Origin: Aromatoleum buckelii
GTDB lineage: Bacteria > Pseudomonadota > Gammaproteobacteria > Burkholderiales > Rhodocyclaceae
Assembly: GCF_012910785.2 (NCBI RefSeq)
Contig: NZ_WTVH02000001.1
Span: forward strand, 1-64,000
Length of the DNA: 64,000 bases
Direction of reading: 5' to 3'
In this document: positions 1 through 64,000 of the stretch, piece by piece
Position numbering within the stretch: position 1 is the stretch's first letter
How the letters are laid out: each line of letters starts with the position of its first letter
Notes under the pieces: generated by a model
Told to the model about the DNA's origin: nothing
Database searches by the model: none
The model's input: only the letters and a program-made list of their open reading frames with translations
Made by a program: the position numbers and the translations under genes

Positions 1-244
1 GTCGAGAGAAGATGACCGAACGGCTGTGGCCGGGACTTGGCGTTCGGCCGGCACTGGACGCGGCAGCCAGTACCCAAATTCGTTCGAACGGCCGCTCTGT
101 CCGCCTCCGACGGACTGGGCCCGCATCACCCGTGCGGTGATCGATAACCTTTAAAAGTTGCCATAAAGGACGGGGATCACGTTAGCCCCCGAATTGCCGC
201 TTTGATATGCTCATAATGTGAATTCCGCAGCTTTTCGGGGACTA

Positions 245-886
245 CTACTGTCGCCCTGCAGCGCAGGCACCCTCGACGAACAGCGATACCACTGTCGCGA
301 ACTCCTGCTTCAGGTCGAGCCGCCGATTCGTGATCCAGCGCATCAGCGCGCCGAAGTACAGGTAGTGGAAATAGGTCGCCAGTTGTTCGGCCGGGCGTGT
401 CGCATCGAGTTCGCCGCGCTGCTGGGCCGCAGCGATCAGCAGCGTCCACATCTGCACCATGTCACCGCTGTCGGCGGTTTCGGCATTCGGCTCGAAGCTG
501 GCGAACTTGTAGCGGATATAGGGCAGCAGATAGTCGGGATGACGCTCGCACCACGCAGCCGACTCCGCCAGTAGTGCGGAGACGTTGGCGCGGAAAGAGG
601 CGTTCAAATCAAAGCGGAAATCGAGGCGAGCGAGGTCTCGCGCCAGTTCGCCTTCCAGCAGATGCGCCAGCACCGCCTCCTTGGCCGGGAAATACTTGTA
701 CAACGTGCGCTTGGAGACCTCGGCGGCGGCGGCAATCTGCTCCATCGTCACGGTCATGTAACCAGCGGCTTGAAATAATTCCCCCGCAGCAGCGGCAATG
801 CGTTCCATCAGGCGCGCCTTCTTCAGCGGTCGCAGGCCACCGGCGAGCGCGTCGGATTGGTTTTCCAAGTCGATCGGGGAGGTCAT
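245..886 (-). CDS. TetR/AcrR family transcriptional repressor
   Basis: 213-aa protein of normal TetR length. An N-terminal helix-turn-helix lies at about residues 46-66 and contains the family-typical stretch VSKRTLYKYFPAKEAV; the rest is an all-helical ligand-binding domain of unassigned specificity. It is transcribed divergently from the glycosyltransferase gene at 943, and the 56-bp gap contains a perfect 21-bp palindrome at 910-930. From the family and the layout I infer that it represses itself and the glycosyltransferase gene and is released by an unknown small molecule. The ATG at 884-886 is the natural start. Confidence 0.9.
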   Translation of the reverse strand: MTSPIDLENQSDALAGGLRPLKKARLMERIAAAAGELFQAAGYMTVTMEQIAAAAEVSKRTLYKYFPAKEAVLAHLLEGELARDLARLDFRFDLNASFRANVSALLAESAAWCERHPDYLLPYIRYKFASFEPNAETADSGDMVQMWTLLIAAAQQRGELDATRPAEQLATYFHYLYFGALMRWITNRRLDLKQEFATVVSLFVEGACAAGRQ

Positions 887-909
887 CGCCGGGGAGTATA
901 GAGAATGTT

Positions 910-930
910 AAAGTATACGACGTATACTTT
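910..930. promoter_or_regulatory. Perfect palindrome, probable TetR operator
   Basis: Arms AAAGTATACG and CGTATACTTT are perfect inverted repeats around a single central A. The site lies in the gap between the divergent TetR gene (start 886) and glycosyltransferase gene (start 943), where a repressor would block both promoters. The function is inferred from position and symmetry. Confidence 0.75.
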
Positions 931-942
931 TAGGGCGTTTCC

Positions 943-2160
943 ATGAAACTGCTGATCCTCACGTACGGGACCGAAGGCGACACCCGGCCGCTCGTCGCTG
1001 TTGGCCACGCGCTGCGCAGGAGCGGCCACGCTGTCCATCTGCTCGGCGATGCGCGCGCCCTCGGCTCGGCCAAAGAACTCGGCCTGGCCAACTCGGCGCT
1101 GCCCGGCGACGTCCGCCAGTTGTTCTCCGAATGGAGCCGCCACGGACCAAAAGGCACGGCCAAGGCACTGGTGGAATTGACCAACGCCAACACCCGCGCT
1201 TGGACGGTTCAAACCTTGGCGGCTGCCGAAGGCTGCGACGCCATCCTCACGTCCGGCTTGGCGGGCTTCATCGGTCTATCGGTGGCCGAACGCCTGAGCA
1301 TCCCGGTCATCGGCAGTGGAATGATTCCGCTCACGCCTTCGCGCGAGTTTCCTTCACCCTTCCTGCCCGCAGGTCTGGTGCCGCGCTGGCTCAACCATGC
1401 CAGCCTCCGGGTAACGAACCAATTGTTATGGCTTGCCTTCAGAAAAACCCTGAATGAAGCGCGCCAGAGGGTGCTTGGGCTACCGCCACGTCGAGATCTG
1501 CCGATTGAACATCCGATGCTCTACGGCATTTCACCGACGATCCTGCCACAGCCTGGGGATTGGCCGGCCCACGCGCGTCTGTGCGGCCAATGGCAGACGT
1601 CGATCGCCGACTTCACGCCACCACCGGAACTTGCCGACTTTCTCCACGCCGGCCCGCCGCCAGTCTATGTCGGCTTCGGCAGCATGGCCGGGATAGATGG
1701 GCCACACATGGCAAAAACGCTGGTGACTGCGTTGGCCGGTCGCCGCGCACTTTTCTACCCGGGCTGGAGCGGCATGGACAACATCGCGCTGCCTGACAAC
1801 ATCCTGCGCATCGGTACCACTCCGCACGATTGGCTGCTCCCGCGCACTAGCGCCGTCATCCATCATGGTGGCTCCGGTACGACCCATTCCGCCACCCGCG
1901 CTGGCAAGCCCTCGGTCGTCATTCCATTTGCCGGGGATCAAGCCTTCTGGGCCGAACGCCTGAATCGTCTGGGCGTCGCGCCGCCAGCACTCGATGCGGC
2001 GAAGCTGGAGGCCGGGCTGTTGGGGAAGGCGATAGGCTTTGTTGAAGGCAAGGGGGTCCAGAAGCGGGCAGCGCAGCTTGGCGAGCAGATGGAAAAGGAA
2101 GATGGGCTGGGTGCGGCCATGGGCGAGATTGAGAAACTACTAGGTACTGTTCACATATAG
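943..2160 (+). CDS. GT1/UGT-type glycosyltransferase
   Basis: 405-aa protein of the sterol/macrolide glucosyltransferase type (GT1, GT-B fold). The N-terminal acceptor domain begins MKLLILTYGTEGDTRPLVAV. The C-terminal nucleotide-sugar domain carries HHGGSGTTHSATRAGKP from residue 307 and an AGDQAFWAERL stretch from about 329, which contains the Asp-Gln pair that binds the sugar donor. It probably glycosylates a small hydrophobic acceptor, perhaps for detoxification; the acceptor is unknown. It is controlled by the divergent TetR. The last residues (GTVHI) are encoded by an inserted IS5-family element. Joining the flanks across the IS gives an original ending of LLTFS with stop TAA at 2953-2955. 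Confidence 0.85.
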   Translation: MKLLILTYGTEGDTRPLVAVGHALRRSGHAVHLLGDARALGSAKELGLANSALPGDVRQLFSEWSRHGPKGTAKALVELTNANTRAWTVQTLAAAEGCDAILTSGLAGFIGLSVAERLSIPVIGSGMIPLTPSREFPSPFLPAGLVPRWLNHASLRVTNQLLWLAFRKTLNEARQRVLGLPPRRDLPIEHPMLYGISPTILPQPGDWPAHARLCGQWQTSIADFTPPPELADFLHAGPPPVYVGFGSMAGIDGPHMAKTLVTALAGRRALFYPGWSGMDNIALPDNILRIGTTPHDWLLPRTSAVIHHGGSGTTHSATRAGKPSVVIPFAGDQAFWAERLNRLGVAPPALDAAKLEAGLLGKAIGFVEGKGVQKRAAQLGEQMEKEDGLGAAMGEIEKLLGTVHI

Positions 2161-2940
2161 CGATATGAAATCACAGCACACACGACGCGCACGAAGGCCA
2201 TGTAGGTCGCTGCGAGCTTGTCGTGGCGGGTGGCGATATGTCGAAAATGCTGGATGCGATTGAAGAAGCGCTCGATCAGGTTGCGCGCACGGTAAGCGCT
2301 GCGGTCGTAGCGAGGTGGAATGACTGCTTTCGCCCCTGCAGTATGGATGCTGTGAATCAGGGCATTAGCATCGTAGCCCTTGTCGGCCACGAGACTGACA
2401 CAGGCGATACCGGTGATGAGGTCGTGCGCACATTCGATGTCGGCAATCTGACCGGCAGTCAGAATCATGCCCAGAGGTTTGCCAAGCGCATCGACGGCAA
2501 AGTGAAGCTTGCTCGTCAGCCCTCCACGGGAGCGACCCAGCGCCAGCGGTCCTACTTTTTTTGGGTGCCCGAGGCGTGCCGGTGGGCACGAACGATAGTC
2601 GAATCGATGAACACCTGCCCCAGATCGCGCTCACCGGCCAAGGCAAAGGCGATCCGGTCCCACACGCCCGCATCGCGCCAGCGCGCGAAGCGCATGTATG
2701 TCGAATGCCAGTTGCCGAACTCCGGGGGGCAGATCGCGCCACGGGCTGCCCGTGCGCGCCAACCGCAACACCGCCTCGACGAACAGCCGATTGTCTTTGG
2801 CTGTGCCCCCCGGTCGCCTGATTTGCCCGGCAACCGCTCTTCGATTGCTTGCCACTGCTCATCCGTCAGCACCATCCGAAGCATCCTGATCTCCCTTCAA
2901 AGATCAGGATGTAAACACAAATCAGCAAATGAACAGCCCC
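2143..2940 (-). mobile_element. IS5-family insertion sequence in the glycosyltransferase 3' end
   Basis: About 798 bp. The ends are related inverted repeats: GGTACTGTTCA on the left, and a right end whose reverse complement reads GGGCTGTTCA. The flanks carry CTA on both sides (2140-2142 and 2941-2943), a probable 3-bp target duplication. The single minus-strand transposase frame is broken. Removing the element and one CTA restores a continuous glycosyltransferase 3' end. Confidence 0.8.
2151..2884 (-). pseudogene. IS5-family transposase, frameshifted
   Basis: The N-terminal part [17 protein letters not shown] and the centre [20 protein letters not shown] (DUF4096 and DDE transposase) are in the frame starting at 2884. 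The C-terminal part, with SLVADKGYDANALIHSI and ending VISYRYM, lies in another frame ending at 2151. An A7 run on the coding strand (about 2556-2562) right after GTQKK is a plausible programmed -1 slippage site. The segment around 2700-2800 also needs frame changes to keep the similarity ([20 protein letters not shown] is in a third frame), so this copy is probably inactive. Confidence 0.75.
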
Positions 2941-2995
2941 TAACCTTCTCGTAAATATTGTCATGCCAGGAGACAATATTTACGAGAAGGTTAGT
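2941..2995. terminator. Perfect 23-bp hairpin at original end of glycosyltransferase gene
   Basis: Arms 2941-2963 and 2973-2995 are perfectly complementary around the 9-nt loop ATGCCAGGA. The left arm includes the original TAA stop of the glycosyltransferase gene, and the structure sits between two convergent genes (glycosyltransferase and histidine kinase). There is no T-tract, so it is either a bidirectional terminator of unusual type or another folded element. The IS insertion abuts its outer edge. Confidence 0.5.
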
Positions 2996-3058
2996 AAATG
3001 CCGTTGGATGGCCGTCGACGGTGTTGAAGCCACGACGCCTTCGACTTCACCGCACTCA

Positions 3059-4183
3059 TCAATTCTTCGGCGTCCGCGGAATCACGACGACGAAAGTTGT
3101 CCCGTCCGTTTCAGTCGACGTGACGCTGACGGTCCCGCCGTGCGCCACCGCTATTCGGCGGACAATGTAAAGCCCGAGGCCCAGACTTCCCGGTGCCCTT
3201 GGCGCCTCGGATGGGGCACGATGCAACGGTTCGAAGATGTCCTTAAGACGGGCCGGATCAATCTTGGGACCCTCGTTATGGACCTCGATGCGCACATGCT
3301 GCTCGCCCCCCTGTGCGCTCACGCAGATCGTGCCAGATGGAGTTCCGTGCTGCACGGCATTTCCGACGAGGTTCGAAATCAGCTGACCGATACGCTTACG
3401 ATCCACGATGGCGGCGGTATCGCCCGATTCGACGAACCCCAGCGAATACGTCGGATGGGTCGCAGCAATCTCGGCCATAACATCTTTGCAAATCTGCGCC
3501 ACGTCGGCGTGCTCGAGCGACAGATGGATCAGTCCGTGGAGGCGACTGCGCGAAAAATCCTGTAGCTCGGCGAGCATGCCCGCCATGCGCAACGCTGAGT
3601 TGGCGATCCGTTTTGCCGCGGCGCGCTCGGGGTCGGGCAATAAAGTCGACTGCGCCAGCATTTCCGACGAGGACACGATCGAGTTCAGGGGGTTACGCAA
3701 ATCGTGGCCGATCGACGCGGTAAACAGGTCCGACTCCCTTTCGAGCGTCGTCGCAAAGCGGACCACTGACTCGGCGAGAACCTGGTCTACCGCTTCGTTG
3801 AAGCGCACGAGCTGGGCGACGCTCTCGGCGTCGACGCCGGCCGAGTCGAGCCACATGCGTGTGACCGCAGCGCGCAGCGCGCGGTACTCGGAAACCATTT
3901 CCGAAAACGTAAAGTGATCAACGGCACGCGCCTTGCCGTGGTCGTGTGCCGCGCTGTCGGCTCGGTCAGCAAGTTGCAGTCCCCGACCGATCGACTTTTG
4001 CCGCTGCTGCGCCCGCGATTGAGGCGTTTCGATGTCTGCCGCAATGAATTGGAGCATCCGCTCTGCGTCATCGCGAAGGGCCGTCACTGTCATGAGCCGC
4101 CCCGGTTGCAACGAGCGTGCGAACTCCTCCCATTGCTTCAAGATGGGCTCGATGTTATCCAGGATGAAGGTCGAAAGTTTCAC
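3059..4183 (-). CDS. Sensor histidine kinase with RsbRD-like N-terminal domain
   Basis: 374-aa soluble kinase with no membrane segment. Residues 1-150 resemble the RsbT co-antagonist/RsbRD-type helical domain (MKLSTFILDNIEPILKQWEE). The dimerisation/phosphoacceptor box SIGHDLRNPLN places the phosphorylated His at residue 160. The C-terminal HATPase_c domain shows an N box (LISNLVGNAVQHG) and a G box (GSLGLGLYIVRR). A single-domain response regulator starts divergently at 4305, so the two probably form a two-component pair sharing the 4184-4304 promoter region. The input signal is unknown; a cytoplasmic stimulus is likely. Confidence 0.88.
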   Translation of the reverse strand: MKLSTFILDNIEPILKQWEEFARSLQPGRLMTVTALRDDAERMLQFIAADIETPQSRAQQRQKSIGRGLQLADRADSAAHDHGKARAVDHFTFSEMVSEYRALRAAVTRMWLDSAGVDAESVAQLVRFNEAVDQVLAESVVRFATTLERESDLFTASIGHDLRNPLNSIVSSSEMLAQSTLLPDPERAAAKRIANSALRMAGMLAELQDFSRSRLHGLIHLSLEHADVAQICKDVMAEIAATHPTYSLGFVESGDTAAIVDRKRIGQLISNLVGNAVQHGTPSGTICVSAQGGEQHVRIEVHNEGPKIDPARLKDIFEPLHRAPSEAPRAPGSLGLGLYIVRRIAVAHGGTVSVTSTETDGTTFVVVIPRTPKN

Positions 4184-4304
4184 GCTGCAAACCTCGCCAA
4201 AGCACTCGCCTTCTGCGTGAACGAAATCAGTGGCCGGCGTCGACGATGGCAGGTACGTGCCTTGCCTGTACAGAGGGAGGCCAGTTTACTCCCCAGGAGC
4301 GGCA

Positions 4305-4643
4305 ATGCGTATCCTCGTGATCGATGACGACGTAGACGGAGCGGACGCCTTGGCGGCCCTGCTGACGCAATCTGGCCATGACGTCAAGGTCGCTTATGAG
4401 GGGACTCAAGCGCTCGGTCTGTCCTTCGCGGCAGAGGCGGCCATCGTGGACCTGACCATGCCGGGCATGGACGGCTTCGAGCTCGCGCGAAGGTTGCGGG
4501 ACGCGTATGGAGCCAGCCTGCGCTTGATCGCTTTCTCGGGTCACGATGACGATGCAACCAAGCGACGCGTCCAGATTGATTTCGACGGTTACCTGCGAAA
4601 GCCCGCAAGCCTCACCGACATTTCCGCCGCCCTGCAAGGTTGA
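4305..4643 (+). CDS. Single-domain response regulator (REC)
   Basis: 112 aa, a receiver domain only. Acidic residues D8/D9, phosphoacceptor D49 within AAIVDLTMPGMDG, the switch residue S78 and conserved K99 (LRKP) are all present. The ATG at 4305 is preceded by AGGAG at 4295-4299. There is no output domain, so it acts by protein contact or as a phosphorelay intermediate. It is divergent from the histidine kinase at 3059-4183, its likely phosphodonor. Confidence 0.88.
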   Translation: MRILVIDDDVDGADALAALLTQSGHDVKVAYEGTQALGLSFAAEAAIVDLTMPGMDGFELARRLRDAYGASLRLIAFSGHDDDATKRRVQIDFDGYLRKPASLTDISAALQG

Positions 4644-4744
4644 AACTCGCACACGAGGGTCGATAATTCCTCAGGGTATTGCGGCCGGAACGCGGTGGCT
4701 GCAAGCCATATGCAAGGAAACTTCCGCCTCCCCGCGAGCGCGGG

Positions 4745-5782
4745 TCACGCCAGAAGCGCCAGCGCTCGGGTCAACTCGCCGGCGGCTGTCTCTTTGCAAC
4801 CCGAAACATTCTGGCCGGCCCACAGGGGAGAGAAATCACCGCTCCCCCAGCTTTCCGCTTTCGACCGCAACGGAACCGATGCCGATGCTGCCATTGGGAA
4901 TTGCGGCGCCTGCGGGTTCATCGGACCGAGCTCTCGTATCAGGCGATTTACGATGCCCCGCGCAGGCCTGCCGGTGAAGACGTTTGTCAGCGCGGTGACG
5001 CGGGCCGAGTCGCTCTTCAGCGCAGCGCGATGAATCGCGCTGGTTGTCGCCTCCGGACACAGCATGTAAGCCGTACCCACCTGCGCGCCAGCCGCACCCA
5101 AGTCCATCGCCGCCCGGACGCCTCGCGCGTCGGCAATGCCCCCCGCGGCGATGACCGGGAGCCGGACTGCACGAACAATCTGTGGCACCAGCGCGAAGGT
5201 GCCTACCTGGGTATCGACGTCTTCCGTGAGAAACATTCCACGGTGCCCGCCTGCCTCGGCACCTTGCGCGATGATCGCATCGACACCCTGTGCTTCCAGC
5301 CAAAGCGCCTCTTCAACGGTCGTTGCCGAGGACAGAATCTTGGCCCCGACCGCGCGAACCCGGGTCAGCAATTCCGGAGCGGGCAGTCCGAAATGGAAGC
5401 TCACCACGGCCGGCCGGTAGGCGCAAACAAGGTCCGCCATCTCGTGGTTGAACGGCATCCGCGCAGGACCGGCTGGAACGTCGGCGGGGTCCATCCCGAA
5501 CTCGGCGTAGTAGCCTGCAAACAGGGCGCGCCACGCTCGGGTCTTGATCTCGTCAGGCTCGGGAGGGCGATAGCTGAAGAAGTTGAGGTTGAACGGGCGA
5601 GTCGTCCGTGCGCGCAGGGTATCGAGTTCCTTGCGCAAGATGTCCTTGGAGAGCATCGCACAGGGGAGGGAGCCCAGGCCGCCGGCATTCGAGACGGCAA
5701 TCGTCAGCGCACTGTCCTGCACGCCGGCCATCGGCGCCTGGATGATCGGAAGTTCGATGCCAAGAAGTTCTTGTAACGACAT
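4745..5782 (-). CDS. Nitronate monooxygenase / 2-nitropropane dioxygenase family
   Basis: 345-aa FMN-dependent TIM-barrel oxidoreductase. It starts MSLQELLGIELPIIQAPMAG, the usual NMO N-terminus, and contains GVDAIIAQGAEAGGHRG and PVIAAGGIADARGVRAAM, the typical flavin phosphate-binding segments. The upstream ATG codons add a non-family tail, so the start at 5782 is preferred; AAGGGA lies 8 nt before it. Only 13 bp separate it from the upstream MFS gene, so the two form an operon, divergent from a LysR regulator. The substrate (nitronate or another small molecule) is not predicted. Confidence 0.88.
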   Translation of the reverse strand: MSLQELLGIELPIIQAPMAGVQDSALTIAVSNAGGLGSLPCAMLSKDILRKELDTLRARTTRPFNLNFFSYRPPEPDEIKTRAWRALFAGYYAEFGMDPADVPAGPARMPFNHEMADLVCAYRPAVVSFHFGLPAPELLTRVRAVGAKILSSATTVEEALWLEAQGVDAIIAQGAEAGGHRGMFLTEDVDTQVGTFALVPQIVRAVRLPVIAAGGIADARGVRAAMDLGAAGAQVGTAYMLCPEATTSAIHRAALKSDSARVTALTNVFTGRPARGIVNRLIRELGPMNPQAPQFPMAASASVPLRSKAESWGSGDFSPLWAGQNVSGCKETAAGELTRALALLA

Positions 5783-5795
5783 GCTCCATGTCCCT

Positions 5796-7002
5796 TCACG
5801 TTGATTGCTGCTTCGGCGCCGACGCAATGCCATCACGCCAGAGCCAGATGGAGGTGGTTGCCAGCAGCAGGCTGGCTGCTGCGCTAGCCAGGCTCAGCGC
5901 GTCCCATCCGGCAACGCGCGTGTCACCGATCAGGCGCACGAGCAGCGGGCCGGCGATTTGTCCCGCTGCAAAGCCGGCGGTCATGCGGGCCAGCAGCGGC
6001 GTCGGGTTCGCGGGCATGCGTTCACGCGCCAGTTGAAGACCCGCCATGGTGGTGACCATGAAGGTGCCGCCCACCAGAACCGCAGAGGCCGCCAGCACCC
6101 ACAAGGCGGGCTGCAGCAGCGGTAGCAGGGTGCCCACCGCCATCACGCCCTGTGCGATCGCCCAGACCTTTCTGCGCGACCAGCCATGCAGCCTGTGCGC
6201 GGCAAAGGCTACCGAGAGTGCCGCCGCCGTACCGAAGATGGGCCAGGTGAGCCCGAACACGAGCGGATCGGACACCAGTTGCCGCGCCATCGTGGGCAGG
6301 AAGGTCGCGGGAACGATGTAGCCGAAGCCGAACGCGCTGTAGCAGAGCACCACACCAAGATTTCCGCTTCCGACCGACGGCGCAGGGCGCTTTCGGACGA
6401 CAGCGATGGCGGAAGGCGCCGACGCGGCGGAATGCCTCGGCAGATGCCACATGACGTAGAGCCCTCCGGCAATGGCCAGTAACCCGAGCTCCACCCACAG
6501 CACCCCGGCTGCTTGGGTACCGCCCAGCCACGTCATGACGCCGGTTACCGCGATCCCCAGCCCCACCCCGTGTAGATCCATCCCCCAGCGACGTCGAGTT
6601 GCGACGCGCCAGCTCGGGCAGGCACCAGCTACTGGCGCATACCAGCACCCAGGCGCTGAAGATGCCTGCGCTACCCCGGAGGATCATGCCCAGCCACGGC
6701 AACGCAACGTTGCCCCAAGCCATCGCGAGGGTCGTCGCGGCAACACCGACCAGCCCAATCTGCAGGCCATGCCGAGGACTGCGCGCAAACCACGACGCGC
6801 TGATTGCGCCGAGGAGGTAACCGACGTAGTTCGCGGTCGCCCATTCCGTCCCCGTCACAGCGTCCAGGCTGCCATCCCGCACCATCAGCGGCATCATCGG
6901 CGTGAACGCGAACCGACCGATACCCATTGCAATGGCCAGTGCGACGAGGCCGATCAAGACGACCGATCCAGCCTGGATCGATGATGAAGAGCGTGTATTC
7001 AT
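5796..7002 (-). pseudogene. YbfB/YjiJ-type MFS transporter, frameshifted
   Basis: The N-terminal half (MNTRSSSSIQAGSVVLIGLV...ELARRN, starting at 7002) and the C-terminal half (GVGLGIAVTG... to 5796) are in different frames. They meet at about 6565-6600, where GWIYTG is readable in the third frame between two G-runs. Together they give a full-length 12-TM carrier of about 400 aa related to YbfB/YjiJ. It may be truly broken or reflect one or two base errors in homopolymers. It is the first gene of an operon with the nitronate monooxygenase and is divergent from the LysR gene. Confidence 0.75.
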
Positions 7003-7066
7003 GGCGAGATTAGACTCCCGTGGGCTAGAATCGAAAAGTGAATTTAACGAAACAAACGTTCACGTT

Positions 7067-7933
7067 ATGAGAATAATCAACCTCGAAGATCTGCACATCT
7101 TCCGCTGTGTAGCCCTCGAGGGCGGCGTGCTGCGTGCGGCAGCGCAGCTCAATCGGGTGCCCTCGAACGTCACGACCCGCCTCAAGCAGTTCGAGGCGCG
7201 ACTGGGTACGCAACTTTTCCGCCGACAGGGGCGGAACGTGGTGCTGACCGATGCAGGTCGTCTATTGCTCAGGCACGCTGAGCGTCTGTTGAGACTGGCC
7301 GACGAGGCCGAGCAGGAACTCTGCCATGGGGTGATACGTGGCTCCCTGCGCCTGGGTGCACTGGAGAGTGCTGCCAGCGTGCGGCTGCCCGTCATCCTCT
7401 CGCGTTGCCACGCGGCGCGCCCCGAGACACACGTGGAACTTCAGACTGGAACGACCGGGGCACTGCTTCGCCAGCTCGACAATCACCAGATCGAGGCAGC
7501 CTTCGTATCCGAGCCATTCGAACGGGCTAGCCTCTCTTCGGTCGTCGCTTTCGAGGAAGAGCTGGTCCTCATCACGGCACAAGGCAGTCCTACCATCAGC
7601 AGCCCACAGGATCTCGCCGACAAATCCGTCGTGGCCTTCCCGCATGGCTGCTCATACCGGCGTCTGCTGGTCGACTGGTTCTCTGCAGCGGGCGTCACGC
7701 CGAGTCGATTCCTCGACCTCGGCTCCTACCACGCCATCGTGGCCTGTGTGTCAGCCGGAACGGGTGTTGCCATCATGCCGACGAGCGTCCTCGACCATGC
7801 AGTCATCGGCACATCCGTCCAGCGACACGCTCTGCCGAAGGCGATCCGGACTAACCGAACGCACCTGGTGTGGTCAGGCGATCCAAGCGGGCAACTGAGA
7901 GCGTTGCTTGAAATGCTGCAAGTCGGTACGTAG
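7067..7933 (+). CDS. LysR family transcriptional regulator
   Basis: 288 aa. The winged HTH at residues 1-60 (INLEDLHIFRCVALEGGVLR, then VTTRLKQFEARLGTQLFRRQ) is followed by a LysR substrate-binding domain. The ATG at 7067 gives the normal LysR N-terminus; upstream codons in the frame overlap the divergent MFS promoter. Its neighbour is the MFS/nitronate monooxygenase operon, transcribed the other way from a 64-bp gap, which it probably controls. Confidence 0.9.
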   Translation: MRIINLEDLHIFRCVALEGGVLRAAAQLNRVPSNVTTRLKQFEARLGTQLFRRQGRNVVLTDAGRLLLRHAERLLRLADEAEQELCHGVIRGSLRLGALESAASVRLPVILSRCHAARPETHVELQTGTTGALLRQLDNHQIEAAFVSEPFERASLSSVVAFEEELVLITAQGSPTISSPQDLADKSVVAFPHGCSYRRLLVDWFSAAGVTPSRFLDLGSYHAIVACVSAGTGVAIMPTSVLDHAVIGTSVQRHALPKAIRTNRTHLVWSGDPSGQLRALLEMLQVGT

Positions 7934-8162
7934 CCGGTGTCGGAAAGTGGGCGCATCCAGGGCATTCGACCGGGGAGCGCTGATCGACAGCATCGGCAGA
8001 GGATGAGGTGGTCAGCCTGCAGGCGTCCGGCAGATTGATGATCCGAAAGCCGACTTCGACCGTGCAAACATCATCAGGCAGGTCAGGTTCGGAAGCACTC
8101 CGTCACCATTACTCGACGGCCGCCATTCCTGATCGTAGCTTCCCGCCGCACGACCACCGGGT

Positions 8163-8897
8163 TTAGGGGGAAGGGCGCTTCCCCGGCAACAGTTCAAACC
8201 CCAGGTGCTGCGTCAACGCGTCGTATGAGATGGGCCTGCCCAAGCGAGCTTCATCAGTGTTGGGCAGCCAGTGCGCCCACGCACGGTTCTTGGTAGCGTC
8301 ATACACGAGCTTGTACACATGGGTCGGTACCGCGACGGGACTGGAGCCAATGGTGGCTTGGTGCCCTTGCCATGCCGGGCCTGTAAACACGTGAACGGTC
8401 GAGCCGCTGCGCTTCACGTAGGCCCGGGTATCCCGCTCGACTTTGGCCCAAGTCCGCCTGTTGTTGTTCGGCGCCTGGGGAACCACGTTCGCCAACGAAA
8501 AACTCTGCGCCATCGCTTGAGCGGTTGGCATGTCAGCTGCCGGCGCCATGTGACCACGGTCGAAGCCCGACCGGTGGTAATCGTCGAGGTGCGCGCGCTC
8601 TAATCTGGGCAGGCGGGCGTCGGCGAAGAACCGATTGGTCCGTTCCTCGTCGTCCGCGTCGGTCAAGCTTGCGCGGGTGAGCTTCTCCACCACGAACAGC
8701 GGCGTGCGGGTTTTGCCCGAATGCAGAAGTGCGAACGCGTCGTAGCACAGTTCGCGCAGCTTCCAATCCGCGGACCGCTTGATGACCGGAGGGGGGCCCG
8801 GGAAAGCGTCCGGGCAACTGCGAAAGCCGTTGCCTGCGGCATAGTTAGTGGTTGTTAGCAGCAGGGCGGCTAGGGCAACGACGGAACGCGTTCGCAT
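8163..8897 (-). CDS. Secreted DNA/RNA non-specific endonuclease (NUC1 family)
   Basis: 244 aa. The N-terminus MRTRSVVALAALLLTTTNYAAG is a Sec signal peptide with a cleavage site near residue 21. The His-Me finger motif DRGHMAPAADM (family DRGH signature) contains the general-base His, and the downstream NNNRRTWAKVERDTR contains the metal-ligand Asn. It should act in the periplasm or outside the cell as a nutrient-scavenging or DNA-degrading nuclease. It has no obvious operon partner. Confidence 0.88.
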   Translation of the reverse strand: MRTRSVVALAALLLTTTNYAAGNGFRSCPDAFPGPPPVIKRSADWKLRELCYDAFALLHSGKTRTPLFVVEKLTRASLTDADDEERTNRFFADARLPRLERAHLDDYHRSGFDRGHMAPAADMPTAQAMAQSFSLANVVPQAPNNNRRTWAKVERDTRAYVKRSGSTVHVFTGPAWQGHQATIGSSPVAVPTHVYKLVYDATKNRAWAHWLPNTDEARLGRPISYDALTQHLGFELLPGKRPSP

Positions 8898-9108
8898 ACG
8901 TTTTCGTGGGTCAGTCTTGGGCGGGGGGCGCCACCATAACCCACTGGACGACCGCAGCGTCGACGAGAGGTGCCGCCTACAAACGGGCTAAGTGTTCTGC
9001 GGCATCGCGATCTGAGTGTACCCCAGGAGAATTCAACTTGAAGACGTCATGATGATGGGGTACCTTGGCTGCGCTATTGGCGTGATCGAGCCCCCTGCGG
9101 AGATATAA

Positions 9109-9354
9109 ATGCGCGCGTTGATTCTGGCTCTTCTAATGGCACTCGTCAGTCTCGCAAGCCATGCGGAAGAAGGCTCTTGCAGTGCTCGATCTGCCGAGAA
9201 GAAGCTGTCAGGCGCCGCCAAAGCGAGCTTCATGAAGAAGTGTTCGCGGGACGCACAAGCGGCTTGCGAAGTCGCGGCGACCGAGAAGAAACTCGCGGGC
9301 GCTGCACGTGCCAGCTTCACCAAGAAGTGCGCGCGCGATGCCGTCGGGAACTGA
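9109..9354 (+). CDS. psiF: PsiF-repeat protein
   Basis: 81 aa with a signal peptide (cleavage after about SLASHA) and two PsiF repeats: CSARSAEKKLSGAAKASFMK and its near copy CEVAATEKKLAGAARASFTK. PsiF is a small periplasmic protein of unknown role, phosphate-starvation-inducible in E. coli. No Pho box was identified here. Confidence 0.85.
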   Translation: MRALILALLMALVSLASHAEEGSCSARSAEKKLSGAAKASFMKKCSRDAQAACEVAATEKKLAGAARASFTKKCARDAVGN

Positions 9355-9370
9355 GCTGCCTTGAGCCAAC

Positions 9371-9712
9371 TTACGGCAGGTAGCCGAAGCCCCTCGGCTG
9401 ATCGTTCGTGCGGGGAGCTTTTTTGGCAGCCAGCTTCTGCGGTCGCCTTTCAGGTTGCTTTTCCGGCTGTTTAGGCATCTCCCGCAGTTCTGCGACTGTC
9501 ACGATCATCTGCGCGTCGGAACCGTATGCCACCTGAAGCAGGATCTTCACCGGATTCGGGATAGTGCGCCCGGATTCATAGCGAGATGCCCCTGACTGCG
9601 TGATGCCGAGGCGCATCCAGAATTCACTCTGGTTCAGGCCGAGCATTTTGCGTCGAGCGACAACGTCGGCGTTTGTCTGGAACCAAAAATTGCTGGTCTT
9701 CGCAGGCGGCAT
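9371..9712 (-). CDS. XRE-type helix-turn-helix protein
   Basis: 113 aa. A Cro/C1-type HTH occupies about residues 15-65 (ADVVARRKMLGLNQSEFWMR, then GITQSGASRYESGRTIPNPV). The C-terminal third is rich in Lys, Pro and Gln and probably unstructured. It is a likely DNA-binding regulator with unknown targets; it converges with psiF and no toxin partner is adjacent. Confidence 0.8.
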   Translation of the reverse strand: MPPAKTSNFWFQTNADVVARRKMLGLNQSEFWMRLGITQSGASRYESGRTIPNPVKILLQVAYGSDAQMIVTVAELREMPKQPEKQPERRPQKLAAKKAPRTNDQPRGFGYLP

Positions 9713-10005
9713 GTGGCGGTCCTAGCTGGTGGATGTCGAATCGTCGGATATTCTATCGGCATTTGATGCGTCGTTGCGACATCGACGATCTCCCCTGGCT
9801 CTTTTCGTGCAAACGATCTGACCATGGCCATGGGAAGCGTCGTGCGGGCATTGCTGTGGTGGGACGTGCGACGACAGTCCGGCAAGCGCCGAACCTAGGG
9901 CGGGACGAATTATTACTTTCGTACTACTCGCACGTATCTGGATGCCGCCTGCCGTGGCATGATGCGTCGCTCATGCCCTCATCACGAAGTCATTGCAAAT
10001 ACGTC

Positions 10006-10389
10006 ATGAATCTCGACCAGCTCACGCTCCCCCAGCTCAAGCAGTTGAGCGGGCGTATCGACAAGGAAATCGGAAAGCGCCAGTCCGCAAGCAAGGCCGT
10101 CGTCCTTCGCAAACTGCAGAAGCTCGTCCGCGAGCACGGCCTGTCGCTCGACGAGGTGATGGCAAGCCCCGTGGTCGCAACACCCCGGAAAGCTAGATCG
10201 AAGACGGCTGCACCCGCCAAGGCGCCCCTGCCGGTGAAGTTCCGCCACCCGAACAACCGGGAACTGGCTTGGTCCGGACGTGGGCGAAAACCCCACTGGG
10301 TCGAAGCGTGGCTTGCGAACGGCGGCTCGCTCGATGCGCTGGCAGTGGCGGCGCAAAAGCTCGCGCGGCAGCAGCCTGATGTCGCCTGA
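10006..10389 (+). CDS. H-NS family nucleoid-associated protein
   Basis: 127 aa. An N-terminal coiled-coil oligomerisation segment (residues 1-50, LTLPQLKQLSGRIDKEIGKR) is joined by a basic Ala/Lys/Pro linker to a C-terminal DNA-binding domain. The loop AWSGRGRKPHWVEAWL is the H-NS/Bv3F-type AT-hook-like signature. It probably silences horizontally acquired AT-richer DNA; such genes are common on conjugative plasmids. The ATG at 10006 is chosen because residues upstream of it do not resemble the family. Confidence 0.88.
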   Translation: MNLDQLTLPQLKQLSGRIDKEIGKRQSASKAVVLRKLQKLVREHGLSLDEVMASPVVATPRKARSKTAAPAKAPLPVKFRHPNNRELAWSGRGRKPHWVEAWLANGGSLDALAVAAQKLARQQPDVA

Positions 10390-10438
10390 ATTTGCTGCGA
10401 GACCGGATCGGTGACCCTCCGACTCGCTTCTCCCTACG

Positions 10439-11071
10439 CTAGAGCCTGCCCGGGGCGGCAACCAGAAGCGTCTCCGCGCACGGCCTAAGCAGCGCCCGCA
10501 GATCGGCCTTACTTTCGGCCGCGAGCCACGCCTCGGGGGCGTCGCCATCGAGCACCACCACCGTGCGCTTCTCGTCATCCGGTTTGTGAAAGCGGCGCAT
10601 GAGCGGATGCGTCTCGGCATTCACCGTGAGCAGCGTGAAGGACCAACTCGGCACGCCTGCCTCCCACGATTTGCGCTCCCACAACCCCGCAATCGCCATG
10701 GGGGCGCCATCGGCCCGGGCAATGCGCCACCAGACGGCCTTGCCGGTCTCGTAGCACGGCTCGTAGATCGCCGCGGCCGGAACGATGCACACCTGGCGCT
10801 TGTGCCAGGCGCTTCGGAACGAGGGTTTCTCGGCGACCGTCTCCACCCGGGCGTTATAGGTGCGCTTGGCCAAGGCCCGCTCCTTGGCCCAGATGGGCAG
10901 CAGTCCGAAGGTGCCGGCCACGCACGACCAGCCGCCGCCTTCGGGCGGCTGATAGATCATCGGCGCGGCACTGCCCGGATAGGCGTCCTTGTCCTCCAGC
11001 GGGAGTTCAGGCGGTGCGACGCCAAAATGCGCAAGCTCCGCACGCCGAGCAGGTCGATAGTTGGAACACAT
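10439..11071 (-). CDS. SOS response-associated peptidase (SRAP/YedK, HMCES-like)
   Basis: 210 aa. Starting at 11071 gives MCSNYRPARR; Cys2, exposed after Met removal, is the residue that forms the thiazolidine crosslink with abasic sites in ssDNA in this family. Other family residues are in VPAAAIYEPCYETGKAVWW (Glu) and NAETHPLMRRFHKP (His). It protects abasic sites in single-stranded DNA. It lies 100 bp downstream of the HNH gene on the same strand and may be cotranscribed with HIT-HNH. Confidence 0.9.
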   Translation of the reverse strand: MCSNYRPARRAELAHFGVAPPELPLEDKDAYPGSAAPMIYQPPEGGGWSCVAGTFGLLPIWAKERALAKRTYNARVETVAEKPSFRSAWHKRQVCIVPAAAIYEPCYETGKAVWWRIARADGAPMAIAGLWERKSWEAGVPSWSFTLLTVNAETHPLMRRFHKPDDEKRTVVVLDGDAPEAWLAAESKADLRALLRPCAETLLVAAPGRL

Positions 11072-11170
11072 GTTCGGAATCCTCCCATCATGGCGGATCG
11101 GGACGCACCGCTGCGATCCGCCGGCCCGCATGGCACGGCCCCGGAGGGGCCGGGCGAGCGTCTCGCCCAA

Positions 11171-12226
11171 TCAGTCCGCGAACACCGCGAGGCTCGACGG
11201 CCTGAGCAGCTCCGTCATGCCTTTTTCCTTCCAGGCTGAAGCGCCCATGCGAAAGGCTTCCTCGTAAGCCCAGCGCGCGACCCGGATCGAGCACTGCGGA
11301 TCGACCACGAACCCTTTGTCGGACAAGGCCTGCCCGATCTCGTTGCCGTAGCGCCCGAAGCGCTCCATCCAGGCTTCCAGGTGGCGGCCTGCCGCGAGCA
11401 TCTGGCGCTTGTCGTTGTTGCAGCCATGGTGAGCCAGCACGAAATTGTGGGCCGTGTCCCGTGGGTAGCGCGACCACGGAATGAAGTGATCGACTTCGGC
11501 CTGGCTCGTGATCCGCTCACGGCAGTAGAAACAGCGATGCGACTGCAGCGGCCCGAGCACGCGGGCCACCTCGGCAAGCGGCGCGCGGGGGGCACCGAAC
11601 ATGAACGTCTCGAGATCGTCCCGCCAGCCCAACATGGGCGCGTTGAGCCGGTTGCCTCGCACGTGCTCGACCCAGCCCGCCCGGGCTAGTTGCTGGATGA
11701 GTACGTGGTAGCGCCGTAGGTTGAAGGCGACACCGGGCTTGAGGCGGACGAGTCCTCGTGGACACGGGTAATCGTAGAGAAAAGGCTCGAGCGTGCCGCC
11801 GAGCATCTGCAGATGGCGCAGCGGCATGGCGCGCACAATGTTTGCCACCGTGCGTAGCATCCCCTCCCACTCCGGGTGTTGTCGGGCGGCACCATACTGG
11901 CCCTGGACCTCACGGTGGATCGGCGCGAGGTGCTGGACGATGGCGGCTTGGGCGCCATGGTTCTGGTGTAGCACCGCGGCCTGCGCGCCTGCCTGCCCCG
12001 AGCTGTAGACGGCCAGCTGCCGCCAGTAGAGCTCGGCGAACTTCTCGGCCACGGCCGTGAGCGGCAGTTCGAGCGCCGCGCCGCTGTCGTCGCCCCATTC
12101 GACCGCGAGCTCGGCCAAGGACAGGAGCAGCGCGAACTTGTAGGTGGCGGAAAACTCCCCTTCGCCAAAGAGGCGCTGGATCTGCTGCAGAAACCGGATC
12201 TGCGCCTCGGCGCAAGGCACGCTCAT
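11171..12226 (-). CDS. HNH endonuclease domain protein
   Basis: 351 aa. The first 210 residues form an uncharacterised helical region. The HNH nuclease lies near residues 230-275: CFYC, then AEVDHFIPWSRYPRDTAHNF and LAHHGCNNDK, giving a zinc-knuckle-like CxxC with the His-Asn-His core intact. The start at 12226 overlaps the stop of the HIT gene by 4 bp (ATGA), so the two are translationally coupled. Restriction or defence nuclease is the most likely role by family, but no modification or helicase partner is present. Confidence 0.82.
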   Translation of the reverse strand: MSVPCAEAQIRFLQQIQRLFGEGEFSATYKFALLLSLAELAVEWGDDSGAALELPLTAVAEKFAELYWRQLAVYSSGQAGAQAAVLHQNHGAQAAIVQHLAPIHREVQGQYGAARQHPEWEGMLRTVANIVRAMPLRHLQMLGGTLEPFLYDYPCPRGLVRLKPGVAFNLRRYHVLIQQLARAGWVEHVRGNRLNAPMLGWRDDLETFMFGAPRAPLAEVARVLGPLQSHRCFYCRERITSQAEVDHFIPWSRYPRDTAHNFVLAHHGCNNDKRQMLAAGRHLEAWMERFGRYGNEIGQALSDKGFVVDPQCSIRVARWAYEEAFRMGASAWKEKGMTELLRPSSLAVFAD

Positions 12227-12612
12227 CGGGGTGTCCAGTAGTCGGCCTTGTCGGGGATGACCCAGCGCACGCCTCCGCGCGGGTCGTTCCGGTCCGCGTG
12301 ATAGCGCGGGATGAGATGGATGTGCAGATGCGGGATGGTCTGGCCCGCCGCCGCCCCGTCGTTGATTCCGATGTTGTAGCCGTCGGGATGCAGCGCCTTG
12401 TCCAGGCGGCGCTTCGCCTCGTCGAGCAAGGCAAGCAGGGCGTCCCGCTCCACGCCTTCGAGATCGAAGTAGGAGGCGATGTGCCGGCGCGGGATTACGA
12501 GGGTGTGGCCGGGGGAAACGGGATAGCCATCGCGGATCACCACCCCGTGCATGTTGGAGAACTCGATGCGCTCGGGGGGCAGGGTGCAGAATGGGCAGGC
12601 GGGCATTTTCAT
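12223..12612 (-). CDS. HIT family nucleotide hydrolase/transferase
   Basis: 129 aa. It has the N-terminal metal-binding-like CPFC, the middle segment VSPGHTLVIPRRHIASYF and the histidine triad HLHIHLIPRY near the C-terminus, so it should act on nucleotide phosphoesters such as AMP-lysine or Ap4A type compounds. It is the first gene of an overlapping pair with the HNH endonuclease. Confidence 0.88.
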   Translation of the reverse strand: MKMPACPFCTLPPERIEFSNMHGVVIRDGYPVSPGHTLVIPRRHIASYFDLEGVERDALLALLDEAKRRLDKALHPDGYNIGINDGAAAGQTIPHLHIHLIPRYHADRNDPRGGVRWVIPDKADYWTPR

Positions 12613-12912
12613 CCTGATAGCATACCGTCGAAGACGTCCCGGGTCACCTTGACGCGAGGCAGTTCAATCACGTTTGGTCACGCTGGCTGAAATGCTCCGG
12701 CGGCCAGAGTGACGAACGCGGCAGGCGTGCCGGTTGAGACGGTTGGACGGTAGCCATACCTTCCTTTACAGGGCTAACCGCAAGGCATGCACGGGAGGGC
12801 GTGGACACGGATCGCTCTTCGGAGGAGGCGATGACAGTTTTGTCCTTCCTCCACGATGCGCTGATCGCGATCAGGCGGCAGGGGTGGCCGGGCTAACGTC
12901 CTTAGCCCTCAC
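12613..12912. other. Intergenic stretch without a recognised gene
   Basis: About 300 bp between the HIT start and the DUF5710 remnant. Open frames here (for example from 12734) show no recognisable domain before the remnant begins. It is probably decayed plasmid DNA. Confidence 0.4.
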
Positions 12913-13064
12913 GAGAAATTATGAAGCGGAGGAGAAACGGTTGCCTGACACCTGTCTGACAGTCGCTTACCGGGACAAGGACGCCGTCAAGGCGCTCGGG
13001 TCGCGCTGGGAACCGCGGGGCGTGCAAGTGGTTCGTACCCGAGGGCAGGGCGCTTGAGCCCTAA
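12913..13064 (+). pseudogene. DUF5710 / TraC-type domain remnant
   Basis: The frame reads LTVAYRDKDAVKALGSRWE and, after a +1/-1 shift near 13010, CKWFVPEGRALEP. This is one DUF5710 unit of the kind present twice in the TraC protein at 46567-50172 (LNVPYKEKDDAKALGARWD). The copy is cut off at an IS5-family end at 13065. It looks like a decayed tail of another primase or antirestriction gene. Confidence 0.6.
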
Positions 13065-13810
13065 GAACCTGTTCAAAGTCTCTGGAGTAATGAGAACGTT
13101 GAGGGATGAGGAAGAGCTATCCGAGCGACATCAGTCGCGAACAATTCGAGATCATCCGTCCGCCGCTGGAGAGTGCGCCCAGGAAGACCTGTCCGAGGCG
13201 CCTGGACCTGTACGAAGTGTTCTGCGCGGTGTTGTACCTGCTCAGGAGTGGCTGCCAGGGGCGCATGCTGCCCGAAGGGTTTCCCAAATGGCGCCCAATG
13301 CACGCGTACTTTGCCATCTGGAGCGAGCCGTGCAAGGGTGGGAGCCTGCTGGAGCAGGCTTTAAAAAATCAGGTTGGCGACTGGATACGGCGGCCCAGAA
13401 GGGCTATGACGCGGCAAGAAGGTGTCGGGGATCGAGCGCCACATTACGGTCGACACCCAAGGCTTGCCGTATGCGAGGGCGGTGAGCACGGCTGAGGTGA
13501 CGGACCGCAAGGGGGCGCTCCAGGCGGCTGCGTTGTTGCAAGCCTGGGCTCGAGCGGGTGCAAAGCGTGCTGTGCGACAGCGGCTATAGGGGCCAGCCCT
13601 TCGCGCAGGGCGTGACGGTGCAGATCGCCAAGCGCCGCGAACCACCGCGTTCAAGGTGATGCCCAAGCGCTGGATCGTCGAGCGCAGCTTTGCCTGGCTG
13701 GAAGAAAACAGGCGACTATGGAAGAACTGCGAGCGGCTGCTCAACACCAGCTTGCAGTTCATCCACCTCGCATTCCTGGCCCTTTTGCTCAATAGACTTT
13801 GAACAGGTTC
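13065..13810 (+). mobile_element. IS5-family element, copy 1 (internally deleted)
   Basis: Inverted ends GAACCTGTTCAAAGTCT (13065) and its complement AGACTTTGAACAGGTTC (ending 13810). It is homologous to the element at 36232-37048 but in the opposite orientation. At 746 bp versus 817 bp it lacks about 71 bp in the middle of the transposase (near 13380). Confidence 0.8.
13106..13800 (+). pseudogene. IS5-family transposase, deleted and frameshifted
   Basis: It begins MRKSYPSDISREQFEIIRPP and follows the copy at 36232-37048 to EQALKNQV. It then loses the segment that encodes the second DDE-domain stretch (VVIVDAQSVKNTD in the other copy) and changes frame. The 3' end reads [20 protein letters not shown] in another frame and ends at the IS border. 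Not functional. Confidence 0.75.
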
Positions 13811-13899
13811 TCGGCGACGTACGGTGCCTCTCGGGCCGATGCCGCGCCCGATTCGGACGTCTAGTGGCGTCCCCGCCCCGGCGACACGGTTGGACTTAA

Positions 13900-15178
13900 G
13901 GGCACCTCGAATAACCCGAGGTTTTCAATGAACCCCGGTGCGACACGATGACCGCGACCGAATTCGGTTCAGTTCCTTCGGCAAATCACCGCTTCTTCCC
14001 GCGGTGTCGCTCAGTTTTTGCCTCGAATCGCCTCGGACATCGGCGATGCGGCCCATTTCGGGCGTCAGAAGGCCTCGATTCCGGCCTTCCTGAAATAGAC
14101 CAGCCGCTTCAGGTTGTAGCAGGCAGCCATCATCGTCATCGCAAAGTTCGCCCGCGCCTGACCGATGGTGCGCAGCAGCTTGCCGCCCATCTGCTCGATG
14201 GCCCCGAACACGTGCTCGACCCGCGCACGCGTCTTGGCGATGCGTTTGTTGCGTCGCTGCTGGCACTCGGACAGCGGCTTGTTGCGCTTGCCCTTCCGCT
14301 GGATCTGGTTGCGAAAGCCGTTCTCCTTGAGCCTGGCTTCACGCTGCTCGGACGGGTAGCCCCGATCGGCATAGACATCGCGGCTCGTGTTGCGCGTGTC
14401 GAAGACGTTGTCAAAGTGCTGGCTGTCGTGCGTGCTGGCAGTATCGGTCTCGATTCGGCGGATGATCTTGTACTTCTTGTCGATGTTGATCGACAGCTTG
14501 TAGCCGAAGTAGCTCTTGCCGTGCTTCCTGGTCCAGGTCGCCTCAGTATCCTTCTGGCGCCGCTTCGCCGGGCGCCACGAGGCGGGCATTGCGCCTTGCT
14601 CGATCAGTTCCTTCTCGCCGCGGCGGTTGTGCTGCTTGGGCGCCGGCACCAGCGTCGCGTCGATGATCTGACCGCCGCGCGCGATGAACCCCTTCTTGAG
14701 CAGCTGCGTCGAGACCCCGTCGAACAAGGCCTTCGCCCCCGCTTCACCAATCCGGTTCTCGAAGGTCCACACCGTGGTGCGATCCGGAACGTTCGTCGCA
14801 TTCGCCAGTCCGCAGAAGCGCTTGTAGCTCATGCGGTCGAGCAACTGGTACTCCATCTGCTCATCGGACAGGTTGTACAGACGCTTCAACACCAGGATGC
14901 GCACCATCGTCTCGGTCGGGTATGGCGGGCGCCCGCCCTGCGCACTCACGAGTCGCGGCGCAATCATATCGACCTCGGCCGCCAGCGCGGGAAAATCGAT
15001 ATGCGATTCGATCTCGACCAGCGGGTCACCCAGCGTGTCGATCTTCTTGCAGTGGGCATCAAAGGCAAACAGGTCGGTCTTGATGGCGCTGCGCGGTTTC
15101 ATCGATGTCGGCTGTGGCGAGATTGAGGACGCTGTAATTTTACCAAGGGTGGGCGAGTCGAGGTTTTTCGAGGCGCCC
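13900..15178 (-). mobile_element. IS5-family element, apparently intact
   Basis: 1279 bp. Terminal inverted repeats are GGGCACCTCGAATAACC at the left and, on the complementary strand at the right, GGGCGCCTCGAAAAACC. TTAA is present on both sides (13896-13899 and 15179-15182), consistent with a 4-bp target duplication. It carries one full-length transposase. The insertion lies 20 bp downstream of the idi stop codon and does not interrupt it. Confidence 0.88.
14065..15102 (-). CDS. IS5-family transposase (DDE)
   Basis: 345 aa from MKPRSAIKTDLFAFDAHCKK; the longer frame to 15201 would start outside the element, so 15102 is preferred. It has the DUF772 N-terminal domain (GRPPYPTETMVRILVLKRLY), the DDE domain with IIDATLVPAPKQHNRRGEKE (first D) and VYADRGYPSEQREARLKENG (second D), and a C-terminal VEHVFGAIEQMGGKL (E). 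The frame is intact, so it is probably active. Confidence 0.9.
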   Translation of the reverse strand: MKPRSAIKTDLFAFDAHCKKIDTLGDPLVEIESHIDFPALAAEVDMIAPRLVSAQGGRPPYPTETMVRILVLKRLYNLSDEQMEYQLLDRMSYKRFCGLANATNVPDRTTVWTFENRIGEAGAKALFDGVSTQLLKKGFIARGGQIIDATLVPAPKQHNRRGEKELIEQGAMPASWRPAKRRQKDTEATWTRKHGKSYFGYKLSINIDKKYKIIRRIETDTASTHDSQHFDNVFDTRNTSRDVYADRGYPSEQREARLKENGFRNQIQRKGKRNKPLSECQQRRNKRIAKTRARVEHVFGAIEQMGGKLLRTIGQARANFAMTMMAACYNLKRLVYFRKAGIEAF

Positions 15179-15201
15179 TTAAGCTTTATCCTGGGCAGCA
15201 C

Positions 15202-15771
15202 TCATGCCATCAAAGTGCTTGTTGATCCAATTTTCTGTGCTGCCGCCCCGGCTCGGTTCAAGGACCGACAGCTGATGACACGATCGAGGCAGGCCGCCAG
15301 CCAGAAACTGTACGTTTCGGGGCGCTTGCGGACGTCGACCGTCAATTCCGTCAAGTCCACCCACTTCCAGTCGTCGGCCTCGTCCGGATTCAATACCGGA
15401 CGATCGTCATGGTTGCCGAAGAACACGTGATCAAATTCGTGTTCGATGAGACCGCTGCCGAACTTTGTCCTGTATACAAAGCTGAACGCCTTCTTCAGTT
15501 CGCAATCGACGCCCATTTCCTCCCGCAAGCGACGACGCGCGGCATCGGCGCTCTCCTCGTTCGGGCGGGGATGGCTGCAGCAGGTATTGCTCCACAGTCC
15601 GCCCGAATGATATTTGGCTGCCGCGCGCCGTTGCAGCATCAGCCGGCCATGGGAATCGAACACGAATATCGAGATGGCGCGGTGCAGCGCACCGCGTTGG
15701 TGGGCCGCCATCTTGCCTGCGAAGCCGACCTTATTGTCATGCTCGTCCACCAGAATCACTTGATCTTCCAT
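15202..15771 (-). CDS. idi: Isopentenyl-diphosphate delta-isomerase, type I
   Basis: 189-aa Nudix-fold enzyme that interconverts IPP and DMAPP. Hallmarks: HRAISIFVFDSHGRLMLQRR (active-site His/Arg region), LWSNTCCSHPRPNE (TNxCCSHP, the Cys acid/base), a Nudix-like ARRRLREEMG and the Glu-bearing IEHEFDHVFFG. Length is typical and the C-terminus is intact. It is divergent from the iclR gene, with two copies of the operator found before the decarboxylase genes in the shared 245-bp gap. Because UbiX uses a dimethylallyl phosphate donor to make prenyl-FMN, the natural inference is that this Idi supports prFMN supply for the UbiD enzymes nearby. An isoprenoid role unrelated to the cluster is the alternative. 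Confidence 0.92.
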   Translation of the reverse strand: MEDQVILVDEHDNKVGFAGKMAAHQRGALHRAISIFVFDSHGRLMLQRRAAAKYHSGGLWSNTCCSHPRPNEESADAARRRLREEMGVDCELKKAFSFVYRTKFGSGLIEHEFDHVFFGNHDDRPVLNPDEADDWKWVDLTELTVDVRKRPETYSFWLAACLDRVISCRSLNRAGAAAQKIGSTSTLMA

Positions 15772-15872
15772 TTGGCCTCCTGCATACAGGATAGAGAAAT
15801 GCAGTGCCTACCGGGAATCCGGCATCACCGGAATTCGAGGCGCCACCATCAGACTCCGTGCCTAATGCAACA

Positions 15873-15887
15873 GTCCGGAATATGAAC
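15873..15887. promoter_or_regulatory. Candidate IclR operator, idi-iclR gap, site 1
   Basis: GTCCGGAATATGAAC has the GTCC-N7-G(G/A)AC layout shared with sites upstream of both ubiX copies. It lies about 100 bp upstream of the idi start on the opposite strand. Confidence 0.55.
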
Positions 15888-15980
15888 TGATTTTTGGCAG
15901 TGATACTGGCAATAGAACGCTGCATATCAACAAATCTATGTCTCGAAGTCAGCGTTGACAAGGCGGAAGTGACCGATAAA

Positions 15981-15997
15981 ATTCCAAAATGTGGAAT
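15981..15997. promoter_or_regulatory. Candidate IclR operator, immediately upstream of iclR, site 2
   Basis: ATTCCAAAATGTGGAAT is a perfect 5-bp inverted repeat with a 7-bp spacer. It ends just before the ribosome binding site (AAAGGGAA, about 16002) of the IclR gene, a position that suits autorepression. It belongs to the same motif family as the sites at 17064, 17085 and 17182. Confidence 0.65.
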
Positions 15998-16016
15998 TAT
16001 GAAAGGGAACTTCCCG

Positions 16017-16805
16017 ATGAGCGACAGCAATGGCCCTGGCACGGGGACCCAAAGCATCCAGCGCGCCGCGCACGTCTTGCGGATCCTCGCTTCCCGCAAT
16101 GGCACGGGATTACGTCTGGTTGACATCTCGTCGCATTCGAGGCTTGAGCGGCCGACTGCCCACCGGATATTGAAATGCCTGATTGCCGAAGGCCTGGTCA
16201 AGCAGGATGCGCAGACGCGCCGCTATTTTCTCGGGCATCTGGTTTTCGAGCTTGGACTTGCTGCCTCATCGAGTTTCAATCTGCGCGATGTTTGTCGGCC
16301 GGTCCTCGCAAGGCTCGCCGAAAAGACCGGCGACACAGTATTCCTCACGATACGAAGCGGGTTTGATACGGTATGCATAGATCGCGCCGAAGGTTCCTTT
16401 CCGATCCGCACGCTCACTCTCGATGTCGGCACTCGACGCCCTCTGGGGGTGGGGGCGGGCGGCCTGGCGCTGCTGATGTCCTTGCCGGATCAGGCCATTG
16501 ACGACGTCGTTTCCGCCAACGCTCTCAGGTTGGGGGCGTACAACAACCTCACGGTCCCCGCGCTGATGCGTTTGCTGAAGCGGTGCAGGGAGCTGGGTTA
16601 CGCGCTTAACGACGCCCGTATAACGCCCGGCGCCACTTCGGTCGGGTTGCCGATCCGCTCCCGCTCGGGAGAGCCTTTCCTTGCGATCAGCATCGGCGCG
16701 ATCTCCAGCCGCATGACCGACGAGCGCCAGAAGGAGCTGGTTGCGCTGATTCGGGCCGAAATCATCAATCTCGAGGCTGCCGTAAGCGACACGGCCCGCC
16801 CTTGA
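16017..16805 (+). CDS. IclR family transcriptional regulator
   Basis: 262 aa. The winged HTH is at about residues 13-70 (SIQRAAHVLRILASRNGTGL, then RPTAHRILKCLIAEGLVKQD) and is followed by the IclR effector domain (FLTIRSGFDTVCIDRAEGSF, PLGVGAGGLALLMSLPDQAI). The ATG at 16017 is preferred over the one at 15999 because AAAGGGAA is correctly spaced before it. The gene sits at the head of the catabolic island, divergent from idi. Repeated inverted repeats in this gap and before the ubiX copies and the TAXI gene make it the likely regulator of the cluster, with an aromatic acid or its CoA ester as the probable effector (inferred). Confidence 0.9.
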   Translation: MSDSNGPGTGTQSIQRAAHVLRILASRNGTGLRLVDISSHSRLERPTAHRILKCLIAEGLVKQDAQTRRYFLGHLVFELGLAASSSFNLRDVCRPVLARLAEKTGDTVFLTIRSGFDTVCIDRAEGSFPIRTLTLDVGTRRPLGVGAGGLALLMSLPDQAIDDVVSANALRLGAYNNLTVPALMRLLKRCRELGYALNDARITPGATSVGLPIRSRSGEPFLAISIGAISSRMTDERQKELVALIRAEIINLEAAVSDTARP

Positions 16806-16990
16806 GGCACGCTCTACACACGTAAGCAACCGGATTCCCGGGTGTCCTGGCGACACCCGAGAATCCATTCGCCCATCATTTTCGCGTCCGTCGATAGTCT
16901 TGCCGACGTTGAATGCGCTTGCGTTCCCTGTTTGTGCAGGGAGGTGGGTCGCCCAACGGGCCGGCCTCGTAATCCGGCCGGCCGACTGCG

Positions 16991-17013
16991 GCAGGTTCCT
17001 TCGCAGAACCTGC
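16991..17013 (+). terminator. Hairpin downstream of iclR
   Basis: Arms GCAGGTTC and GAACCTGC enclose a 7-nt loop; a second GC-rich inverted repeat (GGCCGG / CCGGCC) lies about 15 bp upstream of it. There is no T-tract, so termination is uncertain. Confidence 0.35.
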
Positions 17014-17063
17014 GCAATTCAACTCCGCCTCTCATTTCCCCTGCAAGGCGTCCGATAACAGCA

Positions 17064-17099
17064 GTCCAAAATATGGAATAAAAAGTCCGAAATATGGAT
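17064..17099. promoter_or_regulatory. Two tandem candidate IclR operators upstream of ubiX copy 1
   Basis: GTCCAAAATATGGAAT (17064-17079) and GTCCGAAATATGGAT (17085-17099) begin exactly 21 bp apart, two helical turns. Each is a GTCC-N7-GGA(T/A) inverted repeat. They lie about 150 bp upstream of the first ubiX gene in an otherwise gene-free 438-bp region (16806-17243). Confidence 0.7.
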
Positions 17100-17181
17100 T
17101 GTCTGCTGCGGTATTCCTCTCTAAAGTTGCTTCAAGGCCACAGTTATCACGAATTAAGTGCAGAGCCAGATTGTTAAAAAG

Positions 17182-17196
17182 GTCCGTATTATGGAC
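17182..17196. promoter_or_regulatory. Candidate IclR operator next to the ubiX copy 1 promoter
   Basis: GTCCGTATTATGGAC is a perfect GTCC-N7-GGAC inverted repeat. A weak promoter can be drawn with TTGTTA at 17171 and GACTAT at 17194 (17-bp spacer), so the operator would fall between and over these elements. The matching site in front of copy 2 is at 27312-27326. Confidence 0.7.
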
Positions 17197-17243
17197 TATC
17201 AGCGGTCATCTGGAGTTGTACTGATTCCTTGAGCGAGGGGCAT

Positions 17244-17843
17244 ATGAAAAGACTGATAGTGGGGATCACTGGGGCGACGGGGGTGGTGTTCGGGGTTCGG
17301 TTGCTCGAGGCGCTGCAGGGCACCGACGTGGAGACGCACCTGGTGCTGAGCAAGTGGGCGATCCAGACGATCGAGCACGAGACGTCCTACACGGCCAAGC
17401 AGGTGCGGGCGCTCGCCGCGGTCGATCACGTCGAAGGCAACATGGGCGCGTCGATCTCGTCGGGCTCGTTCGTGACCGAAGGGATGGTGATCGCGCCGTG
17501 CTCGATGAGGAGCCTCGCGGCGATCGCCCACGGCACGGGCGACCACCTGGTGCATCGGGCGGCCGACGTGATCCTCAAGGAGCGGCGTCGCCTGGTGCTC
17601 GTGACGCGCGAGATGCCGCTCTCCGACATCCATCTCGAGAACATGCTCAAGCTCTCGAAGATGGGCGTGACGATCATGCCGCCGATGCCGGCGTTCTATA
17701 ACCACCCGCAGACGGTCGAGGACATCGTGGATCACGTCGTTGCCCGGATTCTCGATCAATTCGGCCTGCCGGCCGAGTTCGCGCGGCGCTGGGAGGGGGA
17801 GATGCGCAACCGCAAGGTTGCCAATCTCCAGCCGCAGAAGTAA
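17244..17843 (+). CDS. ubiX: UbiX-like flavin prenyltransferase, copy 1
   Basis: 199 aa. It has the flavoprotein N-terminal motif KRLIVGITGATGVVFGVRLL, the central SSGSFVTEGMVIAPCSMRSL (UbiX SGS and APCS motifs) and REMPLSDIHLENMLKLSKMG, all conserved in UbiX. The family transfers a dimethylallyl group to FMN to make prenylated FMN, the cofactor of UbiD decarboxylases; pcd follows 49 bp downstream. The start at ATG 17244 is preceded by GAGGGG with short spacing; a TTG at 17229 is an alternative. The protein is identical to copy 2 at 27374-27973. Confidence 0.92.
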   Translation: MKRLIVGITGATGVVFGVRLLEALQGTDVETHLVLSKWAIQTIEHETSYTAKQVRALAAVDHVEGNMGASISSGSFVTEGMVIAPCSMRSLAAIAHGTGDHLVHRAADVILKERRRLVLVTREMPLSDIHLENMLKLSKMGVTIMPPMPAFYNHPQTVEDIVDHVVARILDQFGLPAEFARRWEGEMRNRKVANLQPQK

Positions 17844-17892
17844 TCGCACATACCCCAGAAATTCCCGAGTAAAGCAACCTGGAGGCAACACG

Positions 17893-19476
17893 ATGAACGA
17901 TCTGGCAACGAAAGAAATCGATGCGGTGGCCCTGCGGGCCGGGGTCAAGGACCTGCGTGAAGCGCTCGAGTGGTTCCGCACCCAAGGCTACCTGGTCGAG
18001 ACCGACAAGGAAGTCAATCCTGACCTCGAGATCACCGGTCTGCAGAAGATCTTCGACGGCAGCCTGCCGATGCTCTTCAACAACGTCAAAGGCATGCCCC
18101 ATGCCCGCGCGATCACGAACCTCTTTGGCGACATCCGTGTCGTCGAAGGCCTCTTCGGCTGGGAGAACTCGCTCGACCGGGTCAAGAAGGTCGCGCGTGC
18201 GATCGACCATCCGCTCGCGCCGATCATCATCGGCCAGGACGAGGCGCCGGTGCAGGAAGAGGTCATCACCGATGACCTCGACGTCAACAAGTGGCTGACC
18301 GCGATCCGCCACACGCCGCTTGAGACCGAGCTGACGATCGGCTCAGGCATCTCGTGCGTCGTCGGCCCGTACTTCGACGGCGGCAGCCACATCGGCTACA
18401 ACCGCATGAACTTCCGCTGGGGCAACGTCGGCACGTTCCAGATCTCGCCCGGATCACACATGTGGCAGGTGATGACCGAGCACTACAAGGACGACGAGCC
18501 GATCCCGCTGACGATGTGCTTCGGCGTGCCCCCGTCGTGCACCTTCGTTGCCGGCTCGGGCTTCGACTACGCGATCCTGCCCAAGGGCTGCGACGAGATC
18601 GGCATCGCCGGCGCGATCCAGGGCTCGCCGGTGCGCCTCGTCAAGTGCCGCACGATCGACGCCTACACGCTCGCCGACGCCGAGTACGTACTCGAAGGCT
18701 ATCTGCACCCGCGCGACAAGCGCTACGAGACGGCCGAGTCGGAAGCGGCCGACGTCCAGGGGCGCTTTCACTTCCACCCGGAGTGGGCGGGCTACATGGG
18801 CAAAGCGTACAAGGCGCCGACGTTCCACGTCACCGCGATCACGATGCGCCGGCGCGAGAGCAAGCCGATCATCTTCCCGCTCGGCGTGCATACGGCCGAC
18901 GACGCCAACATCGACACCTCGGTGCGCGAGTCGGCGATCTTCGCGCTGTGCGAGCGGCTGCAGCCCGGCATCGTGCAGAACGTGCATATCCCGTACTGCA
19001 TGACCGACTGGGGCGGCTGCATCATCCAGGTCAAGAAGCGCAACCAGATCGAGGAAGGCTGGCAGCGCAATTTCCTCTCCGCGATCCTGTCGTGCTCGCA
19101 AGGGATGCGCCTGGCGATCGCGGTGAGCGAAGACGTCGACATCTACTCGATGGACGACATCATGTGGTGTCTGACCACTCGCGTGAATCCGCGCACCGAC
19201 ATCCTCAACCCGATCCCCGGCGGGCGAGGCCAGACCTTCATGCCGGCCGAGCGCATGACCTCGGGCGACAAGCAATGGACCGCCTCGAACACCCAGTTCG
19301 AAGGCGGCATGGGGATCGACGCGACCGTGCCGTTCGGCTACGAGAGCGACTTCCACCGCCCGGTGTACGGCGTCGATCTGGTCAAGCCGGAAGCCTTCTT
19401 CGGCGAGGGCGACATCAAGAAGATGCGCTCGCGCATGGAAGGCTGGGTGCTGTCCCTGGCACGCACGGGACGCTGA
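17893..19476 (+). CDS. pcd: UbiD-family phthaloyl-CoA decarboxylase, copy 1
   Basis: 527 aa (about 60 kDa) with GGAGG at 17881 before the ATG. It has the UbiD fold (IGYNRMNFRWGNVGTFQISP; GCDEIGIAGAIQGSPVRLVK; IYSMDDIMWCLTTRVNPRTD), but the canonical E-R-E residues are altered: where most UbiD proteins have NxGxYR this one has NVGTFQ (Gln183), and EGPFGE is replaced by QGRFHFHPEW (Gln289, Glu297). Gene order with UbiX and class III CoA-transferases matches anaerobic phthalate clusters of Azoarcus/Thauera, where such a protein converts phthaloyl-CoA to benzoyl-CoA. Assignment rests on this context. The protein is identical to copy 2. Confidence 0.85.
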   Translation: MNDLATKEIDAVALRAGVKDLREALEWFRTQGYLVETDKEVNPDLEITGLQKIFDGSLPMLFNNVKGMPHARAITNLFGDIRVVEGLFGWENSLDRVKKVARAIDHPLAPIIIGQDEAPVQEEVITDDLDVNKWLTAIRHTPLETELTIGSGISCVVGPYFDGGSHIGYNRMNFRWGNVGTFQISPGSHMWQVMTEHYKDDEPIPLTMCFGVPPSCTFVAGSGFDYAILPKGCDEIGIAGAIQGSPVRLVKCRTIDAYTLADAEYVLEGYLHPRDKRYETAESEAADVQGRFHFHPEWAGYMGKAYKAPTFHVTAITMRRRESKPIIFPLGVHTADDANIDTSVRESAIFALCERLQPGIVQNVHIPYCMTDWGGCIIQVKKRNQIEEGWQRNFLSAILSCSQGMRLAIAVSEDVDIYSMDDIMWCLTTRVNPRTDILNPIPGGRGQTFMPAERMTSGDKQWTASNTQFEGGMGIDATVPFGYESDFHRPVYGVDLVKPEAFFGEGDIKKMRSRMEGWVLSLARTGR

Positions 19477-19505
19477 CCGCTGCTGCCAACACAAAGGAGT
19501 CCGTG

Positions 19506-19592
19506 ATGCTTAACGCATACCGGGTCCTGGATCTGAGCAACCGCACCGGCTGGCTCGCCGGTCGGTTGCTCGCCGATCTCCGCAACTGTTGA
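19506..19592 (+). pseudogene. 5' stub of class III CoA-transferase gene
   Basis: Encodes MLNAYRVLDLSNRTGWLAGR LLADL and then RNC-stop. The first 25 codons match the intact gene at 29636, after which the repeat ends at 19580 and unrelated DNA supplies three codons and a stop. The RBS (AAGGAG) is retained, so a 28-aa peptide could still be made, but no enzyme. Confidence 0.85.
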
Positions 19593-20015
19593 AAGGGCGT
19601 GATTCTCGGCAGCGGTCGCTGCAATCAACCCAGGAGTGTCAGACAGGAGCGCCGGCGGGAGATCAGTCCTGCCGCCGGAACTGCCGCGCAACTCGTGCCG
19701 CCCCGGCACGGCCAGTCGCAGGTGAAACCAGTGAGCGGAGGACGGGAAGACTTAACCTGCGCCCAACTCCCGCCCGATATCAGCCTTTCCGGCTGGATTA
19801 AGGTGAAGAACAGGAGTGCCACAACTACAACAATAGATTCTTTCAGCATGTCATGCGCGGCGAAGGGAGTATCGCAATACGGTTCGGGCGAATGCCGGAT
19901 GTTTCGGTGAAGGCGTTGTTTCGCCCGCGTGTGGGTTCGCAGAAAGAAGACGTCGCGCTCGGACATCGCTTGTGCAGAGTTGCAACGTCGAGGAACGACA
20001 AAGGAGGAGTAATCG
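19593..20015. other. Intergenic region before the ABC transporter genes
   Basis: About 420 bp with no recognisable gene on either strand and no GTCC-N7-GGAC site. It ends with a strong AAGGAGGAG ribosome binding site for the next gene. It probably contains the ABC operon promoter, which I could not place. Confidence 0.4.
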
Positions 20016-21062
20016 ATGAAAACAGCATGTCTGAGATTTTTATCGGCAACCTGTCTTGCGGTGTGGGCGCTCAACTGCGTCGCCACCGACTCGACCGAAG
20101 TTCGCGTCGGTATTGTCAATTCCAGTAGCGACGCCGGTTTTCTCATCGCTGACAAGAAAGGTTATTTCCGCGAGGAGGGGCTGGAAGTCGTATTCACTCC
20201 GTTCGACTCGGCGGCGAAGATGATTGCTCCACTCGGCGCCGGTCACCTTGACGTCGGCGGCGGCTCGCCGTCCGCGGGGCTCTACAACGCAATCGCTCGC
20301 GGCATCAGCATCAAGATAGTTGCCGACAAGGGCTCGACGCCACCGGGATACGGCTATCAGCCGTTGCTGGTGCGCAAGGATCTGGTCGATAGCGGGCGAT
20401 TCAAGGAGCTGAAGGATCTAAAGGGCATGAAGATCGCCGGTAGCGCTCCCGGCAGCGCATCGACATCCACTCTCAACGAGATGCTGAAGAAGGCGGACCT
20501 GAAGACGGCCGACGTGGAGCGCGTCTACATGGGTTTTCCTCAGCACGTGATGGCGCTGCAGAACGCGGCGGTTGACGCGGCACTGACGACCGAGCCGTCC
20601 GCAACCCGGGCAATCCAGAGCGGCGCGGCCGTGAAGGTGCTCGGCGACGACGAGGCGTATCCGGATCATCAGCTCGCGGTCGTGCTCTATTCCGGCCCGT
20701 TCGCACGCGAGAAGCCGGAAGTGGCTCGCAAATTCATGCGTGCTTACCTGCGCGGCGTGCGCGACTACAACGATGCGTTGAAGGACGGAAGGCTCGCCGG
20801 GCCGAGCAGCGACGACATCATTGCCATCCTGACAGCGAGTACGGCGCTCAAGGATCCGGCGACCTACCGCCTCCTCAGCGCGAACGGGTGCAATCCGAAC
20901 GGCAAGGTCCACGAGCCAAGCTTGCGCAACGATCTGCAGTTCTTCAAGGACGAGGGGCTGATCCAGGGCAATGTCGCTGTGGAGCAGGCGGTCGACCACA
21001 CGTTTGTCGAGGCAGCACTCAAGGATCTCGGCACGTATGAAGCGAAAAGGAGCCTCCAGTGA
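20016..21062 (+). CDS. ABC transporter substrate-binding protein (NitT/TauT, NMT1/SsuA type)
   Basis: 348 aa with a signal peptide (MKTACLRFLSATCLAVWALN, mature start near residue 24). The NMT1-like fold begins VRVGIVNSSSDAGFLIADKK and contains LDVGGGSPSAGLYNAIARGI and LKGMKIAGSAPGSAS. This family delivers taurine, sulfonates, pyrimidine precursors or aromatic acids to an ABC importer. The strong RBS AAGGAGGAG precedes the ATG. It is the first of four tightly packed genes ending in a UbiD decarboxylase, so an aromatic carboxylate is the likely substrate. Confidence 0.88.
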   Translation: MKTACLRFLSATCLAVWALNCVATDSTEVRVGIVNSSSDAGFLIADKKGYFREEGLEVVFTPFDSAAKMIAPLGAGHLDVGGGSPSAGLYNAIARGISIKIVADKGSTPPGYGYQPLLVRKDLVDSGRFKELKDLKGMKIAGSAPGSASTSTLNEMLKKADLKTADVERVYMGFPQHVMALQNAAVDAALTTEPSATRAIQSGAAVKVLGDDEAYPDHQLAVVLYSGPFAREKPEVARKFMRAYLRGVRDYNDALKDGRLAGPSSDDIIAILTASTALKDPATYRLLSANGCNPNGKVHEPSLRNDLQFFKDEGLIQGNVAVEQAVDHTFVEAALKDLGTYEAKRSLQ

Positions 21063-21916
21063 GCGACGATTCGATCCAGGACGTCCTTGCGCAGGCGGCC
21101 TGTGTGGCGAGTGCGCAGACCCCACCGAAAATCCGCATCCGCAACCTCGGCAAGAGCTTCGAGACGCGTCGCGGGCGCTTCGCCGCTCTCGACGCGGTGT
21201 CCCTCGACATTCCCGAGGGCTGCTTCTTCATGATTGTCGGCCCGAGCGGCTGCGGCAAGACGACGCTGCTGCGGATTCTCGGCGGGCTCGAGAGCGAGTC
21301 GAGCGGCAGCGTTGAGATTGCGCATTCCGGCAGCGGGCGACCCGAGAACTCGATGGTGTTCCAAGGCGACTCACTGTTCCCGTGGATGACGGTGTGGCAG
21401 AACGCGGCCTACGGACTCGTGATGCGCGGCCGGCCGAAGACCGAAATCAAGGAGACGGTCGGTCACTACCTTTCGCGAATCGGGCTGTCGCGTTTCGCCG
21501 ACGCGTTTCCGCACCAGCTGTCGGGGGGCATGCGTCAGCGCGTCTCGATCGCACGGGCATTCGCCAACGATCCCGAAATTCTGCTGATGGACGAGCCGTT
21601 TTCGGCGCTCGATGAGCAGAACAAGCTCCTTCTGCAGGAGGAGCTGCTGCGCATCTGGGACGAGACCCGCAAGACGGTGCTGTTCATTACGCACAGCGTT
21701 GATGAAGCAGTCACGCTTGGCGATCGCATTCTCGTGATGAGCGCCCATCCGGGCAAGGTGAAGATGGTCGTGAACGTGCCGTTCGAACGCCCCCGGCATG
21801 TTCTCGAGCTTCGCGCCCGGCCCGAATACGGCGCGCTCGTCTACAACATCTGGGACGAGCTGCGCGACGAGGTCCGCCGTGCCCGCGCCCAGGATGAGGA
21901 GGGGGTAAGGTCATGA
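21059..21916 (+). CDS. ABC transporter ATP-binding protein (NitT/TauT type)
   Basis: 285 aa. Walker A GPSGCGKTT, Q-loop in NSMVFQGDSLFPWMTV, signature LSGGMRQR, Walker B ILLMDEPFSALDE and the switch His in FITHSVDEA are all present. The start is GTG at 21059, overlapping the stop of the binding-protein gene. The long N-terminal 25 residues are not part of the ATPase fold. It energises the adjacent permease. Confidence 0.93.
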   Translation: MSDDSIQDVLAQAACVASAQTPPKIRIRNLGKSFETRRGRFAALDAVSLDIPEGCFFMIVGPSGCGKTTLLRILGGLESESSGSVEIAHSGSGRPENSMVFQGDSLFPWMTVWQNAAYGLVMRGRPKTEIKETVGHYLSRIGLSRFADAFPHQLSGGMRQRVSIARAFANDPEILLMDEPFSALDEQNKLLLQEELLRIWDETRKTVLFITHSVDEAVTLGDRILVMSAHPGKVKMVVNVPFERPRHVLELRARPEYGALVYNIWDELRDEVRRARAQDEEGVRS

Positions 21917-22722
21917 GCATCGCAAAGAAGGCGCGCGTTGCCGAGACACGTACGAAAGTGCGATCAGCAAGGAATCGAGACCGATTGATCGGCCTCGTAT
22001 CGCCGCTGGCGCTGATCGTGTTGTGGGAGCTGTGCGTGCAGTCCGGCGCAATCGACGCGCGCTTTTTTCCCGCGCCGTCGCAGGTGGCCGTGAAGCTCGT
22101 TGCATTGGTCGTGTCGGGGTCCCTGTGGACTGATACCGCGGCAAGCCTGACGAGGCTGTTCTGGGGGATGCTGCTCGGCGGCATCCCGGCGCTGCTGCTC
22201 GGCATTGTCATGGGACTGTATCGGCCAATCCGCGCGGTATTCGATCCGCTGGTCGCGGCGACCTACCCAATCCCGAAGAGCGCGATCCTGCCGTTGATCC
22301 TGCTGATCTTCGGCCTCGGCGAGGCGTCGAAAATCGTCATGGTCGCGACCGGGGTGTTCTATCCGGTGCTGATCAACTCGATGGCCGGTGTCATGGAGAT
22401 CAACAAGATCTATCTGGATGTCGGCCACAACTTCAAGGCGAGCCGCTGGCAGGTGTTCCGCACGATCGCATTACCGGGGGCGATGCCGCTGATCATGACC
22501 GGCATCAAGCTCGGGGTCGGCCTGGGCCTGATCCTGATCACGATCGCCGAGATGGTCGGCGCCAACAGCGGCCTCGGGCACATGATCTGGAACGCGTGGG
22601 AAATCCTGTCGGTGGAAACGATGTATGTCGGCCTCATCGTCATTGCGCTGCTCGGTTTCCTGTTCTCGCTCGCGCTTACCGAGCTCGAACGCTGGCTTGT
22701 GCCATGGAAGACGGCTCACTAA
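21913..22722 (+). CDS. ABC transporter permease (NitT/TauT type)
   Basis: 269 aa with about six membrane segments (LIGLVSPLALIVLWELCVQS first) and the EAA coupling loop region (ASRWQVFRTIALPGAMPLIM). It overlaps the ATPase gene by ATGA. It forms the inner-membrane channel of the importer encoded by 20016-21916. Confidence 0.92.
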   Translation: MSIAKKARVAETRTKVRSARNRDRLIGLVSPLALIVLWELCVQSGAIDARFFPAPSQVAVKLVALVVSGSLWTDTAASLTRLFWGMLLGGIPALLLGIVMGLYRPIRAVFDPLVAATYPIPKSAILPLILLIFGLGEASKIVMVATGVFYPVLINSMAGVMEINKIYLDVGHNFKASRWQVFRTIALPGAMPLIMTGIKLGVGLGLILITIAEMVGANSGLGHMIWNAWEILSVETMYVGLIVIALLGFLFSLALTELERWLVPWKTAH

Positions 22723-22782
22723 CCAATCCTTTCAAATTGTCGGGCCGGGATTCGGCGCGGCTTCAACGCAGGAGAAGACCAA

Positions 22783-24297
22783 GTGAATGATAACGCTTTG
22801 AACAGAGCGGTCGGAGGCGTCCAGGAAGGCGTAGGGCGACGGGACCTCGAACAGCGTTGCCAGATTGCCTACGAGGATCTGCGCGAGTGGATTGTCGAAG
22901 CTGAGAAACTGGGTGAAGTGCATGTGATCAAGGGCGCGACATGGCAAAAGGAGATCGGCATGGCAGCCGACCTCGCGATGCATTCGGATGCGGCCCCCTG
23001 TGTAATTTTCGACGACGTGCCCGGATGCGAGAAGGGCCACCGCGTGCTCGTCAACTTCTTCGGCGGAAGCCGCAAGAACATGACCCTCGGTTTTCCAACG
23101 GATCTGTCCCGGCTGGAGCTGTCGCAGGCCTTCCTCGAGAACAGCCTGCGCGACATGGAGCCGCTCCCGCACGAGATCGGCGAATATGGTCCGATCTTCG
23201 AAAATGTGCTGATGGGCGACGACATCGACATTACGAAGTTTCCGACGCCGCAGTGGCACGAGCATGACGGGGGCCGCTACATCGGCACCGGCAGCTACAA
23301 CATCACGATGGATCCCGACGAGAAATGGCTCAACGCGGGCACTTATCGCGTCATGATCCACGACAAGAAGACCGTCGGTTTCTACATTTCCCCGGGCAAG
23401 CATGGTCGTATCCACCGCGACAAGTACGAGGCGCGCGGTGAGCCGATGCCGACAGCGATCGTCGTCGGCGGCGATCCGCTGACGTTCCTGATGGCGTGCA
23501 GCGAAGTGCCATACGGCGTGTGCGAATTCGACATGGTTGGAGCGATGCGTGGCAAGGCGCAGAAGATGGTGCGCGGCAAGGTCACCGGCATCCCGATTCC
23601 GGCCAACGCCGAACTCGTCATCGAGGGCTACGTGCATCCGACACGACGCAAGAAGGAAGGTCCGTTCGGCGAGTGGACCGGCTACTACGCGAGCGACGTG
23701 CGCGAGGAGCCCGTTCTCGAGATCAAGGCGATCTACCATCGCAACAACCCGATCATCCTCGGTTGCCCCCCGCTGTGCCCGCCGGACGAAATGGCGCGCT
23801 ACCGTGCGGTGACACGCTCGGCGCTGCTGAAGCAGGAAATCGAGAAAGCCGGTGTGCCCGACATCACGGCTGCGTGGGCTCACGAGTGCGGCGGCGCCCG
23901 CATGCTCCTTGCAGTGGCGATCAAGCAACGCTATCCAGGCCACGTCAAGCAGGTCGGCCATATTGCCAGCCAGTGCCACGTCGGAGCGTACGCGGGTAAG
24001 TACGTAGTGGTGGTCGACGACGACGTCGACGCGTCCAACCTGGAGGAGGTGATGTGGGCAGTGGTGACGCGCTCCGATCCGGCGACGTCGATCGACATCA
24101 TCACGAACTCGTGGAGCACGCCACTCGATCCGCGCCTCACCCCCGAGGATCGTGAAAAGGGTAATTACACGAACTCGCGCGCGATCATCGACGCGTGCCG
24201 TCCGTTCCACTGGCGCGATCGCTTCCCACTGGTCAATCGGTTGAGTCCGAAGGACTTGTGCGAGGCTCGCGAGAAATTCGGTTATTTGCTTAGCTGA
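22783..24297 (+). CDS. UbiD family decarboxylase (second, canonical type)
   Basis: 504 aa from GTG 22783 with GGAGAA before it. The canonical UbiD motifs are intact: NAGTYR (Arg189) and EGPFGEWTGYY (Glu292, Glu297), the expected E-R-E catalytic residues, plus VVVDDDVDASNLEEV near the C-terminus. It is clearly a paralogue and not a copy of the decarboxylases at 17893 and 28023. It follows an ABC importer by 60 bp and precedes a porin, so it probably decarboxylates an imported aromatic acid with prFMN from the UbiX proteins encoded nearby. Substrate unknown. Confidence 0.9.
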   Translation: MNDNALNRAVGGVQEGVGRRDLEQRCQIAYEDLREWIVEAEKLGEVHVIKGATWQKEIGMAADLAMHSDAAPCVIFDDVPGCEKGHRVLVNFFGGSRKNMTLGFPTDLSRLELSQAFLENSLRDMEPLPHEIGEYGPIFENVLMGDDIDITKFPTPQWHEHDGGRYIGTGSYNITMDPDEKWLNAGTYRVMIHDKKTVGFYISPGKHGRIHRDKYEARGEPMPTAIVVGGDPLTFLMACSEVPYGVCEFDMVGAMRGKAQKMVRGKVTGIPIPANAELVIEGYVHPTRRKKEGPFGEWTGYYASDVREEPVLEIKAIYHRNNPIILGCPPLCPPDEMARYRAVTRSALLKQEIEKAGVPDITAAWAHECGGARMLLAVAIKQRYPGHVKQVGHIASQCHVGAYAGKYVVVVDDDVDASNLEEVMWAVVTRSDPATSIDIITNSWSTPLDPRLTPEDREKGNYTNSRAIIDACRPFHWRDRFPLVNRLSPKDLCEAREKFGYLLS

Positions 24298-24583
24298 AGT
24301 TGTGCTCGCCCGGCCGCCACGCGTAATTGAGGATCCTCCGGGCGGCGCGGGCAGGGCCAGTGACTTTAGAAAACGAGTTCGCGAGTTACAGCTCCCCCGA
24401 TTCCAGATTAATTAAGGCAACGGTCCACCTGGTAAAAGCTGGGGAGCCGCCGCTACTAGGAAAACTAGACGGTCCGGTTCGCAAGGGGACAAAAGTGGCG
24501 CGAACCGATTGAGACTGCCGCTGCGCAAACCGACGCAAGCGGACTGTTTTCGCAGGAAACCACAAAAATCCACATGAAAACGC

Positions 24584-24616
24584 GAGCAGGTTTGCCTGCT
24601 CTCGGGGCAATTTTTT
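24584..24616 (+). terminator. Hairpin with T-run upstream of the porin gene
   Basis: Arms GAGCAGG and CCTGCTC with loop TTTG (24584-24601), then a T6 run at about 24611-24616. The 9-nt gap before the T-run is longer than usual. It lies in the 430-bp stretch 24298-24728, which has no recognised gene, and would separate the decarboxylase and porin transcripts. Confidence 0.45.
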
Positions 24617-24728
24617 GTCCGTAACAGAGAGAAAAACGGCGCCTCGGGTTCGGAATGGCTTCAAAGAGGACGCCGGAGCATTCAGTCGATCAGGAGGAGT
24701 AGGTCCTAATTTCCAGGGAGAAATCGCC

Positions 24729-25922
24729 GTGAGGAAGAAGAGACTTTATGTGATAGTAGTAACTGGAGGACTGATGGTGCCGCTGGTTGCGCAAGCGGAT
24801 TCATCGAACGTGGTGATCTACGGCAAGCTCTATCCGCAGATCGGGCAGGCAAAAACGACCGGTGCGACTCGCCCCGGGGCGCCCGTCAGCACACTCACTG
24901 GCGCGCCCGGGGGTAACAATATCGCCAGCCATACTGAGATCAATGCTTCCAACTCCAGATTAGGTTTTCGCGGCTCGGAGGATCTCGGTAACGGTTACAA
25001 GGCGCATTTTCAGATTGAGCAGCGCGTTTCGATCGATAGCAATACCGGCTTGTCCTCCGCTCGTAACAGCTTTGTCGGTCTCTCCGGCGACTTCGGCCTG
25101 GTAAAGCTGGGCATTCACGACAGTGTTTACAAATCGCTGGGCGACGGAATGAACTTCCTCGGCATCAGTAGCGGGAACTTCGTCTCCAACAGCAATATCC
25201 TTTCCAAGCCCGCGTTCGGTATCAGCAAACCCGGCAGCTTCCATTTGCGGCCACCCAACACCATCCTGTACGAGTCTCCAAAATTCGCTGGTTTCCAAGT
25301 GCACGCGCAATACGCGACCGACGAAGGAAAGACCGATGAGCGCGACCCGCATCTGCAGTCGTACGGCGTAATTTTCGGCCGTGGCGGCCTCTACGTCGCG
25401 GTGGCGCACGAAATCCATACAGACTATTTCGGTGGTTCCCGCAATGCTCCTGCAGCTTTGTCGAACTTCACAGCGGCCCCGGACGCGAATTCGAAGGACA
25501 CGGGGACGCGTGCGACGCTCCGGTACAAATTCGGCAATAGCCGGATCGAAGGGAATTACGCGATGCTGAAGTACAAGGAAACGGACGGCCTGCCGAACCG
25601 CTTTAAGGAGTACAAGCAGAACGCGTGGTCACTCGGCTTTGACCATCGTTTCGGCAACTGGCTTGCCGCGATCTCCTATGCGCGCGCCTCAGCTGACAGT
25701 TGTTCGCTCGTCGGCGGTGCCGCCTGCTCGACGAGCGGACTGGACGGTGACATGTGGTCGCTCGGGGGGAGCTACAGCCTCTCCAAGAGAACCTCCTTGT
25801 TTGCGATGGCTACCAGACTCACCAATGGTCGGTCGGCCCGCTTCAATAATATGGAGAACGGGAGTGCCGATACGGGCGCTGACATTACGCAGGCGGCCTT
25901 GGGCATAAGTCACAGTTTTTGA
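24729..25922 (+). CDS. Gram-negative outer-membrane porin
   Basis: 397 aa from GTG 24729 with GGGAGA about 9 nt upstream. The signal peptide MRKKRLYVIVVTGGLMVPLV ends near AQA, and the mature part starts SSNVVIYGKLYPQIG, the usual Porin_4 first strand. It contains SRLGFRGSEDLGNGYKAHFQ and GLSGDFGLVKLGIHDSVYK, and the last residue is Phe (GISHSF) as required for outer-membrane assembly. It probably admits aromatic acids through the outer membrane for the ABC or TRAP systems. Confidence 0.9.
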   Translation: MRKKRLYVIVVTGGLMVPLVAQADSSNVVIYGKLYPQIGQAKTTGATRPGAPVSTLTGAPGGNNIASHTEINASNSRLGFRGSEDLGNGYKAHFQIEQRVSIDSNTGLSSARNSFVGLSGDFGLVKLGIHDSVYKSLGDGMNFLGISSGNFVSNSNILSKPAFGISKPGSFHLRPPNTILYESPKFAGFQVHAQYATDEGKTDERDPHLQSYGVIFGRGGLYVAVAHEIHTDYFGGSRNAPAALSNFTAAPDANSKDTGTRATLRYKFGNSRIEGNYAMLKYKETDGLPNRFKEYKQNAWSLGFDHRFGNWLAAISYARASADSCSLVGGAACSTSGLDGDMWSLGGSYSLSKRTSLFAMATRLTNGRSARFNNMENGSADTGADITQAALGISHSF

Positions 25923-26114
25923 GCCGGCGTGGCATGCATCGTACGGTAGGGGAGCACGGCGGGCGGCAGTGGGCCCTTCGGCACGGGGCCTTTAATTTTC
26001 GACGCTGGCGCGCCAGTGATTCACCTTCGTCAGGTCACGGCTGTCCACCGAATCCGGACGAAATTCGAGGAGGACTCAGGATTCCTGCTCCGACCGATCG
26101 GGGAGTAAGTCGTT

Positions 26115-27038
26115 GTGGGTGAGTGGCTGGCCGTGTTATCGATGACTTTTTTTGCGTCATCGAACGTAGCAATCGGACGCGCCGTGGAGCGGGGTTCACA
26201 GGACAACGGCGCCTTTCTTTCCATCCTGATCACCAGCACGATGGCGTTCGCGGCGTGGATCTACTTGACCTGGGGAAATGCGCTGCCACGCGTCGACGCG
26301 CCGGCACTCGCGTGGTTCGCGGGAGCCGGCGTGCTGACGATGTTCATCGGTCGGGTGTTCGTGTTCGCCTCCGTGCAGCATCTGGGCGCCGTGCGCGCCT
26401 CCGCGGTCAAACGGCTCAATCCTGTGTTTTCGGTGCTGCTTGGCGTGCTGGTGCTCGGGGAACCGATGGACGCAGCGCTGATCGCGGGCATGCTGCTGAT
26501 TTTTTCCAGTTTCTGCGTGCTGGTAAAGCAGTCGCTACAGACCTCCAGGCAAAGCTCGGGCGTGGTCATTGACAGCTCCGGGCGTGAATATCTGGGCACA
26601 TGGGTCAACGTGGGCTACGTCTATGGCCCGGTGTCGGCGCTCGCCTATGCAGTGGGTTACGTTGCACGCAAGCAGGGCCTGATGCTGCTTCCCGATCCGA
26701 CGCTCGGGACGCTGATCGGTGCCGTCGTTGGCTCGCTCGTCTTCATGCTGGCGGGGGCCTTTCTCGGTAGTTACCGACAGGCGATCCGTAACACATTCAC
26801 GAGCTTTGACCCCTGGATCGTCGCGGCCGGCGTGCTGAGTTCCCTGGGGCAGATCTTCTTTTTTGCCGCGATTAGCTACAGCACGGTCTCCCGCGTGGCG
26901 CTGATCACCTCCATGGAAACCTTCGTCACGATCCTGCTGTCGGTGACGCTCTTCCGTTCCAAAGATGGGCTGACGGCACCGGTGCTGTGCGCCGCCGGGC
27001 TCGGGGCGCTCGGCACCGCGTTCATCATGTGGCAATAG
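26115..27038 (+). CDS. EamA/DMT family transporter
   Basis: 307 aa from GTG 26115, with about ten hydrophobic segments arranged as two EamA repeats (first: FFASSNVAIGRAVERGS; second: GPVSALAYAVGYVARKQGLM; end: SRVALITSMETFVTILLSVT). Drug/metabolite transporters of this type usually export small molecules. It lies between the porin and the second ubiX-pcd copy in the same orientation, so efflux of an aromatic intermediate is a reasonable but unproven guess. Confidence 0.85.
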   Translation: MGEWLAVLSMTFFASSNVAIGRAVERGSQDNGAFLSILITSTMAFAAWIYLTWGNALPRVDAPALAWFAGAGVLTMFIGRVFVFASVQHLGAVRASAVKRLNPVFSVLLGVLVLGEPMDAALIAGMLLIFSSFCVLVKQSLQTSRQSSGVVIDSSGREYLGTWVNVGYVYGPVSALAYAVGYVARKQGLMLLPDPTLGTLIGAVVGSLVFMLAGAFLGSYRQAIRNTFTSFDPWIVAAGVLSSLGQIFFFAAISYSTVSRVALITSMETFVTILLSVTLFRSKDGLTAPVLCAAGLGALGTAFIMWQ

Positions 27039-27373
27039 CTGACTAACGCGATTTTCGGGGCTGATCGCTGGTTCCATCAGGGCGGGGTCACGAAGCTCGA
27101 TCAAGCCCCCGCATGTATCCCCCCGGTACTCCTGGTTCGCCTTCACTCGCTCTTTGATCGGTTGCAAGGTGGCATTCGAGCAAAAACAATAGTCCATATA
27201 TTGAAATAGTAATTCGGCTAGATGGATTGCCTGTCTTGCAAGTGGTAATTAGAGTAATCAGCAAGTGAGGCGCAGCAACGTTATTTGAGGGGCGAAATCT
27301 CTAGCATAAATGTCCATATAACGGACTATCAACAATCATCTGGAGTTGTACTGATTCCTTGAGCGAGGGGCAT
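27039..27373 (+). promoter_or_regulatory. Promoter/operator region of ubiX copy 2
   Basis: A 335-bp gene-free stretch. It contains GTCCATATATTGAAA (27192-27206, a degenerate operator) and GTCCATATAACGGAC (27312-27326, perfect arms). The 120-bp distance between them nearly equals the 118 bp between the outer sites in front of copy 1, although most intervening sequence has diverged. Identity with copy 1 begins at 27336. Confidence 0.65.
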
Positions 27374-27973
27374 ATGAAAAGACTGATAGTGGGGATCACT
27401 GGGGCGACGGGGGTGGTGTTCGGGGTTCGGTTGCTCGAGGCGCTGCAGGGCACCGACGTGGAGACGCACCTGGTGCTGAGCAAGTGGGCGATCCAGACGA
27501 TCGAGCACGAGACGTCCTACACGGCCAAGCAGGTGCGGGCGCTCGCCGCGGTCGATCACGTCGAAGGCAACATGGGCGCGTCGATCTCGTCGGGCTCGTT
27601 CGTGACCGAAGGGATGGTGATCGCGCCGTGCTCGATGAGGAGCCTCGCGGCGATCGCCCACGGCACGGGCGACCACCTGGTGCATCGGGCGGCCGACGTG
27701 ATCCTCAAGGAGCGGCGTCGCCTGGTGCTCGTGACGCGCGAGATGCCGCTCTCCGACATCCATCTCGAGAACATGCTCAAGCTCTCGAAGATGGGCGTGA
27801 CGATCATGCCGCCGATGCCGGCGTTCTATAACCACCCGCAGACGGTCGAGGACATCGTGGATCACGTCGTTGCCCGGATTCTCGATCAATTCGGCCTGCC
27901 GGCCGAGTTCGCGCGGCGCTGGGAGGGGGAGATGCGCAACCGCAAGGTTGCCAATCTCCAGCCGCAGAAGTAA
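27374..27973 (+). CDS. ubiX: UbiX-like flavin prenyltransferase, copy 2
   Basis: 199 aa, identical to the protein encoded at 17244-17843, with the same GAGGGG-CAT-ATG start context. It is the first gene of the complete operon ubiX-pcd-CoA-transferase pair, and is expected to make prenylated FMN for the UbiD-family enzymes. Confidence 0.92.
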   Translation: MKRLIVGITGATGVVFGVRLLEALQGTDVETHLVLSKWAIQTIEHETSYTAKQVRALAAVDHVEGNMGASISSGSFVTEGMVIAPCSMRSLAAIAHGTGDHLVHRAADVILKERRRLVLVTREMPLSDIHLENMLKLSKMGVTIMPPMPAFYNHPQTVEDIVDHVVARILDQFGLPAEFARRWEGEMRNRKVANLQPQK

Positions 27974-28022
27974 TCGCACATACCCCAGAAATTCCCGAGT
28001 AAAGCAACCTGGAGGCAACACG

Positions 28023-29606
28023 ATGAACGATCTGGCAACGAAAGAAATCGATGCGGTGGCCCTGCGGGCCGGGGTCAAGGACCTGCGTGAAGCGCTCGAG
28101 TGGTTCCGCACCCAAGGCTACCTGGTCGAGACCGACAAGGAAGTCAATCCTGACCTCGAGATCACCGGTCTGCAGAAGATCTTCGACGGCAGCCTGCCGA
28201 TGCTCTTCAACAACGTCAAAGGCATGCCCCATGCCCGCGCGATCACGAACCTCTTTGGCGACATCCGTGTCGTCGAAGGCCTCTTCGGCTGGGAGAACTC
28301 GCTCGACCGGGTCAAGAAGGTCGCGCGTGCGATCGACCATCCGCTCGCGCCGATCATCATCGGCCAGGACGAGGCGCCGGTGCAGGAAGAGGTCATCACC
28401 GATGACCTCGACGTCAACAAGTGGCTGACCGCGATCCGCCACACGCCGCTTGAGACCGAGCTGACGATCGGCTCAGGCATCTCGTGCGTCGTCGGCCCGT
28501 ACTTCGACGGCGGCAGCCACATCGGCTACAACCGCATGAACTTCCGCTGGGGCAACGTCGGCACGTTCCAGATCTCGCCCGGATCACACATGTGGCAGGT
28601 GATGACCGAGCACTACAAGGACGACGAGCCGATCCCGCTGACGATGTGCTTCGGCGTGCCCCCGTCGTGCACCTTCGTTGCCGGCTCGGGCTTCGACTAC
28701 GCGATCCTGCCCAAGGGCTGCGACGAGATCGGCATCGCCGGCGCGATCCAGGGCTCGCCGGTGCGCCTCGTCAAGTGCCGCACGATCGACGCCTACACGC
28801 TCGCCGACGCCGAGTACGTACTCGAAGGCTATCTGCACCCGCGCGACAAGCGCTACGAGACGGCCGAGTCGGAAGCGGCCGACGTCCAGGGGCGCTTTCA
28901 CTTCCACCCGGAGTGGGCGGGCTACATGGGCAAAGCGTACAAGGCGCCGACGTTCCACGTCACCGCGATCACGATGCGCCGGCGCGAGAGCAAGCCGATC
29001 ATCTTCCCGCTCGGCGTGCATACGGCCGACGACGCCAACATCGACACCTCGGTGCGCGAGTCGGCGATCTTCGCGCTGTGCGAGCGGCTGCAGCCCGGCA
29101 TCGTGCAGAACGTGCATATCCCGTACTGCATGACCGACTGGGGCGGCTGCATCATCCAGGTCAAGAAGCGCAACCAGATCGAGGAAGGCTGGCAGCGCAA
29201 TTTCCTCTCCGCGATCCTGTCGTGCTCGCAAGGGATGCGCCTGGCGATCGCGGTGAGCGAAGACGTCGACATCTACTCGATGGACGACATCATGTGGTGT
29301 CTGACCACTCGCGTGAATCCGCGCACCGACATCCTCAACCCGATCCCCGGCGGGCGAGGCCAGACCTTCATGCCGGCCGAGCGCATGACCTCGGGCGACA
29401 AGCAATGGACCGCCTCGAACACCCAGTTCGAAGGCGGCATGGGGATCGACGCGACCGTGCCGTTCGGCTACGAGAGCGACTTCCACCGCCCGGTGTACGG
29501 CGTCGATCTGGTCAAGCCGGAAGCCTTCTTCGGCGAGGGCGACATCAAGAAGATGCGCTCGCGCATGGAAGGCTGGGTGCTGTCCCTGGCACGCACGGGA
29601 CGCTGA
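28023..29606 (+). CDS. pcd: UbiD-family phthaloyl-CoA decarboxylase, copy 2
   Basis: 527 aa, identical to the product of 17893-19476. Motif positions: NVGTFQ at residues 178-183 and QGRFHFHPEW from residue 289. It is followed by two class III CoA-transferase genes, one 29 bp downstream, which fits the known route phthalate to phthaloyl-CoA to benzoyl-CoA. The unstable CoA-thioester intermediate is thought to require abundant decarboxylase, a possible reason to keep two copies. Confidence 0.87.
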   Translation: MNDLATKEIDAVALRAGVKDLREALEWFRTQGYLVETDKEVNPDLEITGLQKIFDGSLPMLFNNVKGMPHARAITNLFGDIRVVEGLFGWENSLDRVKKVARAIDHPLAPIIIGQDEAPVQEEVITDDLDVNKWLTAIRHTPLETELTIGSGISCVVGPYFDGGSHIGYNRMNFRWGNVGTFQISPGSHMWQVMTEHYKDDEPIPLTMCFGVPPSCTFVAGSGFDYAILPKGCDEIGIAGAIQGSPVRLVKCRTIDAYTLADAEYVLEGYLHPRDKRYETAESEAADVQGRFHFHPEWAGYMGKAYKAPTFHVTAITMRRRESKPIIFPLGVHTADDANIDTSVRESAIFALCERLQPGIVQNVHIPYCMTDWGGCIIQVKKRNQIEEGWQRNFLSAILSCSQGMRLAIAVSEDVDIYSMDDIMWCLTTRVNPRTDILNPIPGGRGQTFMPAERMTSGDKQWTASNTQFEGGMGIDATVPFGYESDFHRPVYGVDLVKPEAFFGEGDIKKMRSRMEGWVLSLARTGR

Positions 29607-29635
29607 CCGCTGCTGCCAACACAAAGGAGTCCGTG

Positions 29636-30823
29636 ATGCTTAACGCATACCGGGTCCTGGATCTGAGCAACCGCACCGGCTGGCTCGCCGGTCGGTTGCT
29701 CGCCGATCTCGGGGCCGACGTGATCAAGGTTGAGGCGCGGGGGGCCACCCTCGACAGCCCGGACTGGCAGGCCTACAACGTCAACAAGCGGCTGTTGCGT
29801 CTCGATCTCGAAACGCCTGAAGGCCGGTTGGGCTTCGATCGGCTGATAGGCGGCATCGATATCCTGATCGAATCGGCAACGCCGGGCGAGCGCGCCCGGT
29901 GCTTGGATCCGACCCGGCTGCGCAACCTCAACCGACGACTGATCCACGTATCGGTCACGCCGTTCGGCTCGACCGGTCCGCGCTCCGACTGGCTCGCGTC
30001 TGACCTCGAGTTAATGGCCGCCGGCGGCGCGATGTCGCTTGCGGGCGAGCCCGACGATGCGCCCAAGCGCGTGACCGTGCCACAGTCGTACTGCTGGGCG
30101 GGGGCGCAGGCGGCCGTCGGCGCGCTGACCGCGCTCCTCCATCGCACTGCCTCAGGTGAGGGGCAGCACGTGGACGTATCGGCGCAGGCCGCGGTAATCC
30201 TTGCCCTGTCGCACGCGCCGGCCTTCTGGGACATGGAAGGCACCGTTCCGACACGCGCCGGAGCCTATGTCACCGGGCGCTCGATCAAGGGTGCACGTTA
30301 TCGCGCGTTCTGGCCCTGTGCGGACGGCTATCTGAACTTCGTCCTCTACGGCGGCCCCGCAGGGCGCCGCACGAATGCGCAACTGATCGCGTGGATGCGC
30401 GAGCGCGGCGCCGAACTCGGGGATCTCGCGCAAATCGACTGGAAACGATTTGACCCGAGGCTTGCGACGCAGGAAGAGGTCGACGGGCTGGAGCGGCCGA
30501 TCGCCGCATTCTTTCTCGGACTCACAAAGCGGGAATTCCTCGATCAGGCGAGTCGCCGCGAGATGCTCGGCTACCCGGTGTCGACGATGCATGACATTGC
30601 CGACGACCCGCAACTGGCGGCCCGGGAATTCTGGCACGACATGAAGACGCCGAACGGGGAGTCGCAGCGGCATTGCGGCAGTTTTGCGATTATCGACCAG
30701 CTACGTGCGCCGCTTCGCCATGAGGCGGGCGCGGAAATCGATCTCGGCGCATTGCTGGCCGAACTCGGCCTCGCCGCTGCCCGCCGAGCTGTCGATACGG
30801 CCGAGGAGGGGCAATTCGTATGA
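29636..30823 (+). CDS. Class III (CaiB/BaiF) CoA-transferase subunit, probable succinyl-CoA:phthalate CoA-transferase
   Basis: 395 aa with AAGGAG before the ATG. CaiB/BaiF family: N-terminal YRVLDLSNRTGWLAGRLLAD and LGADVIKVEA, and the active-site segment ASDLELMAAGGAMSLAG, in which Asp123 is at the position of the catalytic aspartate. It overlaps the next CoA-transferase gene by ATGA, so the two are probably subunits of one heteromer (SptAB type in phthalate degraders, or the BbsEF type by analogy). A 25-codon duplicate of its 5' end lies at 19506. Confidence 0.88.
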   Translation: MLNAYRVLDLSNRTGWLAGRLLADLGADVIKVEARGATLDSPDWQAYNVNKRLLRLDLETPEGRLGFDRLIGGIDILIESATPGERARCLDPTRLRNLNRRLIHVSVTPFGSTGPRSDWLASDLELMAAGGAMSLAGEPDDAPKRVTVPQSYCWAGAQAAVGALTALLHRTASGEGQHVDVSAQAAVILALSHAPAFWDMEGTVPTRAGAYVTGRSIKGARYRAFWPCADGYLNFVLYGGPAGRRTNAQLIAWMRERGAELGDLAQIDWKRFDPRLATQEEVDGLERPIAAFFLGLTKREFLDQASRREMLGYPVSTMHDIADDPQLAAREFWHDMKTPNGESQRHCGSFAIIDQLRAPLRHEAGAEIDLGALLAELGLAAARRAVDTAEEGQFV

Positions 30824-32040
30824 GCGCGATCTCTCAAGCCCTGTCGGGCGTGAAAGTGGCGGAATTCGGCGCGTATGCCGCGGGGCCACATATCGGCAAG
30901 ATGCTCGCGACCTTCGGCGCAACGGTCGTGCACGTAGAATCCCGTCAGCGTCCCGACGGGTTCCGCAACGAGTACCCGCCGTACAAGGATGGCCGCCCCG
31001 GACCCGATCGGAGCGGATGCTTCGCGATCTTCAATGACTCTAAATTTGACGTTACGCTGGACCTCAAGACTCCCGCCGGAGTCGAGGTGGCGCAGCGACT
31101 GATCACGTGGGCCGACGTCGTCATCGAGAACATGCGCCCCGACGTCATGTCGCGCCTCGGCCTTGGCTACGAGACGGCACGCGAGCTGAATCCGGGCGTC
31201 GTCATGATCTCGAGCTGCAACATGGGGCAAACCGGTCCGCGCGCGCAGACGCCCGGCTTCGGCTCGCAGCTGTCGGCGCTTGCCGGCTTTTGCGGCTTGA
31301 CCGGTGATCCCAACGGCCCACCGATGCTGCTGTACGGGCCGTATATTGACTTCATCGCTTCGACGCTCGGCGCCAGCGCGGTCCTCGCGGCACTCGACCG
31401 TCAGCGAAGGATAGGCCAAGGCGCGTGGATCGATCTGGCGCAGTACGAAAGCGGGCTGATGTTTGTCGCCGGCGCGCTGCTCGATTACCACACCAACGGC
31501 CGCGTGGCGGAACGGGCGAACAACACCGACCCCGGCGCAGCACCACATGACGCTTATCAGTGCGGCGGCGGCACCTGGCTCGCGCTTTCGTGCTGGTCCG
31601 ACGAGGAGTTCGCGCGCCTCGCCGTGGCATTGATGCGCCCCGATTTGCCGGGCAATCCACGTTTCGCGACGCTGGCGGCGCGTAAGGCAAATATTGCGGA
31701 GCTCGATGCAATCATTTCATCGTATCTAGTCACGCAGGATGCCGATGAGGCTGCCGTTCGGCTCCAGGCAGCGCAGGTTCACGCCTATCCGGTCAACACG
31801 ATTGCTGACCTGTTCCGGGATCCGCAACTCGCGTATCGCCGGATCTGGCGCCGTCGTCTGCACGGCGAAATCGGGGATGTCGCGTGTTATTTCTCGGCAT
31901 TCGATCTTTCGGTCACGCCCGGCGATGTCATGGCTGCAGCGCCGTGCCTCGGCCAGGACAACGAACTCGTATTCCGGGAATTTCTCGCCATGACCGACGT
32001 CGAGTATGCGGAATATCAGATCGAAGGAGCGTTCCAGTGA
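30820..32040 (+). CDS. Class III (CaiB/BaiF) CoA-transferase, second subunit
   Basis: 406 aa. CaiB/BaiF fold: GVKVAEFGAYAAGPHIGKML, FDVTLDLKTPAGVEVAQRLI, DVVIENMRPDVMSRLGLGYE. In the active-site segment it has TPGFGSQLSALAGFCGLTG, so a Gly occupies the place of the catalytic Asp. This suggests a non-catalytic or structural partner for the Asp-bearing subunit encoded just upstream, with which it overlaps by 4 bp. Confidence 0.87.
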   Translation: MSAISQALSGVKVAEFGAYAAGPHIGKMLATFGATVVHVESRQRPDGFRNEYPPYKDGRPGPDRSGCFAIFNDSKFDVTLDLKTPAGVEVAQRLITWADVVIENMRPDVMSRLGLGYETARELNPGVVMISSCNMGQTGPRAQTPGFGSQLSALAGFCGLTGDPNGPPMLLYGPYIDFIASTLGASAVLAALDRQRRIGQGAWIDLAQYESGLMFVAGALLDYHTNGRVAERANNTDPGAAPHDAYQCGGGTWLALSCWSDEEFARLAVALMRPDLPGNPRFATLAARKANIAELDAIISSYLVTQDADEAAVRLQAAQVHAYPVNTIADLFRDPQLAYRRIWRRRLHGEIGDVACYFSAFDLSVTPGDVMAAAPCLGQDNELVFREFLAMTDVEYAEYQIEGAFQ

Positions 32041-32289
32041 CGCTCTGCTCGTTGCGCGCCGATCACCACGTCCGCGGTCATGATTCCCGAAAGGGCCGAA
32101 TCTCCAGCGCTCGCGCCTCACTTTCGCTGATCAAGCGTCGAGTCGAGATGAAAATTTCCCTAAGGGATCGAGCGTCCGAGTGGTGGACGTTTACTTGGAT
32201 CGGACGAGCCGCGCGTCCTTGTTGCAGGGAAACTGCAATGATAATCTGAACATAAGAAGCCGAACTGCTTGTAGGAAAACAAATTATAA

Positions 32290-32304
32290 GTCCTTGGCCA
32301 GGAC
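32290..32304. promoter_or_regulatory. Candidate IclR operator upstream of TAXI-TRAP genes
   Basis: GTCCTTGGCCAGGAC has perfect GTCC and GGAC arms with a 7-bp spacer, the same geometry as the ubiX sites, although its centre is less AT-rich. It lies 45 bp before the TAXI gene start in the 308-bp gap 32041-32348, which holds no gene. Confidence 0.5.
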
Positions 32305-32348
32305 CTCACTCCGACGTTGTTGGTAATCATTACTAAGGAGGAGACACC

Positions 32349-33329
32349 ATGTTACGAAACATCGTTTGTGGACTTGCCATTGCATTCTTCAGCCTCGGTG
32401 CAGCGGCGGAATCCTACAAGATGACCCTTTCGGGGGCGAGCCCCAGCGGGTTGTGGACGATGATCGGCGTAGGTATAGACGGAGCCGTGAAAGACGCCTT
32501 TCCTGGATCGACGATCACTTATCAGACGTCGGGTGGAGGACTCGCTAATATTGCCCTCCTCGATCAGGGAAAAGTTGAATTGGGAATCGCGCACGACGCC
32601 GAACTGCATATTGCCACCCTCGGCGCCAAACCTTTCAGGAAACCTATCACCAATTTGCGTGCGATCGCGATGCTGTATGACTGGGCGCCAATGCAGATGG
32701 TCATCACGAAGGCATTTGCGGAGGAGCACGGGATCCGAACTTTTGACGATATTGCGGTGAAGAAACCGCCGATCAGGATTGCTTTCAACAAGCGGGGCAA
32801 TATCACCGAATATGTCGCAGTCGAGATGTTCAGGGCGATCGGCGTGAGCCTGGACGATATCAAGAAATGGGGCGGCGATGTCATCTATGCCGCATCGGAC
32901 GAACAGGGCGATCTGATGAAGGACAAGCGGATCGATATGTTCACAAACGGAGTATTCGTGCGAACAAGTTTCATCGTCCAGGCCGGCGACGCGGTCGACC
33001 TCGTTCTGCTCCCAGTGTCGGACAGCGTCATCAAAAAAATCTCCCAGGAGCTGAGTGTCGCCCCGTTTGTCGTGAAGGCGGGAAGCTATTCCTGGCAACC
33101 CACCGATGTCGCGACCCTTGCACTCAGCGCGATATTGGTAGTGAATGACAAGATGGACGACAAGGTCGCCCATGATCTGGCGGAAGCCTTGCACAAGCAC
33201 ATTGGAAAACTTCAGGGAGCGCATGGCAGCCTGAAAGCCATAACTCCAGAGTTCCTCACGAGCCAGAAAACTGTCCCCTACCACAAGGGGGCCGAAGCTT
33301 ACTACCGTGAAGCTGGACTACTGAAATAG
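32349..33329 (+). CDS. TAXI family TRAP transporter solute-binding protein
   Basis: 326 aa. The signal peptide MLRNIVCGLAIAFFSLGAAA is cleaved near residue 20. The mature protein has the TAXI features MTLSGASPSGLWTMIGVGID, TYQTSGGGLANIALLDQGKV and ELGIAHDAELH, and ends with TVPYHKGAEAYYREAGLLK. It binds the substrate in the periplasm for the fused permease encoded 235 bp downstream. Context suggests phthalate or a related dicarboxylate. GGAGG-type RBS before ATG. Confidence 0.9.
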   Translation: MLRNIVCGLAIAFFSLGAAAESYKMTLSGASPSGLWTMIGVGIDGAVKDAFPGSTITYQTSGGGLANIALLDQGKVELGIAHDAELHIATLGAKPFRKPITNLRAIAMLYDWAPMQMVITKAFAEEHGIRTFDDIAVKKPPIRIAFNKRGNITEYVAVEMFRAIGVSLDDIKKWGGDVIYAASDEQGDLMKDKRIDMFTNGVFVRTSFIVQAGDAVDLVLLPVSDSVIKKISQELSVAPFVVKAGSYSWQPTDVATLALSAILVVNDKMDDKVAHDLAEALHKHIGKLQGAHGSLKAITPEFLTSQKTVPYHKGAEAYYREAGLLK

Positions 33330-33564
33330 ATATGACCAATCAGAGCGGCGGCGGATAAATTCCACCGCGCTCCGGTCCTTGTCGAGATGAATTGCGGCAA
33401 GGTCATTGATTGCTCTTGGGCGGACCCGAATAGGTCTGTCTGATCGTCCCTGCCTGCAGCTCCGGTTTATAGATCTCGCGCGTTCGTTCATCTTCGACGC
33501 GCGACCGGAGGTCCATTCTGCACGAATGGTCTGCAGACGCTCCTTGCATTGGGGAGAGCCGAGC

Positions 33565-35496
33565 ATGTCCAGTATGAGCCTCGATTTCTTTAGCAAGTTT
33601 TTCACAACCGGTGCGCGCCGAGATCCCGCCAGCTGGGCCGGCAAACTTCTCAAACCCTTTGCTGCGCTGGTCGCGCTGGGCATCGTCTGGGTGACGACCA
33701 TCCAGATTGTCCAGATCTATGCGATGACGATCGTATTCCTCGGTCTGATGCTGGCATTGGTCTTTCTGACAACCGGGGCGACCGCAGCCTCGAGCCGGGA
33801 GCGGGTTCCGCTATGCGACCTGCTATTCGCAGCGGCGAGCATGGGAATTTCCGCGTATTTCTGGTTTCACAACGAGCGCATCGTGACCCGGATCACGCTC
33901 CTCGACGAGCTGACTTTGTGGGACATTATTTGCGGAAGCGGGCTGCTGCTCATCACTCTCGAAGCGACACGACGCACGGTCGGCCCGGGGCTGACGACGA
34001 TCGTGCTGGTGTTTCTTGGCTACAATCTGTGGGGCGACCGATTGCCCGGAGTGCTTGGCCACGGTTCGATCGACTACCTCCACTTTCTCGATATCCTCGC
34101 GTTCACGACCGACGGCATCTTTGGTGCGCCGATCAGAGTCGCTTTGACCTATGTCTTTCTGTTCGGCCTGTTCGGAACCTTTCTGTCGCGTACGGGAGGC
34201 GGCGATTTCTTCTTCGATGCCGCTTCCGCCGTGAGCGGCAAGAGCCCCGGCGGTCCCGCGAAAATCGCGGTGGTTTCGTCCGGACTCTACGGGACCATTT
34301 CCGGAAGCCCCACGGCTGACGTGGTCACGACCGGGTCGATCACTATTCCGATGATGAAAAAGCTCGGCTACTCGGGCGCCCTTGCCGGCGGAATCGAAGT
34401 TGCCGCATCCACGGGCGGCAGCATCCTGCCTCCTGTGATGGGTTCGGCTGCTTTCATCATGGCCGAGTTCACCGGTATCCGATATACGGATATCGCACTT
34501 GCAGGGATCCTGCCGGCATTCCTCTACTATTTCTGCGTCTATCTGCAGGTGCACCTCAACTCCCTCAAACTGGGAATCGCCGGTCTCGACAAAGTGCCAG
34601 CCTTCGGCGACACGATGCGACGAGGAGGGATGTTCCTGGTCCCGTTGATCGCTCTGGTGGTGGCGCTGCTGATTGGCTATTCCCCCAATTTCGTCGCCGC
34701 ATTCGGCACCCTCGCAGTGATCGCGGTGGCCATGTACAAGCGCGAGACCCGTCTCAGTTTCAAGGGGTTCTATGAGATTCTCGCGGAAGCGACTCTGCGA
34801 GTTGTGCCGGTCGTGGCCGCCTGTGCCGCCGCGGGGCTGGTCGTCGGCGGGCTGTCGATGACCGGACTCGGCGCAAAGGTGACCGAACTCATCTTCCTCC
34901 TTGCCGGCACGGATCTGTTTTTGTCGCTGGTGGTCGCCGCAGTCATCACACTGGTGCTGGGCATGGGGATGCCGACCCCCAGCGTGTACATCCTCGCCGC
35001 GGTGCTGGTCGCGCCGGCGCTCACGAAGCTCGGCGTTTCGCTGATCGCTGCGCATCTGTTTCTTGTCTATTACGCTAGCCTGTCGGCGATGACACCGCCG
35101 ATCGCCGTTGCCGCGTTTGCCGCTGCCCCGATCGCGCTCGCCAACCCTCTTGCCGTCGGCCTGGCGGCGGTGAGAATGGCGATGATCGCGTTCGTGGTTC
35201 CGTTTGCCTTCGTGTATAACAACGGCATTCTGCTCTCGGGAGCGCCGCTGCAGATTGCATTTGCCTGTCTGGCGGTGATCCTTGCCGTCGCCTGCCTGTG
35301 TCTGGCGGCCGAAGGTTTCTGGAAACGGCCGCTCGGCATTGTGCAGCGCTTGTGTTTCCTGGTCGCGGGACTCGGCCTGTTGACTCCCTCGCCTCAGGTG
35401 CAGGTAGCTGGGGGAATTGCCGCAGTATTCGGAGCATGGATGGCGATACGTGTCAGTTCAGGGGTGGACGACCGTCACGGAACATCGACGCCTTGA
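33565..35496 (+). CDS. TRAP transporter fused 4TM/12TM permease
   Basis: 643 aa from ATG 33565 (GGGGAGAG before it; upstream codons in the frame lack family similarity). The N-terminal small-subunit (DctQ-like) part is fused to the large DctM domain, as usual in TAXI systems. Typical segments: GGDFFFDAASAVSGKSPGGP, YGTISGSPTADVVTTGSITI, GGSILPPVMGSAAFIMAEFT and LGMGMPTPSVYILAAVLVAP. It uses an ion gradient for uptake with the TAXI protein. Confidence 0.93.
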   Translation: MSSMSLDFFSKFFTTGARRDPASWAGKLLKPFAALVALGIVWVTTIQIVQIYAMTIVFLGLMLALVFLTTGATAASSRERVPLCDLLFAAASMGISAYFWFHNERIVTRITLLDELTLWDIICGSGLLLITLEATRRTVGPGLTTIVLVFLGYNLWGDRLPGVLGHGSIDYLHFLDILAFTTDGIFGAPIRVALTYVFLFGLFGTFLSRTGGGDFFFDAASAVSGKSPGGPAKIAVVSSGLYGTISGSPTADVVTTGSITIPMMKKLGYSGALAGGIEVAASTGGSILPPVMGSAAFIMAEFTGIRYTDIALAGILPAFLYYFCVYLQVHLNSLKLGIAGLDKVPAFGDTMRRGGMFLVPLIALVVALLIGYSPNFVAAFGTLAVIAVAMYKRETRLSFKGFYEILAEATLRVVPVVAACAAAGLVVGGLSMTGLGAKVTELIFLLAGTDLFLSLVVAAVITLVLGMGMPTPSVYILAAVLVAPALTKLGVSLIAAHLFLVYYASLSAMTPPIAVAAFAAAPIALANPLAVGLAAVRMAMIAFVVPFAFVYNNGILLSGAPLQIAFACLAVILAVACLCLAAEGFWKRPLGIVQRLCFLVAGLGLLTPSPQVQVAGGIAAVFGAWMAIRVSSGVDDRHGTSTP

Positions 35497-35530
35497 CGGA
35501 CGAAACTCAGCAGCAGAGGAGGGAGCGTGA

Positions 35531-36106
35531 TTGATTGCTGAAGAGCAGGTACTCAAGGATCCTGTAACCCTGATGGTTACGCGGGTGCCGAAACTTGGGC
35601 GGGAGACGGAGTGGGAAGTCCTCATCGGTGGAGGCGTTCGGGCGGCGCGCCAATTCCCGGGAAACTTGGGTGCCACTATCCTCAAACCCACCGGGACCGG
35701 GGAACGTGCATACCGAATCATCATGAGTTTCGATAGCTTCGCAAGCCTGCGGCGATGGGAGGACTCGGCGCAACGGCTGGAACTGGTGAGGCAACTCGAA
35801 TCAGTGGAGAGCGCACCGGTGCTGATCGAGCAGGCCGTCGGTTTGGAAACATGGTTTCAGTTGCCGGCAAACGCCGGCTCGCCCCAGCCGATGATTCCAC
35901 CGCCCCGCCACAAGATGATGATCGCCAGCGGACTGGGCGTGTATCTGACGATCACGCCCCTGCTGATGATCTTGCGACCCGTGCTCGAAGGGCTGCCGGT
36001 GTATATGGCTACGATGGTGCTGATTCCGATCGCGGTGGTCCTGCTGACGTACGTTGTGATGCCGGTTATCACGAAATTGCTGCGCCGCTGGCTGCGAGGG
36101 GAGTGA
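35531..36106 (+). CDS. ABM-domain membrane protein (COG3224-like)
   Basis: 191 aa from TTG 35531, supported by GGAGGG 8 nt upstream. Residues 10-105 resemble the antibiotic biosynthesis monooxygenase (ABM) dimeric ferredoxin-like fold (VTRVPKLGRETEWEVLIGGG; SFDSFASLRRWEDSAQRLEL). Two hydrophobic helices follow (LGVYLTITPLLMILRPVLEG and YMATMVLIPIAVVLLTYVVM). It lies 34 bp after the TRAP permease and is probably cotranscribed. The role is unknown; accessory to uptake or quinone chemistry is speculative. Confidence 0.75.
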   Translation: MIAEEQVLKDPVTLMVTRVPKLGRETEWEVLIGGGVRAARQFPGNLGATILKPTGTGERAYRIIMSFDSFASLRRWEDSAQRLELVRQLESVESAPVLIEQAVGLETWFQLPANAGSPQPMIPPPRHKMMIASGLGVYLTITPLLMILRPVLEGLPVYMATMVLIPIAVVLLTYVVMPVITKLLRRWLRGE

Positions 36107-36231
36107 AGGGATGTGTGCCCCCTGAAGGCCAGGGAAGGCAGGTATAAATCGTCGATTCGAATTTCGCAACACGGGAGAAATGCGATGCACCTGGCCAGCA
36201 GCTGTTTTCAGGAAAATGGAAGAATTCCTGA

Positions 36232-37048
36232 GAACCTGTTCAAAGTCTATTGAGCAAAAGGGCCAGGAATGCGAGGTGGATGAACTGCAAGCTGGTGTTG
36301 AGCAGCCGCTCGCACTTCTCCCATAGTCCCCTGTTTTTTTCCAGCCAGGCAAAGCTGCGCTCGACGATCCAGCGCTTGGGCATCACCTTGAACGCGGTGG
36401 TTCGCGGCGCTTGGCGATCTGCACCGTCACGCCCTGCGCGAAGGGCTGGCCCCTATAGCCGCTGTCGCACAGCACGCGTTGCACCCGCTCGAGCCCAGGC
36501 TTGCAACGACGCAGCCGCCTGCAGCCCCCCCTTGCGGTCCGTCACCTCAGCCGTGCTCACCGCCCTCGCATACGGCAAGCCTTGGGTGTCGACCGCAATG
36601 TGGCGCTCGATCCCTGACACCTTCTTGCCCGCGTCATAGCCCTTCTGGACCGCCGTATCCGTGTTCTTCACGCTTTGCGCGTCCACGATCACGACCGTGC
36701 TGCAGGCGTTGCGCTCCAGTCTCTGCCGGGCTGCGCCAACCTGATTTTTTAAAGCCTGCTCCAGCAGGCTCCCACCCTCGCGCGGCTCGCTCCAGATGGC
36801 AAAGTACGCGTGCACCGGGCGCCATTTGGGAAACCCGTCGGGCAGCATGCGCCCCTGGCAGCCACTCCTGAGCAGATACAACACCGCGCAGAACACTTCG
36901 TACAGGTCCACGCGCCTCGGACAGGTCTTCCTGCGCGCACTCTCCAGCAGCGGACGGATGATCTCGAACTGTTCGCGGCTGATGGCGCTCGGATAGCTCT
37001 TCCTCATCCCTCAACGTTCTCATTACTCCAGAGACTTTGAACAGGTTC
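36232..37048 (-). mobile_element. IS5-family element, copy 2 (817 bp)
   Basis: Ends GAACCTGTTCAAAGTCT (36232) and its complement (ending 37048). Same element as 13065-13810 in reverse orientation and without that copy's internal deletion. It separates the catabolic island from the tra block and interrupts a small gene on its right. Confidence 0.82.
36237..37007 (-). pseudogene. IS5-family transposase (two or more frames)
   Basis: Begins at 37007 with MRKSYPSAISREQFEIIRPL and continues through CSTVVIVDAQSVKNTDTAVQ and KVSGIERHIAVDTQGLPYAR to the stop at 36453. The distal part ([20 protein letters not shown], then [11 protein letters not shown]) is in other frames. IS5 relatives can use programmed frameshifting, but more than one shift is needed here, so activity is doubtful. 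Confidence 0.7.
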
Positions 37049-37052
37049 TTAG

Positions 37053-37176
37053 GCGCCTGGCTCCCTGAGTCGGCCACGACGACACTGGCCCCGGCCGCCG
37101 CCCATGACGTCATCGCCCGGCGCCCGACCCGAGATACCCAAGACGGATTTAGTGTCAAAGCGTCAACCTGAGCCAT
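37053..37176 (-). pseudogene. 5' fragment of unknown gene cut by IS5-family element
   Basis: From ATG 37176 it reads MAQVDALTLNPSWVSRVGRR followed by AMTSWAAAGASVVVADSGSQ and then enters the IS end at 37048. No family recognised. It lies directly downstream of traM on the same strand. Confidence 0.4.
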
Positions 37177-37210
37177 AAAAAACCCGTCTGGATCTCCCTA
37201 TCCGCCGGCT

Positions 37211-37648
37211 TCATAACGTCGAGAGCAGCGCCATGGCTGCTGCAAAGACAGCCAGGGCGCCCGCGATCATGTTCATGATCGCGATCCGCTGGCTGGCCCG
37301 CACTGAGCCGGCGAGCCGCCCGACGGCCGCCTCCACCTCGCAGCGTGCCGATTCGGCGGCCGCTTTCGTGCCCTCCTGCATCCCTTTCATCATGGTTTCC
37401 TTACTCGCTGTCAGCGCCGCGTTCAACGTCCGTTCCGCCTTGCTCTTGGCGTCCTCGCCCCACCGCTGTGCGATGGATTCCAGTTCTTCCTTGAAGCGGT
37501 CCAGCGTTTCCTGCTGAGCGACCGCGCTGTCCTGCATCAGTCGCTCATTGATCGTTTGCAGGACCAGGATCGGATCATCGCGGCCAACGGCGATGCCGTG
37601 TTTCGCCGCGATCTCCTTGATGATGGACTCGATCTTGTCCGACATCAC
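37211..37648 (-). CDS. traM: IncP-type conjugal transfer protein TraM
   Basis: 145 aa, the size of RK2 TraM. N-terminus SDKIESIIKEIAAKHGIAVG then RDDPILVLQTINERLMQDSA, a long amphipathic middle, and a C-terminal hydrophobic helix (IAIMNMIAGALAVFAAAMAL). Third gene of the traK-traL-traM operon; GTG at 37648 or ATG at 37645 may be the start, overlapping the traL stop. Its exact role in IncP transfer is not established. Confidence 0.9.
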   Translation of the reverse strand: MMSDKIESIIKEIAAKHGIAVGRDDPILVLQTINERLMQDSAVAQQETLDRFKEELESIAQRWGEDAKSKAERTLNAALTASKETMMKGMQEGTKAAAESARCEVEAAVGRLAGSVRASQRIAIMNMIAGALAVFAAAMALLSTL

Positions 37649-38370
37649 AGCACCGCCGTATTCTCGAGCTGGGCGAAGAGCTGGCCTTTCACGATCTTGA
37701 GCCGCTGCCGCGTCATGATCGTGAGAGAGCTCATCGCCAAGGCCTCATCGAAGGTAAGGCGAGCTTGGAGCATTTCCGTAAAGTCCCTGCCGTAAGTTTC
37801 TTCCTTGAGCGGCGGAATCTGGATGATGGCCGACACGCGGGCCTTGTTCGTGGTGTACGCCTTCATCTGCTCGAACCCCTTGCCCTCGTGCTCGATGGCG
37901 CCCCAATAGGAGTTCAGCCAGGCGACGAACAGGCATTCGGCGGGGAATTGGCCGGCCAGCTGGGCAAAACCGCTCACTGTATCTTGGAGAGCCTGCCCAC
38001 CCGTAATGACGGTGTGCACCACAAGCTCATGTCCCATGTTCCGGAGTAGCGCCGGCACTTGGTTGCTGATGAGGTAGTGCGAGAGCGGCACGAACGAGCT
38101 GGCACCGTTGTCGATGATGACGTCGACCTCGGCCGTGGCGATCTGCTCGACCAGGGTATCGAAGTTCCTGGTGTTGATCTCATCGCCGTCCATGATGTTG
38201 AGGCGCCGCACGTCGAGGGCCTTGTATCCCTCGAACGTCGCGTTGACCGGATCGGTGTCAATGCAGATCGGCTTTTGTCCCTTCCCTGCCTTGTACTGCG
38301 CAATAACAGCCGCGATCATCGATTTGCCGACGCCGCCTTTCCCTTGCAGAACCATGTGGATCTTGGCCAT
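37645..38370 (-). CDS. traL: IncP-type conjugal transfer protein TraL (ParA-like ATPase)
   Basis: 241 aa. It begins MAKIHMVLQGKGGVGKSMIA, a deviant Walker A typical of ParA/MinD ATPases, and contains CIDTDPVNATFEGYKALDVR and VIIDNGASSFVPLSHYLIS. Matches IncP TraL in size, order and sequence as I know it. It overlaps traK and traM by 1 to 4 bp. Confidence 0.92.
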   Translation of the reverse strand: MAKIHMVLQGKGGVGKSMIAAVIAQYKAGKGQKPICIDTDPVNATFEGYKALDVRRLNIMDGDEINTRNFDTLVEQIATAEVDVIIDNGASSFVPLSHYLISNQVPALLRNMGHELVVHTVITGGQALQDTVSGFAQLAGQFPAECLFVAWLNSYWGAIEHEGKGFEQMKAYTTNKARVSAIIQIPPLKEETYGRDFTEMLQARLTFDEALAMSSLTIMTRQRLKIVKGQLFAQLENTAVL

Positions 38371-38777
38371 TAGAACAAGTCCTCTTTCTTCGGTGTTGCG
38401 GTGAATGTGAAGCCCCCCACGGAGGGCGGCGGGGTCTTTCGGGGTTCGCTTTGCGCCTGGTCTGGCCGCGTTGTGGCCGCCAGAGCTTGTGGCTTGCTCT
38501 GCTCCTGCGGTAGCTGCTGCTCGACCCGGTGTTCGGCTCGAGGCTTGGTCCGGATGTGCCGCTTCACGTGCAGCGTGAAAGTCTCATAGCGATACTCGAT
38601 GCGCTTCGTTTCGTGCAGGTGCTCCCAGATGGTTTTCATCGAGTAGCCTGCATCGAGCGCCGCCTTCACGTCGCCCTTCACGGCCAAGAACGCAACGATG
38701 TTTTTGTCCTGGCGCAGCCTTTGTGTCGTGCGTTTGCTCACCCACCCGGCAAGTTCTTCGGTGTAGCTCTTCGCCAT
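38370..38777 (-). CDS. traK: IncP-type oriT-binding protein TraK
   Basis: 135 aa. MAKSYTEELAGWVSKRTTQR and the Lys-rich DAGYSMKTIWEHLHETKRIE region match IncP TraK, which binds and bends oriT DNA; the C-terminal half is Pro/Gln-rich. Transcribed away from oriT, opposite to traJ-traI. Confidence 0.9.
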   Translation of the reverse strand: MAKSYTEELAGWVSKRTTQRLRQDKNIVAFLAVKGDVKAALDAGYSMKTIWEHLHETKRIEYRYETFTLHVKRHIRTKPRAEHRVEQQLPQEQSKPQALAATTRPDQAQSEPRKTPPPSVGGFTFTATPKKEDLF

Positions 38778-39131
38778 CGTGCTCGTTCCATAGGTCCCGT
38801 CGCTTCAATTCTTGCGCTACGCCGCGTGTAACAAGACCGCGAAAAGGTGCAACTACATCGGGTCCATATCCTTACGACACAGGGATTATGGGAGCGTTCA
38901 CTAAATTTCGCTATATCCATTAAAATATTTACACTTGTTTTGCGCCTCGCTGCGGATAAATCAAAAGTGATGGCGTAGACTTTCCCTGGGGTAATGAACG
39001 CCGAAAGGCGGGCAGGATGGGCGAAGTTAGCTAACCAGCGGAGCCGGTTATCTACCTTCGCTATCCCTTATTCGCGCCGGGGGCGCTCAACGGGCATCCT
39101 GCTCTGCGAGGCTGGGCCGGCTACCGCCGAC
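38778..39131. other. oriT: IncP-type origin of transfer (oriT)
   Basis: This gap between the divergent traK and traJ genes is where IncP oriT lies. On the minus strand the nick-region core CCCATCCTGCCCG can be read at 39010-39022. By analogy with RP4 (ATCCTG|C), the nick would be between 39013 and 39012. A small hairpin CGCC-GAAA-GGCG (38999-39010) abuts it, and an AT-rich tract (about 38900-38940) is the likely TraK-bound bent DNA. Confidence 0.85.
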
Positions 39132-39527
39132 ATGACAAGCGAGCCTTGGACGATGGGGAAAACCGCAAGGCCAACCGCCGGGAAGCGCAAGCACCACCTA
39201 CGGGTGCCTGTGTTCGCAGAAGAGAAGCAGCTGATCGAAGATCAGGCCCAGCGGGCCGGGATGAGCGTCGCCCGTTTTCTGCGCGAAGTCGGGCAGGGCT
39301 ACCGCTTCGGGGGTGTGGTCGATTGCGAGCAGGTGCGCGAACTCGCGCGGATCAACGGCGATCTTGGCCGGCTCGGCGGGCTGCTGAAGCTTTGGCTCAC
39401 CGACGACGAGCGCACCGCCCAGTTTGGCGAGGCGACTATTCGCGCGGTCCTGTCCCGGATCGACGCGACACAGGACGAGATGGGGCAGGTCATGATGGCC
39501 GTCGTCATGTCGAGGGCCGAGCGATGA
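39132..39527 (+). CDS. traJ: IncP-type relaxosome protein TraJ
   Basis: 131 aa from ATG 39132 (ATG 39153 is possible). A ribbon-helix-helix-like N-terminal region (VPVFAEEKQLIEDQAQRAGM) is followed by the IncP TraJ signature VRELARINGDLGRLGGLLKL and WLTDDERTAQFGEATIRAVL. TraJ binds an inverted repeat beside the nick and recruits TraI. traI follows 34 bp downstream. Confidence 0.9.
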   Translation: MTSEPWTMGKTARPTAGKRKHHLRVPVFAEEKQLIEDQAQRAGMSVARFLREVGQGYRFGGVVDCEQVRELARINGDLGRLGGLLKLWLTDDERTAQFGEATIRAVLSRIDATQDEMGQVMMAVVMSRAER

Positions 39528-39561
39528 TCCTTTTAGCGGCTAAAACGCCGGGGGCTCGCGC

Positions 39562-41784
39562 GTGATCGCAAAGCACGTCCCAATGGGCTCCCTTGCCAAG
39601 AGCGACTTCGCCGAACTGGTGGAGTACATCACCGATGAGCAAGGTAAAACGGAACGCCTCGGGCGGGTCACAGCTACGCACTGCGAGGCCGGCACCCTGC
39701 AGGCGGTCATCGGGGAAGTGCTTGCTACGCAGCGGCAGAACACCCGTGCTGCCGGCGACAAGACCTATCACCTGCTGGTCAGCTTTCGGCCCGGTGAGCA
39801 CCCGAGTGCCGATACGTTGAAAGTGATTGAGGAACGTATCTGTGCCGGCCTCGGTTACGGCGAGCACCAGCGTGTCAGCGCGGTACACCATGACACCGAC
39901 AATCTTCATCTTCACATCGCCATCAACAAGATCCACCCGGAGCGGCACACGATGCATGAGCCGTTCCAGTCCTATCGCAGGCTCGCGGAACTGTGCGCCG
40001 TACTCGAGCGGGATTGCGGGCTGGAGCGGGACAACCACCAATCGCGGCGATCCGTGGCTGAGGGGCGCGCAGCGGACATGGAGCGTCATGCGGGGGTCGA
40101 AAGCCTCGTCGGCTGGGTACGGCGGGAATGCTTGGAGGAAATGCGCGGGGCGCAATCTTGGGCCGAATTGCACCAAGTCATGAGGAAAAACGGGCTTGAG
40201 CTGCGCGAGCGCGGCAATGGCTTGGTTGTGGAGGCGGCAGACGGCACGCGGGTCAAAGCCAGCACCATCGCCCGCGAGCTTTCCAAGCCCGGTCTTGAGG
40301 CGCGGCTTGGTCCCTTCGAGCCGTCGCCGGATCGGCTTGCGGAACCGAAGATCCGGCGGCAATACGAAAAATCCCCCATCGGCCTGCGCGTCAATACGGT
40401 CGAGCTCTATGCCCGGTACAAGGACGAGCAGCAGACCCTCACAGCGGCACGCACCGATTCGCTGGCGAAAGCACGGCGCCGCAAGGATCGTGCTGTCGAG
40501 GGTGCGAAGCGGGCCAACCGGCTCTGGCGCGCAACTATCAAGGTTGTCGATAGCAAGGGCGTTGGCAAGAAAGCGCTCTATTCGCAGGCCGGATCCGCCC
40601 TGCGCGATCAACTGGCCCAGATCCATAAGGAGTATGCGAATGAGCGGGAAAAGCTCTACCAAGGCTTCCAGCGGCGGGCGTGGGCTGACTGGTTGAAGCA
40701 GGAGGCCCTACAGGGCAATGCAGACGCGCTAGCCGCCCTGCGGGGCCGTGCCGCGGCCCAAGGCCTCAAGGGCAACACCGTCGCCGGACAGGGTGCAACG
40801 AAGTCCGAGCGTGCCCACGTTCAGGACAACATCACCAAGAAGGGCACGATCATCTTCCGCATCGGCCAGTCGGCCGTGCGCGACGATGGTGACAAGCTTC
40901 AGGTCTCCCGCGAAGCCACGCGCGAAGGCGTGCAAGCCGCCCTGCGCCTAGCGATGGAGCGGTATGGCAGTCAGATTACCGTCAACGGCACCCCCGACTT
41001 CAAGGCTCGAATCATCAGGACTGCCGTCGATTCCCAGCTGCCTATCACGTTTGCCGATCCCGCTTTGGAATTGCGGCGGCAACAGCTTTTGAGCACGGAG
41101 AAAGCACATGAGCGAGCAGCACGAACCGAGCGAGGACGAACTGATCGACGCCGCCTTGGCGGCGCTGGATCAAGCGCCGCTGCCGACGACAACCTTGCCC
41201 GAACCGGCGCCGGAGCCGGCCGAGGAGGCAGCGACGACAGAGGCGGGGCCGGCATGGACCCCCCCGCCCATGTCGGCCGCAAGCCCAACGTTGGGCGCAT
41301 TGGGCGAGTCCCGCCGCCCCAAAGCCAGCACCGCTTGCGAGGAATGTCCGAACTCGGTGTGGTTCGCATCGCCGGCGGAAGTGAAGTGCTATTGCCGCGT
41401 GATGTTCCTCGTCACGTGGAGCAGCAACGCGCCCAATCAGATCACGCATTGCGACGGGACGCTGTTGGGGTAGGACGACTGAAGCCCGCGCAACAGGCTG
41501 CAGCGGAAGAATATCTCGCCGAGCGCGAAGATAAGCGCCTAAAATATTTCGATATATCGAAAAATAGTTTATATAATGAGAATGCCCGTGGTTTTTTATT
41601 TGCTGGTCTTCGTCATTTCGAAGGTCGGACGTTGGCTCTTCTCAGGCGAGACGATGCTGACGTTGTCATGGTTCTGCCCATCGACCACGCCACGGCCCGG
41701 CGCTTGTCCCGTGTAGCGGTCGGCGATCCAGTCACCGTCACGCCTCGGGGTTCGATCCAAACGTCGAAGGGAAGGAGTCGATGA
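39562..41784 (+). CDS. traI: IncP-type relaxase TraI (MobP)
   Basis: 740 aa from GTG 39562. Catalytic Tyr22 (ELVEYITDEQ) and motif III HHDTDNLHLHIAINKIHP with H116 and H118 match RP4 TraI numbering. The C-terminal 200 residues are poorly conserved, and the traH frame is embedded there. It nicks oriT and stays attached to the 5' end of the transferred strand. Ends ATGA-overlapping traG. Intact. Confidence 0.95.
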   Translation: MIAKHVPMGSLAKSDFAELVEYITDEQGKTERLGRVTATHCEAGTLQAVIGEVLATQRQNTRAAGDKTYHLLVSFRPGEHPSADTLKVIEERICAGLGYGEHQRVSAVHHDTDNLHLHIAINKIHPERHTMHEPFQSYRRLAELCAVLERDCGLERDNHQSRRSVAEGRAADMERHAGVESLVGWVRRECLEEMRGAQSWAELHQVMRKNGLELRERGNGLVVEAADGTRVKASTIARELSKPGLEARLGPFEPSPDRLAEPKIRRQYEKSPIGLRVNTVELYARYKDEQQTLTAARTDSLAKARRRKDRAVEGAKRANRLWRATIKVVDSKGVGKKALYSQAGSALRDQLAQIHKEYANEREKLYQGFQRRAWADWLKQEALQGNADALAALRGRAAAQGLKGNTVAGQGATKSERAHVQDNITKKGTIIFRIGQSAVRDDGDKLQVSREATREGVQAALRLAMERYGSQITVNGTPDFKARIIRTAVDSQLPITFADPALELRRQQLLSTEKAHERAARTERGRTDRRRLGGAGSSAAADDNLARTGAGAGRGGSDDRGGAGMDPPAHVGRKPNVGRIGRVPPPQSQHRLRGMSELGVVRIAGGSEVLLPRDVPRHVEQQRAQSDHALRRDAVGVGRLKPAQQAAAEEYLAEREDKRLKYFDISKNSLYNENARGFLFAGLRHFEGRTLALLRRDDADVVMVLPIDHATARRLSRVAVGDPVTVTPRGSIQTSKGRSR
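41108..41473 (+). CDS. traH: TraH, encoded inside traI in another frame
   Basis: 121 aa, ATG 41108. The acidic, Pro/Ala-rich N-terminal half (MSEQHEPSEDELIDAALAAL) is followed by the conserved Cys-rich segment CEECPNSVWFASPAEVKCYC and RVMFLVTWSSNAPNQITHCD. The same nested arrangement exists in RP4, where TraH stabilises the relaxosome. The conserved Cys part shows that this overlapping frame is under selection. Confidence 0.85.
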   Translation: MSEQHEPSEDELIDAALAALDQAPLPTTTLPEPAPEPAEEAATTEAGPAWTPPPMSAASPTLGALGESRRPKASTACEECPNSVWFASPAEVKCYCRVMFLVTWSSNAPNQITHCDGTLLG

Positions 41785-43685
41785 AGATCAAGATGGACAA
41801 TGCGGTCGGGCCTCAAGTCCGCACCAAGAAAGGCGCGGGCGGCAAGTTGTTGCCCGTGCTCGGGGCGGTGTCGCTTGGGGCCGGATTGCAGTCTGCTACC
41901 CAATTTTTCGCCCACACCTTCGATTACCAGGCGAACCTCGGCGTCCATTTCAACCACGTCTATGCGCCGTGGTCGATCCTCGAGTGGGCTTCGAAGTGGT
42001 ATTCACACTATCCGAACGAAATCATGCAGGCGGGCAGTATCGGCATGATGATTTCAACGGTCGGGCTGCTGGGCGTGGCGGTGGCGAAAGTCGTGTCCTC
42101 GAACTCGTCGAAGGCGAACGAGTACCTGCACGGCTCCGCGCGCTGGGCCGGGAAGAAAGACATCCAGACCGCCGGGCTACTGCCCCGGCCTCGCCGCCTC
42201 TTGGATGTTGTCACGGGCAAGGACGCGGCTCCGTCGACGGGCGTCTATGTCGGCGGCTGGGAGGACAAGGAGGGGGAATTTCATTATCTGCGCCATAACG
42301 GCCCGGAGCACATCTTGACCTATGCCCCTACCCGCTCGGGCAAAGGTGTCGGCTTGGTTGTTCCGACGTTGTTGTCATGGGGTGACAGCGCCCTTGTCAC
42401 CGACCTGAAAGGCGAGCTGTGGGCAATGACTGCCGGGTGGAGGAAGAAGCACGCCAAGAACAAGGTGCTGCGGTTCGAGCCGGCTACTGCGAACGGTAGC
42501 GTGTGCTGGAATCCGCTGGACGAAATCCGGATGGGTACTGAACACGAGGTTGGCGATGTTCAGAACCTGGCGACCCTGATTGTCGATCCGGACGGGAAGG
42601 GCCTGGGTTCGCATTGGCAGAAAACGGCATTCGCACTCTTGGTCGGCGTGATCCTGCACGCGCTCTACAAGGCGAAGGACGACGACACGACGGCCACGCT
42701 CCCATCGGTTGATGCGATGCTGGCCAGTCCGGACCGCGATATCGGCGAGCTTTGGATGGAGATGGCGACCTATGGGCACGTCGCCGGGCAGAACCATCAT
42801 GCCATTGGTTCCGCCGCCCGCGACATGATGGATCGGCCGGAGGAAGAAGCGGGATCGGTGCTGTCCACGGCCAAGTCCTTCCTGGCCCTGTACCGCGATC
42901 CAGTCGTGGCCCGCAACGTGAGTCGCTCCGAATTCTGCATCCGCGACCTGATGCATTCAGATGAACCCGTAACGCTCTATATCGTCACGCAGCCCATTGA
43001 CAAGGATCGGCTGCGGCCCCTGGTCCGCGTCATGGTGAACATGATTGTCCGTCTGCTCGCGGACAAGATGGACTTCGACAACGGGCGGCCGGTGGCGCAT
43101 TACAAGCACCGGCTCCTCATGATGCTCGATGAGTTTCCCAGCCTTGGGAAGTTGCAGATCCTGCAAGAGTCACTGGCCTTCGTGGCGGGCTACGGCATCA
43201 AGTGCTACCTGATCTGCCAGGACATCAACCAACTCAAGAGCCGTGAAACGGGGTACGGGCCAGATGAAACCATCACCTCCAACTGCCATGTGCAGAACGC
43301 CTATCCCCCGAACCGCGTGGAGACTGCCGAACACCTGTCTCGGCTGACCGGACAGACCACCGTAGTCAAGGAGCAGATCACGACCAGCGGCCGCCGCACG
43401 GCGGCGATGCTCGGGCAGGTTTCCCGCACGTTCCAAGAAGTGCAGCGCCCCTTGCTGACACCGGATGAGTGCTTGCGGATGCCTGGTCCTCGGAAGAACG
43501 CAGACGGCAACATCGAAGAGCCTGGCGACATGGTGGTGTACGTGGCCGGCTATCCCGCGATTTACGGCAAGCAGCCGCTTTACTTCAAAGATCCGATCTT
43601 CCTGGCGCGCGCTGCGGTGCCCGCGCCCAAGGTCAGTGATCGCCTGGTCCAGTTCGCGGAAGCTGGGGAGCGGATCACGATATGA
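41781..43685 (+). CDS. traG: Type IV coupling protein TraG (VirD4 family)
   Basis: 634 aa. Membrane segments in the first 110 residues, Walker A YAPTRSGKGVGLVVPTLLSW near residue 185, Walker B region HRLLMMLDEFPSLGKLQILQ, and the VirD4-type SNCHVQNAYPPNRVETAEHL. It links the TraI-DNA complex to the mating-pair apparatus. The Tra2/trb mating genes are not in this window. Confidence 0.95.
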   Translation: MKIKMDNAVGPQVRTKKGAGGKLLPVLGAVSLGAGLQSATQFFAHTFDYQANLGVHFNHVYAPWSILEWASKWYSHYPNEIMQAGSIGMMISTVGLLGVAVAKVVSSNSSKANEYLHGSARWAGKKDIQTAGLLPRPRRLLDVVTGKDAAPSTGVYVGGWEDKEGEFHYLRHNGPEHILTYAPTRSGKGVGLVVPTLLSWGDSALVTDLKGELWAMTAGWRKKHAKNKVLRFEPATANGSVCWNPLDEIRMGTEHEVGDVQNLATLIVDPDGKGLGSHWQKTAFALLVGVILHALYKAKDDDTTATLPSVDAMLASPDRDIGELWMEMATYGHVAGQNHHAIGSAARDMMDRPEEEAGSVLSTAKSFLALYRDPVVARNVSRSEFCIRDLMHSDEPVTLYIVTQPIDKDRLRPLVRVMVNMIVRLLADKMDFDNGRPVAHYKHRLLMMLDEFPSLGKLQILQESLAFVAGYGIKCYLICQDINQLKSRETGYGPDETITSNCHVQNAYPPNRVETAEHLSRLTGQTTVVKEQITTSGRRTAAMLGQVSRTFQEVQRPLLTPDECLRMPGPRKNADGNIEEPGDMVVYVAGYPAIYGKQPLYFKDPIFLARAAVPAPKVSDRLVQFAEAGERITI

Positions 43686-44221
43686 AGCAGCTCTTCAAGA
43701 AGATCAGCGTCGGGGTGGCCTTGGCAGGCGCGGCGGGGCTCACCGGCGCCGCCCTCGCGTATTCGGTCGGCGCACGCATCAATACCACCAGGAGCATTCC
43801 GGTCGGCCTGTACTGGACGAGCCCAAGCCTAGCGGTGGAGAAGGGGGCTTATGTCCTCTTCTGCCCACCGCAACTCCAAGTCTTCAACGAGGCACGGGAA
43901 CGCGGTTACATTGGCGCCGGCTTCTGCGCCGGCGGTTACGGCTATCTGATGAAGCGCGTTTTAGCCGCTAAAGGCGATGACGTTGCCGTATCCGCCGATG
44001 GTGTGCGCGTGAACGGCGTGCTGCTGCCTTTCAGTGCTCCCAAAGCTGTCGATGCTGGCGGCCGACCACTGCCACGGTTCCATGCCACCCGCTACATCCT
44101 CGGCGCCGCCGAACTACTGCTCATGTCCGACATGAGTGGCACATCGTTCGATGGCCGCTACTTCGGCCCCATCAATCGTTCCCAAATCGTGACAGTCGTT
44201 TCCCCGGTCATCACCTGGTAA
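43682..44221 (+). CDS. traF: Conjugal transfer peptidase TraF (S26-like)
   Basis: 179 aa. N-terminal membrane anchor (ISVGVALAGAAGLTGAALAY), then catalytic Ser38 in NTTRSIPVGLYW and Lys91 in GYLMKRVLAAKGD, the Ser/Lys pair of signal-peptidase-like enzymes. In RP4, TraF cyclises the TrbC pilin. Overlaps traG by ATGA. Confidence 0.93.
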   Translation: MKQLFKKISVGVALAGAAGLTGAALAYSVGARINTTRSIPVGLYWTSPSLAVEKGAYVLFCPPQLQVFNEARERGYIGAGFCAGGYGYLMKRVLAAKGDDVAVSADGVRVNGVLLPFSAPKAVDAGGRPLPRFHATRYILGAAELLLMSDMSGTSFDGRYFGPINRSQIVTVVSPVITW

Positions 44222-44235
44222 GGGAGGAAAGAACG

Positions 44236-46320
44236 ATGCGATTGTTCATCGCGGAAAAGCCATCCGTCGCAAAGGCCATCGCAAGCGAGCTGGGCCAGAG
44301 CGGAAAAGGCGACGGCTTCATCGAGTGCGGCACCGATACCGTGACCTGGTGCTTCGGACACATGCTCGAACAGGCCGAACCCGACGAGTACACCCCCGAC
44401 GACGTACCCCGCAACGACAGCGGCAAGAAAGTCTGGCGGATCGATGAGCTACCCATCATTCCGACCGACTGGATGCTCAAGGCGAAGGACGATGTCAAGC
44501 AGCAGCTCGCCGTGATCGGCAAACTGGTCAAGGAGGCGGCGGAAATCGTCAACGCCGCCGACCCCGACCGCGAGGGTCAATTGCTGGTCGATGAGGTCCT
44601 GAAGCACTTTCGCTGCAACAAGCCCGCGCGGCGATTTTGGGTGTCCGCGCAGGATTCCGTTTCCGTGAAGCGTGGCCTTGCCGCCCTCAAGGACAACGGC
44701 ACCTATCACGGCTGGGCCGATGCCGCGCGGGCACGGCAGCGGGCCGACTGGCTGATCGGCATGAATCTCAGTCGCGCCTATACCCTGCGCGCACAGCGCG
44801 GTGGTTCGCGGGTACTGCTCACGGTCGGCCGTGTGCAGACCCCGACGCTCGCGCTCGTTGTCGCGCGAGACAGGGAAATCGAGGCGTTCAAGCCGGTCCC
44901 GTATCACACCATCCGCGCAGCGATTCAGCATCCGGGCGGTGCCTTCCTCGCCTCTTGGCGAGCGAAGGTCGATCAGGCGGGCCTCGATGCCGAGGGGCGC
45001 CTTGTCGATACCGCCGTGGCGGACGCGCTGGTGGCGAAGGTCACGGGCAAGCCCGGCACCGTCGCCGAATACAAGCAGGAGGCCAAGAAGCAGAACCAGC
45101 CGCTCGCGTTTGCCCTGTCCGACATCATATTGCTTGCGTCCAACAAGTTCGGGTACAGCGCCGAGGACGTGCTGAACGCCTGCCAGGCGCTCTATGAAAC
45201 CCACAAGCTGACTTCCTATCCGCGCACCGATTGCGCCTACCTGCCCGAGTCTCAGCATGCCGATTCGCCCCGCGTTCTTAAGGCGATTCAGCACGTCAAC
45301 CCGGAGCTGGCCGGCCTGGTGGCCTGCGCCAATCCGCGCCTGAAGTCCAAGACGTGGGACGACTCGAAGATCACCGCGCATCACGGAATCATCCCGACCG
45401 TGCACAAGGGCAGCAAGGCGGGCCTGAGCGAGAAGGAGCACAACATCTATGACCTGATCGTGCGGGCGTACCTGGCGCAGTTCTACTGCGTCCATGAGTA
45501 CATGAGCACCACGGTTGGCGTGGAGGTCGAGGAGGAAACCTTCGTTGCGACCGGCGAGGTTGTTACGCGCAACGGCTGGCGCGACGTCTACCAGGAAGTC
45601 GACGAGCAGGACACGGAGAAGGACGCGGACGAAGGCGGGAATCAACGCCTTCCGGCTATGCAGACGGGCGATGGCGTGACCTGCAAGCAGGCCACCCGGA
45701 AGGACGCCAAGACGAAGCCACCGGCCCGCTTCACCGAGGGCACGCTGATCCGTGCGATGGAGAACATCCATAAGTTTGTGCCCGAGCCGGAGCACAAGAA
45801 GATGCTGCGCGAGGGGGACGGTATCGGCACTTCTGCCACCCGCGCATCCATCATTTCCGAGCTGAAACGCCGCGGGTTCCTGGAAACCAAGGGCAAGCAG
45901 ATTATCGGCACGACATTGGGGCGCAGCATGATCGACGCCCTGCCCGAAGTCGTGAAAAGCCCCGTGCTGACCGCCCTTTACGAACGCATGTTGAAAGGCA
46001 TCGAGCAGGGCACGGCCGAGTTGGCCGTCTTCATTGCCAAGCAAGAGACGTTCATCCGTGACCAGGTGGCGAAGGCCAACGATGGCGCCGTCGCCATTGC
46101 CGGCGGCCGTGAAGTCTTGCCGATTTCCACCCTCTACAAGTGCATGGCGTGCGGGCATGGGCTGATTCGCCGGCCGACGAAGAAGGCCGACGTCTTCTGG
46201 TGGGCGTGCAGCAACTTCCCGACTTGCAAGCAGAGCTATCCCGAGAGCAAGAACCCGAAGCTCAAGGGCCGACCCGACTACAGCACCGGCCGCAACAACA
46301 CTCACGAACAGGAGCAATGA
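44236..46320 (+). CDS. traE: DNA topoisomerase III TraE (type IA)
   Basis: 694 aa. Toprim N-terminus [20 protein letters not shown] with [15 protein letters not shown], the catalytic Tyr in [15 protein letters not shown], and a C-terminal zinc-binding segment ([13 protein letters not shown] ... [17 protein letters not shown]). Encoded in the IncP tra order after traF; GGAGG-type RBS. Confidence 0.94.
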
Positions 46321-46322
46321 CC

Positions 46323-46562
46323 ATGACCGAGCAGATCACCAATCCTGAAGCCGCGATCCTCGATGACGTGACGAATGCGACGGATGCGATCCGCGAGAAG
46401 TTGATCGACGCCCAGACGCCCGGTTACCAGGCCGAGTTCGATCCGGATGAGGCCGAGCGCGTGGGCGCCTTCGCGGAAGACGCCTTGAGTGAACAAGACG
46501 CGGTCGACAGCGATGTCGATCTGGTGGACGCGACCGTTCCGACCGAGCGGCAGGAGGGTTAA
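46323..46562 (+). CDS. traD: Conjugal transfer protein TraD (small acidic)
   Basis: 79 aa, strongly acidic: [20 protein letters not shown] and [20 protein letters not shown]. Position between traE and traC and the sequence style match IncP TraD, though this protein is shorter than RK2 TraD as I remember it. The ATG at 46323 is chosen because GGAG at 46311 is well spaced. Function unknown. Confidence 0.75.
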
Positions 46563-46566
46563 GGCC

Positions 46567-49500
46567 ATGGCAGAGGCCAAGAAACCGTTCCATGAAACGG
46601 TCGCGGAGAACCTGATTGAACAGCTCAGGGCAGGCACGGCGCCGTGGCAACGGCCTTGGGAGCCTGGAGAGCCTGGCGGCTTCCTGCCGGTCAATCCAAC
46701 GACTGGCAAGCGGTACAAGGGCATCAACGCGATCTATCTGATGAGCCAGCGGCGCACGGATAACCGCTGGATGACCTACAAGCAGGCGACGGCGGCCGGC
46801 GCCCAGGTCCGCAAGGGTGAGAAGGGCACCCCCGTTCAATACTGGAAGTTCAGCGAAGAGCAGGAGAAGCGGGACGAGCACGGCAAGCCCGTCCTGGATG
46901 GCGACGGCAAGCCGGTCAAGCAAACCGTGATGCTGGAGCGGCCACGCGTGTTCTTCGCCACCGTGTTCAATGCGGAACAGATCGAGGGTCTTCCGCCCAT
47001 CGAGCGCAAGGAACAGACGTGGGATGCTGTCGAGCGGGCCGAGCACATCGTGAAAGCCTCGGGTGCCGTCATCCGCCACGGCGAGAACAATCGCGCCTTC
47101 TATCGGCCGGCGACCGACAGCATCCACCTTCCTGACAGGGGCCGATTCCCGACCGCCGACAGCTACTATGCGACGGCGCTGCACGAGCTCGGGCACTGGA
47201 CCGGGCACGAGTCCCGGCTTGACCGCGACCTGGTGCACCCGTTCGGCAGCGAGGGGTACGCCAAGGAAGAACTGCGGGCGGAAATCGCGTCGATGATCAT
47301 CGGCGACGAACTGGGCATTGGCCACGATCCCGGACAGCACGTCGCGTATGTCGCTTCGTGGATCAAGGCCCTGGAGGATGACTCGCTGGAGATCTTCCGG
47401 GCGGCGGCCGAGGCCGAGAAGATCAAAAACTATGTGATGGCCTTCGAGCAGAAGCAGGTACAGGAGCAGGGCGAGGCACAGGAGCAGGAAGCGCAGCCGC
47501 AGCCGACCGTAGCCGAGCTGACCGTCACCCAGCACGAGGCCATGAAACTTGCAGACCAAGCTTTCCAAGCCGAGCTTGTGCGTGTCTATGGCGAGAAGGA
47601 TGCCAGCGAGCGGCGCTATCCGCTTCACCATGCCGATCCTGCCGTGCGGGAGGCCAAGGAGATGTACACGATTGCCGCATCTCAGTGGCGCGAAGCGATG
47701 ACCCTAGCCAGGCAAACCGTGGCCGAGCGTGACGAGGCGCAGCAGGCCATTCCGACACAGGAGGTCAGTATGCAAGCCGGACCCGATGACGCTACCGACC
47801 GGGCCGCGAAGGCGGTGAAGGCCGAAGCTTGGATGCTGGGACACTTGGAGCGCGGCACCTTGCCCGGTGTCCTCGATACCGCGCGGCTGGAGCAGATCGA
47901 CAAGGCCCTCGATCTACTCGATCAGATTCAGCCCCTCAGTTTCCAAAACGAGTTCTGGACGCGGCATGAGCTGCCCGAAGCCGTTGATGCCTTGGAGGCG
48001 AAGATCCAGGCGGCCATCGAGCCGCTGGAACAGCTCCGGGAGGAGGCGAAGGTTGCCGAGGCGCGGAAGGTCGGCGATGTGGCGGCGTTCGATGCAGCGG
48101 CCAATGAAGCCTTCGAGGCGACCTTGCCGCACGACTGGAACGGCAACGTCCAGGTGCAGGCCAGCGCCGAGTACCAGGTCGACGGGGAAACCCACGTCGC
48201 GGCGGCCGCGGATCTTGGCGTGGAACCGCAGTTCTGGAGCGTGTACGCCCAGCGCGAAGATGGGCGCTATGAGTTCGTGCACGACTTCGAGAACGCCCAG
48301 CAGGCCGAGCATCTGGCGTCCCGTTTGGCCGTGGTTGGCGCCAATTCGACCGATAACGAGCATGAGCGCAGCGCGATCCTTGCCCGCGCTCATGAGGACC
48401 GCGTTCGCCGTGATCCCACCAGCACGGACGAGGTCATTTCAGCGGCTAAAGAGGCGCGAAAGTCGGCGGAAATGAATGTCATGCTCAACGACGCTGACAT
48501 GCAGAAGCGCATTGCCGAGTTGGAAGAGCAGCAGAAGCAGACGGCGGATCGCTCCGCCCCGGACGAACGGACCTACCTTAATGTCCCATACAAGGAGAAG
48601 GACGACGCCAAGGCCCTCGGGGCGCGCTGGGACCGCAAGGAACAGTCTTGGTATGTCCCGCCGGGCGCCGATGCGACCCCCTTCGCCAAATGGACGCAAG
48701 GCACCGCCCAGCAGCCCGCCCAGGCCCGCACAGCCGACATGCCCGCCCTAGACTACGGCGCCGGTCAGAAGGCCGCCCAGGAGCGCGTCTATCTGGCCGT
48801 TCCGTATGGCGAGCGCAGCGCGGCGAAGGCCGCCGGCGCAGCTTGGGACAAGGTCGCAAAGTCCTGGTATGCCGGACCGAAGGCCGACATGGAGAAGCTG
48901 CAACGCTGGTTGCCCGACAACGTGCCGGCGCAGCAAGCCCCGGCGATGAACCCGCGTGAAGAGTTCGCCGATGCCTTGCGTTCGATGGGCTGCAACGTGA
49001 CCGACGAGCACCCCATCATGGACGGCAAGAAACACCGGATCGGCGTCGAGGGCGACAAGAAGGGCGAACAGGCTGGTTTCTACGTCGGCCACCTGGACGG
49101 CCACCCGGCCGGCTATATCAAGAACAACCGCACCGGCATCGAGATGAAATGGAAGTCGAAAGGCTATTCCCTCGATCCCCAGGAGAAGGCGAAGTTGGCG
49201 GCCGAGGCCGCGAGCAAGCTGGCGGCACGTGCCGAAGAGCAAGACCGCCTGCATGAAGCGAGCGCCCAGCGCGTCGGCAAGCAAATGGCCGATTTGGCGC
49301 CGGTTGCCGAGCTGACACCGTACATGCGCGACAAGGGCATCCAAGCCCATGCGGGTGCGTTTACCGACAAGGAAGGGCAGAAGACCTACATTCCGGCTTT
49401 CGACGTCGATGGCAAGCAGTGGACGATGCAGTACATCCAGGAGGACGGCACCAAACGCTTCGCGAAAGACAGCAAAAAGGAAGGCTGCTTCCATCCTGTC

Positions 49501-50172
49501 GGCGGCATGGACGCGCTAGCCACGGCCCCGGCGCTTGTCATTTCAGAGGGCTACGCGACGGCAGCCACCAACGCCGAGGCGCTGGGTTTCGCCACCGTCG
49601 CCGCGTTCGACTCCGGGAACCTGCCCGCCGTGGCCCACGCTCTGCACGAGAAGTTCCCCGACAAGCCGGTCATCATCTTGGGCGACGACGACCGGCAATT
49701 GGAGCTGACGCAGGGCGTCAATTCTGGCCGCGTGAAGGCCCAGGAGGCCGCGAAAGCCGTGGGCGGGAAAGCTATCTTCCCGATCTTCGCGCCGGGCGAG
49801 AACGCCTATCCGGCTAACCTGGAACCCGTTACCCCGCGGACTTACCGGGAGCACCTGCGAGCCACGAAAGCCCTGGAAGACGCGCAGCAGGACCCCGAGG
49901 GGGCGACGCTCACCGAGCAGCAGACGGCGGAGCTGAAACGCGCCCAGCTAAGTGACAAGCAACTGGCGGCCCTCGATCAGATGAAGGGGCGCACCGACTT
50001 CAACGACCTGGCTACGAAGAGCGAGCTGGGTCGAGAAGGAGTTGAACGCCAGCTAAAGGCAGGGGTCGGCCGCGTGATCCGCGAGATCGAAGAGAAGCGC
50101 GAGCGCACCCAGGGACAGGAGAAGAAACAGATCCAGGAACAGCAGCCGAGGCGCGCGGCACGGATCGCCTGA
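46567..50172 (+). CDS. traC: DNA primase TraC with antirestriction, metallopeptidase, DUF5710 and Toprim domains
   Basis: 1201 aa. Domains in order: ssDNA-binding ArdC-like N-terminal domain (residues 1-130, LIEQLRAGTAPWQRPWEPGE); zincin-like domain with ALHELGHWTGHESRL (His206-Glu207); a long helical middle; two DUF5710 units (about 668 and 738: LNVPYKEKDDAKALGARWD and LAVPYGERSAAKAAGAAWD); and a Toprim primase core (about 985-1080, LVISEGYATAATNAEALGFA then PVIILGDDDRQLELT). IncP TraC primes the transferred strand and is itself transported. The 3' end lies at the left border of an IS200/IS605 element, so traB/traA-like genes do not follow. Confidence 0.92.
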   Translation: MAEAKKPFHETVAENLIEQLRAGTAPWQRPWEPGEPGGFLPVNPTTGKRYKGINAIYLMSQRRTDNRWMTYKQATAAGAQVRKGEKGTPVQYWKFSEEQEKRDEHGKPVLDGDGKPVKQTVMLERPRVFFATVFNAEQIEGLPPIERKEQTWDAVERAEHIVKASGAVIRHGENNRAFYRPATDSIHLPDRGRFPTADSYYATALHELGHWTGHESRLDRDLVHPFGSEGYAKEELRAEIASMIIGDELGIGHDPGQHVAYVASWIKALEDDSLEIFRAAAEAEKIKNYVMAFEQKQVQEQGEAQEQEAQPQPTVAELTVTQHEAMKLADQAFQAELVRVYGEKDASERRYPLHHADPAVREAKEMYTIAASQWREAMTLARQTVAERDEAQQAIPTQEVSMQAGPDDATDRAAKAVKAEAWMLGHLERGTLPGVLDTARLEQIDKALDLLDQIQPLSFQNEFWTRHELPEAVDALEAKIQAAIEPLEQLREEAKVAEARKVGDVAAFDAAANEAFEATLPHDWNGNVQVQASAEYQVDGETHVAAAADLGVEPQFWSVYAQREDGRYEFVHDFENAQQAEHLASRLAVVGANSTDNEHERSAILARAHEDRVRRDPTSTDEVISAAKEARKSAEMNVMLNDADMQKRIAELEEQQKQTADRSAPDERTYLNVPYKEKDDAKALGARWDRKEQSWYVPPGADATPFAKWTQGTAQQPAQARTADMPALDYGAGQKAAQERVYLAVPYGERSAAKAAGAAWDKVAKSWYAGPKADMEKLQRWLPDNVPAQQAPAMNPREEFADALRSMGCNVTDEHPIMDGKKHRIGVEGDKKGEQAGFYVGHLDGHPAGYIKNNRTGIEMKWKSKGYSLDPQEKAKLAAEAASKLAARAEEQDRLHEASAQRVGKQMADLAPVAELTPYMRDKGIQAHAGAFTDKEGQKTYIPAFDVDGKQWTMQYIQEDGTKRFAKDSKKEGCFHPVGGMDALATAPALVISEGYATAATNAEALGFATVAAFDSGNLPAVAHALHEKFPDKPVIILGDDDRQLELTQGVNSGRVKAQEAAKAVGGKAIFPIFAPGENAYPANLEPVTPRTYREHLRATKALEDAQQDPEGATLTEQQTAELKRAQLSDKQLAALDQMKGRTDFNDLATKSELGREGVERQLKAGVGRVIREIEEKRERTQGQEKKQIQEQQPRRAARIA

Positions 50173-50245
50173 CCCGGTGCGCGGCAAGCCTCGCCCTTCA
50201 GGGCGGGGAAGGATAGCGCGGACGCCCTAGGCGTCCTTTGGGCGG

Positions 50246-50662
50246 TCAGTACGGCGTTTGCTGCTGTTCGATGTAGTGGCGGATGATCTCCATGGGTGCG
50301 CCGCCGCAGCTTCCGGCGAAGTAGGACGGCGACCACAGCGCACCGCGCCACAGCTTCTTGCGGAGGCTCGGGTGGTTCTTCTTGCGGATCATCCGGCTAG
50401 AGACGCCTTTCAGGCTGTTCACCAGCGCCGAGACGGCCACCTTCGGCGGGTAGTTCACCCGCAGGTGGACGTGATCGTCCTCGCCGTCGAACTCCACCAG
50501 TTCCGCCTCGAAGTCGGCGCAAACGCTGGCGAAGATGGCGCAGAGGTCATCGAGGATCTCGTGGGTGAACACTTCGCGGCGATATTTGGTTACGAAGACC
50601 AAGTGCACATGCATCAGGAAGACGCAATGTCTTCCGTGCCGAACATCGTTGTCGTTGCTCAT
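50246..50662 (-). CDS. tnpA: IS200/IS605 transposase TnpA (Y1 HUH), copy A
   Basis: 138 aa. HUH motif DDHVHLRV (His64, His66), catalytic Tyr130 in IIRHYIEQQ, and an N-terminal HLVFVTKYRREVF typical of Y1 transposases. It cuts and rejoins single-stranded ends at the subterminal hairpins. Only 21 bp separate its start from that of tnpB. Confidence 0.93.
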   Translation of the reverse strand: MSNDNDVRHGRHCVFLMHVHLVFVTKYRREVFTHEILDDLCAIFASVCADFEAELVEFDGEDDHVHLRVNYPPKVAVSALVNSLKGVSSRMIRKKNHPSLRKKLWRGALWSPSYFAGSCGGAPMEIIRHYIEQQQTPY

Positions 50663-50683
50663 AGACCAAACTATATTATCCAC

Positions 50684-51901
50684 ATGCAACGCCTCCAAGC
50701 CTTCAAATACGAACTCATGCCGGACGGCGGCCAGCAGCGCCAGATGCGCCGCTTCGCGGGCTCGTGCCGGTTCGTGTTCAACAAGGCGCTGGCGTTGCAG
50801 AAGACGCGCCACGCGCAAGGCGAGAAGAAGCTCGGCTACGCCGGGCTGTGCAAGCTGCTCACCGAATGGCGCAACAGTGCCGAGACGCCTTGGCTCAAGG
50901 ATGCGCCGACGCACCCGCTGCAACAGATGCTCAAGGACCTGGAGCGCGCCTACGCCAACTTCTTCGCCAAGCGGGCGGATTTCCCGCGTTTCAAGAAGAA
51001 GGGGCAGCAGGACCGCTTTCGCTATCCCGACCCGAAACAGATCAAGCTCGATCAGGCCAATTTCCGCCTGTTCCTGCCGAAGCTGGGCTGGCTGCGGCTC
51101 CGCCACAGCCGTGACGTGCTGGGCACGGTGAAAAACGTCACCCTCAGCCAGTCCTGCGGCAAATGGTTCGTCAGTATTCAGACCGAACGCGAGCTCGAGC
51201 AGCCCCTTCCGCACGGCGGCGCGGTCGGCATCGACATGGGCGTGGCGCGCTTTGCCACGCTCTCGGACGGCACGTTCTACGCGCCGCTCAACAGCTTCAA
51301 GCGGCATGAGGCCGCGCTGCGCCGTGCTAGCCAAGCGATGAGCCGCAAGACCAAGTTCAGCAACAACTGGAAGAAGGCGCAAGCCCGCGTCCAGCGCATC
51401 CATTCCCGCATCGGCAATGCCCGCCGCGACTACCTGCACAAAGCCACGACCACGATCAGCCAAAACCACGCGATGGTGTGCATCGAGGACTTGCAGGTAC
51501 GGAACATGTCCCGGTCGGCGGCAGGCAGTAGCGAGCAACCGGGAAAACAGGTTCGGGCCAAATCCGGCCTGAACAAAACCATCCTCGATCAAGGCTGGGC
51601 CGAGTTCCGACGACAACTGGACTACAAGCTGGCGTGGAACGGCGGACACCTCATCGCCGTGCCGCCCCGCAACACCAGTCGCACTTGTCCGTGCGGGCAT
51701 GTGTCGGCGGACAATCGCCCGACGCAGGCGCGGTTTCGGTGCGTCGAATGCGGCTTCGAGGAGAACGCCGATGTGGTCGGCGCGATCAACGTTCTCAGGG
51801 CGGGGCACGCCCGTTGCGCCTGTGAAGTGAGCGGTGAGGTAAGGCCGCCAGCAGCAGGAACCCGCCGAAGCGACTCAGGGGCGGCTCAATGCCGCGCCTG
51901 A
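50684..51901 (+). CDS. tnpB: TnpB RNA-guided nuclease, copy A
   Basis: 405 aa, intact. N-terminal RLQAFKYELMPDGGQQRQMR. RuvC-like catalytic residues: Asp184 in VGIDMGVARFATL, Glu268 in MVCIEDLQVRNMS and Asp363 in ENADVVGAINVLRAG. Zinc ribbon TCPCGH ... FRCVECGF lies between the last two. TnpB homologues are guided by an RNA from the element's right end to cut DNA next to the target motif, which favours element retention. The last 30 residues overlap the right-end RNA region. Confidence 0.93.
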   Translation: MQRLQAFKYELMPDGGQQRQMRRFAGSCRFVFNKALALQKTRHAQGEKKLGYAGLCKLLTEWRNSAETPWLKDAPTHPLQQMLKDLERAYANFFAKRADFPRFKKKGQQDRFRYPDPKQIKLDQANFRLFLPKLGWLRLRHSRDVLGTVKNVTLSQSCGKWFVSIQTERELEQPLPHGGAVGIDMGVARFATLSDGTFYAPLNSFKRHEAALRRASQAMSRKTKFSNNWKKAQARVQRIHSRIGNARRDYLHKATTTISQNHAMVCIEDLQVRNMSRSAAGSSEQPGKQVRAKSGLNKTILDQGWAEFRRQLDYKLAWNGGHLIAVPPRNTSRTCPCGHVSADNRPTQARFRCVECGFEENADVVGAINVLRAGHARCACEVSGEVRPPAAGTRRSDSGAAQCRA

Positions 51902-51945
51902 GCGCCGTAGGAATCCCCCGCCTTCAGGCGGGGGAGGATGTCAAC
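51750..51945 (+). ncRNA. Predicted right-end omega RNA of copy A
   Basis: In this family the guide RNA scaffold comes from the tnpB 3' end and the element's right end, closing at the GTCAAC border. Here it would include the CCCCCGCC-TTCA-GGCGGGGG hairpin, with the guide read from flanking DNA starting about 51946 (AGTTGTAGCTCC). Borders are inferred; the 5' end is a guess. Confidence 0.45.
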
Positions 51946-51964
51946 TAGTTGTAGCTCCCCGCTA

Positions 51965-51991
51965 AACCGCCTCACCCTGGGGCGGTTTTTT
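51965..51991 (+). terminator. Rho-independent terminator downstream of traC/IS
   Basis: Stem AACCGCC (51965-51971) with GGCGGTT (51981-51987), a 9-nt loop, and a T-run ending at 51991. Before the IS inserted, it would have stood close behind traC and may be the tra operon terminator. Confidence 0.8.
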
Positions 51992-52011
51992 CGCTTGGCA
52001 CGGCCAGGTTC

Positions 52012-52203
52012 ATGGCTTCCAACCGATCTGAAGAGGCCGAAATAGCCACCATTGCGCACCGAGTCATAGACGGCCTGCCAGCCCACCAGCAGCTAATCCT
52101 TGGACGTCTGATCGTTCCGGCTCGCGCCCATGTTGCGCGAGCCGGGCAGCGCCTGATATTGCTGCTTCCTCGAACCGCGAAGGCCGAGGCCGCGAGGAGC
52201 TAG
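52012..52203 (+). CDS. Small ORF, hypothetical
   Basis: 63 aa, MASNRSEEAEIATIAHRVID then GLPAHQQLILGRLIVPARAH. Not recognised; no clear RBS. It lies between the terminator and the left end of the IS21 element. Coding status uncertain. Confidence 0.25.
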   Translation: MASNRSEEAEIATIAHRVIDGLPAHQQLILGRLIVPARAHVARAGQRLILLLPRTAKAEAARS

Positions 52204-52377
52204 ATACCTCGCCTCTTGCAGTAGGAGCTAGCGGCCATCACTTCCCCTGCTGCGCATTCCGACGAACGTGACCGCCTGCACCGACGAACGTGACCGGTGG
52301 GGTCTGCGCGCGAAGCGTGGTGTTCAGATTCTAACCGCGTCGGTCACGATGATGCTCGATTCGAGGGCTGATGCAGG

Positions 52378-52438
52378 CTTATCCACAGGCGCCCGCCAGC
52401 GCGCCTCATACGCTGGCGGGCGGGCGCCTGTGGGTAAG
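52378..52438. terminator. Large near-perfect hairpin in IS21 downstream of istB
   Basis: Left arm CTTATCCACAGGCGCCCGCC plus AGCG pairs with 52411-52438, with one mismatch and a 4-nt bulge, around the loop CGCCTCATA. It lies 20 bp beyond the istB stop, so it is a likely terminator, although no T-run follows. The arms contain TTATCCACA, the DnaA-box consensus. Confidence 0.5.
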
Positions 52439-52457
52439 GCGTCTCGCGCGCACGGCC

Positions 52458-53192
52458 TCATGCCTTTTCCTTTCTTCTCATCGACTCGCCCTTGAGGGCG
52501 AGCTTGTGCGCGGCGTGCACGACGCGATCGAGAATGGCATCGGCGAAGGTCGGGTCGCCCAAGTAGGTGTGCCAGTGCTCGATCGGCAGCTGGCTGGTGA
52601 TCACGGTCGAACGCGTGCCGACCCGGTCGTCGAGCAGCTCCAGCAGGTCGCTTCGCTCCTGAGCCGACGGCGCGGCCAGGCCCCAATCGTCGATGACGAT
52701 GAGATCCATGCGCGCGAGCTGCATGAGGCGTCGGCTGAAGCTGCCGTCGGCATGCGCGATGCGCAGCTCCTCGAAGAGCCGCGGCAGACGCACGTAGTAG
52801 GCCGCGAGGCCCTGCCGGCACGCCGCGTTGGCGAGCGCGCAGGCGAGCCACGTCTTGCCGCTGCCGGTGGGGCCCGTGATGAGGCAGTTCTGGTGGTGAC
52901 GAATCCATTGACCGGTGCCGAGCGCGGCGATCTGGCTGCGCTCGAGGCCGCGCCCGGCGCGGTAGTCGACGTCCTCCAGGCACGCGGCAGCGGCTTTGAT
53001 GCGGGCGGCCTTGAGCAGCCGCTCGATGCGTTTGCCGTCGCGCAGCAGAATCTCGCGATCGATGAGCTGGGCGAAACGCTCCTCGAAGCTGAGCGCGGTG
53101 ATGGCGGGCTGGGTGAGCTGCTCCTCGAAGGCGCGGGCCATGCCTTCCAGGCGCAGGGTGCGCAGTTGTTGCAGGCTGTGTTGCATCAGCAT
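52458..53192 (-). CDS. istB: IS21 helper ATPase IstB
   Basis: 244 aa from [20 protein letters not shown]; the longer frame starts in the istA tail. AAA+ motifs: Walker [19 protein letters not shown], Walker [14 protein letters not shown], and the sensor-like [15 protein letters not shown]. It partners IstA in target selection. 22 bp separate it from istA. Confidence 0.93.
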
Positions 53193-53214
53193 CGATGTTC
53201 TCCGGTGGGTGGAA

Positions 53215-54774
53215 TCAGTGGTAGTAGCGCGCACCGCGCAGGTTCTCGTGAGCGGCCGGTAGCGCAAGCTCGCTTTGCTGCGCAGTGGATGCGGGCAGCG
53301 GCGCGCGGTCGAGCCCGCTCTTGAGGATCGAGGCGACGTTGCGGTAACGCATCGCCCCGAGGGTGACGGCGCGGGTCGCCGCGGCTTCGAGGCGTTCGTT
53401 GCCGTATTGACGACCGAGGCGCATCAGCCCGAGGCATGCCCGGTAGCCCTGCTCGGGGTGCGGCATGCGTTCGAGTTGGTGGCTGACCACCTGCTCGGTG
53501 TGAGGTCCGACCGTGGCGCCCCAGCCGATGAGTTTGCCCGGGGACCACTGGCGGTGCGCCTGATGCGATGCGGGCATGTGTTCGGTGAGCGTGGTGAAAG
53601 CCCCGTGCCGGTGGCTTCTCGCATGCACCGCAACGCGACGGCCTGCGGCAAAGCATTCGATGCTGCTCGCGGTGAGGCGCAACTCCACCGGTTGGCCGGC
53701 GAGCGCATACGGCACGCTGTAGTAATGCCCGTCGAACTCGACGTGGTAGTCGATGTTGGGCTTGGCCCGTTTCCACTGGGCGAACTGGAACGCGGTGGCG
53801 GGCAACGGGCGCAGCGCCGGCCGATCGAGCGTCTCGAACGCTTCGTGGCGCGAGCCTGGCAGGCGCCGGAAGGCACGCGTGTTCAGCGGCTCGAGTAACG
53901 CGGCGATCGCCTCGTTCAACTCCCCCAGCGAGAAAAAGCGCCGGTGACGCAGCCGCGCCAGAATCCAGCGCTGCACGATCTGCACGCCGACTTCGACCTT
54001 GGCTTTGTCCTGCGGCTTGTAAGGGCGCGCGGGCAGGATCGCCACGCCGTAGTGCGCGGCGAACTCGGCGGTGGTGCGCTGCAGTTGCGGCTCATACCGG
54101 TCGGCTTGACCGATGAGCGAGCGCGTATTGTCGGGCACGACGAGCTCGGGCACGCCGCCGATGAAGGCCAGCGCCCGGGCGAGCGAGCCCAGCCAGTCGG
54201 CCTGCGACTGCGTCGCCGTGGCGCAGGCGAACGTATAGCTCGAGGCGCCGAGCACCGCGACGAAGATCTGCGCGCGCGAAATCTCGCCCGTGTCGGCGTC
54301 GACGATCGGCACCGTGTGGCCCGCGTAATCGATGAAGAGTTTCTCGCCGGCGCGGTGCACTTGGCGCATCGAGCGCTTGAGCGTGCGGGCGAACGCGCGG
54401 TACAGGTCGCAAAAGCGCGAGTACTGATAGCTCGGCCCGTCGGCCGTCTGCACGTACTCTTCCCACAGCAACGCCAGCGTGACGTTCTTTCGCTTGAGCC
54501 CCTGATGCACCGCCGCCAGATCCGGCGGCACGTAGCCCGCCGTCGCCCCGCGCGGGCGCATCGTCCCTCCGAGCCACCCGCGCAGCTGCGCCTCGTCGGC
54601 CGCGGACAATTCGGCCCATGGCCGGCCGCACTCCTCGGCCGCCTTCACATACTTGGCGACCACCCCCTTTGAAATCGACAGCGCGCGGGCAATGCGCTCG
54701 TGCGACAGCGCGCAGTCGTATTTGAGCCGTAACAGCTCCCTGATCTTGTGCATGGCAATCCGCTCCGCCGGCAT
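53215..54774 (-). CDS. istA: IS21 transposase IstA
   Basis: 519 aa from [20 protein letters not shown], the usual IS21 start. N-terminal HTH ([20 protein letters not shown]). The retroviral-integrase core has the first Asp in [18 protein letters not shown], the second in [12 protein letters not shown], and the Glu in [20 protein letters not shown]. Intact, with istB just downstream. Confidence 0.93.
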
Positions 54775-55072
54775 CCCGTCTCCGCGCAAAGCACGCGAGG
54801 GTAGCCGGCCTGACAAACGACGTTGCCACGCTTGGCCTCACAAACCCGTTCCGATTTGATCGTGACCATTGATTCCGACATCGTGACCGCCCATTCCGAC
54901 AACTGGCCGAAATCGGTCACGATCAAATCGGAATCCGCGGTCACGACCCGCGGAATCACCGGTCACACTATTTCGGATTCACCGGTCACGTTGGGTCGGA
55001 ATCCGCACCCTGCCGGCCCTCTTCCCGTGCTTGCAGTTCCTCTTGCACGTAGGGGGTAGTCGCCTTGATAGC

Positions 55073-55357
55073 ATGAAGACCATGCTCACCACCGAATCTT
55101 TCGACGCCTGGTTTGCCGATCTCCGGGACCCGCAGGCGGCAGCACGCATTAAGTTGCGAATCCGCCGGGCAGAGTTGGGCAACTTTGGCGACTGTGAATC
55201 GGTGGGAGAGGGGGTCTCGGAGATGTGAATCCATTATGGGCCAGGCTAACCCGTGTATTTCACGCAGCGCGGCCTGGAAGTGGTGATCGTGCTGGCGGGC
55301 GGCGACAAGTCCACCCAGGCATGGGGGGCGCGGCCCCGAAGCGGGAAGCCGGGTTGA
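55073..55357 (+). pseudogene. HigB/RelE-type toxin with two internal stops
   Basis: One frame of 95 codons reads TESFDAWFADLRDPQAAARI and KLRIRRAELGNFGDCESVGEGVSEM, then TGA, IHYGPG, TAA, and PVYFTQRGLEVVIVLAGGDK. The family sequence (SELRIDYGPGYRVYF) shows that both stops replace coding codons. No antitoxin gene follows: the fic gene lies on the other strand. Confidence 0.8.
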
Positions 55358-55427
55358 CCGCTGCCGCGCCGCTCCTGCATCGCTGCCTGGCGACAGGCCT
55401 GAAATCCTGCGTGAGATTTATGTGGCT

Positions 55428-56822
55428 TCACGAAGCGCCATGCTGCTCTAGCCACGCCGAAAACTCCAGCGGCCTCAACCCGAAGCGAATCGCGTTGCCG
55501 GGGTGAATCGTGTTGAACTCGGCCAACGTCAGGGCGACGAAACGCGGCCGGTCGTCTTTGCCCACCGTGGCCGGCATGACGGCGTGGATCGCCGCTTCGT
55601 CAGCGCGCTGCCCGCCGCGCACGATGGCGGCGACGGTTTCGGCCAGTTCGTTGCGGTAGCGCAGGCGGAAGGTGTCGGGCGGGACGAGCTGCTGCTGCAC
55701 GGCGACGTATTGCTGACAGGAGCGTTCGTAGGCCCAGACGAAGACATCGCGCAGCAGGGCGACGTCATTCAATTCATACACGCCGAGCATTGCGTCGACA
55801 TAGGCCTGCTGCGGCACGTCGATGAAGGACAGCGGGCAGAGGTTGTGCCGGATCAGCGGGATGTTGGCAGCCAGCCGCGAGACGCGCTTATTCACGTCCT
55901 CGAACGGTTGCAGATAGGGCAGATGCACCATCAGGAAGAAGGCCTGCTCGAAGGGATCGTCGATCTCGGCGGCGATGCGCAGCACGATGCCGAACAACTC
56001 CTCCAGCCGCTGAGGCAGGGCGATCGGCAAATAGACGCTGCCGCCGATTTCGACCGAGCGCGCACGCAGGCGGCCGCACGTGAGCGGATCGGGCATCAGA
56101 CCGTCGGACAGGAAGGCGTGCAGGGCGATGACGGTTTCCGCTGACAGGCCGGCGCGTTCGACGTCGCGGATCAGGTATTCGATGGCCGCCTTGTGGTTCA
56201 GGATCATCTGGGTTTCCAGTGCATCCTTGCCTTCGGCAGCCTCGCCGAATTCGATCAGGCGCTCGGTATCGAGCCGGCTGTAGGTGTTGCCTTCGAGGCG
56301 CGAGGAAGCCCAGGAGAGGTCGATGAGCAGGCGGTTGAGAATGTCCCGCGCGAAGGTGCCCGCGGTCGCTTGCTCGGCGGGCGAGCGCCCCATGCTGTGC
56401 AGTTGGGCGCGTAAGTCGGCAGGCAGATAGGCTGTCCGGTTGGGGTGGTATTGCTCCAGAAAGCCAATCTGGTAGCCGACGGGTTTGCGTTGCTGGCGCG
56501 GCTGGCGAACGTAGGCCTTGATTGCTGTCCCCTCGGTGGACAGAGGTACGTACGTTTCACCTGTTCCGGAGGCCTGAAGGTTAGGCAATTCGACGTCCGA
56601 TGAGCCGACGGTTTCCGGGAATCGATACTTGAGGGCGCGCCCCTCGCCTTCGGTTCGCACACGTTGTTGCGCAACCAGGCTGGCCAGACGGCGTTGCAGG
56701 GTGCGGCGCGGCAAGGCCGGGCCGATCTCCTTGAGCAGCCCGTCGATGCCGATTCCGCCCGGATGCCGGGCGATCAGCTCGAGGATGGGTTGGAGCTCCT
56801 CGTCGAGGATTTTTTTTGGCAT
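55428..56822 (-). CDS. Fic family protein with N-terminal winged helix; active-site His replaced
   Basis: 464 aa. A winged-helix-like N-terminus (residues 1-70, LPRRTLQRRLASLVAQQRVR) is followed by a Fic_N region with the inhibitory motif SSRLEGN (Glu177) and the Fic core. The canonical HPFxxGNxR loop reads QPFEDVNKR here, so Gln305 stands for the catalytic His and Val for the anion-hole Gly. Fic proteins normally AMPylate targets; this one may have lost or changed that activity and could act mainly as a DNA-binding regulator. It is flanked by IS elements. Confidence 0.85.
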   Translation of the reverse strand: MPKKILDEELQPILELIARHPGGIGIDGLLKEIGPALPRRTLQRRLASLVAQQRVRTEGEGRALKYRFPETVGSSDVELPNLQASGTGETYVPLSTEGTAIKAYVRQPRQQRKPVGYQIGFLEQYHPNRTAYLPADLRAQLHSMGRSPAEQATAGTFARDILNRLLIDLSWASSRLEGNTYSRLDTERLIEFGEAAEGKDALETQMILNHKAAIEYLIRDVERAGLSAETVIALHAFLSDGLMPDPLTCGRLRARSVEIGGSVYLPIALPQRLEELFGIVLRIAAEIDDPFEQAFFLMVHLPYLQPFEDVNKRVSRLAANIPLIRHNLCPLSFIDVPQQAYVDAMLGVYELNDVALLRDVFVWAYERSCQQYVAVQQQLVPPDTFRLRYRNELAETVAAIVRGGQRADEAAIHAVMPATVGKDDRPRFVALTLAEFNTIHPGNAIRFGLRPLEFSAWLEQHGAS

Positions 56823-56830
56823 GAAATCGC

Positions 56831-56876
56831 TTTTATGTGGCGCGACAGACAGTATCGCGCCATTTTATGTGGCGCG
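56831..56876. promoter_or_regulatory. Repeats in the fic promoter, possible autoregulatory operator
   Basis: TTTTATGTGGCGCG occurs twice in direct orientation (56831-56844 and 56863-56876), and GGCGCGA/TCGCGCC (56839-56845 and 56855-56861) form an inverted repeat between them. The block starts 9 bp upstream of the fic start. Because the Fic protein has its own winged helix, self-regulation is plausible. Confidence 0.5.
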
Positions 56877-57162
56877 CAAATAAGCAGTCGTGCCACTTGA
56901 TGGCCGCTTTCGCGCCAAGTAACGCTTCTGGCCCTTACGACTGCCAGATTGCCGGCCGCGGTTCGCGGCGCGCCACGGGTCCGGAGCGACTCGCGGCGGT
57001 TCGACCGATCCTTCCTCATCGGGCCCAATCAGGAAGTGCATGAAGACGGAAGTCCGCGGCTGGCGGGGGCTGCACGGCTCGACGCCTGACCCGGTGCGCG
57101 GCAAGCCTCGCCCTTCAGGGCGGGGAAGGATAGCGCGGACGCCCTAGGCGTCCTTTGGGCGG

Positions 57163-57579
57163 TCAGTACGGCGTTTGCTGCTGTTCGATGTAGTGGCGGA
57201 TGATCTCCATGGGTGCGCCGCCGCAGCTTCCGGCGAAGTAGGACGGCGACCACAGCGCACCGCGCCACAGCTTCTTGCGGAGGCTCGGGTGGTTCTTCTT
57301 GCGGATCATCCGGCTAGAGACGCCTTTCAGGCTGTTCACCAGCGCCGAGACGGCCACCTTCGGCGGGTAGTTCACCCGCAGGTGGACGTGATCGTCCTCG
57401 CCGTCGAACTCCACCAGTTCCGCCTCGAAGTCGGCGCAAACGCTGGCGAAGATGGCGCAGAGGTCATCGAGGATCTCGTGGGTGAACACTTCGCGGCGAT
57501 ATTTGGTTACGAAGACCAAGTGCACATGCATCAGGAAGACGCAATGTCTTCCGTGCCGAACATCGTTGTCGTTGCTCAT
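57163..57579 (-). CDS. tnpA: IS200/IS605 transposase TnpA, copy B
   Basis: 138 aa, identical to the protein encoded at 50246-50662; HUH at His64/His66 and Tyr130. Confidence 0.93.
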   Translation of the reverse strand: MSNDNDVRHGRHCVFLMHVHLVFVTKYRREVFTHEILDDLCAIFASVCADFEAELVEFDGEDDHVHLRVNYPPKVAVSALVNSLKGVSSRMIRKKNHPSLRKKLWRGALWSPSYFAGSCGGAPMEIIRHYIEQQQTPY

Positions 57580-57600
57580 AGACCAAACTATATTATCCAC

Positions 57601-58818
57601 ATGCAACGCCTCCAAGCCTTCAAATACGAACTCATGCCGGACGGCGGCCAGCAGCGCCAGATGCGCCGCTTCGCGGGCTCGTGCCGGTTCGTGTTCAACA
57701 AGGCGCTGGCGTTGCAGAAGACGCGCCACGCGCAAGGCGAGAAGAAGCTCGGCTACGCCGGGCTGTGCAAGCTGCTCACCGAATGGCGCAACAGTGCCGA
57801 GACGCCTTGGCTCAAGGATGCGCCGACGCACCCGCTGCAACAGATGCTCAAGGACCTGGAGCGCGCCTACGCCAACTTCTTCGCCAAGCGGGCGGATTTC
57901 CCGCGTTTCAAGAAGAAGGGGCAGCAGGACCGCTTTCGCTATCCCGACCCGAAACAGATCAAGCTCGATCAGGCCAATTTCCGCCTGTTCCTGCCGAAGC
58001 TGGGCTGGCTGCGGCTCCGCCACAGCCGTGACGTGCTGGGCACGGTGAAAAACGTCACCCTCAGCCAGTCCTGCGGCAAATGGTTCGTCAGTATTCAGAC
58101 CGAACGCGAGCTCGAGCAGCCCCTTCCGCACGGCGGCGCGGTCGGCATCGACATGGGCGTGGCGCGCTTTGCCACGCTCTCGGACGGCACGTTCTACGCG
58201 CCGCTCAACAGCTTCAAGCGGCATGAGGCCGCGCTGCGCCGTGCTAGCCAAGCGATGAGCCGCAAGACCAAGTTCAGCAACAACTGGAAGAAGGCGCAAG
58301 CCCGCGTCCAGCGCATCCATTCCCGCATCGGCAATGCCCGCCGCGACTACCTGCACAAAGCCACGACCACGATCAGCCAAAACCACGCGATGGTGTGCAT
58401 CGAGGACTTGCAGGTACGGAACATGTCCCGGTCGGCGGCAGGCAGTAGCGAGCAACCGGGAAAACAGGTTCGGGCCAAATCCGGCCTGAACAAAACCATC
58501 CTCGATCAAGGCTGGGCCGAGTTCCGACGACAACTGGACTACAAGCTGGCGTGGAACGGCGGACACCTCATCGCCGTGCCGCCCCGCAACACCAGTCGCA
58601 CTTGTCCGTGCGGGCATGTGTCGGCGGACAATCGCCCGACGCAGGCGCGGTTTCGGTGCGTCGAATGCGGCTTCGAGGAGAACGCCGATGTGGTCGGCGC
58701 GATCAACGTTCTCAGGGCGGGGCACGCCCGTTGCGCCTGTGAAGTGAGCGGTGAGGTAAGGCCGCCAGCAGCAGGAACCCGCCGAAGCGACTCAGGGGCG
58801 GCTCAATGCCGCGCCTGA
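57601..58818 (+). CDS. tnpB: TnpB RNA-guided nuclease, copy B
   Basis: 405 aa, identical to the protein encoded at 50684-51901, catalytic residues intact. The right-end RNA would here carry a different guide, starting TTCCTTGGGGCTCAGG at about 58863. Confidence 0.93.
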   Translation: MQRLQAFKYELMPDGGQQRQMRRFAGSCRFVFNKALALQKTRHAQGEKKLGYAGLCKLLTEWRNSAETPWLKDAPTHPLQQMLKDLERAYANFFAKRADFPRFKKKGQQDRFRYPDPKQIKLDQANFRLFLPKLGWLRLRHSRDVLGTVKNVTLSQSCGKWFVSIQTERELEQPLPHGGAVGIDMGVARFATLSDGTFYAPLNSFKRHEAALRRASQAMSRKTKFSNNWKKAQARVQRIHSRIGNARRDYLHKATTTISQNHAMVCIEDLQVRNMSRSAAGSSEQPGKQVRAKSGLNKTILDQGWAEFRRQLDYKLAWNGGHLIAVPPRNTSRTCPCGHVSADNRPTQARFRCVECGFEENADVVGAINVLRAGHARCACEVSGEVRPPAAGTRRSDSGAAQCRA

Positions 58819-58863
58819 GCGCCGTAGGAATCCCCCGCCTTCAGGCGGGGGAGGATGTCAACT

Positions 58864-59437
58864 TCCTTGGGGCTCAGGCGCATGGCCTCGTCCTGCAGCG
58901 TGTCGAGGGTCACCAGGGCTTTCGCATATTGTCCACGCTGAGCCTGGATACGCGCCAGCACTCGATACGCGACGATGATGTGGTCGGGCAGGCAGCCGTC
59001 GTGTATGACTGGCAAATAATCGATGAGCAGCGTTTCGGCGGCGTCGATGTCGCTGAGTTCGTAGAGTGCCTCGGCGAGGTGGGCGGCGACGATCGCGCTT
59101 GACGTGGTGTAGCGGTGGCCCCCGGCAATGATCGCCTCGAGCGTGCCTTCGAAGCGCGCCCGTGCGGCTTTCGCCTCGCCCTGCAGCAGGGCGATGGCGC
59201 CTTCGAAGGTGACGGTGTAGTTGGGGGCATGGACGGCGCCGATGGGTTCGAGCAGGCGCTTCGCCGCAGCGATCTCCTGCATGGCCGCGACGTCGCGGCC
59301 CAGCGTGATCGCTTCGTAGGCGAGAGTATTGTGGATCAGGCCGGCGACGTAGGGGGGCATCACGGCGAGGTCGGCGCGGGCGGATTCGCCGATGCGGAAG
59401 GCTTCCACGAGCCGGTCCGACCAGGCGCACAGCATGA
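58864..59437 (-). pseudogene. MalT/LuxR-type regulator fragment (TPR region)
   Basis: About 190 codons of helical TPR-like repeats (ARADLAVMPPYVAGLIHNTL; ARFEGTLEAIIAGGHRYTTS; IVAYRVLARIQAQRGQYAKA), as in the central part of MalT-type LuxR activators. The N-terminal ATPase part is missing beyond 59437 and the C-terminal HTH is cut off by the IS at 58863, just after MRLSPKEVD, where the LuxR domain would begin. Confidence 0.7.
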
Positions 59438-59575
59438 TCCTGGCCGAGCGCTGGCACCCGAGCCAGCAGGGGCGCCTGCTCGAGGATGGACGCTACGAGC
59501 TGAAGGTGCCCTACGCGGACGACCGTGAACTGGTGATGGACATCCTCAAGTACGGGGCCGCTTGCGCGGTGGTGG
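59434..59575 (+). pseudogene. WYL-domain regulator, C-terminal fragment
   Basis: Reads AERWHPSQQGRLLEDGRYEL then KVPYADDRELVMDILKYGAA and CAVVEPATL, the C-terminal extension of WYL/YafY-type regulators. No start or HTH is present; fused by deletion to the MalT fragment on one side and the ABC permease fragment on the other. Confidence 0.65.
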
Positions 59576-59975
59576 AGCCGGCCACGCTGATGCCGAGGAA
59601 ACCCTTGACCATCACCTGCAGTGAGAAGGATAACGCCACGAGCACCACCACGCCCATCGACCAGATCTTCGACAGCATGATCTCGAGCGGCGTGACCGGC
59701 ATCACCAGCAGGTGTTCGATCGTGCCGTGCTCACGTTCGCGGATCAGCGCGGCGCCGGTCTGCGCCTGGCTCTGGCGGGTGTGGCGTCGACATTGAGCTG
59801 CGCTGCCGGGCTGCGGCCGGCGAGCACGTCGCGCTCGAAGCCGGGCGGGATGTCGAGCACGAAGGTATGGCGGCCAGCGTCCATGCCACGGTCCATATCG
59901 GCCAGTGCGCGCGATTCACCTGTTCGTGGATGTGCTCGACGATCGCGAGGATCGTGCCGGTTTTGTAGGCGCGGT
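59576..59975 (-). pseudogene. ABC-2 type permease fragment
   Basis: Minus-strand pieces in more than one frame: [20 protein letters not shown] and [10 protein letters not shown], then REREHGTIEHLLVMPVTPLE and IMLSKIWSMGVVVLVALSFS. These follow the order seen in YhhJ/YbhS-type ABC-2 permeases, with an internal deletion of the segment between. Non-functional. Confidence 0.65.
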
Positions 59976-60099
59976 ATTCGGGGATGGAAAGTTACCCCCA
60001 TTTTTTGTGGATAAGTGCTGGGGTTCCTGTGGATTATTGCTCCCGCCAGCCGGTTTGGTCTGCCGCGTTCTTTCCGCCAAGGCGGTCTGCGCAAAGAAC

Positions 60100-60285
60100 G
60101 TGAGGACCTTGCTGCGCTATTTCGTCACCGCGATCGCCGGAATCGTCCGCTGCTACCTGCCCTGGCTGTGGTTCAAGAAGGGCGGATCCGTCTGGCTGTT
60201 GTCGGCGCTGGCGAGCTTGGTGCCGCCTAGTTGCTCCCGCTGGACGAGGCCGCCTCTGGTCACTTGTATGCCCGCAAAACGCTTA
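60100..60285 (+). pseudogene. YnfA/UPF0060 membrane protein fragment
   Basis: From GTG 60100: [20 protein letters not shown] then [19 protein letters not shown]; after a frameshift [15 protein letters not shown] continues in another frame. Matches the first two helices of the YnfA family (normally about 108 aa). The rest of 59976-60417 has no recognised gene. Confidence 0.6.
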
Positions 60286-60417
60286 GAGAGCGGACCGAAC
60301 ACCACCCGCAGTTCCGCATTATTTCGCTGGATTTGCTGAAAACTTCGGGCTATTCGATGTGCCATGTAGTGCTTTAGCATGTAAATAATTATGGCATAGG
60401 AGTTGCGCCGCGAAGAT

Positions 60418-61413
60418 TTAGACCACGATCCGCTCGACCTCATCAAGGGTGAGCTGGTCATTGCGGCGGTCGTAAAGGCCGGTAGTGCGGGCGCTCTCGT
60501 GGTTGGCCATCTGTTGCGCGATCTCGAGCTTGCCGCCGTTGCGCAGGTATTCGGTGATGCCCGTGGCGCGGAAGGAGTGATTGCCGATGCGGGTGAGGAT
60601 GCCGGCGTCCGCCGCGCGGCGGCCGATCATCCGGTAGGCGTCGGCCTGGGACATCGGGCGCTCGGAGAGTCTGCCGGTGTGGCCGATGGCGGTGCGGAAG
60701 AGGAAGGCCTTGCCCGCACCGGCGAGTTGCGCGCCCTCAATATAGGCGTGCAGATACTCCTCGAGATTGTGATGACAGGGCATCTCGTGCCGCTTGCCGC
60801 CTTTCTCGTGCAGCCGCACCCAGCTGCGCCGGCCCTGCACATAGACATCCTCGATCCGCATCTTGAGCGCCGCGCCGATACGGGCGAAGGTGTAGACCAT
60901 CAGGCCGATGAGGGCGCGATCGCGCAGGCCTACGGCGGTGCTGACATCGATCGCGTCGAGCAGAGCGCGCGCCTCGTCGGCGGCGAGCACCGGCGTCTTG
61001 CCTTTTTTGACGGAGTGCTTCGGGCCGCGCACAGCGCTCGCCGGATTGATCGCGACGACCTGGCCGACCACCAGCCAGTCGAACAACATGCGGATGGCGG
61101 CCAGGTGCTGCTTGACCGAGGGGGCCGACAGGCGCGTCTGCAGCGTCTCGACATAGGCGGCGACATGCACCGGCTCAATGTCGCGCAGCACTGTGATCTG
61201 GGCTTCCTGCTCGCACCAGGCGGCGAACCCGACCACGGCCCGCCCATAGGCGCGGCGCGTGTTGGGGTTACGGATGTTGGCGGTGAAGAATTCAATGAAG
61301 CGCCGGCTGGCCGACTCATTTGGACAGAACAGGGCGGGGAGGACCAATCCTCCTGCCGCTTGCCGAGCAGGCAGCTTCGCCGTCCCTGCCGGCTGGTCCA
61401 GACCTTCGCTCAT
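60418..61413 (-). CDS. Tyrosine recombinase/integrase
   Basis: 331 aa. SAM-like N-terminal domain (NPNTRRAYGRAVVGFAAWCE) and catalytic domain with Arg in MVYTFARIGAALKMRIEDVY, Lys in HEKGGKRHEMP, HxxR in NHSFRATGITEYLR, His in MANHESARTTGLYDRR and nucleophile Tyr314. Last gene of a coupled three-gene operon (61888 to 60418): its ATG overlaps the stop of the 63-aa gene. It probably integrates or resolves a mobile element; no att site was identified. Confidence 0.9.
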   Translation of the reverse strand: MSEGLDQPAGTAKLPARQAAGGLVLPALFCPNESASRRFIEFFTANIRNPNTRRAYGRAVVGFAAWCEQEAQITVLRDIEPVHVAAYVETLQTRLSAPSVKQHLAAIRMLFDWLVVGQVVAINPASAVRGPKHSVKKGKTPVLAADEARALLDAIDVSTAVGLRDRALIGLMVYTFARIGAALKMRIEDVYVQGRRSWVRLHEKGGKRHEMPCHHNLEEYLHAYIEGAQLAGAGKAFLFRTAIGHTGRLSERPMSQADAYRMIGRRAADAGILTRIGNHSFRATGITEYLRNGGKLEIAQQMANHESARTTGLYDRRNDQLTLDEVERIVV

Positions 61414-61601
61414 GCGTCGAAGCCTCCTCTTTCCGTAAGGAGCACTCTCCCACGTTTGACGATCCTGTCTATGTCAAAATCGGTGATCGGGCCCGCCGTC
61501 AGGGCCGTCATCTCTTGGCTGATACCCGCACGGAGGGCCTCGGGTTCACCCGGCTCATGCTCCGCGTTTTTGTCTACCGACCGTCTGCCGCCATCAGTCA
61601 T
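61410..61601 (-). CDS. Small protein coupled to integrase
   Basis: 63 aa: MTDGGRRSVDKNAEHEPGEP then EALRAGISQEMTALTAGPIT and DFDIDRIVKRGRVLLTERGG. Its ATG (61599-61601) overlaps the stop of the preceding RHH gene as TGATG, and its stop overlaps the integrase start as ATGA. Unknown family; the tight coupling argues that it is real. Confidence 0.65.
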   Translation of the reverse strand: MTDGGRRSVDKNAEHEPGEPEALRAGISQEMTALTAGPITDFDIDRIVKRGRVLLTERGGFDA

Positions 61602-61888
61602 CACGTGCCATTCCTTTCGGGACCGTGAATTCGCGCACAGAAACGATCCGCGCGCGCGGCGGCGCAGGCCTCGTCTATGGCCGCCTGCAGTTCATCGGTG
61701 GGGATATCGGCGTTGCGCGCCTTGATGGCCTGCACGTTCTGATCAAACATCCGCCAGTGCACGGCGTCCTCGATGAAGCGGGAGATGTCGCCCTTGCGCA
61801 TCCCCTGAGCCTCCAGAAAAGCGCGCAGTGCGAAATCGGTTTCCCTGGAAACCGTCACCGTCCACCTTGTCGTCGAATCGTTGGCCAT
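61601..61888 (-). CDS. Ribbon-helix-helix protein (XACb0070-like)
   Basis: 95 aa from MANDSTTRWTVTVSRETDFA, the RHH strand-helix region, with LRAFLEAQGMRKGDISRFIE as the helices and a helical C-terminus. Probably an antitoxin-like DNA binder controlling the operon with the small protein and integrase. The upstream DNA is joined to a truncated ParE frame. Confidence 0.75.
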   Translation of the reverse strand: MANDSTTRWTVTVSRETDFALRAFLEAQGMRKGDISRFIEDAVHWRMFDQNVQAIKARNADIPTDELQAAIDEACAAARADRFCARIHGPERNGT

Positions 61889-62087
61889 GATCGAAGAGTG
61901 AGCGATAGCCTTGCCTGACCTCATCCCGCACGCGACCGAGCCCGGGATAATCCTGCAACCGGGCGATGCCGGCTTCGAGCTCGTCCAGGTATCTGTCGGC
62001 GTGTTGCTCGCCCCATTCCTCGTAGGTGTAGCGCCAGATTCCGATCAGGTCCTGTCTGGCGAGAGGGCGTTTGACGATCCTACGCAT
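61743..62087 (-). pseudogene. parE: ParE toxin, C-terminally truncated
   Basis: The first 66 codons are a normal RelE/ParE toxin (IVKRPLARQDLIGIWRYTYE; ADRYLDELEAGIARLQDYPG; VRDEVRQGYRSLF). The frame then runs out of phase into the 5' part of the RHH gene until 61743, lacking the last strands (the usual HVIYYRV-type end). It overlaps parD by 8 bp. A deletion joining parE to the RHH gene is the simplest explanation. Confidence 0.75.
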
Positions 62088-62331
62088 CCAGACCGGCTTG
62101 CCGCCGCGCGGCCCGTTTGATCTCCTGCAAATCGAGGGGCGAGTCCTCGCCGCTTTCCTCGCCCTCGATCAGGGCGCGGCGCAAGGCTTCCACCTTCTGC
62201 TCATGTTCTTCGAGCAGACGCAAGGATGCGCGGATGACTTCGCTTGCCGAACCGTAGCGGCCTTGGGCAATCTGGCTGGTAATGAAGCCTTCGAAATGCT
62301 CGCCGAGCGTCACGCTGGTGTTCTTTGCCAT
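62080..62331 (-). CDS. parD: ParD family antitoxin
   Basis: 83 aa from [20 protein letters not shown] with [20 protein letters not shown], the ParD ribbon-helix-helix, and a C-terminal toxin-binding tail. A palindrome lies 30 bp upstream. Its toxin partner downstream is truncated, so the antitoxin may now be orphaned. Confidence 0.88.
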
Positions 62332-62360
62332 GGCGGGGCTCTCCTTTCCAATATTTATAT

Positions 62361-62377
62361 ATACCAAATATTGGTAT
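62361..62377. promoter_or_regulatory. parD operator
   Basis: ATACCAA-ATA-TTGGTAT, perfect 7-bp arms, in an AT-rich promoter 30 bp before parD; ParD-type antitoxins bind such palindromes to autoregulate. Confidence 0.65.
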
Positions 62378-62859
62378 TGTAGGCAAGGAACAGGTTGCGC
62401 GGTACTTTAGCCACAATGCGCCCGCGGCCTCGTTGAACCTGCCATCTCGGCTGGCATCGTCGCCTCCCTTCTCGTCCCTTTATCCCCTGTTTCATGAATG
62501 ATAACGTCCTTTATCATTCTCAAAATATAAGGAAAAAGGGGGCGAAGCCGCCCCTCAAACCGATCAGCGATGGCTGTCAGGTGTTACCTTCACAGGGGGC
62601 GCCCCAACGGCACCTCTGCGGAAGTGCGAACTCACCCTCGCGACCCCCTGCTGTCATTCGACGTTCGGATGGTCCGATGGCAGGTCCCTGAGCATAGCTG
62701 TCACCCAGAGCGGCAATTGACAGGCGGCCCCTCGGCCTGACCCGCCGTTGGCCTCGTGGTCGGAATCGGGCGGCAATGCGCCGGATTCCCGTCGCTCACG
62801 CCCGCCCATGGTCAATGACCGCTTGCCCGACCGATGAACTCGAACTTTCGACTGCGGAT
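62378..62859. other. Intergenic region with one inverted repeat
   Basis: 480 bp without a recognised gene. Contains GAATGATAA (62496-62504) and TTATCATTC (62511-62519), a 9-bp inverted repeat with a 6-nt spacer in AT-rich DNA, possibly an operator or terminator for lost genes. Confidence 0.4.
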
Positions 62860-64000
62860 TCAACCGTTGGATGCAACAGCTCGGTGAAACCGTTCCGCTG
62901 GTGTCTGGTAATTGAGAGTCTTCCGTGGTCGCTCGTTCAATCGCCTCGCTACGGCATTCAGTTTGGCCTGCGAGTAGCCAGATAGATCGGTTCCCTTCGG
63001 GAAATACTGTCGCAATAGTCCATTGGTGTTCTCATTCGTTCCACGTTGCCACGGATTGCGCGGGTCGCAGAAATAGACCTGGATGGTGGTTGCCACCGTG
63101 AAGTGCTTGTGATCGGCCATCTCCTTGCCCCGATCCCACGTCAGTGATTGGTAGAGCTCGTGGGGCAATTTGCGGGCGTGCTTGATCAACGCTTTGACGA
63201 CCGTTTCCGTGTCCTTGCGGACAACCTTCACCAGCATCACGTAACGGGACTGGCGCTCCACGAGCGTGGCAATCTGGCTGTTGCCACTGCCGCACAGCAG
63301 GTCACCCTCCCAGTGTCCCGGCACTGCCCGGTCTTCGGCGGTGGCGGGTCGCTCGCTGATCGACACCGCGTCAAGAATTTTCCCGTGGTTGTCGGTCTTC
63401 TGCGTGTGGTGGCGCAAACGGCGCATGGCGCGCGTGCGACGCAAGTGCTCGAGCAACTCCTTCTTCAGCGCCCCGCGCGCCTGAATGAAGAGGCTGCGAT
63501 AGATGGTCTCGTGCGACACCTGGTAGTCCTCGTTACCCGGGTAAACACGCTTCAGCCATCCGGCGATCTGCTCCGGCGACCACTGCAACTGAAGTTTGCT
63601 GGTTACAACATGCGCCAGCGTCCGGTTCTCGACGAGTCTACAGGTCTTCGGACGACGCGCCCGCTCCCACGCCGCTTGGTCGGCCAAGTTAGCCCGATAG
63701 CGCCCTTGGTCGTCATTGCGATTGATTTCGCGGCTGACGGTCGATGGGGCACGTCGCAGGCGTGTTGCGATCGAGCGGATCGAACACCCCGCAACCAGTC
63801 CCCGCGAGATCTCTTCGCGTTCGGCAAGCGTCAGCGCCAAACGCGATCGGCACCTTGGCGCCGGCTGTATCCCGCCGCTCGCAGCCAAGACCCCTTGGAC
63901 GGACGAATGCCCTCGATCAAAGAGCTGCGCGATCTGTTGGAGCGAATCACCCTGCCTCCAACGCTCCCACATCAACGCCTTCTGGCTCTCGGTGTAGTAG
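62860..64000 (-). CDS. IS30-family transposase, 5' end beyond window
   Basis: At least 371 aa. The frame continues upstream to the window edge (YYTESQKALMWERWRQGDSL), so the true start lies outside. N-terminal HTHs (IAQLFDRGHSSVQGVLAASG; SIRSIATRLRRAPSTVSREI) and a DDE core: Asp in GHWEGDLLCGSGNSQIATLV, Asp in QSLTWDRGKEMADHKHFTVA, and Glu in NPWQRGTNENTNGLLRQYFP. Intact within the window. Confidence 0.9.
   Translation of the reverse strand, partial: YYTESQKALMWERWRQGDSLQQIAQLFDRGHSSVQGVLAASGGIQPAPRCRSRLALTLAEREEISRGLVAGCSIRSIATRLRRAPSTVSREINRNDDQGRYRANLADQAAWERARRPKTCRLVENRTLAHVVTSKLQLQWSPEQIAGWLKRVYPGNEDYQVSHETIYRSLFIQARGALKKELLEHLRRTRAMRRLRHHTQKTDNHGKILDAVSISERPATAEDRAVPGHWEGDLLCGSGNSQIATLVERQSRYVMLVKVVRKDTETVVKALIKHARKLPHELYQSLTWDRGKEMADHKHFTVATTIQVYFCDPRNPWQRGTNENTNGLLRQYFPKGTDLSGYSQAKLNAVARRLNERPRKTLNYQTPAERFHRAVASNG

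Follow-up and report, generated by a model that had tools for sequence, protein, structure and literature searches.

The window analysed here is a 64,000-nucleotide stretch at the start of contig NZ_WTVH02000001.1 of Aromatoleum buckelii. It contains a catabolic island in which ubiX, a phthaloyl-CoA decarboxylase-type ubiD and CoA-transferase genes lie together, i.e., an anaerobic phthalate cluster (Table 1). The IclR protein of the island has an N-terminal HTH_IclR domain and a C-terminal IclR_C domain, both above the curated Pfam cut-offs, and its DNA-reading helix region is well conserved among nine aligned sequences. Plasmid 2 of Aromatoleum aromaticum EbN1 (NC_006824.1) carries a phthalate cluster with the same genes, the same ubiX-ubiD1 duplication, an IclR that is 98% identical and operators at matching places. 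It differs in a few operator bases (e.g., the counterpart of the site at 17085 scores 12.4 bits with the matrix described below) and in an IS5-family transposase gene that separates the CoA-transferase genes from TAXI. The annotation of the corresponding plasmid stretch lists IclR as the sole regulator among the catabolic genes. EbN1 is named as a phthalate degrader in PMC13040137.

Table 1. Genes and candidate regulatory features of the phthalate island (window coordinates; bit scores are from the weight matrix).
Feature	Position	Strand	Remarks
idi, isopentenyl-diphosphate isomerase	15202..15771	-	divergent from iclR; annotated at same place in EbN1 plasmid 2; candidate regulon member
operator box, idi side of idi/iclR gap	15873..15887		13.0 bits; counterparts in EbN1, L061, L003
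iclR promoter TTGACA-16-TAAAAT	15955..15982	+	11/12 consensus positions
operator at iclR promoter	15982..15996		best window match, 26.3 bits; touches -10 box, covers inferred transcription start
IclR-family regulator	16017..16805	+	Pfam IclR_C and HTH_IclR; nearest solved chain by sequence 1mkm, IclR regulator
distal operator of ubiX copy 1, first of 21-bp tandem	17064..17078		25.8 bits
distal operator of ubiX copy 1, second of 21-bp tandem	17085..17099		17.4 bits
proximal operator of ubiX copy 1	17182..17196		24.4 bits
ubiX copy 1, flavin prenyltransferase	17244..17843	+	Pfam Flavoprotein; annotated UbiX in EbN1
ubiD1 copy 1, phthaloyl-CoA decarboxylase-type UbiD	17893..19476	+	Pfam UbiD; 100% identical to EbN1 plasmid 2 protein
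ABC transporter genes and UbiD2	20016..24297	+	no own operator among 30 best matrix positions
terminator-like hairpin after UbiD2	24592..24610	+	one of 6 such sites in stretch vs 2.4 in shuffles
distal operator of ubiX copy 2	27192..27206		19.2 bits
proximal operator of ubiX copy 2	27312..27326		22.6 bits
ubiX copy 2	27374..27973	+	identical to copy 1
ubiD1 copy 2	28023..29606	+	identical to copy 1
two family III CoA-transferases, probably succinyl-CoA:phthalate CoA-transferase	29636..32040	+	Pfam CoA_transf_3; CoA transferase genes same place in EbN1
distal operator candidate before TAXI, weak	32174..32188		exact GTCC-N7-GGAC; 7.5 bits
proximal operator candidate before TAXI, weak	32290..32304		arms kept in EbN1, L061, L003, core changed; no matrix match
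TAXI-type substrate-binding protein	32349..33329	+	Pfam NMT1_3; annotated TAXI in EbN1

The original prediction proposed eight sites of the form GTCC-N7-GGAC or TTCC-N7-GGAA as a shared operator defining an IclR regulon. All eight exist in the window (the one given as 15981 lies at 15982), the 21-bp distance between 17064 and 17085 is correct, and a site does sit immediately upstream of the iclR ribosome binding site (15982-15996, with the start codon at 16017). The form itself is exact at 15982, 17182, 27312 and 32290 and imperfect at 15873, 17064, 17085 and 27192. Its exact matches in the window number six (15982, 17182, 27312, 32174, 32290 and 56527, of which 32174 was missing from the earlier list) against 2.84 expected from base composition, so we rejected it as a test by itself.

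A symmetric 19-bp weight matrix gives a fuller operator model of roughly KTCCRYAWWRYGGAM; its training set was 20 sites in 11 related loci and included none from the window. The training sites were picked from 35 pattern matches in 14 loci (15 were dropped) for being motif-like and near IclR-cluster genes, at a time when the window sites were already known. The seven best matrix positions of the 64 kb are, in descending order from 26.3 to 13.0 bits, 15982, 17064, 17182, 27312, 27192, 17085 and 15873, i.e., seven of the eight predicted sites; the next position scores 11.4 bits and lies within the porin gene. In 60 simulated 64-kb Markov sequences the maxima averaged 12.6 bits and reached 16.75, which six of the seven sites exceed and 15873 does not. 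The eighth predicted site, 32290 before TAXI, misfits the matrix and is absent from its 30 best positions, the last of which scores 3.9 bits. Among the same 30 positions none precedes the ABC-UbiD2, porin or EamA genes, as had been claimed. A search for plus-strand terminators between ubiD1 copy 1 and the ABC-UbiD2 genes found none, so the latter need not be separately controlled.

In both ubiX copies the start codon is preceded at 62 bp by a proximal site, whose partner lies another 118 or 120 bp upstream. The duplicated copies are identical from 17206 onward, i.e., 3' of the operator, and differ across it. Their upstream DNA is alike at 99 of 173 aligned positions, so the shared layout may be partly inherited. 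The positions of both TAXI sites are kept in three other Aromatoleum records (EbN1, L061 and L003), where the counterpart of 32174 lies at -175 to -179 and that of 32290 at -59 to -67. Among six TAXI upstream regions, the pair occurs in the four from Aromatoleum; L009 has a single, differently placed site and L065 lacks any.

The condition named as refuting the original prediction, equal frequency of the motif elsewhere in the genome, was checked by a whole-genome scan. Perfect matches in the 4.16-Mb genome fall in the island only, including both of those to KTCCRYAWWRYGGAM, and for a second pattern, GTCCRWAWTATGGAMT, allowing up to two mismatches yields just two hits beyond the island, although this pattern was drawn from the window's own sites, making the scan partly circular. 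Looser use of KTCCRYAWWRYGGAM was rejected: with one mismatch it gave 16 forward and 19 reverse matches against 25 and 27 for the reversed control, and it did not separate the island. Five genomes of the same genus without an IclR match (E 1e-40) each contain three to seven scattered GTCCRWAWTATGGAMT matches (two to four for the reversed control), none perfect and no two close together. Genomes bearing the regulator also have GTCCRWAWTATGGAMT matches outside the island: six in G373, four in G371 and two in G375. The KTCCRYAWWRYGGAM and GTCCRWAWTATGGAMT scans hit 22 distinct places outside the island. None was adopted as an extra regulon member, and the seven examined all lie within open frames of at least 90 aa. 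For two of these seven the surroundings were checked: L036 lies in a DUF1329 gene (Pfam), and L035 lies in a frame that matches no Pfam family, with a XylR-type regulator gene nearby. At a further outside match, L037, we identified a ribosomal protein gene by eye only.

Scoring presence as a site of at least 11 bits within 250 bp before iclR, we found the motif with 14 of 16 homologues of at least 60% identity, 16 of 19 at 47-60%, 5 of 7 at 40-47% (both misses, L033 and L071, being one genome), 4 of 7 at 33-40% and none of 7 below 33%. The two misses among the close homologues are L005, which has sites before ubiX, and L009, which has one before TAXI. In relatives' phthalate-type clusters, the motif also precedes ubiX, ubiD, idi or TAXI genes. 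Some iclR homologues whose retrieved flanks lack phthalate genes have the motif as well (L014, L015 and, with a flank of only 1.5 kb, L053 and L086). Sequence comparison thus shows the motif following the IclR protein and supports the proposed IclR regulon.

Most strong sites come in pairs. Of 52 such sites, 50 have a partner 60-170 bp away against 0.2 expected, a count in which the scanned part of the window was 10001-40000 and L061, a close relative of the window, was included. Pair spacings range from 73 to 165 bp. In 26 hand-collapsed spacings, which left out Aromatoleum repeats, both TAXI pairs and the L014 and L015 pairs, the period is 11.65 bp (bootstrap 11.3-12.05; jitter p 0.0002-0.0003), with the reservation that the loci are related and not independent. 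Putting the TAXI, L014 and L015 spacings back gives the same period (R 0.60, p 0.0005). Nine pairs from newly fetched loci, with the near copies L060, L061 and L070 left out, reproduce the phase that had been set from the first 24 (z 2.88). Nine distances from distant homologues, one of which (110, L069/L052) is also among those nine new pairs, give R 0.45 at about the same phase, which is weak by itself. Tandem sites occur in 4 of 18 loci, at 21 bp in the window and in L003 and L061, and at 23 bp in L012.

The operator at iclR overlaps the gene's own promoter, as is characteristic of an autoregulated IclR gene. It would lie over the transcription start, just 3' of the TTGACA promoter, and so IclR probably represses itself. 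Of 17 iclR promoters, 8, including three from Aromatoleum, carry a TTGACA at exactly 27 bp upstream of the operator, a conserved layout that fits autorepression.

The terephthalate and isophthalate pathways governed by TphR and IphR are aerobic. These two regulators of Comamonas sp. E6 are likewise IclR-family proteins controlling a phthalate-isomer cluster, with operator sequences and isomers other than those of the island (PMC8222616, PMC13040137). The motif itself conforms to the group 1 type described for IclR-family operators and is thus of a kind already known: in the consensus GKTYCRYW3-4RYGRAMC (Suvorova and Gelfand 2021, PMC8222616), the odd subgroups fit the island sites when the matrix is compared by eye. 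According to the same source, tandem sites 18-22 nt apart occur in about half of the published groups (21 bp in the island) and sites lie close before the gene start, as they do here, whereas spacings are described as about two, three and four turns, against 73-165 bp for the pairs reported here. Its motif table also lists a very similar palindrome, TTGTCCGATSATCGGACAR, for PobR of Acinetobacter baylyi, a 4-hydroxybenzoate/protocatechuate regulator in another organism. Our literature search, with most subscription papers outside its coverage, returned, among the papers listed, no described regulator of anaerobic phthalate degradation and nothing direct on IclR looping.

We consider it very probable that the sites are operators of the island's IclR, with pairs of dimers on them serving autorepression and control of anaerobic phthalate catabolism. 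An IclR dimer would read one 15-bp palindrome, KTCC-RYAWWRY-GGAM, and two dimers, as a tetramer, would occupy a site pair, the sites mostly standing 8-14 helical turns apart. The palindromic form and the pairing of the sites agree with the dimeric or tetrameric binding of the IclR family. The site pairs of idi and the two ubiX copies, and more weakly that of TAXI, may put uptake, CoA transfer and decarboxylation, together with provision of the prenylated flavin cofactor, under the protein's control. From the gene neighbourhood, phthalate or its CoA ester is the probable inducer.

That the palindromes arose by chance or are leftovers of the ubiX-ubiD duplication is a reading to which we give practically no credence. 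It can point to the modest excess of the simple GTCC/TTCC form over expectation, but the relatives' matrix recovers the sites and, together with the trend in IclR identity, speaks strongly against it. The copies also become identical only from 17206 on, past the operator, so simple copying of one sequence does not account for both operators. Also improbable, if less extremely so, is some other regulator acting here with IclR as a bystander. The motif accompanies IclR homologues in differing neighbourhoods, vanishes as IclR identity falls, and has the published group 1 form (PMC8222616).

How IclR would act is a more evenly balanced matter. Paired sites with a period near 11.65 bp suggest DNA looping, and a regulon-wide version of this, in which in-phase operator pairs mostly 8-14 turns apart are bridged across many genera to control anaerobic phthalate breakdown including idi, is one we hold tentatively, at somewhat under an even chance. 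We give the same tentative weight to IclR operators that each act alone at a nearby promoter, the pairing having no mechanical role: the spacing is broad, distant homologues back the phase weakly, and some pairs lie in divergent gaps where one site per gene is possible (L011, L012 and the idi/iclR gap). However, pairs also occur in same-direction gaps (both ubiX copies and TAXI), and the period in the 26 spacings, repeated in phase by the nine new pairs, tells against solitary action, with the relatedness of the loci to be kept in mind. Repression or activation is a separate choice. A coding-strand search for a sigma-70 consensus before ubiX copy 1, ubiX copy 2 or TAXI gave nothing, so IclR may act at these genes as a repressor or as an activator. 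The contrast with the iclR promoter would suit an IclR that represses its own gene and, with inducer, serves as activator of ubiX, idi and TAXI, by analogy with TphR at the terephthalate genes, a reading that falls just short of being an even bet. Against it, paired and phased sites are like those of looping repressors. The described proteins differ among themselves, since TphR activates tphC and represses itself, which favours activation, whereas IphR is described as a repressor (PMC13040137).

Taken as IclR operators, the sites provide a concrete operator model for the anaerobic degradation of phthalate, a plasticizer-derived pollutant, and candidate parts for an ortho-phthalate biosensor. 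They also add idi as a candidate to the regulon of the anaerobic phthalate pathway; an idi homologue lies close to iclR in L003, L004, L061, L062, L064 and L070, and its membership, if true, would feed the prenylated-flavin cofactor. Finally, they offer a natural series of paired operators for asking whether IclR-family proteins loop DNA.

The island reads idi (minus strand), iclR, ubiX, ubiD1, three ABC genes, a ubiD of a second type (UbiD2), a porin, an EamA transporter, a second ubiX-ubiD1, two family III CoA-transferases, a TAXI binding protein and a large TRAP-type permease, with the names idi and TRAP-type permease taken from the EbN1 annotation. Its counterpart is plasmid 2 of Aromatoleum aromaticum EbN1 (NC_006824.1), where IclR is 98% and UbiD1 100% identical and the duplication also occurs; EbN1 is named as a phthalate degrader in PMC13040137, so the phthalate link made in the original prediction is well founded. 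On the EbN1 plasmid, an IS5-family transposase gene (65427-66219; L072 7428-8220) separates the CoA-transferase genes from TAXI, leaving both TAXI boxes on the TAXI side, and an IS1182-like transposase gene adjoins idi.

Features of the island in the window (start positions for operator sites)
Feature	Position	Strand	Remark
ORF adjoining idi	14065-15201		transposase-like by eye
idi	15202-15771	-
site	15873		top seven; 13.0 bits
iclR promoter	15955-15982	+	TTGACA-16-TAAAAT
site	15982		top seven
site	17064		top seven
site	17085		top seven
site	17182		top seven
ubiX-ubiD1 copy 1	17206-19580		bounds of the identical block; no mismatch to copy 2
site	27192		top seven
site	27312		top seven
ubiX-ubiD1 copy 2	27336-29710		bounds of the identical block; no mismatch to copy 1
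TAXI box	32174		-175 relative to TAXI
TAXI box	32290		-59 relative to TAXI

Eight sites of the form GTCC-N7-GGAC or TTCC-N7-GGAA had been proposed as IclR operators (all those tabulated except 32174): four have exactly this form, the other four are imperfect, and the exact match at 32174 was overlooked. The form occurs six times in 64 kb vs 2.84 expected, which by itself proves little, and we therefore tested whether relatives predict the sites. Genome contigs were scanned with the IclR protein, giving 20 loci (L003-L022), and a symmetric 19-bp matrix was built from 20 training sites at 11 related loci, with the window left out but the training sites picked after the window's own sites were known. 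Its seven top positions in the window, in falling order 15982, 17064, 17182, 27312, 27192, 17085 and 15873, are all proposed sites, and the next scores 11.4 bits. Six of them score above every one of 60 simulated maxima (up to 16.75); 15873 does not, but has counterparts in EbN1, L061 and L003.

The remaining proposed site, 32290, had no match to this matrix in the window scan. Boxes at similar positions before TAXI, with conserved arms and an altered core, occur in EbN1 (-175/-59), L061 (-176/-60) and L003 (-179/-67); because EbN1 hardly differs from the window in this stretch, the weight falls on L003 and L061. L009 has a single site at -103, and the TAXI upstream region of L065 has no site. 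We consider it fairly likely that 32174 and 32290 are weak or diverged operators.

The motif tracks the IclR protein. When scored with leave-one-out matrices, the 250 bp 5' of iclR contained a site of ≥11 bits in 14/16 homologues at ≥60% identity, 16/19 at 47-60%, 5/7 at 40-47% (both misses come from a single genome), 4/7 at 33-40% and 0/7 below 33%. It does not simply accompany the catabolic genes, being present in L014 and L015, where no ubiD1 homologue was found in the flanks (the L014 contig stops soon after iclR). The IclR stretch around the putative DNA-reading helix is well conserved in nine aligned sequences. At L069 (IclR homologue 44% identical), two near-identical boxes 110 bp apart (9323 and 9433) have a changed arm (GTGC ... 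GAAC), and both sites seem to have drifted together. Outside the 250-bp region, two strong sites 473 bp apart lie near a flavin reductase-like gene (L033 3017 and 3490, i.e., L071 10753 and 11226).

In a scan of the whole genome with up to two mismatches, GTCCRWAWTATGGAMT, which was derived from island sites and is thus partly circular, matched six different sites of the island, some of them on both strands, and two places elsewhere (control 0). Perfect matches to KTCCRYAWWRYGGAM occur only at 17182 and 27312, but at one mismatch it is not commoner than its reversed control. Eight further genomes from the genus were also scanned with GTCCRWAWTATGGAMT. Three bear the regulator (G371, G373, G375); their best matches adjoin it, with four, six and two matches outside, respectively. 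In the other five (G370, G377, G379, G380, G382), which gave no regulator match, there are 3 to 7 matches each, scattered and none perfect, against 2 to 4 for the reversed control. Both ubiX copies keep a proximal site 62 bp 5' of the gene, with its partner another 118 or 120 bp upstream. Identity between the copies begins just 3' of the operator, and copy 1 is followed by a truncated CoA-transferase start, a pattern suggesting recent duplication or gene conversion around the ABC-UbiD2-porin-EamA block. The DNA 5' of them differs (99/173 aligned positions identical) but may be of old common origin, so the shared layout is not fully independent evidence.

Across 18 loci, leave-one-out matrices gave 52 strong sites (≥15 bits), and 50 of these are paired with a site of ≥10 bits located 60-170 bp away vs 0.2 expected (mutual partners both counted), the exceptions being L004 19008 and L006 9967. 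For the first 24 spacings, the period that fitted best was 11.7 bp (R 0.55; jitter test, p 0.0015, this and later p values being optimistic because related loci are not independent), and nine pairs from later-fetched loci had equal phase at 11.7 bp (R 0.68, z 2.88). With 26 hand-collapsed spacings, the period was 11.65 bp (bootstrap 11.3-12.05; R 0.67, p 0.0002-0.0003), and it stayed there when four left-out spacings were restored (R 0.60, p 0.0005) or eight distant ones added (R 0.56, reached by 0/2000 jitters); nine distant spacings alone agreed weakly (R 0.45). Most simply, an IclR tetramer would bridge two operators. Lac repressor loops in vivo also have a period above 10.5 bp.

The best supported predicted regulon members are iclR, ubiX-ubiD1 copy 1, and ubiX-ubiD1 copy 2 together with the CoA-transferases; idi is probable and TAXI-TRAP possible. 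In L070, where idi is located away from the iclR promoter, a site pair precedes it by 250-340 bp. In several relatives idi stands beside the prenylated-flavin pathway; its product would presumably supply the prenyl donor for UbiX. No site was found 5' of the ABC-UbiD2 genes and no plus-strand terminator between them and ubiD1 copy 1, so their transcription may start at the ubiX1 promoter. Both UbiD2 and the porin are followed by terminator-like hairpins, making separate control of porin and EamA more likely. Five relatives have a site or pair upstream of a UbiD2 homologue, either in the gap common with iclR (L011, L012, L013) or in its own upstream region (L062, L063), and in L004 pairs also precede genes for a periplasmic binding protein and a PEBP-family protein.

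The iclR operator starts at the final base of the -10 box. TTGACA lies exactly 27 bp 5' of the operator in 8/17 iclR promoters (three of the eight from Aromatoleum) and elsewhere in the 80 bp 5' of the site in 0/17, a geometry that fits autorepression. A search of the coding strand 5' of ubiX and TAXI gave no sigma-70 consensus, so either repression or activation is possible there, and we lean slightly towards repression.

The literature searched, which covered few subscription papers, held no description of a regulator of this pathway. By its form the palindrome belongs with the IclR group 1 motifs of PMC8222616, and the 21-bp tandem at 17064 and 17085 agrees with the 18-22 nt rule published there. 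The PobR operator is very close to the island palindrome. The operator system is an added member of a known IclR type; its less ordinary feature is the consistent long phased pairing, which the sections of PMC8222616 consulted do not mention.
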